NCBI GenBank assembly: GCA_016874795.1
Contig: VGTG01000052.1
Span: 1 to 34,188 of the forward strand
DNA: 34,188 bases
From: Deltaproteobacteria bacterium
GTDB lineage: Bacteria; Desulfobacterota; Binatia; UBA12015
Direction of reading: 5' to 3'
Below the pieces are notes generated by a model, which did no database searches, was not told the origin of the DNA, and saw only the letters and a list, made by a program, of their open reading frames with translations. Made by a program: the position numbers and the translations under genes. How positions within the stretch are numbered: the first letter of the stretch is position 1; the number at the start of each line of letters is the position of its first letter. Of this stretch, positions 1 to 34,188 are shown piece by piece.

Positions 1-1061
1 CCGCCGGAGAGTCGCTCGGAATCGTCGGGCCGAATGGGTCGGGGAAGTCGACGCTGCTCCGGCTCCTCGCCGGGACGGCGGTACCGACGACGGGCCGGGT
101 GGAGGCTCGGGCGTCGCTCGCTTCGCTCCTCGACCTCGGGGCCGGCATCCAGGTGCTGGAGAGCGGGCGCCAAAATGCCGAAGCCCTGCTCGTGCTCCAG
201 GCTGGACTGTCGCGCCGGGCAGCGCGCGAGCGCGTCCGCGAGGTGGAGGAGTTCGCCGACATCGGTGATTTTTTCGACCGTCCCGTACGGACGTACTCCG
301 ACGGCATGCGGCTCCGCCTGGGCTTCGCGTCGATCACGCTGCTCGAGCCCGAGGTCTTGATCACGGACGAGATCATCGTCGTCGGCGACGAGGCGTTTCA
401 GCGGAAGTGTGCCCTCTGGATCGATCGCTTTCTCGCGCGCGGCGGCACGCTCGTCCTCTGCTCGCACGATCTCGCGCAAGTGCAGAGCCTCTGCGCGCGC
501 TCTCTTTGGCTCGACGGCGGACGGCCGATCGAGATCGGCGAGACGCGCGACGTCGTCCGCCACTATCGCGAGGCGATGGGGGCTTCGGCCGCGGGAGGAG
601 AGGAGGGCGGCGGCACTTCGGGCACGCGCCACGCCGTCGGCACGCTCGCGGGATTGCCGTTCGAGGTGGTCGACCTCCACATGCGCGACGGGGCGGGAAA
701 CGAGGTCCGTGAGCTCGAAGCTGGCGCGACCATCGTGGTCGAAGCCGACGTGCTCGCGCCGGCCGGGATTCCTCAGATCTTCATCGGAATCACGCGCGCC
801 GATCTCACGCCGGTCTACGGCGTCGCGAGCGACATGGAAAGCGCCGTTCCGACGGCGCTCGGCGGAGGTCGGTATCGCTACCGCCTCCGCTTCGAGAAGC
901 TACCGCTCACGGGAGGACGGTATCGTCTTCGCACGCACGCGCTCGACGAGACCGGAACTCGCCTCTACGATACCGTCGAGATCCCGTTCTCGGTTGCCGG
1001 CGACGACGGCGACGACGGCCTCGTCCGACTCGAAGCCGAGTGGCATCCGGACGAGTCATGA
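1..1061 (+). CDS. wzt: Wzt-type polysaccharide ABC transporter ATPase with C-terminal glycan-binding domain (5' truncated)
   Basis: The ATPase powers export of a lipid-linked polysaccharide through a Wzm-type permease at the inner membrane. The reading frame is open from base 3, and the first codons already lie in Walker A (GPNGSGKST, bases 27-53), so the true start is upstream of the window. The signature motif is YSDGM (294-308), Walker B ends in an Asp-Glu pair (366-371) and the H-loop His is at 465. After about codon 190 a beta-rich C-terminal domain of about 150 residues follows, as in Wzt proteins that recognise the non-reducing end of their glycan. The stop overlaps the wecB start as ATGA. 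One oddity is the signature motif, which has Asp where Wzt proteins usually have Ser (YSSGM, as in the second Wzt here at 24498-25724). The family call is firm; the substrate is unknown. Confidence 0.93.
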   Translation, partial: AGESLGIVGPNGSGKSTLLRLLAGTAVPTTGRVEARASLASLLDLGAGIQVLESGRQNAEALLVLQAGLSRRAARERVREVEEFADIGDFFDRPVRTYSDGMRLRLGFASITLLEPEVLITDEIIVVGDEAFQRKCALWIDRFLARGGTLVLCSHDLAQVQSLCARSLWLDGGRPIEIGETRDVVRHYREAMGASAAGGEEGGGTSGTRHAVGTLAGLPFEVVDLHMRDGAGNEVRELEAGATIVVEADVLAPAGIPQIFIGITRADLTPVYGVASDMESAVPTALGGGRYRYRLRFEKLPLTGGRYRLRTHALDETGTRLYDTVEIPFSVAGDDGDDGLVRLEAEWHPDES

Positions 1062-2200
1062 AGCTTCTCGCCGTCGTCGGGACGCGACCCGAGGCCATCA
1101 AGATGGCGCCGGTGATGCTCGAAGCGCGCCGTCGAGGGAGCGACGTCGAGGTATGCGCGACGGCGCAGCACCGGGGCATGCTCGATCAGGTTTTGCGCGT
1201 CTTCGGAATCACGCCGGAGCGCGACCTCGATCTGATGCGCCACGACCAGACGCTCGCGGACTTGAGCGCGCGCGCGCTGGTCGGGCTCGACGCGGTTCTC
1301 GCGGAGTCGCGTCCGGACTGGGTCCTCGTCCAGGGCGACACGACGACCGCGATGATCGCCGCGCTCGCCGCATTCTACCGACGAATCCCGGTCGGCCACG
1401 TCGAGGCGGGCCTGCGTACGCACGACCTCGATCGACCGTTCCCCGAGGAGCTGAACCGCGTGATCGCGGACGCGGTGAGCCGCGCGCGCTTCGTGCCGAC
1501 CGAGGGCGCGCGTGAAAACCTCCTTCGCGAGGGCATCGCGGGCGACACGATCTACGTGACCGGCAACACCGTCGTCGACGCGCTCCAGAGCGTGCTCGCG
1601 AACGACGACCGCACGGCACCGATCCCGGGCGTGCCGGCGCTCCAAGCGGGCGAGCGGCTCGTCCTCGTGACGGCGCATCGGCGCGAGAGCTTCGGCGAGG
1701 GCATGCAATCGATCGCACGCGCGATCGCACGGATCGCCGCTCTACATTCGGACGTGCGCGTCGTGTACCCGGTCCATCCGAATCCGAGCGTGCGTGCCGT
1801 GATGGGGCAGGTGCTCGAAGGCTTCGAGCGTGTGCACCTGATCGAGCCGCTCGACTACCTTCCGTTCGTTCGAACGATGTCGCGCGCGCACGTGATCCTG
1901 AGCGACTCCGGCGGCGTGCAGGAAGAGGCGCCCTCTCTCGGCGTACCGGCGCTCGTGCTGCGTGAGACGACGGAGCGACCCGAAGCGGTCGCGGCGGGCG
2001 CGGTTCGGCTGGTCGGCGTCGACGAGGAGGCGATCGTCGCCTCGGCGGATCTCCTCCTGCGCGACCCGGGCGAGCACGCGCGGATGGCGCGTGCGATGAA
2101 TCCGTACGGCGACGGGCGCGCTTCGGAGAGGATCCTCGCGATCCTGCGCGGCGAGCCCTGGGAGCCGTATCGGCCCGCCGGCATCGCGCCGAGCGAATGA
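1058..2200 (+). CDS. wecB: UDP-N-acetylglucosamine 2-epimerase (non-hydrolysing)
   Basis: This cytoplasmic enzyme interconverts UDP-GlcNAc and UDP-ManNAc, supplying ManNAc-type precursors for surface glycans. The 380-residue product is full length for the family. It starts with GTRPEAIK (residues 8-15), and the equivalents of the E. coli essential residues are visible: Asp94 in GDTTT, Glu116 in HVEAG, Glu130 in PFPEE and His207 in TAHRRE. DSGGVQEE and the late TERPEA motif close the UDP-binding site. The start is the ATG at 1058, which overlaps the upstream stop as ATGA; a longer in-frame reading from 1040 would only add residues before the conserved MKLLAVVGTRPE start. Its stop also overlaps the next gene, so the three genes are probably translationally coupled. 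The call is confident. Confidence 0.97.
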   Translation: MKLLAVVGTRPEAIKMAPVMLEARRRGSDVEVCATAQHRGMLDQVLRVFGITPERDLDLMRHDQTLADLSARALVGLDAVLAESRPDWVLVQGDTTTAMIAALAAFYRRIPVGHVEAGLRTHDLDRPFPEELNRVIADAVSRARFVPTEGARENLLREGIAGDTIYVTGNTVVDALQSVLANDDRTAPIPGVPALQAGERLVLVTAHRRESFGEGMQSIARAIARIAALHSDVRVVYPVHPNPSVRAVMGQVLEGFERVHLIEPLDYLPFVRTMSRAHVILSDSGGVQEEAPSLGVPALVLRETTERPEAVAAGAVRLVGVDEEAIVASADLLLRDPGEHARMARAMNPYGDGRASERILAILRGEPWEPYRPAGIAPSE

Positions 2201-3447
2201 GCACCGAGGTCCTCTACGCCGGGCAGCTCGTCGTCGTCCTGGTGGGAGGAGTGCTCGGAGGCTTCGCGCCGACTGCGGCGCTCCTCGCGGTCCTGATCGC
2301 GGCACCGATTCGCGTCGAGGTCTTCGCCGACGTCCAGATCGCGACTCTTCTCCTTCTCGGCGCCGTCGCCGGGCGAGCGCCTGCGATCGTGCGGGTGCTT
2401 CGCGAGGAGCCAGTGCTCCTCTTCGCGACGCTCGCATTCCCGCTCTGGATCGTCGCTTCGAGCGCCTGGGCGCACCAAGCGTGGTTCGTGTTCCCGCTCG
2501 CGGCGAAGTGGCTCGTCGTGACGCTTGCGGCCTGGCTCGCCGCGGCGGATCGCACCGCGGATCCGAGAATCCTCGTCGCGGGGGCCTTCGTCGCGATGGT
2601 GCCGCACGCCCTCTGGGGTGTCGGCGAGCGGCTGCAGATCATCACGCCGCTCGGCGAGCGCGAGGTTCTCGTAAACCGCGCGATCATCGTCGAGGGCGAG
2701 CTGCGCGGACGCGCGCTTTTCTGGCATCCAAACCGACTTGGCGAGTTCGTCGAGCAGATCGGGCTTTTCCTCGCCGGTGCGGGGCTCGGCGGCGTGCTGC
2801 CGTGGCTGTGTTCCGCGGGCGTCGCGATCGGCCTTCTCGGCGTGTGGGGCACGGGCTCGAACGGCAGCATGGCGACGCTCGGCGGCGGGATGCTCCTCGT
2901 CGCCGCGTGGATGTACGGGGCGCGCGCCTCCCTCCGCGTGAAGCGCGGCGCTCTCTGGCTCGGAGGACTCGCACTTCTCGGCGCAGCGGCGGTCGGCTAC
3001 TGGGCGCTCCACACGCACGGTGGCCTCGGTCCGCGCACCCGCGTCTTCGCCTTCGCGGCGAACCTCATCCGCGAGCATCCGTGGCTCGGCGTCGGCGGCG
3101 GCAACTGGTCGCTGATCGTCGGAGCGGCCGACCTGAAGATGAGCCGCTTCTGGTTCCGGGGTCACGCGCACTCGCTGCCGCTGCACGTCTGGGCGGAGCT
3201 CGGCGCAATCGGCCTGGCGCTCGCGGCGGCGCTCTTCGCGGCGCCGCTCTGGTCGGCCGGGCGGCGTTTCGGCGGCGTGTCGCGAGCGTGGTACGGGATC
3301 GGAGTCGGCGCGGCGTTCGCGGTGCTCGGCCTCCTCGCGCACAACGTCGTGCACTACTTCCTCCGCGACGCCGTCGACGGGATCGTGATGGGGCTGCTGC
3401 TCGGAACGACGGTCGCCGTCGCCCGTCGCGAAGCGACTTCGCCGTGA
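2197..3447 (+). CDS. O-antigen ligase/polymerase-type integral membrane protein
   Basis: The 416-residue product is very hydrophobic, with about ten to twelve predicted membrane segments. It has the Wzy_C/WaaL arrangement: a large periplasmic loop with an Arg-rich start (RTRVFAFAANLI), then EHPWLGVGGGNWS, then a His-containing GHAHSLPLHVWAELGAIGL stretch. In this family the loop either ligates finished glycan to a lipid acceptor or polymerises repeat units at the periplasmic face. Because the operon also encodes a Wzt ATPase (ABC-dependent export, which does not need a Wzy polymerase), a ligase role is the simpler inference. The ATG overlaps the wecB stop (ATGA), and its own stop overlaps a GTG start. 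WaaL and Wzy cannot be told apart by sequence alone. Confidence 0.85.
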   Translation: MSTEVLYAGQLVVVLVGGVLGGFAPTAALLAVLIAAPIRVEVFADVQIATLLLLGAVAGRAPAIVRVLREEPVLLFATLAFPLWIVASSAWAHQAWFVFPLAAKWLVVTLAAWLAAADRTADPRILVAGAFVAMVPHALWGVGERLQIITPLGEREVLVNRAIIVEGELRGRALFWHPNRLGEFVEQIGLFLAGAGLGGVLPWLCSAGVAIGLLGVWGTGSNGSMATLGGGMLLVAAWMYGARASLRVKRGALWLGGLALLGAAAVGYWALHTHGGLGPRTRVFAFAANLIREHPWLGVGGGNWSLIVGAADLKMSRFWFRGHAHSLPLHVWAELGAIGLALAAALFAAPLWSAGRRFGGVSRAWYGIGVGAAFAVLGLLAHNVVHYFLRDAVDGIVMGLLLGTTVAVARREATSP

Positions 3448-4598
3448 GCCGTCTCGCGCTCGTCGGACCGGTCCACCCGCTGCGCGGCGGCATCGCGCAG
3501 CACACCGCAGGGATCGCGCTCGAAGCGCGACGCCGCGGCCACGACGTTCGCGTCTTCTCGTATCGCCGCCTCTACCCGAAGATTCTCTTCCCCGGGCGAA
3601 CGCAGCTCGATCCGGGCGCGGCACCGATGGGTGTCCCGCGCGAGGTCGTCTCGGAGTCGATCGACTCGATCGCGCCGCGCTCATGGCTCGAGACCGCGCG
3701 CGAGGTCGCGGCGTGCCGGCCGAACGCGGTGTTCCTGCAGCGATGGCACCCGTTCTTCGCGCCGCCGCTCGCGCTCGTCGCTCGCCGTGCGCGCCGCGAC
3801 CGCATTCCGATCGTCTGGCTCGTGCACAACGCGCGTCCGCACGAAGGAGCCGGCTGGCCCTGGGGCCCGCTCCTGACACTCGGCTTCGATCCGCGCGATA
3901 CCTGCATCGTCCATGCGGAAGGAGAGCGCGCGACGCTCGCGGCGCTCGGCGTCGACTCCCCGGTGCGGCTCCTTCCCATGCCGACGCCTTCGCGCGTCGC
4001 GCGGATCGAGCGCGCCGAAGCGCGGCGCCGATTCGGGCTCGCGGACGACGTCGTGGTCTTTCTGTTCGTCGGCCACGTCCGCCGCTACAAGGGCGTCGAC
4101 GTCTTGCTCGAGGCGCTCGCCCGCCTTCCCGCCGAGGGACGCGCGTGGTGCGCGATCATCGCCGGGGAGTGGTACGTCGACCGCGAGCCCGCGATCGAGC
4201 GAGCGCGCCTGCCGCCGCTCGCGGGCCGCGTACGAATCGACGACCGCTTCCTCCCCGAGCACGATCTGTCCGCGTATCTCTCGGCGGCGGACGCGGTCGT
4301 GCTGCCGTACCGCGCCGGGACGCAGTCCGCCGTCGTGCCGCTCGCGTATGCGCACGGACGACCCGTCGTCACCACGCGGGTCGGCGGGATCGCGGAAGCC
4401 CTGCGGGAGGGCGAGACCGGGCTTCTCGTGCCGCCGGAGGATCCGGCGGCGCTCGCCGCGGCTCTCGACCGGGTGCGCCGCGGCCATCCGTTCTCGGCGG
4501 CGGCGATCGCGGAAGCGCACGCGCGTGCTTCGTTCGAGCCGTTCCTCGACCTCTTCGAGGAGCTTCGTCGCTCCGCACGGCCCGACGCCGAAACTTGA
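3444..4598 (+). CDS. Glycosyltransferase family 4 (GT-B fold), ATQSG-like subfamily
   Basis: This is probably a cytoplasmic, membrane-associated retaining glycosyltransferase that adds one sugar to the growing glycan. The start is the GTG at 3444, overlapping the upstream stop, which gives 384 residues. The N-terminal domain opens with LALVGPVHPLRGGIAQHT, a donor/acceptor cleft loop typical of GT-B enzymes. The C-terminal domain has LFVGHVRRYKGVDVLLEAL and a late TRVGGIAEAL nucleotide-sugar segment. The usual E-x7-E motif is replaced by AGTQSAVVPLAYA, as in a known variant GT4 group, so the canonical glutamates are missing. Neighbours are the ligase-like gene upstream and a GT4-GT2 fusion downstream. 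Donor and acceptor cannot be read from the sequence. Confidence 0.88.
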   Translation: MSRLALVGPVHPLRGGIAQHTAGIALEARRRGHDVRVFSYRRLYPKILFPGRTQLDPGAAPMGVPREVVSESIDSIAPRSWLETAREVAACRPNAVFLQRWHPFFAPPLALVARRARRDRIPIVWLVHNARPHEGAGWPWGPLLTLGFDPRDTCIVHAEGERATLAALGVDSPVRLLPMPTPSRVARIERAEARRRFGLADDVVVFLFVGHVRRYKGVDVLLEALARLPAEGRAWCAIIAGEWYVDREPAIERARLPPLAGRVRIDDRFLPEHDLSAYLSAADAVVLPYRAGTQSAVVPLAYAHGRPVVTTRVGGIAEALREGETGLLVPPEDPAALAAALDRVRRGHPFSAAAIAEAHARASFEPFLDLFEELRRSARPDAET

Positions 4599-4630
4599 CG
4601 GTTCCGGCTTCGATTCCATACTTCGGAAGC

Positions 4631-6835
4631 GTGCGGATCGCTGTCGTGGTGCACGGCTACCCGCCCCTCGAGCGCGGCGGCGTCGAGCGCGTCGCCGCAG
4701 AGCAGGCGGAAGCCCTCGCGGCGCGCGGCCATCGCGTCGCGGTCTTCACGCGCGCGGTCGACCCGGCGGCGGCGGAGGGCTCGGTCCGCGTCGAGACGGT
4801 CGGCGGGGTCGCGGTGCGGCGGGTCGTCGTCCACGGGCGCTCTCGGTCGCCCTTTCGCGAGTACTACGAAGGCGGGTTTCTCGACGAAGCGTTCCGCGGC
4901 TTCCTCGAAGATCTGCGCCCGGACGTCGTCCACGTGCAGCATCTCGTCGGACTTTCGACGCGGCTCGTCTCTCTCGCCCGCGAGGCCGGGATCCCTTGCG
5001 TCGTTTCGCTGCACGACGCCTTCTACCTCTGCCATCGGCTCTTCCTGCTCGATCGCCACGGCCAGCGTTGCCCCGGTCCGGATGCCGGGCTTCGCTGCGT
5101 CGACTGTCTGGCCGAGCACGGCGTCGGCGAGGCCGTGCGCCAGCGGTACGACGCGATGGCGAAGACGCTTGCCGCGGCCGAAGCCGTCCTCGCACCGTCC
5201 CCGTCGCTCGCACGGCGCTACGAGGAAGAGATGCCGTTCCTGGCGGGCCGCATCGAGATCGTCGAGCCGGGTCTGGCGCGCGTGCCGGCGGCGCGCCTGC
5301 AGCCCTCGCGCAGCTCGGACGGTCTCCGGCTCCTCTTCATCGGTACGTGGCTTCCGCACAAGGGGCTCGACGTACTGATCGAAGCCGTCGCGCGGCTGCC
5401 CGCCGGGCGCGTGCAGCTCGAGATCCGGGGCGCGCCCGTCGCGGGAAGCGAGCGCTGGCTGGCGGATCTCCGCGAGCGGAGCGCGTCTCTGCCCGTCGCG
5501 TGGCGCGGCGAGTTTCCGCCGGAGGATCTCGAAGACGTCCTCGCCGCCGCGGACGTGCTCGTTCTACCGTCGCGCTGCGAGGAGTCGTGGTCGCGCGTCG
5601 CTCGCGAAGCGCGCGCCGCGGGCCTCGCGGTCATCGCGACGGCGACCGGCGGCCCCGCCGACTGGCTCGAGCACGAGCGCGACGCTCTCCTGACTGCTTC
5701 CGCGTCGGTGGAGGAGCTCGCTTCGGCGATCGAGCGGCTCGCGAACGACCGGGCGCTGCTCGAAGCCCTGTCGCGGCCGGTCGACGTCCCGACGGTCGAG
5801 GTGACCGCGGGCCGTCTCGAGCGCGTCTTCCACCGCGCGATCCAGCGCTCGTCGGGTCGAGCCCGCGAGCGCCCTCGCGTCACGGTCGCGTACGTGACGA
5901 AGAACGGGGAGCCGTGGATCGAGGACTCGCTTGGGGCCGTGCGCGCGCAGCGCGGCGACTTCGAGCTCGCGGAGATCCTCGCGATCGATTCGAGCTCGAG
6001 CGACGCGACCGTCTCGACCCTCGAGCGCCACGGCGCCCGCGTCGTGCGGATCCCGGCCGAGGAGTTCGGCCACGGCCGTACCCGAAACCTCGCCGCACGC
6101 GAGGCGCGCGGCGACGTCGTCGCGTTCCTGACGCAGGATGCTTCGCCCGCGAACGAGCGCTGGCTGGACGAGCTCGTTCGAGCGCTCGTGGAAGATCCGC
6201 TGCGCGCGGGCGTCTGGAGCCGACATCTGCCGCGCCCCGACTGCCATCCGATGGAGCGGCGCGTGATCGCCGAGCATCCGCCCTTCCAGGACGACGCGAC
6301 GGGCGTGCGCGCGGCGCGCGGCAATCCCGACTACACGCTTCATCCCGAGCAGTACTACGTGTTCTCGAACAACGCCTCCGCGTTTCGCCGCGACGTTCTC
6401 TTGCGGTGGCCGTTTCCGGAGGTCGAGTTCGCCGAGGACCAGGCGTGGGCGAGGCGCGTGCTCGAGGCGGGCTGGAGAACGGCTCTCGTGCACGATTCCT
6501 TCGTCCGACACTCGCACGCGTACACGGCGTGGCAGAACCTCCGCCGCCACTTCGACCACGCGCGGGCGATGACGGAGGATCTCGGCCAGCGGGACGACTT
6601 CGGCCTCCTCGACGGCTGGCGCGCTTCTTTGCGCGAAGCGCGACGCGACCTCGAGTACTGTGCGCGCGACGAGGGCCGGCATCCGATCGCCGTCGGGCTT
6701 CGCTGGGGGATTCCGGCGACGCTCTATCATCTCGGTGCATTCGGCGGCCGCTGGCTCGGCGCGCGAGCGGGCGCGCTGCCGCGCCGTCTGCCGGCGTTCC
6801 TCTCCTTCCACGAGAGCGCGCGCGGCGCGCGGTGA
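4631..6835 (+). CDS. Bifunctional glycosyltransferase: GT4 domain fused to a rhamnosyltransferase-like GT2 domain
   Basis: The product has about 734 residues and two catalytic modules. Residues 1-400 are a GT-B/GT4 unit with HGYPPLERGGVE at the N-terminus, a Cys cluster around residues 135-160 (CPGP...CVDC), FIGTWLPHKGLDVLIEA, and the E-x7-E region CEESWSRVAREA. Residues from about 415 are a GT-A/GT2 unit with VAYVTKNGEPW, AIDSSSSD, the FGHGRTRNLAA segment seen in rhamnosyltransferase-like GT2 enzymes, and LTQDASP as the DxD-equivalent. Such fusions can add two successive sugars. The start is uncertain: GTG 4631 gives the typical MRIAVVVHGYPP beginning, whereas TTG 4595 overlaps the upstream stop (TTGA) but adds 12 atypical residues. 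Neither has a well-spaced ribosome binding site. Confidence 0.88.
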   Translation: MRIAVVVHGYPPLERGGVERVAAEQAEALAARGHRVAVFTRAVDPAAAEGSVRVETVGGVAVRRVVVHGRSRSPFREYYEGGFLDEAFRGFLEDLRPDVVHVQHLVGLSTRLVSLAREAGIPCVVSLHDAFYLCHRLFLLDRHGQRCPGPDAGLRCVDCLAEHGVGEAVRQRYDAMAKTLAAAEAVLAPSPSLARRYEEEMPFLAGRIEIVEPGLARVPAARLQPSRSSDGLRLLFIGTWLPHKGLDVLIEAVARLPAGRVQLEIRGAPVAGSERWLADLRERSASLPVAWRGEFPPEDLEDVLAAADVLVLPSRCEESWSRVAREARAAGLAVIATATGGPADWLEHERDALLTASASVEELASAIERLANDRALLEALSRPVDVPTVEVTAGRLERVFHRAIQRSSGRARERPRVTVAYVTKNGEPWIEDSLGAVRAQRGDFELAEILAIDSSSSDATVSTLERHGARVVRIPAEEFGHGRTRNLAAREARGDVVAFLTQDASPANERWLDELVRALVEDPLRAGVWSRHLPRPDCHPMERRVIAEHPPFQDDATGVRAARGNPDYTLHPEQYYVFSNNASAFRRDVLLRWPFPEVEFAEDQAWARRVLEAGWRTALVHDSFVRHSHAYTAWQNLRRHFDHARAMTEDLGQRDDFGLLDGWRASLREARRDLEYCARDEGRHPIAVGLRWGIPATLYHLGAFGGRWLGARAGALPRRLPAFLSFHESARGAR

Positions 6836-6852
6836 GTCCTCGGCGACGAGCG

Positions 6853-7842
6853 ATGAGCAGCGAAGTCCAGGTGAGCGTGATCGTGCCGAGCTACGAGCAC
6901 GTCTCTTACGTCGCGGAAGCGGTGCGCAGCGCGCTCGCACAGGGGGGCGTGTCGCTCGAGGTGATCGCGATCGACGACGGCTCTCGCGACGACAGCCTCG
7001 AGGTGCTGCGTGCGATCGAGGACCCGCGGCTCGTGGTCCTCGCGCAGGAGAATCGAGGTCTCTCGCGAACGCTGAATCGCGGCCTCGCGCGGGCGCGCGG
7101 GCAATACGTCAAGATGCTTCCCTCCGACGACGCGCTCGTTCCGGGCGCGCTCGCCCGCCAGGTCGCTGTCGCCGCCTCGGAGCAGCTCGCTCTGGTCTTC
7201 TCGCTGCCGCTCGTCGTCGACTCGGGGGGACGCCCGCTCGCGGATCCGGCGCCCCAGGCATGGTTCGACGTCGAGGGGCGTGACGAGCGCGCTCTCCTTC
7301 GAGCGCTGGTCGAGCGAAATCCGCTCTGCGCGCCGGGAGCGCTCTTCGACCGTGTGGCCGCGCAGGCGGTCGGCGGCTTCGATCCCTCGCTTCGCGTCGC
7401 CCAGGACTATGATCTCTGGCTTCGGCTTCTACCGGGCCGCCGGGCTCGCCTTCTTCCCGAGCGGCTCGTGGCCGTGCGCTGGCACGGCGCGAACCAGAGC
7501 GCGGTCGCCGACGAGTCGACGGAGAGCGAGCGCGCGTACTCACTGATCGGCGCGATCGGCCGCCTCGGCCTCGACGGCCTCGCGGCGTACTTCGGAACGG
7601 GCGAAACGGAGCCTCCTGCGGTCGCCGAGCGCGCGATCGCGCTCGCCCGTGCGTTGCTGCGCTCGAATCTCCGCGAGACGTGGCCGTTCGCCCGCCGTCT
7701 TCTCGTCGAAGCCCGCTCGCTCGGCGCTTCGCTTCCCGCTGCGTCCGAGCTCGAGCCGCTCCTTCGTCTCGCGCCGGAGCTCGCACGCGAGGGCGAGTGG
7801 AGCGACGTCCGCGGCGGCGGCCGGAGCGACGGAGCGTCGTGA
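6853..7842 (+). CDS. Glycosyltransferase family 2 (GT-A fold)
   Basis: The 329-residue product is an inverting-type GT2 enzyme, presumed cytoplasmic. It begins almost at once with VSVIVPSYEHVSYV, the nucleotide-binding strand, followed by VIAIDDGSRDDS, ENRGLSRTLNRGL and ARGQYVKMLPSDDAL. The last of these carries the metal-binding Asp pair in the position of DxD. A later RVAQDYDLWLRLL stretch is the usual ED/acceptor region, with Asp as the candidate base. The C-terminal 100 residues are helical and variable. The ATG lies 17 bases after the fusion gene's stop and 7 bases before the next start, so it belongs to the same operon. It probably transfers one sugar during repeat-unit assembly; the donor is unknown. 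Confidence 0.9.
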   Translation: MSSEVQVSVIVPSYEHVSYVAEAVRSALAQGGVSLEVIAIDDGSRDDSLEVLRAIEDPRLVVLAQENRGLSRTLNRGLARARGQYVKMLPSDDALVPGALARQVAVAASEQLALVFSLPLVVDSGGRPLADPAPQAWFDVEGRDERALLRALVERNPLCAPGALFDRVAAQAVGGFDPSLRVAQDYDLWLRLLPGRRARLLPERLVAVRWHGANQSAVADESTESERAYSLIGAIGRLGLDGLAAYFGTGETEPPAVAERAIALARALLRSNLRETWPFARRLLVEARSLGASLPAASELEPLLRLAPELAREGEWSDVRGGGRSDGAS

Positions 7843-7849
7843 GGACGTC

Positions 7850-9184
7850 ATGAGACGCCGGCGCGCGTTCCTGGCTCGGCTTCTCGGCCGTTCCCGGGGA
7901 CGCGGCTCGCGAGCCGGCGAGCGCGGTCCTGCCGCGCCGCTCGCTCCGCCGGGACCGCGCGAAGACCACTGGCTCGTCGTGGCGACGGGCGAAGCGGTGA
8001 CCTCGCGCCGGAGCGTCCGCATCGCCGAAGCGCTCGCCCGCACCGGCGCGCCCGTCGCGTGGGCGGGGCGTGTTGCGACGAACGCGCGAGGCTCCTTCGA
8101 AGCGCCTGCCGGTCCGGTCCAGGTGATCGACTCGTGGAGTGTCGCCTCGCTGCGCCTTCGCGTCGCCGCGACGGACGCACGCGTGCGGCTCTTGCTCGCC
8201 GGTGCCGACGGCGAGACCGTGGCGATCGCGCGCGAGGGTCGCGCTCGCGGCGCGCGTATCGCGTACGACGCTTCGCTGACGCCCGGCCGCGGTACGTACG
8301 AGATCGAAACGGAGCGCGCTCTCGTCTCGGACGCGGATGACTTGATCGCCGCCGACGTCCGGTTGGCGCGACACCTCTCCGGTCTCGCCGGCGGACGCCG
8401 GCTCGTGCACGTGCTCGGGGATCCGGGCGGTGATCCCGACGGAGACGGCTGGGACTCGATCGCACGATCGCTCGTGACCATCGGCGCAGCACCGACGACG
8501 ACCGTCGTGTTCGCCGCCGCTTCCGCTCCGGACGCAACCGTCGCGACCGTCGAAGCCTTCGTAGCCGCACGCGTCGACACGGCGCACCGCATCGCCGTCG
8601 TGATCGGAGCCGACGATCCCGTCGACGAGAAGCTCGCCGCGCGCGAGTCCAGCGGTGAGATCCAGATCCTTCGCAGCGCGAGACCCGGCCGCCTCGCGGC
8701 GTGGAACCTGGGAGTCGTCGCGACCGGCGGCGAGATCGTCGTCCTCGCCGATTCGAGCGTGCGCCCGCGCGCCAGCGGCTGGCTCGACGCCGCAGTGGCG
8801 CGGCTCCGTGCGCACCGGGAGATCGGAGCCGTCGGACTGCGTGCTCTTCGGCCGCCCGGTGCCGGGTCGTCCGGCTTGGACGGCCGCGACGCCGGATCTC
8901 GCGTCGCGGCGCTCGATGCGAGCGGCCTCGTCGCGCCGCGCGCCGTGCTCGCGCGTTGCGGCGGCTTCGACGAGGATCTCACTTTCGACCGTCTCGCCGC
9001 GGTCGATCTTTCGTTCCGCATCCGTGAGCTCGGGCTCCGGGTCGACGTCTGCGACGCCCTGGGGCTCGAAGCCGTCGCGGCTCCGGCCGAGATCGAGCTC
9101 GATCGGCGCGCCGAGAAGGCCTGGCGCGCTCGCTGGGCGCATCGCCCGGCGTACCTCGCCGGCGACGCGACGCCGGAGGTATGA
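7850..9184 (+). CDS. Divergent glycosyltransferase-like protein (GT4-like N-terminus, GT2-like C-terminus)
   Basis: The 444-residue product starts at ATG 7850, with GAGG six bases upstream. After a basic, disordered first 40 residues comes a Rossmann-like segment (DHWLVVATGEAVTSRRSVRIAEAL) that resembles an N-terminal GT-B half. From about residue 215 a GT2-like half follows: TVVFAAASAPDATVATVEAF, PGRLAAWNLGVVATGGEIV, LADSSVRP in the DxD position, then VLARCGGFDEDL and VDLSFRIRELG. Both halves look shortened, and the DxD is degraded to D-S-S, so catalytic activity is uncertain. It could be an inactive partner subunit, or a glycosyltransferase using a different metal site. It is the last glycan gene before mutM. 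Confidence 0.7.
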   Translation: MRRRRAFLARLLGRSRGRGSRAGERGPAAPLAPPGPREDHWLVVATGEAVTSRRSVRIAEALARTGAPVAWAGRVATNARGSFEAPAGPVQVIDSWSVASLRLRVAATDARVRLLLAGADGETVAIAREGRARGARIAYDASLTPGRGTYEIETERALVSDADDLIAADVRLARHLSGLAGGRRLVHVLGDPGGDPDGDGWDSIARSLVTIGAAPTTTVVFAAASAPDATVATVEAFVAARVDTAHRIAVVIGADDPVDEKLAARESSGEIQILRSARPGRLAAWNLGVVATGGEIVVLADSSVRPRASGWLDAAVARLRAHREIGAVGLRALRPPGAGSSGLDGRDAGSRVAALDASGLVAPRAVLARCGGFDEDLTFDRLAAVDLSFRIRELGLRVDVCDALGLEAVAAPAEIELDRRAEKAWRARWAHRPAYLAGDATPEV

Positions 9185-9188
9185 GGCG

Positions 9189-10070
9189 GTGCCGGAGCTG
9201 CCCGACGTCGAGCTCTATTGCGGGACGATCGCCGAGCGCGTTCTCGGAGAGCCGGTCGAGAAGCTCCGGCTCGCGAGCGCGTTCCTCCTTCGCTCGGTCG
9301 ATCCGCCGGCGTCCGAGGTCATCGGCCGTCGGGTCACCGCCGTGCGCCGTCTCGGAAAGCGCCTCGTGCTGGCGCTCGAGGACGATCTCTTCCTCGTCTT
9401 CCATCTGATGATCGCCGGTCGCTTCCGCTGGGAGGCGCGTGGCGCGGAGCTGCCCGCCCGCATCGGCCTCGGTGCGCTCGACTTTCCGAACGGGAGCCTG
9501 ATCGTCACCGAGGCGAGCAAGAAGAAGCGCGCCTCTCTCCACGTCGTCCGGGGCGCCGAAGCGCTCGCCGAGCACGATCCCGGCGGTCTCGAGGTGCTCG
9601 AGAGCGATCTGGCGGCGTTCGCCCGTGCTCTCCGCGAGGAGAACCACACGCTGAAGCGCGCGCTGACCGATCCGCGGCGCTTCTCCGGCATCGGCAACGC
9701 GTACTCGGACGAGATCCTGCACGCGGCGCGGCTCTCGCCGATCCAGCAGACGAAGAAGCTCGACGACGAAGAGGTCGCGCGGCTCTACCGCGCGACGCGC
9801 GAGACGCTCGTCGGGTGGACCGAGCGCCTGCGCGAGGAGTTCGCCGGCCGTTTTCCCGGCGCCGGCGACGTCACCGCGTTTCGCCCGGACTTCGCCGTGC
9901 ACGGCCGATACCGCCAGCCCTGTCCGGTCTGCGGCGATCCCGTGCAGCGGATCCGCTACGCGGACAGCGAGACGAACTACTGCGCGACGTGCCAGACGGG
10001 CGGGCGCGTCCTGCGCGACCGCGCGCTGTCGCGGCTCCTCAAGGACGACTGGCCGGACTCGCTGTCGTGA
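9189..10070 (+). CDS. mutM: Formamidopyrimidine-DNA glycosylase (Fpg/Nei family)
   Basis: This enzyme excises oxidised purines such as 8-oxoguanine and cleaves the abasic site (base excision repair). The start is GTG 9189, four bases after the previous stop with GAGG just upstream. It is fixed by the obligatory N-terminus: after Met removal, Pro2 (the catalytic nucleophile) and Glu3 head PELPDVE. Lys57 sits in LGKRL, HLMIAGRF and NAYSDEILHAA (helix-two-turn-helix) follow, and a C-terminal zinc finger has C-x2-C-x16-C-x2-C spacing near residue 245, then TGGR. At 293 residues it is full length. It ends a glycan operon, an unusual place for a repair gene. Its stop faces a convergent gene only 12 bases away; a 6-bp inverted repeat (10066-10071/10089-10094) spans that junction without a U-run. 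Confidence 0.96.
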   Translation: MPELPDVELYCGTIAERVLGEPVEKLRLASAFLLRSVDPPASEVIGRRVTAVRRLGKRLVLALEDDLFLVFHLMIAGRFRWEARGAELPARIGLGALDFPNGSLIVTEASKKKRASLHVVRGAEALAEHDPGGLEVLESDLAAFARALREENHTLKRALTDPRRFSGIGNAYSDEILHAARLSPIQQTKKLDDEEVARLYRATRETLVGWTERLREEFAGRFPGAGDVTAFRPDFAVHGRYRQPCPVCGDPVQRIRYADSETNYCATCQTGGRVLRDRALSRLLKDDWPDSLS

Positions 10071-10082
10071 GAGGGCTCGCCT

Positions 10083-11915
10083 TCACGGCTCACGCGGCAG
10101 AAGAAGGTCCGGCTTCTCCGGATGCGTCGCCGCAAGGCGCGCCTCGAACGCGCGCCGATCCTCGGCGGCGAGCGGACGATCGCGCACGTGGACGCGAGCG
10201 ACGACGCCGTTCCGCAGGCGGAACGTCTCGGGAAGGGCGCGCAGGCCTTGCCCGATCGTCGTACCCGCGCGGATCTCCTCGAGAGGAACGACGATCACCT
10301 GCTGCTCGCTCGGCGCGAGGTGGGTCTGCGGCGGATCCGCCGTGACGATCACCTCGGCGGCGACGAGCGCCTCGGGGAAGCCGTCGCGGCGATCGACGTG
10401 CGAGCCCGTCGCGATTCTCGTCCGCAGATCCGGGATCTCCGGCCGCTCGGGAAGGGACAGGCGCGCGTTTCTCAGGACATCGGGGTTGAGCGTCGGCGAG
10501 CTCGCGAGCACGTAGACCGGGCGGCTCTCCGGGCGCACGCTCCCGACGAAGCGCGCGAGACGAGCGACTTCCTCGAGGTCGGCCCGCGCCGCGGGCGTGT
10601 AGGCGACTCGCCCGAAGAGCGCTTCGACCGCCGCCCCGTCGCGCTTCGTGAAGCGCCCGAGCTCGCGCGGCAAGAGAACGGCGGAGAAGTTCACCAGGAG
10701 CAGCGCGAGCACGACGACGAAGCAGACCGCCCGAGCCGCGCTCGATCGGATCGCCTCGAGCACGCGAACCAGCGCGAGCGACTCGAGCACGAGGAAGAGA
10801 GGCAGGAGAAGATAGAAGTGGTTCTCCCCGAACGTCTGCACGGCGTTGAACGCGAGGAGCATCGCCGCCGCCTGGATGGCGAAGAGCGCCGCGAAGACGC
10901 GCGTTCCCGGCTCGCGCAGCGCGAAGACGAGCCCGACGGCCGCTCCCGCGAGCGTGAGCGAGCCGAAGTACGTCCAGAGCCGCAGGGCGGCTCCGAAGAC
11001 GCCCGCCGTCGAGCGGTAGGGCGCTTGCACGAACACGTGGTCGCGGAGGAAGACGCGCTCGCCGACCGCTCCGGTCAGCGGCAGAAGGACGACAGCCGTC
11101 GCGCCCGCGAGGAGCGCGAGAAGCGCCCCTCGCGAGCGCAAAGACGAAGCGAAACCGCCTCCGCGCGCTCGCTCGCGCCACGCGGCCCCGAGGAGCGCGA
11201 CCGCGTAGACGAGGAGGAAGGAGGCCGTGAAGAACGCGTACCAGCGCCGCAGGAGCGGCAGGAGCCCGAGCAGCACGCCGATCGCGAGAGCGCGCCCGTG
11301 CGACGGGGCGAGCGGCTCCCGCGCCAGCAACCAGAAGATCGCGAGGATCGGGAGGCAGCCGACGAGATCGAGCCAGCCCTCGACGACGGGGAACCAGAGC
11401 TGCGGCAGGAGCGCGCTCGCGACGAGCGGCGCGACGAGGAGCCAGGCGCTCGCGCTCGCTCGAGGAGCGTGTGCCGCACCGGCCTCGTCGAGGCGGCGCA
11501 CGACCGCGGAGACGAGCAGCACCACCGGCACGCCGTAGAGGATCGTGACGGCGGTCACGTACGCGAGGCGGCTCGTCCCGAGGAGGCCCGCGGGAAGAAG
11601 CGGGAGGCAGGCGAGGTCGTTGTAGCGCTCCCGCGTGACCGAGCGGAGCGCGCCTTCCAGTGCGGCGAGCGGCGTGGCCCGGAAGCGCTCGACCAGCTCG
11701 ACCAGGCGGACCCATTAGTTCGCGTAGTCCCAGAAGTAGATCGTCCGCTCCTGCGCGACGAACCAGGCGACGAAGGCGACCGGGAAGATCGCGAAGAGCG
11801 CCGAGGCGGCGCACGCGAGCGGTCTCGAGCCGTCGCGCTCTCTCCTTCCCTTCGACGAGAGGTCTCCTTCCCGGTCCACTTCCGCTACGGCCTCCGCTCC
11901 AGCAGCGAGCTTCAT
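10083..11915 (-). pseudogene. GT-C type membrane glycosyltransferase gene interrupted by one in-frame TAA
   Basis: Read on the minus strand this is a roughly 610-codon gene for a polytopic glycosyltransferase with about ten membrane segments and a soluble periplasmic C-terminus of about 170 residues. The N-terminal piece has a basic start, one membrane helix, then TIYFWDYAN, where the Asp is the expected catalytic residue of the first periplasmic loop. The next codon is TAA (11717-11715). The frame then continues with WVRLVELVERFRATPL and RERYNDLACLPLLP, typical of this family, and stays open for 543 more codons. A Tyr codon (TAC or TAT) changed to TAA by one base would explain it. Internal restart at GTG 11558 would give 491 residues lacking the catalytic loop. 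The proposed start is ATG 11915, with GGGA five bases upstream; TTG 11960 is an alternative. A sequencing or assembly error cannot be excluded. Confidence 0.85.
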
Positions 11916-12132
11916 GCCATTCCCGGCTCGGCCGGGGAACTTGCTCGCCGACCTCGCCAAGGAGATTGTCCCGAGGCCGCCTCGGCTGGTAGGGAGAGCA
12001 GGGGATCGCGGGGTGGCAGCCGGGATGCCGCGGCGCCCCCGACGTGGCCTTGCCTGAATAGGTCGGCGATGATGCCGTCTATGCAGGTCGGGGCGAAGCT
12101 CGCCCGCGGGGGCGCCTGACGGAACCAGAAGA
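11916..12132. promoter_or_regulatory. Divergent intergenic region upstream of the type II secretion operon
   Basis: These 217 bases separate the minus-strand glycosyltransferase gene from gspF, so a promoter for the secretion run is expected here. A perfect inverted repeat of 6 bp, CCGAGG-ccg-CCTCGG, lies at 11971-11985 and could be an operator or a short hairpin. I could not find a convincing -35/-10 pair or a sigma-54 -24/-12 pair on either strand. The regulatory role is inferred from gene arrangement only. Confidence 0.4.
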
Positions 12133-13359
12133 ATGGCCCAGTTTCAGTACCGCGCTGCGGATGGTGAAGGCAGAGTCCTCGAGGGCCTGATCGAGGCCGC
12201 CGAGGTCTCGGGCGCCGTCGCGCGCCTGCAGGAGCGCGGGCTCATTCCGCTGCGGGTCGCCGCACCCGCGCCGAAGCGAAGCGGCCTCGCGAGCATCTCG
12301 CTCCCGCAGCTCAGCCTGAAGAAGCGCGTCAAGCGACGCGATCTGCTCGTCTTCACGCACGAGCTGTCGACGCTCCTCGGAGCCGGCCTGCCGCTCGATC
12401 GAAGCCTCTCGATCCTGTCCGAGCTCTCCGAGAACCCGGAGATGAAGGCGGTCGTCGCGGACATCCTGCAGTCGGTGCAGCGCGGCAAGTCGCTCGCCGA
12501 ATCGCTCGCGCAGCATCCCAAGGTCTTCGAGCCGCTCTTCATCAACATGGTGAAGGCGGGCGAGATCGGCGGCGTGCTCGACACCGTGCTGCAGCGGCTG
12601 ACGGAGTACCTCGAGAGCGCGAGCGAGCTCCGCGACGAGGTCCGCTCCGCGATGATCTATCCCGTGATCCTTCTCCTGACCTCCTTCATCTCGGTCACGA
12701 TCCTCCTGACCTACGTCTTGCCGAAGTTCGCGACGATCTTCTCGCAGGGCGGCGCGACGCTTCCCTTCACCGCGCGCATGCTGATGGGCGTGTCCGACGC
12801 GATGCGGTCGTACTGGTGGCTCGGCATCCTGATCATCGTCGCCGGCGCCGTCGGCGTGACGCACTGGATCCGAACGCCGGCGGGACGCCTGCAGTGGGAC
12901 CGGACGCGGCTCCGGCTCGTCCTCCTCGGCGATCTGGCGAGGAAGATCGCCGTCGCACGGTTCGCGCGGACGCTCGGCACGTTGCTCCGGAGCGGCGTTC
13001 CGATGCTCCAGGCGCTCGACATCGTGCGGGACGTCTCCGGGAACGTCGTGCTCGCCCACGCCGTCGACGAGGTGAAGGTCGGCGTCCGCGGCGGCGCGGG
13101 CGTTGCGGGGCCCTTGAGCCACAGCGGCGTCTTCCCGCCGCTCGCGCTCCAGATGATCAGCGTCGGCGAGGAGACGGGCCGTCTCGACGACATGCTCGTG
13201 CAGGTCGCCGACTACTTCGATCGCGAGGTCCGGGTCACCGTGAAGCGGCTCACCTCGCTCCTCGAGCCGGTTCTCCTTCTCGTCGGCGGCGTGGTCGTCG
13301 CCTTCGTCGTGCTGTCGATGTTCTCGGCGATCTCCAGCGTCAACAACATGCCGCTCTGA
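12133..13359 (+). CDS. gspF: Type II secretion inner-membrane platform protein GspF
   Basis: GspF is the polytopic core of the type II secretion inner-membrane platform and normally contacts the GspE ATPase. The 408-residue product begins MAQFQYRAADGEGRVLEG, the usual GspF/PilC opening. It contains two T2SSF domains (about residues 70-195 and 270-395), each starting with a helix bundle (FTHELSTLLGAGLPLDRSL and FARTLGTLLRSGVPMLQAL). Membrane segments lie near 170-195, 225-245 and 375-400. It opens the secretion run; normally gspE would lie just upstream, but here there is a divergent gene. The ribosome binding site is weak (GAAG close to the ATG). A 39-base gap separates it from gspG. Confidence 0.97.
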   Translation: MAQFQYRAADGEGRVLEGLIEAAEVSGAVARLQERGLIPLRVAAPAPKRSGLASISLPQLSLKKRVKRRDLLVFTHELSTLLGAGLPLDRSLSILSELSENPEMKAVVADILQSVQRGKSLAESLAQHPKVFEPLFINMVKAGEIGGVLDTVLQRLTEYLESASELRDEVRSAMIYPVILLLTSFISVTILLTYVLPKFATIFSQGGATLPFTARMLMGVSDAMRSYWWLGILIIVAGAVGVTHWIRTPAGRLQWDRTRLRLVLLGDLARKIAVARFARTLGTLLRSGVPMLQALDIVRDVSGNVVLAHAVDEVKVGVRGGAGVAGPLSHSGVFPPLALQMISVGEETGRLDDMLVQVADYFDREVRVTVKRLTSLLEPVLLLVGGVVVAFVVLSMFSAISSVNNMPL

Positions 13360-13398
13360 GCGAAGCGGTGAAGCCGTGCTTCGGAAGGAGTCTCAGTC

Positions 13399-13842
13399 GT
13401 GACCTCGGAAGATAGGAAGAAGGCTCCCCTCACGGGGCAGGCGGGCTTCACGCTGATCGAGCTGCTCGTCGTGCTCGTCATCATCGGCCTCCTCGCGACA
13501 CTCGTCGCGCCGAACTTCATCGGCCAGAGCGAGAAGGCGAAGCCAAAGGCGGCGCGCGTGCAGCTCGAGAACCTGCGCAACGCGCTCGACATGTTCCAGC
13601 TCGACGTCGGTCGCTATCCGACGACCGACGAGGGGCTCGAAGCACTGATCCTCCGGCCGAGCACGGCTTCGCGGTGGGCGGGCCCCTATCTGCGCGACGA
13701 GATGCCCAAGGATCCGTGGGGCAATCCCTACTTCTATCAGAGCCCCGGAGAGAGCGGCTCGAGCTACGACATCGGTAGCCATGGCAGTGACGGTCGCTCG
13801 GGTGGTGACGGAACCGGCGTCGACATCGTCGTCTCCGGCTGA
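13399..13842 (+). CDS. gspG: Major type II secretion pseudopilin GspG
   Basis: GspG is the main subunit of the periplasmic pseudopilus that pushes folded cargo through the secretin. The start is GTG 13399, with a strong GGAAGGAG eight bases upstream. The 147-residue prepilin has a short leader ending at Gly16 and the motif GFTLIELLVVLVIIG (Phe17 methylated, Glu21 as E5). GRYPTTDEGLEALI and DPWGNPYFYQSPG are GspG hallmarks. The C-terminal calcium loop reads SHGSDGRSGGDGTGVD, a variant of the usual ...LGADG.EGG... sequence. Processing needs a prepilin peptidase (GspO/PilD), which is not encoded in this window. The strong ribosome binding site fits its high copy number relative to the minor pseudopilins. 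Confidence 0.98.
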   Translation: MTSEDRKKAPLTGQAGFTLIELLVVLVIIGLLATLVAPNFIGQSEKAKPKAARVQLENLRNALDMFQLDVGRYPTTDEGLEALILRPSTASRWAGPYLRDEMPKDPWGNPYFYQSPGESGSSYDIGSHGSDGRSGGDGTGVDIVVSG

Positions 13843-13876
13843 GCCGCACCTGCGGCGCGCCGCCGCGGAAACGCGA

Positions 13877-14353
13877 ATGCTCGTGCGAGAAGCGCGAGAG
13901 GCTTCCGGCTTCACGCTGATCGAGCTGATCGTCGTGCTGTTCATCATCGCGATGGCGGCGGCGCTCGTCGGACCGGCGATCGACTCCGGCATGCGGACGC
14001 GTGAGGTGCGGAGCGCCGTGCGCGCGCTCGCGAGCGCCGTGCGCACGATGCAGGGCGACGCGGTACGGACGGGCAAGGTGCAGACCCTCGTGCTCGATCC
14101 CGTGCAGAACCTGATCGGGGTGGACGGAACGGACCGCGCGATCTCGCTCGGCGAGGTCGCGCGCCTCGCGGAGCTGTCGGACGTGTCGGTCGACTCGAGC
14201 GGCGTCGCGCGCGTGCGATTCTTCCCGAACGGGAGCAACAGCGGCCTCTCCGTTCTCGTCGACGATCCCGATCGCCCCGAGGACCTCGGCTACGTCGTGC
14301 ACGTCGACCCGCTGATCGGCTCGGTCATCGTCCTGGACGAGCAGCGCAAATGA
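13877..14353 (+). CDS. gspH: Minor type II secretion pseudopilin GspH
   Basis: This minor pseudopilin is believed to join the pseudopilus tip region. The prepilin motif is SGFTLIELIVVLFIIAM, with cleavage after Gly11 and Glu16 in the E5 position. The rest is a beta-rich GspH/FimT-type domain ending VVHVDPLIGSVIVLDEQRK. ATG 13877 gives 158 residues and a normal short leader. A longer in-frame reading from 13781 would run inside gspG and is less likely. It starts 34 bases after gspG, and its stop overlaps gspI as ATGA. The H assignment rests on operon position and the GspH-like fold; sequence identity in this family is low. Confidence 0.9.
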   Translation: MLVREAREASGFTLIELIVVLFIIAMAAALVGPAIDSGMRTREVRSAVRALASAVRTMQGDAVRTGKVQTLVLDPVQNLIGVDGTDRAISLGEVARLAELSDVSVDSSGVARVRFFPNGSNSGLSVLVDDPDRPEDLGYVVHVDPLIGSVIVLDEQRK

Positions 14354-14772
14354 GGCGACAGCGCGGCTTCACGCTGATCGAGATCGCGATCGGAATGGCG
14401 ATCCTCGGTATCGGCGTCGTTTCGGCGCTCGAGGTGTTCGGCAGCGCGGTCCGCGTGGCGCGCATCTCCGCCCGCCGGACGGAAGCGATCATGCACGCGA
14501 AGGCGCTGATGGACTCGTCCCTCTGGGCGCCCGAGTTCCAGCACGCGGTCTCGCACGGCGAGATCGGCGACGGGTTCCGGTGGGAGCGCACGATCCGCGT
14601 CGCCGGCCCGGACGACGGCGTCGTCGGCGAGATCCGGACGGACGTCCGCCTGTCCGTGGTGACGGTCCTCGTCGAATGGGACGACCCGAACGGCGTCAAG
14701 TCCTATCAGCTCGGCACGATGCGGATCGAGCCGAACTACGAGGACCCGACCGCACCGCAGCCGCCGTCATGA
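14350..14772 (+). CDS. gspI: Minor type II secretion pseudopilin GspI
   Basis: GspI nucleates the GspI-J-K tip complex of the pseudopilus. The 140-residue product starts MRRQRGFTLIEIAIGMAIL: a very short leader, cleavage after Gly6, and Glu11 at position five. The following helix (VSALEVFGSAVRVARI) and the length match GspI. The Pro-rich end is short. ATG 14350 overlaps the gspH stop, and the gspI stop overlaps gspJ; both overlaps are ATGA, implying translational coupling and near-equal output of the minor pseudopilins. Confidence 0.93.
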   Translation: MRRQRGFTLIEIAIGMAILGIGVVSALEVFGSAVRVARISARRTEAIMHAKALMDSSLWAPEFQHAVSHGEIGDGFRWERTIRVAGPDDGVVGEIRTDVRLSVVTVLVEWDDPNGVKSYQLGTMRIEPNYEDPTAPQPPS

Positions 14773-15557
14773 CGAACCGCACGCCAACCGCAGCTCGCCC
14801 GGCCCGGAGCCGGTCCGAAGCCGGCTTCACGCTCCTCGAGCTCTTGATCTCTCTGACGCTCGTGGTCGTGATGGTCGCGATGACCTTCAGCGTCTTCGCG
14901 ACCGCGATGACGGCGGTGCCCCGCGGCGAGGAGGCCGCGGACCGCTCCGGACGTCTCCGGATGGCGACGGCGCTCCTGACGCGTCAGGTGCGCGCTCTCG
15001 TGGACTACCCGGCCGAGACGGAGGAGGAGATCCACTCGTTCTTCATCGGAGACGAGCAGAACTTCAGCTTCATCACCGCGGCGCCGCAGCTCGGCGGCGG
15101 CGAGGGCCTCGGCTGGGTCACGTACTCGACCGACGGGAAGCAGCTCAAGATGGCCGAGCGCCTGATCTTTTCGACCGGCGCGGTTTCGGAGAAGGAAGAG
15201 GAGGAGGGCACCGTCCAGGAGCCCGAGCAGGAGGTCCCGGCCGCGGAGGCGGTCCTCCTCGACAACCTGAAGAGCGCGCGGTTCCAGTATCTGCGGCTCG
15301 ACGGCAGCGAGGGCGAGTGGCTCGACGGCTGGGACGGTCTCGAGGAGCAGGGGCCGCCGGCGGCGATCCGTGTCGTGCTCGACGGGGTCGGGATCGGCGA
15401 CTCGTACTGGGTGCAGGAGATCCCGGTGATGGCCGTGGTCTACGCGCTCGGCGGCTACGACTCCGACACCGGTCTCTACGACAACGACACGGACGAGGTC
15501 TTCGGATTCGAAGAAGACGAAGGCGTCTCGGACTTCGAGGAGAGCGAAGAGGAATGA
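14769..15557 (+). CDS. gspJ: Minor type II secretion pseudopilin GspJ with acidic insert and tail
   Basis: GspJ is part of the tip complex that initiates pseudopilus assembly. The prepilin motif is AGFTLLELLISLTLVVVM, with cleavage after Gly19 and Glu24 at position five; about 18 residues of basic leader precede it. The body contains DNLKSARFQYLRLDG and AAIRVVLDGVG, typical of GspJ. At 262 residues it is longer than the usual roughly 200. The extra length is an acidic insert around residues 140-155 (EKEEEEG...PEQE) and a C-terminal tail rich in Asp and Glu (from about residue 232). The tail could bind calcium or contact cargo, which is speculative. Both ends overlap neighbours by ATGA. Confidence 0.93.
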   Translation: MTNRTPTAARPARSRSEAGFTLLELLISLTLVVVMVAMTFSVFATAMTAVPRGEEAADRSGRLRMATALLTRQVRALVDYPAETEEEIHSFFIGDEQNFSFITAAPQLGGGEGLGWVTYSTDGKQLKMAERLIFSTGAVSEKEEEEGTVQEPEQEVPAAEAVLLDNLKSARFQYLRLDGSEGEWLDGWDGLEEQGPPAAIRVVLDGVGIGDSYWVQEIPVMAVVYALGGYDSDTGLYDNDTDEVFGFEEDEGVSDFEESEEE

Positions 15558-16585
15558 GAGCCGCCGGCAGATCGCCTCGTCGCCCGCGTTCGATTCTCCG
15601 GATCCTCCGGGGCGACCGGCGCGGCTTCGCGCTCCTGATCGTCCTCTGGATCTTCATCATCCTCGTCGCCGTCGGCGCCGAGTTCTCCGGCGAGATGCGC
15701 GAGGACGCCGGAGCGACCGCAAACTTTGCAGGCGAGACGCAGAGCTACTATCTTGCTACCGCAGCAGCCAACCGCACGTTCTACCGTGCCTTGACCGCCC
15801 GGGACGAAGCCAAGCTCGACGTCCCGCCGGAGGAGCTGGAAGAGGGGGAGGAGCCTCTTGTCGTGATCGACGGGGAGTGGCATCGCGACGAGATCTGGGG
15901 CGCTCCGGTGTGGGTGAGGATCATCGACGAGACGGGAAAGATCCCGATCAATTTGGTCGAGGAAAATTTGCTGCGGACGATCCTCGGGAACATGGGCCTC
16001 GAGCCGGACCACGCTTCCGAGATCGCCGCTTCGCTCCTTGACTGGCGCGACCCCGACGACGAATCGCGGCCGAACGGTGCGGAGAGCGACTACTACCTCG
16101 ATCAGCCCAAGCCCTACATGGCGAAGAACGCGAAGCTCGACTCTCTCGAGGAGCTGCTCCTCGTGCGCGGCGTGACCTACGACCTCTACCACGGCGGTAC
16201 CGAGGACTTCCCGATCGGGCTGAAGGAGATCTTCTCCGTCTTCAACCGCAGGCCGTCTCTCAACGTGCGCTCGGCCTCCCCCGAGGTCCTGAAGATCCTC
16301 TTCAACCTCGACGACGAGCAGCTCCAGCAGATCATCGATCAGCGAGCGAGCGGTCTCGGCTCGGTCTTCCAGATCCTGCAGACGCTGCTGCCCGATCCGA
16401 CGCTGGGCGACCTCCTGACGGACGAGACGCCGAACCTCCTCATCGTCGACATCCAGGCGCAGATGCCGGGCTCGCCGGTCCCGGCGCGCGTCGCCGCCGT
16501 CGTCGATCTCGGCGAGTCGAACGAGGGCGTCTACATCCTGCGCTGGTACGACCAGCTTCCCGTGGACGAGGAGCTGCACGCGTGA
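15554..16585 (+). CDS. gspK: Type II secretion minor pseudopilin GspK
   Basis: GspK caps the pseudopilus tip as a large minor pseudopilin. The prepilin segment RRGFALLIVLWIFIILVAVG cleaves after Gly24 and lacks the position-five Glu, which is the family rule for GspK and separates it from the other pseudopilins. The 343-residue length matches GspK. Downstream are an IIDETGKIPINLV segment, LLDWRDPDDESRPNGAESDYY (inserted alpha domain with acidic residues able to bind calcium), LEELLLVRGVTYDLY and SVFNRRPSLNVRSASPEVL, all typical. The ATG overlaps the gspJ stop, and its stop overlaps the GTG of gspL. Confidence 0.96.
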   Translation: MRAAGRSPRRPRSILRILRGDRRGFALLIVLWIFIILVAVGAEFSGEMREDAGATANFAGETQSYYLATAAANRTFYRALTARDEAKLDVPPEELEEGEEPLVVIDGEWHRDEIWGAPVWVRIIDETGKIPINLVEENLLRTILGNMGLEPDHASEIAASLLDWRDPDDESRPNGAESDYYLDQPKPYMAKNAKLDSLEELLLVRGVTYDLYHGGTEDFPIGLKEIFSVFNRRPSLNVRSASPEVLKILFNLDDEQLQQIIDQRASGLGSVFQILQTLLPDPTLGDLLTDETPNLLIVDIQAQMPGSPVPARVAAVVDLGESNEGVYILRWYDQLPVDEELHA

Positions 16586-18030
16586 GTCGACCGAGCTCCG
16601 CCCGGCTGCTGCGCAGCGTGACCCGTCTCGATTTCCTCGACGGGCTCGGCATCGCGATCGGCCGCCGCAGCGTCGGCTTCGCGCATCTCGTGAAGCGGCT
16701 CGCGACCGTCACCCTGCAGCATCACCGGGTCGTCCCGCTGCCGCCGCCGGAGCAGGCCGCCGATCGCCGCATCGCGCTGACGGCCGCGGTGCGGCTCTTT
16801 CTCGACGAGTCCGGCGTCAAGACGGATCGCGTGTTCGTCAGCGTGCCGCGGAGCCTCGCGCTCGTGTCGCGTCTCTTCCTGCCTTCCGCCGCGAAGTCGG
16901 ACCTGAACCAGGTCGTCGAGTTCGAGCTCGATCGTCTGATCCCCCTCGATCGCGGCGAGGTCTACTTCGACTTCCTGAGCCGCGAGGCCGGCGAAAAGGT
17001 CGAAGTGCTCGTGATGAGCATGCCGCGGCGTCCTGCTGCCGAGATCCTCGACGCGCTCGAGGAGGGCGGCGCGCGCGTCCGGAGCCTCGTCGTCACGCCG
17101 CTCGCGATGCTCGACTGGATGCACTTCGCTCGCGTCTCGTTCGACGGTCCGCTCGCCCTGCTGGTCGACGACGGCGGCAGCGTCGAGCTCGATCTCGTGT
17201 CCGGCGGAGAGCTCGTCGCGAGCCACGTCGTCAAGGCCGCGGAGGTCGAGACGGAAGCCGCCGTCGCGAGCCTCGTCGGTCGCGAGGTGTCCGCGCTCGG
17301 AGGCGGCGCGGGCGAGGCGCGCTCGTACTCCGTCGCGCTCGCGAGCGCTTCCGCCGAGTTCGGGGCACCCTCGGCGCACACGCTTCCCGAGAACGTCCTC
17401 GCGACCGGCCGGGATCTCCTCGCTCTCGGGAAAGGCGTTCTCGCGGCGCCGGACGGCTTCTTCGAGGCCGCGCCCGCCGGGCTGCTCCCCGCGATCGGTG
17501 CGGGCCTGGAGGCGGTGCGCGAGGGCGAGACGAGCTTCAACCTCCTTCCCCCCGAAGAGCGCCGCGCGGTGGAAGAGGGCGCCCCGGTCATCACGTTCTT
17601 CCTCGCCGCCGTGCTGGTCCTCGTCTCGCTCGTCTGGGTCGTGAGCGCGATGGTCAAGGACCAGGTGATGCTCGCTTCGCTGCGGAACCAGTTCGAGGAG
17701 CTCGAGCCCAGGATCCGCGCGGTGCACGCGCACGACGACGAGGCGGACAGGCTCCGCGAGAAGCTCACCGTGCTGACGAGCGACGATCACGTGCGGAACT
17801 CGCTCTTCCTCCAGGAGCTGACGCGGGTCATCCCCAAAGGCGCCTACTTGACGGCGTTTCGCGTGCGCAGCGGCCGGGTCGAGGTCGAGGGCTTCGCCGC
17901 CTCGGCTTCCGAGCTCGTGCCGCTGCTCGAGAAGTCGCCGCTCTTCCAGAACGCGCAGTTCACCTCGCCGGTGACGAAAGTGCAGAACAACGAGGAGCGC
18001 TTTTCTCTCACGACGGAGATCGCGAAGTGA
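16582..18030 (+). CDS. gspL: Type II secretion inner-membrane protein GspL
   Basis: GspL links the cytoplasmic GspE ATPase to the inner-membrane platform. The 482-residue product has an actin-like cytoplasmic half (PilM-like; LGIAIGRRSVGFAHL near the start, VFVSVPRSLALVSRLFLP, VEFELDRLIPL). One membrane helix lies at about residues 337-359, followed by a coiled segment and a periplasmic ferredoxin-like domain (PilN-like; LQELTRVIPKGAYLTAFRV, VEVEGFAAS). This PilM-PilN fusion is the standard GspL layout. The start is GTG 16582, overlapping the gspK stop (GTGA), and the stop overlaps gspM the same way. Its presence implies that a GspE exists elsewhere in the genome. Confidence 0.93.
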   Translation: MSRPSSARLLRSVTRLDFLDGLGIAIGRRSVGFAHLVKRLATVTLQHHRVVPLPPPEQAADRRIALTAAVRLFLDESGVKTDRVFVSVPRSLALVSRLFLPSAAKSDLNQVVEFELDRLIPLDRGEVYFDFLSREAGEKVEVLVMSMPRRPAAEILDALEEGGARVRSLVVTPLAMLDWMHFARVSFDGPLALLVDDGGSVELDLVSGGELVASHVVKAAEVETEAAVASLVGREVSALGGGAGEARSYSVALASASAEFGAPSAHTLPENVLATGRDLLALGKGVLAAPDGFFEAAPAGLLPAIGAGLEAVREGETSFNLLPPEERRAVEEGAPVITFFLAAVLVLVSLVWVVSAMVKDQVMLASLRNQFEELEPRIRAVHAHDDEADRLREKLTVLTSDDHVRNSLFLQELTRVIPKGAYLTAFRVRSGRVEVEGFAASASELVPLLEKSPLFQNAQFTSPVTKVQNNEERFSLTTEIAK

Positions 18031-18839
18031 GAGATCTCCTCGCGAACCTGCTCGGACGCTTGCAGGCGACGAATCGTCAGCAGCGTCTGTACCTCCTGCT
18101 CGGCGTCGTCGTCTTCGTCTTCGTCGCCCGCTTCGGCGTGTCGTGGTTCCTCGAGTACCGCGAGGACGTCAAGAACGAGATGCGCTTGACGGCACAGCGG
18201 CTCGCGGGCGCGCGGCGGCTCCTCGAGCGCGCCCCGGAGACCGAGCGCCAGCTCGAGCGGCTGCGCGAGCGCTACCGTGCGACGGTCGCAGGTCTCGTTC
18301 CGGGCGACTCTCCGACCCTTGCCGCGGCCGAGCTGCAGGAGCGTGTCTCCGACCTGGCGGCGGAGAAGAAGGTGCAGATCCAGACGATGCAGGTCCTGAA
18401 GGACGAGCCGCTCGGCCCGTTCCGTCAGGTCTCGCTGCGCGTCACGGCCTCGGGCGACCTGCGGAACGTCGCCGACCTGCTCGCGGCGCTCGAGTACGGG
18501 GACCTCCGCGTGAGCATCCCGTTCATCGAGCTCAGCAGGCGTGGCGCCGCGATCCGCCGAGCGACGCCGGTGCAGGTTTCTCGCCTCGTCTCGGCGACCC
18601 TGCAGATCGCGGGCGTCGTGCGCGTCTCGGCCGAGGGGGAGGGCGTGACCGAGGTCTCGGTCGACGAAGGCGATGCCGAGAAGCCCGACGGAGCACGGCC
18701 CGATCCGGCGTCGCCCGAGAGCGCGGCACCGTCCGCGGGAGCGGCTGCTCCGCCGCTGCCCGTCCCGGAGATCGAGACACCGCGCGAGCCGATTCCCGAC
18801 GATCCGCTCGGCACGGCGGCTCGGGTGACGCAGCCATGA
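18027..18839 (+). CDS. gspM: Type II secretion inner-membrane protein GspM (PilO-like) with Pro/acidic tail
   Basis: GspM pairs with GspL in the platform. The 270-residue product has a short cytoplasmic N-terminus, one membrane helix (about 20-38), a coiled coil rich in Arg, Glu and Leu (about 45-95), and a ferredoxin-like periplasmic domain (FRQVSLRVTASGDLRNVADLLAALE region, about 125-205). The last 60 residues are rich in Pro, Ala, Glu and Asp and look disordered, which makes this version longer than typical GspM (about 160-200). The start is GTG 18027, overlapping the gspL stop. The assignment rests on position and fold pattern; GspM sequences are poorly conserved. Confidence 0.87.
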   Translation: MRDLLANLLGRLQATNRQQRLYLLLGVVVFVFVARFGVSWFLEYREDVKNEMRLTAQRLAGARRLLERAPETERQLERLRERYRATVAGLVPGDSPTLAAAELQERVSDLAAEKKVQIQTMQVLKDEPLGPFRQVSLRVTASGDLRNVADLLAALEYGDLRVSIPFIELSRRGAAIRRATPVQVSRLVSATLQIAGVVRVSAEGEGVTEVSVDEGDAEKPDGARPDPASPESAAPSAGAAAPPLPVPEIETPREPIPDDPLGTAARVTQP

Positions 18840-19540
18840 AGCGATTCCGTCTTCTGAACGTCCTTCTCCTCGCTTTGATCGGGCTCGCGACGTGGCGGAC
18901 GGTGGACGTGTGGCGGAGGACGCCACCGAGCCTCTCCGCGGGAGAGGAGCCGCCGCCGCCGACCGACCTCTCCGTCGCTCCGCGCAAGCCGAGCTTGCCG
19001 GAGTTGGTGAACGTGATCGCGAGCCAGGACGTGTTCGATGCGTCGCGCCAGGAGGGCACGAGCGGAGTGGACGAGACGCTGCCGCAGGCGACGCCGGTGC
19101 CTCCGCCGACGCTGAAGCTTTCGGGCGTTCTCTTCGTCGGCCTCGAGCCCGAGGCGGTCTTCACCGACACCGCGCAGTCGAACAAGCAGGTCCGCTTGCG
19201 GATCGGCGAGGAGATCGCGGGCTACAAGGTCGACCGGATCGAAGCGGAGTTGGTCGCGCTCGTCACGGGAACGGGCGAAGAGGTCGTGCTGCCGCTCCTC
19301 ATCGACACGACCTCGCGCGGCGGAGCCGTCGCCTTCGGCCCGGGAGGCCGCGCGACGCCGCGGCCGAACGCGACGCTCGTGCGACAAGCGAGCGGCCAGC
19401 GACCGGATCAACCCGGAGGGTTCGCGGCGAACGATCCGCAAGGAATCGCGGAGCAGCGGCGCGAGGACGCGCGGCGACGCGCCGAGCGCGCGCGCGAACG
19501 TCTGAAGCGCCTTCGTGCCGAGGCCGCACGCAACCGGTGA
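18836..19540 (+). CDS. gspC: GspC-like type II secretion clamp protein (HR domain, no PDZ)
   Basis: GspC connects the inner-membrane platform to the N0 domain of the secretin. The 234-residue product has one membrane helix (about 6-20), a Pro-rich linker, the conserved lead-in IASQDVFDASR (the Ile...LF type motif of GspC), and a homology-region beta domain (about 92-157: LKLSGVLFVGLEPEAVFTD, VRLRIGEEIAGYKVDRIE). No PDZ domain follows; instead there is a long Arg- and Glu-rich segment (about 200-234) likely to be helical. PilP or GspN-like annotation is possible, since PilP shares the HR fold, but position next to gspD and membrane topology favour GspC. Its ATG overlaps the gspM stop. Confidence 0.78.
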   Translation: MKRFRLLNVLLLALIGLATWRTVDVWRRTPPSLSAGEEPPPPTDLSVAPRKPSLPELVNVIASQDVFDASRQEGTSGVDETLPQATPVPPPTLKLSGVLFVGLEPEAVFTDTAQSNKQVRLRIGEEIAGYKVDRIEAELVALVTGTGEEVVLPLLIDTTSRGGAVAFGPGGRATPRPNATLVRQASGQRPDQPGGFAANDPQGIAEQRREDARRRAERARERLKRLRAEAARNR

Positions 19541-19604
19541 GGGGAACGAGTTGAGTTTTACAAGCCAGGGCCAACTCGGCTACACCCCGCCGAAGAGGGG
19601 AGGA

Positions 19605-22100
19605 ATGGGTCGTCGGGGTTCACGTCGTGGCTCGCGCAGGCGAGTCGAGAGGAAAGGCGCGCTCTTCGCGTTCCTCGTCCGGCGTGCGCCGATGCTGCTT
19701 CCTTTCGTGATGGCTCTGGCTCTGCACGCCGACGCGCAGGACGCGCCGCCTCCGCCTCCCGCCGCCGCTCCGGCGGCCGCAGCACCCGGCTCGCTGCCGG
19801 CGCCGCAGGCCGCGCCGATGAACGGGGCACCCGCGGAAGACGCGATCGTCTTGAACTTCGAGGCCGCGGACATCCGCGAGGTCGTGCACAGCCTCGCGAG
19901 CGCGCTCGAGATCAACTACTTGATCGACCCCCGCGTCGAGGGTCTCGTCACGATCCGCACGACGGGCAAGATCCCGCGCAGCGAGCTCTTCCCGATCTTC
20001 AACCAGATCCTGCGCAGCATCGGCGTCGCCGCGGTTCGCGTCGGAGAGGTCTACAACATCGTGCCGATCGCCGACGCGAAGACGCGCGTCGTCGTTTCGC
20101 GCGCGGCGTTGGCGGGGATGACGGCGGACGATCTCTTCGTCGTCGAGCTCGTGCGCGTGCACAACATCGCCGCCGAGGAGATGGCGAATCTCCTGCAGCC
20201 GTTCATCACGCCCGGCGGGGACGTCATTCCGTACGCGCGCGCGAACTTCCTGATCATCACGGACATCGCGAGCAACGTCGATCGCCTGCGCGAGATGGTC
20301 CAGCTCCTCGACCGCGACAGCTTCAAGGACCTGAAGGCGAAGATCTACAAGGTCGAGAACGCGAACATCGAGGACCTCGGCCAGGAGCTGATCGCGGTCC
20401 TCGACACGTACGGGATCACCGGCGAAGCCGCGAACGAGCGCGGCGTATACGCGATCCCGCTGATCCGGCTGAACTCGATCGCCGTCCTCGCGTTCAACGA
20501 GCAGGCCTTCGCTTCCATCGACTACTGGTTGAAGCTCCTGGACGTGCCGCCGGACGAGTCGTCGACGCGCACGGTGCGGGTCTACAACGTGCAGAACGCG
20601 AAGTCCGCCGACCTCGCCGCGGTGCTGAACGAGCTCTACGGCGGCGGCGAGGGTGGCTCCTCGTCGAACCGGCCCGGGTCGGCGGCGGGACAGCCCGGCT
20701 TCGGCGGCCTCTTCGGAAGGGCGACCGGCGGGCAGCTCTCCAGCAGCCGGCGCTCCGGCGGCGCGGCCGCGAGCTCTTCGGGCCTCGGCGGCGCCTCGCA
20801 GTTCGGCGGCGGTGGCGGCGGTGGTGGCGGCTTCGGAAGCGGCGGCGGTGGCGGCGGTTTTGGCGGTGGACGCTCGGGAGGGGGGTTCGGCGGAGGTGGT
20901 TCTGCGCGACCGGCGGGAGTGCTCGGCGGTGCACCCGGCTCTGGGTTTCGCGCCGGAGGGGCGTCCGGCGTCGTCCTCGCCGGAGGTGAAGGACCGCTCT
21001 CGCTGTTCAAGGAAGAAGTGCGCATCGTCGCGGACGAGATCTCGAACTCGCTGGTGATCCTCGCGACGAAGCAGGACTTCGAGCAGATCCGAAAAGTCCT
21101 CGTCGACCTCGACCGCGTGCCGCGTCAGGTGGTGATCGAGGTGCTGATCGCCGAGATCAGCCTCAACAAGGCGATGGAGATGGGCCTGCAGACGGTCCTC
21201 ACGAATTCCGGCGCCATCCAGGACGCACCGACGCCCGTTCCGACGGCGACGTCGACGGTGTCGGGCGCCGCCCTCAGCAACGCGCTGCAGGACGTCGCGA
21301 ACGGCAGCGCGCTGAAGCGTCTCCTCGAGATCACGCCGGGCGTTCAGGGCAACACGTTCACCGCGATCATCACCGATCAGTCGAGCTTCCAGGTGACGCT
21401 GACGGCACTCGCCAACGCGAATCGCCTGAAGGTGCTCGCGAGCCCGCACATCTTGACGGCCGACAACCGCGAAGCGGCGATCAACGTCGGTCAGTCGATT
21501 CCGATCTTGACGTCGACGCAGCAATCGACGGCGGTGGTCTCGAACATCGTCAACAGCGTCCAGTACCGCGACACCGGCGTGATCCTGAACATCCTGCCGC
21601 AGGTGAACGCGGACGGGCTCGTCAACCTGCAGGTGCGGCAAGAGGTCAGCGAGGTCGACGACAACTTCAACAGCACGACCGGCTCGCCCGCGTTCATTCT
21701 CCGGGAAGCGGAGACGACCGCGGTCGTGCAGGACGGCGATTCGCTGCTGATCGGCGGCATCATCCAGGAGACGACGTCGCGCGGTCGCTCCGGCGTACCC
21801 TACCTCATGGATCTTCCCGTGGTCGGTCGATTCTTCCGGGCCGATACCGACAGCGTCCGTCGCGTCGAGCTGATCATCATGCTCACGCCGCACGTGATCC
21901 GGAACCGCGCCGAGTCGATCGAGGTGACACAGACCTACAAGGATCGCTTGTGGGACGTCGTCGACGAGATCGAGCGCACGAAGGGCATGGTCCCGCCGAC
22001 GCAGGAGCAGCTCCGCAAGCAGCAGCGACTCCGCAGCCGTACGACGACGGCGGAGCGCCCGCGTGAAGGCCTGCTTCCGAACCAGGATTGGGAGGACTGA
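19605..22100 (+). CDS. gspD: Type II secretion outer-membrane secretin GspD
   Basis: GspD forms the outer-membrane channel for folded exoproteins. The ATG 19605 (GAGG six bases upstream) gives 831 residues with a basic n-region and a hydrophobic signal (APMLLPFVMALALHA) ending near ADAQ. TTG 19551, also with a good GAGGGG six bases upstream, is an alternative that adds 18 residues. Domains in order are N0 (about 80-155), N1 (175-237), N2 (243-320), N3 (from 323) split by a glycine-rich insert (about 346-465), and the secretin beta-barrel (505-772) with the signature VPYLMDLPVVGRFFR. The C-terminal S-domain region is Arg-rich. The gene sits last in the secretion run rather than at its head. 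Confidence 0.97.
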   Translation: MGRRGSRRGSRRRVERKGALFAFLVRRAPMLLPFVMALALHADAQDAPPPPPAAAPAAAAPGSLPAPQAAPMNGAPAEDAIVLNFEAADIREVVHSLASALEINYLIDPRVEGLVTIRTTGKIPRSELFPIFNQILRSIGVAAVRVGEVYNIVPIADAKTRVVVSRAALAGMTADDLFVVELVRVHNIAAEEMANLLQPFITPGGDVIPYARANFLIITDIASNVDRLREMVQLLDRDSFKDLKAKIYKVENANIEDLGQELIAVLDTYGITGEAANERGVYAIPLIRLNSIAVLAFNEQAFASIDYWLKLLDVPPDESSTRTVRVYNVQNAKSADLAAVLNELYGGGEGGSSSNRPGSAAGQPGFGGLFGRATGGQLSSSRRSGGAAASSSGLGGASQFGGGGGGGGGFGSGGGGGGFGGGRSGGGFGGGGSARPAGVLGGAPGSGFRAGGASGVVLAGGEGPLSLFKEEVRIVADEISNSLVILATKQDFEQIRKVLVDLDRVPRQVVIEVLIAEISLNKAMEMGLQTVLTNSGAIQDAPTPVPTATSTVSGAALSNALQDVANGSALKRLLEITPGVQGNTFTAIITDQSSFQVTLTALANANRLKVLASPHILTADNREAAINVGQSIPILTSTQQSTAVVSNIVNSVQYRDTGVILNILPQVNADGLVNLQVRQEVSEVDDNFNSTTGSPAFILREAETTAVVQDGDSLLIGGIIQETTSRGRSGVPYLMDLPVVGRFFRADTDSVRRVELIIMLTPHVIRNRAESIEVTQTYKDRLWDVVDEIERTKGMVPPTQEQLRKQQRLRSRTTTAERPREGLLPNQDWED
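20806..20905 (+). repeat. Glycine-codon-rich low-complexity tract inside gspD
   Basis: This 100-base stretch is built of GGC, GGT and GGA codons with scattered TTC and AGC. It encodes a run of glycines broken by Phe and Ser within the N3 domain insert of the secretin. Such imperfect GGN repeats are prone to length change by slippage; each three-base change would only alter loop length. It forms the densest part of a longer Gly/Ser-rich insert covering about 20641-20990. Confidence 0.8.
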
Positions 22101-23713
22101 GCGTCCTTCGCCACGCGGGCGCCGTTCTCGTCCTCGCGGCCCTCGTCGCGGCATCGTACGGCGGGACGATCGGCCACGGCTTCGTCTTCGACGACTGGCA
22201 CCTCGTCGTCGAGAACCCGGTCGTGCGCTGGCCGCTCGCGCGCGCGCCCGAGCTGCTCGACTTCGGAGCGGGCGGGATCTCGTATCGACCGCTCCGGATG
22301 CTGTCGTACATGGTGGACTACCGGGTCGGCGGCCTCGAGCCGGCGGCCTTCCACGCGAGCAATCTCACCTATCACCTGGCCGCGACGCTCGCGCTCTACG
22401 CGCTCGCGTTCGCCACGATCGGCTCGCTCGGCGGCGCGCTCTTCGCGGCGGCGCTCTTCGCGGTACATCCGCTCGGGAGCGAAGCGGTGGCGTACGTCTC
22501 GGGCCGGCGCGATCTCCTGCTCGCGCTCTTCTCGCTGCTCGCGCTGCTCTGCTGGTGGGGCACGCTCGACGCCGCGGCGAGTATGCCGAAGCGGATTGCG
22601 ACGTCGCTCCTCGCGTCGCTCTTCGCGGCACTCGCCCTCGCCGCGAAGGAGAACGCCGCGGTGGTCCCCCTCCTCGGTGCGCTGCTCGTCGTCGTTCGTC
22701 GGCGACGCGACGGGATCGCGACTTCGGTTGGACGCGCCGGTGGGATCGCGCTCGTGCTCGCCACGGTCGTCCTCGTCATCGTCGCGCGCGAGCTCTATCT
22801 CGAGCGCATCTACGAAGCGTTCGAGCGTCTCGGCGGAGCCGCCCTCGCCCCGCAGCCGGCGCTGACGCTGCAGGTTCTCGCCCGCTACGGCGGTCTCGCA
22901 GTCTGGCCGATCGACCTGCGTGCCGACTATCGACCGCCCGGATGGCCGCTCCCCGAGTCCCCCTTCGACGCGAGCTCCGTCGTCGCAGCTCTGGGGCTTG
23001 CCGCCGTCGTCGCTGGCGGTGTCTGGCTCGCGTGGCGGGGGCACATCGCGGGGGCGGGCCTTCTCTGGTTCGTCGCGGCGCTCCTTCCCGTGGCGCAGAT
23101 CGTCCCGTACGGGGAGATCGTGGCGGAGCACAACGCCTACCTTCCGCTCGCGGGCCTGTCGCTCGCGGCCGGCGAGGGCGCGGATGCGCTCGCACGCCGT
23201 CGTCCGCGCTTCGCGATCGCCGTCTGCGCGATCATCGTCGTGTTGCTGGGCGTGCGCGCACACGCGCGCTCGAGCGACTGGAGCGACGACGAGACGCTCT
23301 GGGCCGCGACGATCGAGAGCGTGCCGCGCTCGGCGCGGGCGCGGCAGAACCTCGGCGTCTCGCTGGCGCGACGAGGTCGACTCGAGGCGGCACGCGGTGC
23401 GCTCGAGGATTCGCTGGAGCTTGCGCCGCGCGAGGTCGAGGTGATGCACGCTCTCGCGACGATCTCCGGACGTCTCGGTGAGACCGAGCGCGCGCAAAGG
23501 CTGGCACGGCGTGCCGTGCAGGTACGGAAGGACGCCGGCACGCTCACGTTCCTCGGCTGGGTGTACCTCGCGGAGGGATCGCCGCGCGCCGCGGAGAAGA
23601 CGTTCCGGGCGGCGCTGCGTCTGGACCGGAAGAATCGCGAGGCGCGGCGCGGGCTCGAAGAGATCCGCTTCCGCTACCGGAGCGCGCCGGGCATGGGTGG
23701 AGGTCGCGGTTGA
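22088..23713 (+). CDS. TMTC-like polytopic glycosyltransferase with C-terminal TPR repeats
   Basis: The product has about 541 residues: roughly ten membrane segments followed by TPR repeats (about 410-530: ARQNLGVSLARRGRLEAA, TLTFLGWVYLAEGSPRAA). The first periplasmic loop has FVFDDWHLVVENP, with the Asp pair expected in GT-C enzymes. YRPLRMLSYMVDY, HPLGSEAVAYVSGRRDLL, AAKENAAVVP and AEHNAYLPLAG are features shared with eukaryotic TMTC protein O-mannosyltransferases and their bacterial homologues. By analogy it may move a sugar from a lipid carrier to a periplasmic acceptor; the acceptor is unknown. The start is TTG 22088, inside the gspD end, or possibly CTG 22097, which overlaps the gspD stop; no ATG or GTG fits. 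The stop overlaps the Wzm start. Confidence 0.85.
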   Translation: MGGLSVLRHAGAVLVLAALVAASYGGTIGHGFVFDDWHLVVENPVVRWPLARAPELLDFGAGGISYRPLRMLSYMVDYRVGGLEPAAFHASNLTYHLAATLALYALAFATIGSLGGALFAAALFAVHPLGSEAVAYVSGRRDLLLALFSLLALLCWWGTLDAAASMPKRIATSLLASLFAALALAAKENAAVVPLLGALLVVVRRRRDGIATSVGRAGGIALVLATVVLVIVARELYLERIYEAFERLGGAALAPQPALTLQVLARYGGLAVWPIDLRADYRPPGWPLPESPFDASSVVAALGLAAVVAGGVWLAWRGHIAGAGLLWFVAALLPVAQIVPYGEIVAEHNAYLPLAGLSLAAGEGADALARRRPRFAIAVCAIIVVLLGVRAHARSSDWSDDETLWAATIESVPRSARARQNLGVSLARRGRLEAARGALEDSLELAPREVEVMHALATISGRLGETERAQRLARRAVQVRKDAGTLTFLGWVYLAEGSPRAAEKTFRAALRLDRKNREARRGLEEIRFRYRSAPGMGGGRG

Positions 23714-24501
23714 TCTCCCGGCCGATCCGCGAGCTCGGGCGGCAGCGCGAGCTCCTCGGCTCGCTCGTGATGCGCGAGCTTCGCGGACGCTACGTCGGGT
23801 CCTCGGCGGGCCTCTTCTGGGCGGTGCTGAGCCCGCTCGCGCAGCTCGTGATCCTGACGACGGTGTTCTCGGCCGTGCTGCAGATACGGCTCGGCGGGCC
23901 GGCCGGGGTGCCGTTCGCCGTGACCCTGGCGTGGGGGCTCTTTCCCTGGCTGGCGCTCCAGGAGGGCCTCTCGCGGGCGACGACCTCCCTGGTCGAGGGG
24001 GGAATCCTCATCCGGAGGATGGCCTTCAAGCCGGAGATCCTGGTGGTCCAGCCGGTGCTCGCGGCGGTCGTTCTGGAGCTCGTGGCGCTGCTGCTGCTGA
24101 TCCTGGCGATGCCCCTTCTGGGCCAGGGGCCGGCGTCCTCGGTCGCCCTTTGCGCCATCCCGCTCGTTCTCCAGGTCGCCTTCGGGGTGGGGATCGGTTG
24201 GATTCTTGCGGTCCTCCACGTCTATTTCCGCGATACGGCCCAGCTCGTGACGGCCGTTTTGCAGGCATGGTTCTACCTGACGCCGATCGTGTACACGCTG
24301 GAGGTCGCTCCGGAGTCGCTCCGCGGGCTCCTCTCGCTGAATCCTCTCTGCGGCATTGTGGAGGGATTCCGGGCATTTGCGATCGGACTGCCGGTCTCCT
24401 GGGGAGCCCTGGCATGGAGCACCGGCTGTGCGGTGGCCGCAGTGGCGGTGGGCGCCTTCGCCATCGAGCGGGCGCGCAGCGAGATCGCGGACCTGGTATG
24501 A
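23710..24501 (+). CDS. wzm: ABC-2 type polysaccharide export permease (Wzm)
   Basis: This is the inner-membrane permease that pairs with Wzt to move a lipid-linked polysaccharide to the periplasm. The 263-residue product has six predicted membrane helices and the ABC-2 transporter pattern: an amphipathic N-terminus (LLGSLVMRELRGRYVGSSAGLFWAVLSPL), AWGLFPWLALQEGLSRATTSLVEGG, VYFRDTAQLVTAVLQAWFYLTPIVY and LNPLCGIVEGFRAF. The start is TTG 23710, overlapping the previous stop (TTGA), with GGAGGT six bases upstream as clear support. Its stop overlaps the ATPase gene by ATGA, so the two subunits are coupled. Confidence 0.95.
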   Translation: MISRPIRELGRQRELLGSLVMRELRGRYVGSSAGLFWAVLSPLAQLVILTTVFSAVLQIRLGGPAGVPFAVTLAWGLFPWLALQEGLSRATTSLVEGGILIRRMAFKPEILVVQPVLAAVVLELVALLLLILAMPLLGQGPASSVALCAIPLVLQVAFGVGIGWILAVLHVYFRDTAQLVTAVLQAWFYLTPIVYTLEVAPESLRGLLSLNPLCGIVEGFRAFAIGLPVSWGALAWSTGCAVAAVAVGAFAIERARSEIADLV

Positions 24502-25724
24502 CCGCCGTTCGCGCCGCCGGGGTCGGAAAGGCATTCCGCCGCTATTCGCGGCCCGCTGATCGGGCCCGCGAGTGGCTCCGGGGTGGTGTCCGCCACCAGC
24601 TCTTCTGGGCGGTGCGCGACGTGTCGTTCGAGATCGAGCGCGGCGACACTCTCGGGATCGTCGGCGACAACGGCGCCGGGAAGACGACCCTTCTCGCCAT
24701 GCTCGCGGGCGCGGTGACTCCGACCGAGGGGGCGCTCCGCACCGAGGGCCGCGTCGGCTCGATCCTCGAGCTCGGGGCCGGCTTGCACGGGGAGTTCAGT
24801 GGGCGCGAGAACGTGTTCCTCGCCGGTCAAGCGCAAGGTCTGACGCGCGAGCAGATTGAGGCCGAGGTGCCCGGCATCCTCGGGTTTTCCGAGCTCGGCG
24901 AGTTCATCGACCAGCCCGTCCGCACGTACTCGTCCGGGATGTTCCTCCGCCTCGCCTTCTCCGTCGCCACGGCCGTCCGACCGGACGTGCTCGTCGTCGA
25001 CGAAGCTCTCGCGGTCGGCGATCAGCGTTTTCAGGCGAAATGCGCCGAGCGCATCGACGGCTTCGTTCGCGACGGCGGCACGTTGATCTTCTGCTCGCAC
25101 AACCTCTACCAGGTGAAGAAGCTCTGCCGACGCGCGATCTGGCTCGAGCGCGGCCGCGTCGTGCAGCTCGGCTCCGCCGCCGAAGTGTGCGACGACTATG
25201 CGGATCGAAGCCGCAATCGCGCGCATTCCGCGCGGCTTGGGCTCACCGAGGGCGCGGCTCCGCTGCTCGAAGTCGTGCGCGTGGAGGCGAGCGACGCGGC
25301 AGGACGTCCGCTCCTGCGCGCCGAGACGGGCGACTCGATCGTGCTGCGCGTCTGGCTTCGGCGGATGCCCGGAGCCGAGGTCGAGCCCGGCGTCGCGGTC
25401 GGCGTCGTGCGCTCGGACGGGCTCGTCTGCCACTGTGGATCGACCGACGTCGACGGTGCGAGCCTTCTGCCTGTCGGAGTCGACCAGTTCTTCGTTTCTC
25501 TACACCTGCAGGAGCTGCCGCTCTTCGGTGGCTCGTACCACTTCAACGTGGCGGCGATCGACAACCGCCGCCCGCTGATCATGCTCGACGTCAAGGAGGG
25601 GGAGGCGCCGTTTTCGGTCGTGAACCCGAAGACGGATTGGGGCGTGAGCCGGCTGCCGCATTCCTGGGGCCACGAAGGCGCCGAGATCGCGGAAGTCGCC
25701 GCACGCGAGGAACATCGTGCGTAG
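24498..25724 (+). CDS. wzt: Polysaccharide ABC transporter ATPase with glycan-recognition domain (Wzt)
   Basis: This is the ATPase partner of the adjacent Wzm permease. The 408-residue protein contains Walker A GDNGAGKTT (56-64), signature YSSGM (144-148), Walker B VLVVDE (164-169) and an H-loop His at 201. The C-terminal part (about 245-400) is a beta-sandwich carbohydrate-binding domain like that of Wzt O9a, which selects glycans with the right terminus. It differs clearly in that domain from the truncated Wzt at the window's start, so the two exporters probably handle different glycans. ATG 24498 overlaps the wzm stop; its own TAG lies inside the start of the lipoprotein gene. Confidence 0.95.
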   Translation: MTAVRAAGVGKAFRRYSRPADRAREWLRGGVRHQLFWAVRDVSFEIERGDTLGIVGDNGAGKTTLLAMLAGAVTPTEGALRTEGRVGSILELGAGLHGEFSGRENVFLAGQAQGLTREQIEAEVPGILGFSELGEFIDQPVRTYSSGMFLRLAFSVATAVRPDVLVVDEALAVGDQRFQAKCAERIDGFVRDGGTLIFCSHNLYQVKKLCRRAIWLERGRVVQLGSAAEVCDDYADRSRNRAHSARLGLTEGAAPLLEVVRVEASDAAGRPLLRAETGDSIVLRVWLRRMPGAEVEPGVAVGVVRSDGLVCHCGSTDVDGASLLPVGVDQFFVSLHLQELPLFGGSYHFNVAAIDNRRPLIMLDVKEGEAPFSVVNPKTDWGVSRLPHSWGHEGAEIAEVAAREEHRA

Positions 25725-26172
25725 AGGAGAGCCGATCACCGCATCCCGGTCGGGGTCCGAGCGGTACGCCTTGGGCGGGCTCGCTCTGGCGCTGACCGTC
25801 GGGTTCGCGGTTTTCGGCTGCGCACGGGATTCCAACGCGGGCGGTCTCGGGGATCGCGCCCAGAAGTACATGGAGCTCCGCCAGAAAGGCAGCTGGGAGG
25901 AGATCTACGAGGGGATGGTGGACCCGGACTCGAAGCCGAAGCTCAGCCGGGATGCCTTCATGGAGCGCCGCAAGTCGGCGTTCGACATCCTCGAGTTCGA
26001 GGTCGTTTCGGTCGAGGAAACGGAAGGCCAGGGAGTCGTCCGTGCCCGGATGCAGGCGGTCCTTCCCGTCCTGAAGCCCGGAGGCGGTACCCTGAGCGTC
26101 CGCCGCGAGCTCGACGACGCCCAGAAGTGGGTCCAGCGGGATGGCCGCTGGTACATCCAGTTGCGCGGCTGA
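25717..26172 (+). CDS. Small lipoprotein of unknown function
   Basis: The 151-residue product has a long n-region, one hydrophobic stretch (residues 18-34) and a lipobox-like Val-Phe-Gly-Cys with Cys35 as the predicted lipidated residue. The mature part resembles small alpha+beta NTF2-like folds: an opening helix (RAQKYMELRQKGSWEEIYEGM), a middle segment with ERRKSAFDILEFEVVSVEETEG, and a final strand pair ending GRWYIQLRG. That fold is inferred from pattern only. The GTG start lies inside the end of wzt (8-base overlap), so it belongs to the export operon and is its last gene. It may be an envelope accessory of glycan export; no specific function can be assigned. Confidence 0.75.
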   Translation: MRRGEPITASRSGSERYALGGLALALTVGFAVFGCARDSNAGGLGDRAQKYMELRQKGSWEEIYEGMVDPDSKPKLSRDAFMERRKSAFDILEFEVVSVEETEGQGVVRARMQAVLPVLKPGGGTLSVRRELDDAQKWVQRDGRWYIQLRG

Positions 26173-26195
26173 TGGAGGCGGAAACGAGAGGAGAA

Positions 26196-26227
26196 AAGCG
26201 GGCTTGGGCCGGCCGGGACGCCCGCTT
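26196..26227. terminator. GC-rich hairpin downstream of the long operon
   Basis: A perfect 8-bp stem (AAGCGGGC, 26196-26203, with GCCCGCTT, 26220-26227) encloses a 16-base loop that itself contains GGCCGGCC. It begins 24 bases after the lipoprotein stop. On the plus strand no U-run follows; on the minus strand the arm is followed by TTTTC, so it looks more like a terminator for transcription from the right. It may simply stabilise the 3' end of the upstream mRNA. Confidence 0.35.
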
Positions 26228-26243
26228 CGGAGGGGCAGTCCGG

Positions 26244-26273
26244 TTGACTCGGCCGGGGCTTGTAAGCTATCCA
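26244..26273 (+). promoter_or_regulatory. Candidate sigma-70-type promoter for the secreted protein gene
   Basis: TTGACT (26244-26249) is followed after 18 bases by TATCCA (26268-26273), which shares TAT with the -10 consensus. The position, about 210 bases before the ATG, would give a long leader RNA containing all the downstream hairpins. The -10 is weak and the spacing slightly long, so this is a best guess. Confidence 0.35.
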
Positions 26274-26275
26274 AC

Positions 26276-26480
26276 CACGTCCCTGTGTGGGGGTGGCGGG
26301 ACGACAAAGGAGACGTGTTTAAGGGTCCACCTGCGCCTCGTGCCGGGTGAGGGACCGAGAGGACGTAGTTCAGGTTGTTGAGGTTCACAGGGTTTGCCGT
26401 TGCCTCACGGCAACCGGTAACCGCTTCGAGCCCGCTGTTACCCAGCGACTGGGCGGTCAATCGAAAGGAGAGAGGGGATT
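26276..26480 (+). promoter_or_regulatory. Structured non-coding 5' leader of the secreted protein gene
   Basis: This stretch holds no convincing gene but many complementary segments. CGTCCC (26278-26283) can pair with GGGACG (26298-26303), or CACGTC (26276-26281) with GACGTG (26312-26317). An 8-bp stem with a three-base bulge joins 26324-26331 to 26346-26356. TTGCCGT (26394-26400) pairs with ACGGCAA (26407-26413), extendable by GG/CC across a bulge. GGTAAC (26416-26421) can pair with GTTACC (26437-26442), or CCCAG (26441-26445) with CTGGG (26449-26453). The last hairpin ends 11 bases before an excellent ribosome binding site, AAGGAGAG (26465-26472). I do not recognise a known riboswitch class. 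A cis-acting regulatory or mRNA-stabilising element is inferred. Confidence 0.5.
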
Positions 26481-27509
26481 ATGAGAGGAATTCTTAGGCT
26501 TGGGGTGGCCGCGGTGGCGTTGGCCGTCGTCATGTTCGGGGCTAGCCGCAGCGACGCTTTGGTCGATGACCCGTACACGAGCTTCACCCAGCCGGCGAAC
26601 GCGCTCGTCATGCCGTTCGACGGCTCGATCGACGAGGAGGATGAGAGCTGGACCTCGTTCGCCATCGTCAGCAACATCGCCGGCACGTCGCCGACGTCCA
26701 CTGGCGAGATCCTCGGTGTGACGACCCACTGGGCGTGGTGGAGCGATGACTGCGAGCACCTCGTCGACGTGTGGGTCTGCCTCACGCTGAACGACACGAT
26801 CGTCGTCGACCCGTGCGACGTGAGCTCGGTCGACCTCGGCAACACCCAGATCGGCCCGTCGACGAACCTCTGCGACGAGTCGCGCGCCGGAGTGGGCCGC
26901 GGCCACCGTGGCTTCGTCGTCGTGACGGCCTACGAGACGGACGAGATCTGCAGCGACGGCTCGATCCGCGGCAACATCCCGGTCGACAACGCGATCGTCG
27001 GAGCGGCAACCCGCGCGAACATCGACCTCGGCTACTCGTTCGGTAACGACGCGATCGGTCTCGGACTCGACTTCACGGGCTCGTACACGCAGCTCCCGAA
27101 GAACAAGTCCGAGGACATCGACATCATGACGTTCAACCCGACCACCGTGCAGGACTCGTCGGTCGTCCTGATCTCCCTCGAGGAGCAGAGCGGCAGCGGC
27201 AGCACGGCGGACGTGGAAGTCGGCCCGAACACCAGCAGCAAGACGGCCAGCCTCGTGATCTACGACAACCTCGAGATCGCGACGTCGCTCCCGAATCACT
27301 CGGTGCGCTGCGCGGACTTCACCACGATGGTTCCGGGTGACGAGGGCAGCCTCATCCCGGCGACGATCGCGGTGGATTCGTCGGGCTTCGTCCGCCTGCT
27401 CGGCATCAACGACGATCCGGAAGAGATGGTCTACGCGATCCATGGCCAGTCGGTCGCCAACTTCGGCGGCAGCAACTACGGCAAGTACTTCATGGAGACG
27501 CTCGAGTAG
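26481..27509 (+). CDS. Secreted protein of unrecognised family
   Basis: The 342-residue product has a clear Sec signal (basic MRGILRLG, hydrophobic VAAVALAVVMFG, probable cleavage after SDA near residue 26). The mature part is acidic, rich in Ser, Thr, Asp, Val and Ile, probably all-beta, with six Cys (91, 100, 112, 131, 157, 277) that could form disulfides in the periplasm or outside. Landmarks are ALVMPFDGSIDEEDESW, THWAWWSDDCEHL and VCLTLNDTIVVDPC. I do not recognise the family. It has its own leader, a strong ribosome binding site and a strong terminator, all signs of an abundant, independently controlled product. A surface structural protein or a cargo of the neighbouring secretion system are possible roles; neither is shown by sequence. 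Confidence 0.85.
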   Translation: MRGILRLGVAAVALAVVMFGASRSDALVDDPYTSFTQPANALVMPFDGSIDEEDESWTSFAIVSNIAGTSPTSTGEILGVTTHWAWWSDDCEHLVDVWVCLTLNDTIVVDPCDVSSVDLGNTQIGPSTNLCDESRAGVGRGHRGFVVVTAYETDEICSDGSIRGNIPVDNAIVGAATRANIDLGYSFGNDAIGLGLDFTGSYTQLPKNKSEDIDIMTFNPTTVQDSSVVLISLEEQSGSGSTADVEVGPNTSSKTASLVIYDNLEIATSLPNHSVRCADFTTMVPGDEGSLIPATIAVDSSGFVRLLGINDDPEEMVYAIHGQSVANFGGSNYGKYFMETLE

Positions 27510-27535
27510 TACGCGTCTCCGCGTTTCACTGCGCT

Positions 27536-27574
27536 GCGAGGCCAGAGCATCGTGCTCTGGCCTCGCGTCGTTTT
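27536..27574 (+). terminator. Strong intrinsic terminator after the secreted protein gene
   Basis: A perfect 14-bp stem (27536-27549 with 27553-27566) closes a three-base TCG loop and is followed by GTCG and four T residues. It lies 26 bases after the stop codon. It is the clearest terminator in the window and isolates the secreted protein gene from the downstream operon. Confidence 0.92.
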
Positions 27575-27613
27575 GGGGGAATGAAGCGCTCGCGCCGAGA
27601 CCGAGGGATCGCG

Positions 27614-29047
27614 ATGAAAAGCCGTCTGCGCCGTCTGCTGCCCGTTTTTCCGCTCCTCCTGGCCCTGTTGCCCGCCTGCACCCGGGATTCCGGCATGGGG
27701 CCGGTGCAGCGCCTGAACGAGGTGGAGGGAGGGGCGGCCTCGTTCTCGTGGGCGTACTACACCTCCATCGTCGCGGCCGGCGATCGCGCCGCAGTCGCGT
27801 GGATGAACCAGAACGGCAAGATGAACCGGAACGTCGTCGTGCGGACGACGGGGGATCGCGGTCAGACCTGGTCCGCGGAGACCCCGCTCAACATCGGGGA
27901 CTACGCCAACACGGTGTCGGTCGTACCGACGCTGGCGATCCTTCCCGGCGACGGGAACATGCTCGCCCTCTGGCAGGCGCGGAGGAACGAGGCCGGGCAG
28001 AAGTTCGTACTGACGCGCAAGTCGGCCGACTTCGGATCCACCTGGGGCGAGCCGACCGTCCTCAACACGAAGCTGCAGGCGTTCCTGCCGGTTCTCGCGC
28101 AGCGAGGCGACGATCTCGTGGTCGCATGGACGGACGAGCGCAACGTGCTTCGCGACATCTACTCGAACCGGAGCCGCGACGCGGGCACGAAGTGGCTCCC
28201 GCGCGACCGTCGGGTCAGCACGCAGCCGAAGAACGAGTCCGGCGGTCCGACCGCCGCGATCGGAGCGGGCGAGCACGCCTACGTCGTCTGGGAGCAACGA
28301 CCGCACAAGAGCGACGACAGCGGTCCGCATCTGCGCTTCTCGACCTCCCCCGACATGGGTGCGAGCTGGACCGCGCCCGCGGAGATCGACACCGGAGAGT
28401 CGAAGGTGAGCCCGATCTGGCCGCAGCTCGTCTGGTCCGAGGGCCGTCTCACGCTCGCGTGGTCGGGCGGGATCACGGGCGAAGGGGAGCAGAGCTGGCT
28501 CTGGCTTTCCTCGTCGACGGACGACGGCAAGACGTGGGCGCCGCCGACGCAGGTCTACAATGGACCGACGCAGCCGTTCTTCCACCTGCGTGCCGTCGGG
28601 CCGCAGGTCTACTTCGCCTGGCACGGTGGAACCGCCGAGGCAGCGGGTGGAATCTACTGGAACGCTTCCGACGACGGCGGCAAGACGTGGCGGCACGCCT
28701 GGGACGCGGCCGAGCGCCTCGACTCGGGGGCGAAAGGCTCGGCGATGCATCCGCGAATCGGTTTTCAGGGAGACGTCGTCGGCGTGACCTGGCACGACGG
28801 CTACGAGCGCGTGCTCGTCTCGGCGTCGCGCGATCGTGGCCGCACCTGGCCGCTCTCGAACGCGACCGTGACCGAGCGCGAGGATCCGAGCGATCAGCTC
28901 CGCAATCCGCAGGTCGCGGTCTCCGAGAACGCGGCCTACGTTCTCTGGGAGCGCTGGCCCGACAAGAAGAAATTCATCAAGACCTTCGCGGACGTCGACA
29001 AGACTCTTCCGAAGGACGCATACGTTCGGCGGGTGGATCTCCCCTGA
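27614..29047 (+). CDS. Asp-box (BNR/sialidase-like) beta-propeller lipoprotein
   Basis: The 477-residue product has a lipoprotein signal (LLALLPAC, Cys22; Pro at -2 is unusual) and then a propeller built of repeats that each end in an Asp-box (S-x-D-x-G-x-T-W type). Seven can be seen: TTGDRGQTW, KSADFGSTW, RSRDAGTKW, TSPDMGASW, STDDGKTW, ASDDGGKTW and SRDRGRTW. Asp-boxes are structural and occur in sialidases, but also in many non-enzymatic propellers; the sialidase Arg triad and FRIP motif were not recognised, so enzyme activity should not be assumed. ATG 27614 is chosen because GAGGGA lies six bases upstream; ATG 27581 abuts its purine run. The end overlaps the next gene by four bases, pointing to joint function with a membrane glycosyltransferase. 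Confidence 0.85.
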   Translation: MKSRLRRLLPVFPLLLALLPACTRDSGMGPVQRLNEVEGGAASFSWAYYTSIVAAGDRAAVAWMNQNGKMNRNVVVRTTGDRGQTWSAETPLNIGDYANTVSVVPTLAILPGDGNMLALWQARRNEAGQKFVLTRKSADFGSTWGEPTVLNTKLQAFLPVLAQRGDDLVVAWTDERNVLRDIYSNRSRDAGTKWLPRDRRVSTQPKNESGGPTAAIGAGEHAYVVWEQRPHKSDDSGPHLRFSTSPDMGASWTAPAEIDTGESKVSPIWPQLVWSEGRLTLAWSGGITGEGEQSWLWLSSSTDDGKTWAPPTQVYNGPTQPFFHLRAVGPQVYFAWHGGTAEAAGGIYWNASDDGGKTWRHAWDAAERLDSGAKGSAMHPRIGFQGDVVGVTWHDGYERVLVSASRDRGRTWPLSNATVTEREDPSDQLRNPQVAVSENAAYVLWERWPDKKKFIKTFADVDKTLPKDAYVRRVDLP

Positions 29048-30912
29048 GCACGCGGAGCGGGAGTGGCCGGGCGGCCCTCGCGCTCGGTTTGATTCTCGCG
29101 CTCGCGGTCCTGCTCCGACTTCTCTGGCTCGACGCGGGCTGGTTCGGCGTCGACCAGGCACGCGATCTCACCTTCGCGTCCGAGATCGCGTCCGGTCGCG
29201 CGCTTCCCCTCGTCGGGCCGCCCATGCGGAACCGCTTCCACCTGGGAGCGACCTACTACTACTTCTGGACGCTCCCGTTCCTCGCGAGCACGGAGCCGCT
29301 CGCCGCGTACGCCTTCGCTGGGCTGCTCGGCGTCCTCGCCGTCGGCCTGACCTGGCTTCTCGCCCGTCGGATCGCCGGCTCGTCCGCCGGAGTGGCCGCT
29401 GCGCTGCTCCTCGCGACGAGCCCGATCGCCGTCATCGACTCGCGCGTCGCGTGGGCCCCCGCGGCTCTGCCGCCACTCTCGGCTGGACTGCTTCTCGCTC
29501 TCTTCGCGGTGCTAGAGCGGCCCAGCGCCGGAGCGGCGCTTGCGGTGGCACTGCTCTCGGCGCTGGCGCTCCAGCTCCACCTCGCGGCTGCGCCTCTCGT
29601 TCTCGTCGCTGCCGCCACGCTTTTCGTGCGACGACGGGCTCTCGGAGCGCGCAGCCTCGGCTCGGCGGCTCTCGTCGGGCTGATCGCGTTTTCGCCCGCC
29701 CTTGCCGCTCTCGCCGTCCCGACGGCGCCGGCGGGCCTCGCAGCGCCGCGCGCGCCGACGGTCGATACGTGGTCGGACCGGCTGGGCGACCTTCTCCGGG
29801 TCGGCGCGCGGACGCTCGACGGCCTCCTTCCGCCGGAGCGGCCGTCCTGGATCGACCTCGTGTCGGGTGCGGAAGCCGCCTGGATCGGCTTCGTCCTCCT
29901 CTGTGCGGTCGCGATCCTCGTCCGCGGGGGACGCTCGCCGGCGGGAATCCGACTCGTCGTCGCGACGTTCGTCGCGACCCTCGTATCGGTAGCCGTGCTC
30001 CCGTGGGAGGCGTGGTATTATTATCTCGACGGTGGGCTCGTTCCGGCGGCCGTGATCGCCGGCGTGGCTTTCGCGTCGCTCGGTCGGATCGGCGGCATCC
30101 TCGTCTTCGCGATCGCGGTGGTTCGAACGGCTCTGCTCCTCTGGTGGATGCACGCCGTCCACGCGTCGGGGTTCCTTTCGACGGATCTCGCCTTGCTCCG
30201 GGTCGGGAGCGGAGCGCAGACGAGCACTTCGCAGCGTGCGCGCGTCTTGACGGTTGCCTCCCGGAGGGACGGCTTCACCGCGCTGACGCGCGCGCTCGGG
30301 TCCGTTCCCGAGGAGGTCCGGTCGCGAGCGCACGGCCCGGGGTTCGCGGATCTCGACAGCGACAACGGCTACTTCCTCGGGCTCGCCGCCGCCTCCCAAC
30401 CAGCCTCGAGCGGCGATCGGGCGGCAGTCGTCGTCTATGCGAACGAGGTTCCCGACTCCTGGCGCAGCGCGATGGCGCGTCCGATCGCCGCGGGCCCTCT
30501 CGAGATCGTCGTCGACGAGTCTCGGCTGGGCGCCGCCGTCGTGGACGGCTGCGGCACGGAGCGCTCGCCGCTACCGACGCATCCTCCGACGTCGCCGCTC
30601 GCGTACGGGACCGGCGGGTCGCCGCGCGCGACGTGGCCGTGCGATTCGCCGATCGTCACGGCGACGGTCCGAGCGAGGTCCGGGGAGCCACGCGAGGGGG
30701 CGCACGAGGTGGTACGCGTCTTCGCGCGCGTCGACGGTGCGGGACGGGTCGCTCGACTCGAGTCCGAGCCGCCGGGCATCGGCATCGCTGCGAGCGCGAC
30801 GGGACGTCTCGGGGCCGGCATCGAGCTCCGCGAGCTCCCCGCTACGGTGCGTGTGCACCTCGAGCTGCAGGGTCCGGCGACGCTGGACCTGTTCGAGCTG
30901 CGCGGCGAATGA
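29044..30912 (+). CDS. GT-C/PMT-type membrane glycosyltransferase with large soluble C-terminus
   Basis: The product has about 622 residues: around ten membrane segments (to about residue 380) and a periplasmic C-terminal part of about 240 residues. After the first helix comes GWFGVDQARDLTFASEI, with the loop Asp residues expected of lipid-linked sugar transferases. RFHLGATYYYFWTLPFLAS and ATSPIAVIDSRVAWAPAALPPL resemble the GT39/ArnT-like superfamily. The frame has no ATG or GTG near its 5' end; CTG 29044 overlaps the upstream stop (CTGA) and has GGTGG about eight bases upstream, so a CTG start is the best guess. A TTG further in would cut into the first helix. Target and sugar are unknown. 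Its stop overlaps a tiny ORF. Confidence 0.8.
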   Translation: MSTRSGSGRAALALGLILALAVLLRLLWLDAGWFGVDQARDLTFASEIASGRALPLVGPPMRNRFHLGATYYYFWTLPFLASTEPLAAYAFAGLLGVLAVGLTWLLARRIAGSSAGVAAALLLATSPIAVIDSRVAWAPAALPPLSAGLLLALFAVLERPSAGAALAVALLSALALQLHLAAAPLVLVAAATLFVRRRALGARSLGSAALVGLIAFSPALAALAVPTAPAGLAAPRAPTVDTWSDRLGDLLRVGARTLDGLLPPERPSWIDLVSGAEAAWIGFVLLCAVAILVRGGRSPAGIRLVVATFVATLVSVAVLPWEAWYYYLDGGLVPAAVIAGVAFASLGRIGGILVFAIAVVRTALLLWWMHAVHASGFLSTDLALLRVGSGAQTSTSQRARVLTVASRRDGFTALTRALGSVPEEVRSRAHGPGFADLDSDNGYFLGLAAASQPASSGDRAAVVVYANEVPDSWRSAMARPIAAGPLEIVVDESRLGAAVVDGCGTERSPLPTHPPTSPLAYGTGGSPRATWPCDSPIVTATVRARSGEPREGAHEVVRVFARVDGAGRVARLESEPPGIGIAASATGRLGAGIELRELPATVRVHLELQGPATLDLFELRGE

Positions 30913-30998
30913 TCCCGATCGGGTTGCCGCCCCCGAAGCGGGAAAGTAAGGACGCAGACGAGCGCGCCGCGCACCGGTCCGGCGCAAGGCATCGATGA
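30909..30998 (+). CDS. Possible 29-residue bridging ORF
   Basis: The ATG at 30909 overlaps the glycosyltransferase stop (ATGA), and its TGA at 30996-30998 overlaps the next gene's ATG (ATGA). The encoded peptide is hydrophilic and basic (MIPIGLPPPKRESKDADER and on), with no membrane segment. It fills exactly the gap between two genes and could exist to carry ribosomes across by coupling. It may also be chance: the next gene has its own AAGG six bases upstream, and the stretch contains palindromic runs such as CCCGATCGGG. Confidence 0.25.
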   Translation: MIPIGLPPPKRESKDADERAAHRSGARHR

Positions 30999-32131
30999 AG
31001 CTTTCGATTCCGCGATCCCTTTCCGGACTGCTGCTCGCTGCCGCGCTCGCGCTCGGCGCACGGTCCGGGCGCGCCGCAGGTCCGGGCTACGACGAAGCGC
31101 TCGCGATGTATCGCGCGGGCGACTTCGCCGGCGTCGTCGCGAAGCTCGAGGCGGGCTCGAAGGCGCCACCCGTCGACATCGACGCCTCTCTTCTGCTCGG
31201 ACTCGCCTACCTGCGCCTGGATCGCCCGGACCGCGCCGCACGGGCTTGGTCGGACTACGTCAAGGAAGCGGATCCGACGCGCTCCGCGAAGCTGGCCCGC
31301 TTGCGGACGCTCGTCATCCGCGAAGGCAACGTGCGCGCCGCACGTGCTGCGGTCGAGCTGGAGAAGCAGGAGCCGCCGCGCGGCGTCGCGGGCATCCTCG
31401 CGGTCTTTCCACTTCGCAACACCGGCGGCGCGGAGAACGGCGCGCTCGTGACGGCGCTCTCCGCGATGCTCTCGGCGAACCTCTCCGGCTTGCCGACCGA
31501 GGAGGTGATCGGACGCGATCGCGTCGAGCGCTTCGTCGCCGCGGCCGGTGGCCTGAAGCTCGACGACACGGAGCAGGTGGCGCGTATCGGTCGCTTGCTT
31601 CGCGCCGCCAACGTCGTCGTCGGGACGATCGAGGTCTCGTCGACGACGCCCGCGACGGTCGACCTCGACACGGCGCTGATCGAGACCGCGAGCGGGCGGC
31701 GCGTCGAGTCCGCCTCCTTCGTCGGACCGATCGATCGGTTCTACGCGCCCGTCCGCGACACGGCCGTCATTCTCTCGAACGAGCTCGGGTGGCCGGTCAG
31801 CGTCCTGCCCCAAGCGCCGGCAGCGCGTGTGCAGGCGACGCACACCAAGAGCCTTCCGGCGGCGACGGCGTACGGGCGCGGTCTCGACCTCGAGGCGCAC
31901 GGCGATTTCGACGGCGCGCGAGCCGAGCTCCAGGCGGCCCTGCGCGAGGATCCTTCCTTCGAGCTCGCCCGCCGGCAGCTCGCCACCTTGCCGGAGGCGC
32001 CGATGACGCTCGGCGCGGTGGCGGACACGGTCGAGGTAGAGCTTCTCGACGCGTCGCCGGCGTCGCGCGGGGGAGTACCGGGGGTCTTCGACCCCTCGCT
32101 CGCCGTTCCGCTGCCCCCACCACAGCCCTGA
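30995..32131 (+). CDS. Periplasmic TPR protein with CsgG/FlgO-like domain
   Basis: The 378-residue product has a Sec signal (about 1-28, ending SGRAAG). TPR-like helices follow (about 30-115: YDEALAMYRAGDFAGVVAKLE, LLLGLAYLRLDRPDRAARAW), then an alpha/beta domain (about 130-275) with GILAVFPLRNTGGAENGALVTALSAMLSANL and VVVGTIEV that matches the CsgG/FlgO/TolB-N type fold. A further TPR pair (about 285-330: AYGRGLDLEAHGDFDGARAELQAAL) and a Pro-rich end complete it. No lipobox Cys is present, so it is probably soluble in the periplasm. Such proteins assist outer-membrane assembly or act as scaffolds; the exact role is unknown. ATG 30995 has AAGG six bases upstream. Confidence 0.8.
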   Translation: MKLSIPRSLSGLLLAAALALGARSGRAAGPGYDEALAMYRAGDFAGVVAKLEAGSKAPPVDIDASLLLGLAYLRLDRPDRAARAWSDYVKEADPTRSAKLARLRTLVIREGNVRAARAAVELEKQEPPRGVAGILAVFPLRNTGGAENGALVTALSAMLSANLSGLPTEEVIGRDRVERFVAAAGGLKLDDTEQVARIGRLLRAANVVVGTIEVSSTTPATVDLDTALIETASGRRVESASFVGPIDRFYAPVRDTAVILSNELGWPVSVLPQAPAARVQATHTKSLPAATAYGRGLDLEAHGDFDGARAELQAALREDPSFELARRQLATLPEAPMTLGAVADTVEVELLDASPASRGGVPGVFDPSLAVPLPPPQP

Positions 32132-32313
32132 TCGGGTCCTCCATCGGCTCGTCCGTGCGGAGCGCGCCAGGAAGCCCTCTTGCCAGCGATTCTCGCTTGC
32201 GCGGCACGCAGCGCCCGGGATACCTGTGATCGCTGAACCGGCGGGAGCAGCCGACTCCGCGATCTTCCCCGACAGAGCGCCCGTCCACGCGACATCTCGA
32301 CTCGTAGGAGTGC
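32132..32313 (+). promoter_or_regulatory. Intergenic gap before the beta-helix/oxidoreductase gene
   Basis: This 182-base gap lies between the TPR/CsgG-like gene and the fusion gene. It is the widest same-strand gap apart from the 26173 leader, so a separate promoter is plausible. TTGCGC followed after about 17 bases by ATACCT near 32220 is a weak candidate. No U-run terminator and no strong inverted repeat were seen. Confidence 0.25.
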
Positions 32314-34188
32314 ATGGAGACGCCTGGCCGAAGAGGGCTCGTCGGCGCCGTTGCGGCGCTGCTCGCCATCGTTCCCCTTTCCCTCGCGAGCGCCGAGAAG
32401 CCCGACCGGAAAGTCGAGAGGAAGAGCGGCGCGCTCGCATGCGGGGACGAGGTCGCCGGTGCCGTTCGCCTGTCCGCCGATCTACGCGACTGCGGCAAGA
32501 ACGGGCTCCGGCTGGAGGCCGGTGCCGTGCTCGACTGCGACGGGCACGAGATCCGCGGCCGCGGACCGGAGACCTCCGACACGGGCGTTCGGCTCGACGG
32601 CGTGCGCGGCGCGGAGGTGCGCAACTGCCGCATCGTCGGATTCAAGCGCGGCGTGCGGATTCGCGGCGGCCAGGACAACCGCGTGATCGCGAACCGGCTC
32701 GACGAGAACGTCTACGGAGTCGACGTCGCGGGAGCGACGAAGGCCGGGACGAGCTCCGGACACCTGATCGCCCGGAATCGCATCCGGAAGAGCGGCATGG
32801 ACGGCATCCACCTCGGGACGGGAACCGAGAAGACGACGCTCGCGGAAAACGTGATCCAGTCGAGCGGCCAGGAGGGCCTCTACTTCCAGTGGTGCGACGA
32901 GTGCCGCGCGATCGCGAACACCGTGGAAGGAAGCGGCTCGGCGGCTCTCTACGTCAAGCACTCGAGCAACGGCCTCTTCGCGGACAACGAGGTCGAGGGG
33001 TCGCTCGTTCAGGTGCGCGGCGATTCGAGTCACAACGTGTTCGCGCGGAACGAGCTGATCGGCTCGGGCTTCGTCTTCGAGGGATACGTCGGCCGCGACG
33101 AGGGCCGTGACCCGAGCTGGATCGGCATCCCGCACGACAACCAGATCGTCGGCGGCGCGATCGTCGGGCGGAAGGTCTGCTTTCGCTTCAACGGGGCGCA
33201 CGACAACCGCGTCGACGACGTCCTCGTGCGCGACTGCAAAGGTGTGCAGGAGAGGAGCTTCGGGGACGAGCCGGCCTCCGGAAACGTGCTTTCGCTGCGC
33301 CGCTCGAACGGCGACCTCGACGGCGATCGGATCGACGACGCCGTCGACCCGTGTACCGACGCCGATCGCGACGGCTTCGGCGAAGCCGGCTTCTCGGCGC
33401 GCACGTGTGTGCGCGACAACTGCGCGCAGCGCTGGAACCCCGATCAGGCGGACGCGGACGCCGACGGCGTCGGCGACGCGTGCGACGTCTGCCCGCTCAC
33501 CGACGATCCCGCGCAGCGCGACGCCGATGGTGACGGCGACGGGGACGCGTGCGACGGCTGCAACGACCCCGACGGCGACGGGCACGGCCTCGCCGGCGAG
33601 ATCTGTCCCACCGACAACTGTCCCGAGATCGCGAACGCCGACCAGGGCGACCTCGACCTCGACGGCAAAGGCGACGCCTGCGACGCGTGCCCGGCCTTCG
33701 CCGACGCGGACGTCGATCCCGAGAGCGAGGCGGCGTGCGCACCGGAGGCGTTCGCGTCGCTGACCGACGCGGAGCGGTCCCGCTTCGACGACGGACTCTT
33801 CTCGTTCACGCGCACGGTGACGCCGGCGGGCGGGCTCGGTCCCGTCTTCAACGGCGAGAGCTGCGCCGAGTGTCACTCGGACCCGACGATCGGCGGCGAA
33901 AGTCGCCGCACGGTGACGCTCTTCGGCAGCGCGCGCGACGGACGCTTCGACTCGCTCGCGGCGCACGGCGGGCCGCTCCTGCAATCGCAGGGCGTGCGCA
34001 CCGCGAGCTGCTCCGCGACGGGCGAAGCCGTTCCGCAGGGCGCGGCGGTGCGGCGACGCCGGAGCCCCGCGCTCTACGGCGTCGGCCTCGTCGACGCAAT
34101 CCCGGAGGAGGCGATCCTCGCGCGCGCCGATCCGGACGACCGCGACGGCGACGGCATCTCGGGCCGCGCGAACCGCGTCGGCGGCCGC
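32314..34188 (+). CDS. Exported fusion protein: parallel beta-helix, thrombospondin type 3 repeats, di-haem oxidoreductase domain (3' truncated)
   Basis: The frame is open from ATG 32314 (TAGGAG three bases before TGC-ATG) to the window's end, 625 codons. Residues 1-27 are a Sec signal. Residues 45-330 form a right-handed beta-helix of NosD/PbH1 type, with repeated G-x-D-x(n)-N-R/N-x-I strands (GVRLDGVRGAEVRNCRIVG, GVRIRGGQDNRVIANRL). Residues 334-470 are thrombospondin type 3 calcium-binding repeats (DADADGVGDACDVCP, DLDLDGKGDACDACP). From about 480 it matches the DUF1111/di-haem thiol oxidoreductase family: GLGPVFNGESCAECHSDPTIGG with haem motif C517-A-E-C-H521, RRRSPALYGVGLVDAIPEE and DPDDRDGDGISGR. 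A second CxxCH would be expected beyond the window. The combination is unusual. Confidence 0.9.
   Translation, partial: METPGRRGLVGAVAALLAIVPLSLASAEKPDRKVERKSGALACGDEVAGAVRLSADLRDCGKNGLRLEAGAVLDCDGHEIRGRGPETSDTGVRLDGVRGAEVRNCRIVGFKRGVRIRGGQDNRVIANRLDENVYGVDVAGATKAGTSSGHLIARNRIRKSGMDGIHLGTGTEKTTLAENVIQSSGQEGLYFQWCDECRAIANTVEGSGSAALYVKHSSNGLFADNEVEGSLVQVRGDSSHNVFARNELIGSGFVFEGYVGRDEGRDPSWIGIPHDNQIVGGAIVGRKVCFRFNGAHDNRVDDVLVRDCKGVQERSFGDEPASGNVLSLRRSNGDLDGDRIDDAVDPCTDADRDGFGEAGFSARTCVRDNCAQRWNPDQADADADGVGDACDVCPLTDDPAQRDADGDGDGDACDGCNDPDGDGHGLAGEICPTDNCPEIANADQGDLDLDGKGDACDACPAFADADVDPESEAACAPEAFASLTDAERSRFDDGLFSFTRTVTPAGGLGPVFNGESCAECHSDPTIGGESRRTVTLFGSARDGRFDSLAAHGGPLLQSQGVRTASCSATGEAVPQGAAVRRRRSPALYGVGLVDAIPEEAILARADPDDRDGDGISGRANRVGGR

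Follow-up and report, generated by a model that had tools for sequence, protein, structure and literature searches.

The window, the 34,188-nucleotide stretch of DNA analysed here, carries type II secretion system (T2SS) genes running into a glycan export cassette, and all of the window features given below with coordinates lie on the plus strand. The T2SS genes are gspF (12133..13359; PF00482, E 1e-62), the major pseudopilin gene gspG (13399..13842; PF08334, E 1e-38), gspH (13877..14353; N_methyl, with GspH at 20.4 bits against a cut-off of 21 when scanned from 13781), gspI (14350..14772; N_methyl and position only), gspJ (14769..15557; N_methyl, T2SSJ under cut-off), gspK (15554..16585; PF21687 above cut-off, E 8e-19), the PilM/PilN-like gspL (16582..18030; PF05137, PF11104), gspM (18027..18839; PF10741, E 2e-13), a gspC-like gene (18836..19540), and the secretin gene gspD (19605..22100; TIGR02517 at 482 bits, cut-off 351). 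The gspC-like gene was assigned by its position and by weak NCBIfam GspC matches, the best of which reached 20.8 bits against a cut-off of 150. GspD, GspF, and GspG, which served as criteria for a T2SS, were each found at the locus, and GspE was found as well, though on another contig, C57.

Following gspD are genes for a TMTC-like GT-C glycosyltransferase with C-terminal TPRs (22088..23713; profile match), the ABC permease Wzm (23710..24501; PF01061, E 1e-13), the ABC ATPase Wzt (24498..25724; PF00005; PF14524 at 34.7 bits, cut-off 30.4), and a small lipoprotein (25717..26172; N-terminus read by eye). The wzm and wzt products represent an ABC-2 permease adjoining an ATPase with a Wzt_C domain, the arrangement by which we recognised a Wzm/Wzt exporter; the NCBIfam galactan Wzm/Wzt models scored under cut-off. 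The conserved unit extends beyond 26172 with a secreted protein (26481..27509; signal peptide read by eye, position conserved), a strong terminator-like hairpin from a scan of the window (27535..27567), a beta-propeller (BNR) lipoprotein (27614..29047; PF13088, E 1e-17, scanned from 27581), and a second GT-C enzyme of the PMT_2 type whose start is uncertain (29044..30912; PF13231, E 5e-7). Upstream, a second Wzt and O-antigen-type genes occupy 3-7842. These comprise the second Wzt-type ATPase gene wzt0 (3..1061, truncated by the contig start; PF00005, PF14524), which is kept upstream in f1 relatives, a wecB-like UDP-GlcNAc 2-epimerase gene (1040..2200; PF02350, E 4e-117), an O-antigen ligase/polymerase-like membrane protein gene (2197..3447; PF04932 Wzy_C, E 5e-10), and a cluster of GT4 and GT2 glycosyltransferase genes (3450..7842, starts approximate; PF13692, PF00534, PF13439, PF00535). 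Judging from these neighbours, the ligase-like, wecB, and glycosyltransferase genes are consistent with O-antigen as the cargo of Wzm/Wzt.

From gspH to the lipoprotein gene, stop and start codons overlap at 10 of 11 junctions, with gspC/gspD as the exception. This agrees with the sequence-only reading, which had described nearly every junction as an overlap and whose gene identities and coordinates match ours. Eight of the overlaps are 4 bp long (H/I, I/J, J/K, K/L, L/M, M/C, TMTC/wzm, and wzm/wzt), and those at D/TMTC and wzt/lipoprotein are 13 bp and 8 bp. The larger gaps, which that reading had placed only at gspF/G, gspG/H, and before gspD, measure 39, 34, and 64 bp, each below 70 bp as it had stated, provided that gspH starts at 13877 and gspD at 19605. 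A crude scan of 11500-31200 detected neither promoter-like nor terminator-like sites in 22000-26172, which includes the gspD/TMTC boundary. Plus-strand terminator-like sites lie at 16766-16795 within gspL and at 19680-19697, where gspD begins, but the nine sites compared with 6.2 expected from shuffles are no clear excess. The genes form one compact, probably co-transcribed block, and the proposal of a single mRNA is supported to that extent.

The earlier description of a T2SS operon held for the T2SS genes themselves, but the motor gene is located elsewhere: a profile search did not detect gspE in the gspF-to-lipoprotein operon or on the rest of the contig. On C57, gspE (TIGR02533, 663.5 bits, cut-off 630) adjoins a GT2 gene and gmd-rmd, with lptD nearby. 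In eight relatives (G002, G005, G006, G018, G024, G030, G037, and G043), gspE and gspF share a contig and strand, with gspE upstream. It adjoins a GT2 gene in 10 of 10 f1 and 5 of 5 f6 loci, and gmd-rmd is upstream in all eight f1 loci that reach that far and in 5 of 5 f6 loci. We read the GT2 beside gspE as a polyprenyl-phosphate sugar synthase of the DPM type.

The AF2 model of the TMTC-like protein (pLDDT 84) has a GT-C fold with TPRs at about 410-532. It aligned with 8agb_A at Z 23.4 (332 residues, 4.3 Å), with Pmt4 at 21.3, and with ArnT at 21.1, the range for Stt3, Pmt4, and ArnT being 21-23. In common with the TMTC protein O-mannosyltransferases, as presented in the part of the source available, the protein combines this fold and TPRs with DD, YRP, RxD, and KE motifs, but it differs in that DUF1736 was not detected, DW is DY, and the Arg of ERxxY is His (PMC7801869). 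Since Pfam TMTC_DUF1736 was not detected in the window protein (E 0.01), we name it only TMTC-like, although a homolog from another class (G172) passes that model at 33.9 against a cut-off of 27. The His-for-Arg exchange in this motif, M7, occurs in 18 of 18 gspD- or wzm-linked TMTCs that have the segment versus 2 of 11 unlinked ones; as a hallmark of linkage it was dropped, because the His is also present in each of the eight outside-class TMTCs examined.

Instead of serving the protein, the TMTC-like enzyme could decorate the Wzm/Wzt glycan with a side-branch sugar in the periplasm, the T2SS being only co-regulated with the coat. The GT-C fold of the predicted model is common to ArnT, and the portion available of the Aeromonas salmonicida work lists an ArnT-domain gene in the wb cluster of A450 (PMC4483657, PMC4413209). 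A 4-bp TMTC/wzm overlap also recurs at 14 of the 16 loci holding both genes (exceptions G005, +17, and G006, a 2293-bp insert), a count biased toward overlaps as the script picks whichever start codon is closest to the stop of the preceding gene. Against this, peptides are the usual ligands of TPR domains, and the G172 locus groups T2SS, secreted protein, TMTC, and GT2 genes without wzm/wzt in the 40 kb covered; we consider a purely polysaccharide role improbable. T2SS genes are not required by TMTC genes in general, since 5 of the 12 weaker TMTC loci among 78 genomes, none of which adjoins gspD, have a weak Wzt-like ABC match nearby. Outside the class, TMTC adjoins T2SS genes in 1 of 11 loci.

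The host belongs to a group of little-studied bacteria that are known chiefly from metagenomes. Within the class, the block from gspF to gspD-TMTC-wzm-wzt-lipoprotein is conserved, and the gspD-TMTC-wzm-wzt adjacency that the sequence-only reading had proposed to look for in relatives is present in three families. In the 16 genomes with a close TMTC, including that of the window, gspD is immediately 5' of TMTC in all 14 whose contig reaches it, and wzm follows TMTC directly in 14 of 16. This wzt occurs in 30 of 148 class genomes, 27 of which have this gspF, and in the 15 genomes with both on one contig, two of them single-contig assemblies, wzt is invariably 6-14 kb downstream of gspF on the same strand. 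TMTC is not an essential link: in G011, which has no TMTC, gspD overlaps wzm directly, and in f5 the T2SS genes and wzt occur together without it at the G062, G072, and G029 loci. In a quick Wzt tree made without bootstraps, the f5 placement and the long G017 branch are unsure.

Such conservation might reflect a common envelope neighbourhood whose genes have no joint task: an old T2SS beside lptD would gather O-antigen genes at a hot spot of glycan-gene exchange, and the overlaps would only reflect compact operons. Two of three f2 loci (G014 and G070) have lptD-cupin-gspE-gspF without a glycan exporter (the third, G041, is without lptD in the stretch covered), and the ABC exporters differ in kind and position among f1, f4, f10, f16, and f5 loci. 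Also counting against a joint reading, this wzt is lacking from f8 and f2, which do have the same T2SS, and in the f8 genomes G020 and G025 the Wzt_C gene and gspE are on different contigs. However, the gspD-TMTC-wzm-wzt order and its tight junctions are kept between f1 and f6, whose gspD identities are 46-61% (best segments), the locus wzt is the sole Wzt_C gene detected in each of four f6 genomes, and a specific lipoprotein and secreted protein accompany many loci. We regard mere neighbourhood as possible but doubtful.

The window lipoprotein matched no Pfam or NCBIfam family. Its relatives are found beside T2SS or Wzm/Wzt genes: they are present at most f1 and f6 loci and some f5 loci (G017 and G029), usually adjoining a secreted protein, and absent at 10 of 10 control Wzt loci. 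The family does not mark every T2SS-linked exporter: G011, G062, and G072 lack it at their T2SS-wzt loci, and it was not found in the stretches covered of G007, G023, and G067. At 20 loci outside the class, it was near Wzm/Wzt in nine, near T2SS-type genes in five (called by profiles that genes for type IV pili might match as well), near neither in six, and near both together in none. At the G172 locus, the T2SS genes gspE to gspD are accompanied by two genes of the lipoprotein family and followed by genes for a secreted protein, a TMTC, and a GT2 that is 52% identical to the GT2 of the window genome.

T2SS and Wzm/Wzt genes had been described as normally separate, a generalisation with a published exception in Aeromonas, where the S-layer T2SS (sps) lies inside the wb O-antigen cluster near wzm/wzt, its T2SS and S-layer genes being described as inserted among O-antigen genes (PMC4483657, PMC4413209). 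This locus is the closest precedent. According to the parts available of these sources, it likewise has a dedicated T2SS adjoining wzm/wzt, a nearby secreted-protein gene, and an ABC-type O-antigen locus, and the contiguity of T2SS genes with wzm and wzt that defines the Aeromonas type was found in the window when the two were compared through gene order. In the same parts, the A. hydrophila AH-1 order is E-F-G-H-I-J-K-L-M-Orf2-D, so that spsE stays with the other T2SS genes whereas gspE of the window genome is displaced. The Aeromonas T2SS is located between wzm and wzt in A. salmonicida A450; in AH-1 it is flanked by a broken wzm on one side and a complete wzm-wzt pair on the other, and vapA directly follows spsD (PMC4483657, PMC4413209). 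In the window the secreted-protein gene comes after wzt and the lipoprotein gene, the gene of the TMTC-like enzyme links gspD with wzm, and several families share the order. The Pseudoalteromonas Slr4 S-layer cluster also has a T2SS operon adjoining a surface-protein gene, but the available part of that source states no Wzm/Wzt or TMTC link (PMC7821379). Beyond Aeromonas, we found no T2SS tied to Wzm/Wzt in the literature, judged mainly by titles and abstract openings with subscription papers poorly covered.

The conserved order suggests that one locus makes both a surface protein and the sugar by which this protein is decorated or held. We give about even chances to a dedicated second T2SS built into an ABC-transporter polysaccharide locus, exporting a surface protein that either is glycosylated by the exported glycan or is held on it. 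Wzt/Wzm would export an O-antigen-like polymer, the GT2 beside gspE would load the sugar donor, and the TMTC-like enzyme would be the periplasmic transferase of this sugar, with the T2SS cargo as its most likely acceptor. The T2SS would then export the cargo, for which the secreted protein and its kin are the best candidates, and the cargo may stay on the cell surface aided by the glycan, as with the Aeromonas S-layer. A joint role in cargo glycosylation or anchoring, as proposed by the sequence-only reading, is better grounded than before, because the secreted protein and small lipoprotein recur beside many such exporters; the genes are linked, and the shared function is what we infer from that linkage. 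In a stronger form, which we think unlikely, gspE with its sugar-loading GT2, the TMTC-like transferase, the lipoprotein, and Wzm/Wzt would work as a single conserved apparatus: a surface protein would be glycosylated, leave through the secretin, and be anchored to a polymer that this locus also makes, while the lipoprotein would act as an adaptor between cargo and machine.

Conversely, the secretin might be an outer-membrane port for the glycan itself, the T2SS exporting polymer or a polymer-protein conjugate. The reduced f5 T2SS would fit, as gspH-K are missing between gspG and gspL in all seven loci examined, four of which have wzt on the same contig. However, the window has an O-antigen ligase-like gene upstream, and C57 has lptD near gspE, which represent the ordinary route for ABC-exported O-antigen; the papers surveyed, judged by title or abstract, offer no precedent. 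We find this explanation scarcely credible. Coupling of a secreted protein to an exported glycan touches on how Gram-negative cells retain secreted coat proteins outside, a question open for most phyla. Since at least three families keep the pairing, which in many cases brings along a transferase, a sugar-loading enzyme, and a lipoprotein of its own, such coupling becomes a testable strategy with named candidate genes, and the lipoprotein family offers a marker for similar loci elsewhere.

As for the candidate cargo, the secreted protein had no PDB sequence match, and AlphaFold gave no usable model of it (mean pLDDT 30). Among 20 window genes, its gene has the lowest ENC; strong expression, which this codon bias had seemed to imply, was dropped because the rank ranges from 2nd to 23rd in 13 relatives (e.g. 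23 of 27 and 23 of 34). The idea that the secreted proteins of these loci are all one family was dropped. Kinship to the window protein is supported for the G017 protein (hmmsearch E 1.6e-5, or 1.7e-4 in a larger six-frame set; hhalign 94.5%), whereas homology is unsupported for those of G029 and G172 and the 540-aa proteins of f1. The family of the window protein is present in 17 of 78 genomes, and a strong hairpin follows the gene in 13 of 13 readable loci, the window included, as counted without a shuffle control. Pro/Thr-rich stretches are present in five of the ten paralogs looked at.

The genes named in the sequence-only reading were all found in the window, which is the entire contig C52 of a 6.27-Mb draft genome, as gspF, G, H, I, J, K, L and M, a gspC-like gene, gspD, a TMTC-like gene, wzm, wzt (24498-25724) and a small lipoprotein gene (25717-26172). 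The overlaps that it described were confirmed at eight junctions of 4 bp, at gspD/TMTC (13 bp) and at wzt/lipoprotein (8 bp), and the remaining junctions are gaps of 39, 34 and 64 bases, in agreement with that reading. A crude scan gave no terminator-like site within 22000-26172, a stretch that includes the gspD/TMTC junction. Two plus-strand sites were located by the scan within gspL and at the gspD start, and the total of 9 sites vs 6.2 in shuffles is no clear excess. The lipoprotein gene is followed by a 308-base gap, the gene of a secreted protein (26481-27509) and a strong hairpin, which was present 3' of the secreted-protein gene in 13 of 13 readable loci (the window and 12 relatives, with a 14th locus masked; hairpins were taken without a shuffle control). 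Downstream of the hairpin are a beta-propeller lipoprotein (27614-29047) and a second GT-C enzyme, and the upstream region (3-7842) encodes another Wzt (wzt0, 3-1061), a 2-epimerase, an O-antigen ligase-like protein and glycosyltransferases. A membrane-protein-like frame without a Pfam family lies on the minus strand between mutM and gspF (10083-11558), and a right-handed beta-helix (NosD-type) frame (32314-34188) extends to the end of the contig, its terminal part matching a di-haem oxidoreductase.

For the TMTC-like protein, Pfam detected TPRs and no more than a weak PMT trace. The AlphaFold model, built from six sequences (pLDDT 84), exhibited a GT-C membrane domain and, at about 410-532, a TPR domain. 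VIA-align Z scores of the membrane domain were 23.4 to yeast Stt3, 21.3 to Pmt4 and 21.1 to ArnT. Of the seven motifs of TMTC enzymes in PMC7801869, the window protein has DD, YRP, RxD and KE, carries DY in place of DW and EHxxY in place of ERxxY, and lacks PxxP in that form. DUF1736 was not detected by Pfam, and we therefore named the protein only 'TMTC-like'.

The gspD-TMTC adjacency proposed from the window proved to be conserved. Among 78 genomes, including the window's own, 16 had a close TMTC match (E 1e-50 or better), and gspD was directly upstream in all 14 whose contig reaches that far. The next gene after TMTC was wzm in 14 of the 16; G006 carries a 2.3-kb insert, and wzm was not seen in the 0.6 kb between TMTC and the contig end in G010. 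Between TMTC and wzm of G006 there is a long secreted-protein-like frame (locus L067, about 3156-5450), a possible other cargo. gspD also precedes the weaker TMTC matches of G043, where gspD-TMTC-wzm lies at the end of a contig, and G077, and 12 further weaker TMTC loci were not beside gspD, five of them with a weak Wzt-like ABC match (28-31% identity). Families f1 and f6 contain the run from gspF to wzt, plus the lipoprotein, the secreted protein and the propeller.

When 148 genomes of the class were surveyed (thresholds E 1e-80 for wzt and 1e-115 for gspF), window-type wzt was found in 30, gspF in 67 and both in 27, and G079, G082 and G083 had wzt without a matching gspF. Both genes were on one contig in 15 of the 27, two of which are single-contig genomes (G029, G080), always on the same strand with wzt 5.9-14.0 kb downstream. 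By a rough estimate, in which the relatives are non-independent, the chance of one gene in 4.6 Mb landing within 14 kb of gspF is about 0.6%. In G006, G013 and G018, wzt is linked via other T2SS genes, and gspF and wzt are on separate contigs in G002, G007, G010, G012, G023, G043, G056, G067 and G078. Wzt_C genes are scarce, with one to three each in the 27 of 39 searched genomes that have any; the T2SS-linked gene is the only one in G018, G024, G030, G037 and the single-contig G029, and the T2SS contig holds 2/2 or 2/3 of them in G001, G004, G005, G008 and G011 of f1. As a counter-example, the Wzt_C gene of G020 and G025 (f8) is on contigs other than that of gspE. The linkage of the T2SS to the glycan exporter is real, tight and common to three families.

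gspE was not found in the window. Three full GspE/PilB-type matches and an equal number of GspF-type genes occur in the genome. We read them as a type IV pilus set on contig C3, a second T2SS on C105 with its genes in the usual order (C-D-E-F-G), and a pair formed by gspE of C57 and gspF of C52. The C57 gspE neighbors a GT2 gene, for which Pfam gives GT2 only and 'DPM-type' is our own label, a GMD-like epimerase that we read as RMD, GMD and LptD. The GT2 gene adjoins gspE in 10/10 f1 and 5/5 f6 loci. Upstream, gmd and rmd were present in all eight f1 loci that reach and in 5/5 f6 loci, and a wzt-wzm pair sits between rmd and gspE in G008 and G012. gspE is upstream of gspF on the same contig and strand at 21-27 kb in G002, G005 and G006 and at 3.6-10.3 kb in G018, G024, G030, G037 and G043. 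C57 terminates within a 540-aa secreted gene, which in G005 is followed by a wzt-wzm pair and wzt0, the gene with which C52 starts. As the G005 order joins the end of C57 to the start of C52, the two are probably neighboring contigs.

The locus varies among other families. It runs gmd-rmd-gspE-gspF onward without window-type wzt in f8 and lptD-cupin-gspE-gspF in two of three f2 loci, and a different wzm-wzt follows gspE in f4, f10 and f16 (one genome each). In f5, the T2SS was reduced to gspF-G-L-M-C-D, with no H-K between G and L, in 7/7 loci examined (stretches L149-L153, L159 and L065-L066; M not detected in L152 of G056), and wzt was on the T2SS contig in four of the seven, of which only G017 had TMTC. 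A long gene between wzt and wzm in f5 (L150, 12216-13910, with a matching gene in L151) presumably resembles a NodU-type carbamoyltransferase. At the G011 locus, TMTC, lipoprotein, secreted protein and propeller are all absent, and gspD overlaps wzm by 4 bp. Because the exporters at these places fall into several clades of a quick Wzt tree (no bootstrap), different exporters seem to have joined one T2SS locus. The main rival explanation is that the genes are hitch-hiking within an envelope locus. As our best reading, we infer a joint function, in which a T2SS dedicated to a surface protein is coupled to surface-glycan synthesis and export machinery and a GT-C enzyme would probably modify the cargo.

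The lipoprotein, next to a secreted protein, recurs in f5. The order after gspD is TMTC, wzm, a repeat lipoprotein (its repeats read as a propeller), family lipoprotein, secreted protein and wzt in G017, and family lipoprotein, secreted protein, a small gene and wzt in G029. Both family lipoproteins match that of the window (E about 1e-11); the secreted protein of G017 matches that of the window (E 1.6e-5; hhalign 94.5%), and that of G029 gave no match to it. In f1, the other wzt-wzm pair has next to it a further member of the lipoprotein family, followed by the 540-aa secreted protein. The lipoprotein was not found at G011, G062 and G072, and in a profile search none of 10 control Wzt loci away from a T2SS had the lipoprotein or either secreted protein. 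The secreted-protein family is present in 17 of 78 genomes, every one f1 or f6, and 16 of them carry the island TMTC, which was not seen in G003 (87% complete). Pro/Thr-rich stretches, which are common O-glycosylation sites, occur in five of 10 fetched paralogs of the secreted protein (L160, L163, L167, L168, L169), two of which are truncated at contig ends. The terminal domain of the L160 paralog bears a CVGCH haem-like motif. In G005 and G006, the second wzm has a gene for a small secreted Pro/Thr-containing protein nearby (L074, 9749-10699, minus strand, with a match in L128).

According to PMC4483657 and PMC4413209, wzm and wzt of Aeromonas salmonicida A450 flank the T2SS genes and vapA, and in A. 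hydrophila AH-1 these genes are flanked by a broken wzm on one side and a complete wzm-wzt pair on the other; the A. salmonicida layer is LPS-tethered. The AH-1 order given there, E-F-G-H-I-J-K-L-M-Orf2-D-vapA, matches that of the window's locus, except that gspE is displaced in the latter. Another surface protein encoded next to a T2SS cluster is Slr4 of Pseudoalteromonas (PMC7821379), and a literature search by title and abstract gave no further case beyond Aeromonas and Slr4.

In a phylum sample of 395 genomes, TMTC (E 1e-45 or better) was found in 14, 12 of them outside the class, and one (G172) of the 11 such genomes examined over larger stretches had a T2SS. Its locus consists of gspE-F-G-H-I, two lipoprotein-family genes, J-K-L-C-D (M not detected), a secreted protein, TMTC, which is above the DUF1736 cut-off, and a GT2 that is 52% identical to the one beside gspE of the window's genome; it has no wzm/wzt. 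The lipoprotein profile matched 40 of the 395 genomes, 38 outside the class. Among 20 loci fetched from 20 of those 38 and chosen among the better matches, nine had Wzm or Wzt, five had T2SS-type genes, which could include type IV pilus genes, six had neither and none had both. With the same profiles, T2SS-type genes were found in 0/10 control Wzt loci, 1/11 TMTC loci (G172) and 0/10 paralog loci, and Wzt in 1/11 TMTC loci (weak) and 0/10 paralog loci, some control loci being shorter than the lipoprotein loci. Based on these counts, the lipoprotein seems to accompany the T2SS in some lineages and Wzm/Wzt in others, and to occur with both at the window-type locus. In another class of the phylum, about eight TMTC-like stretches are arrayed in tandem over 14 kb at L189 (G449:C265:3001-16910).
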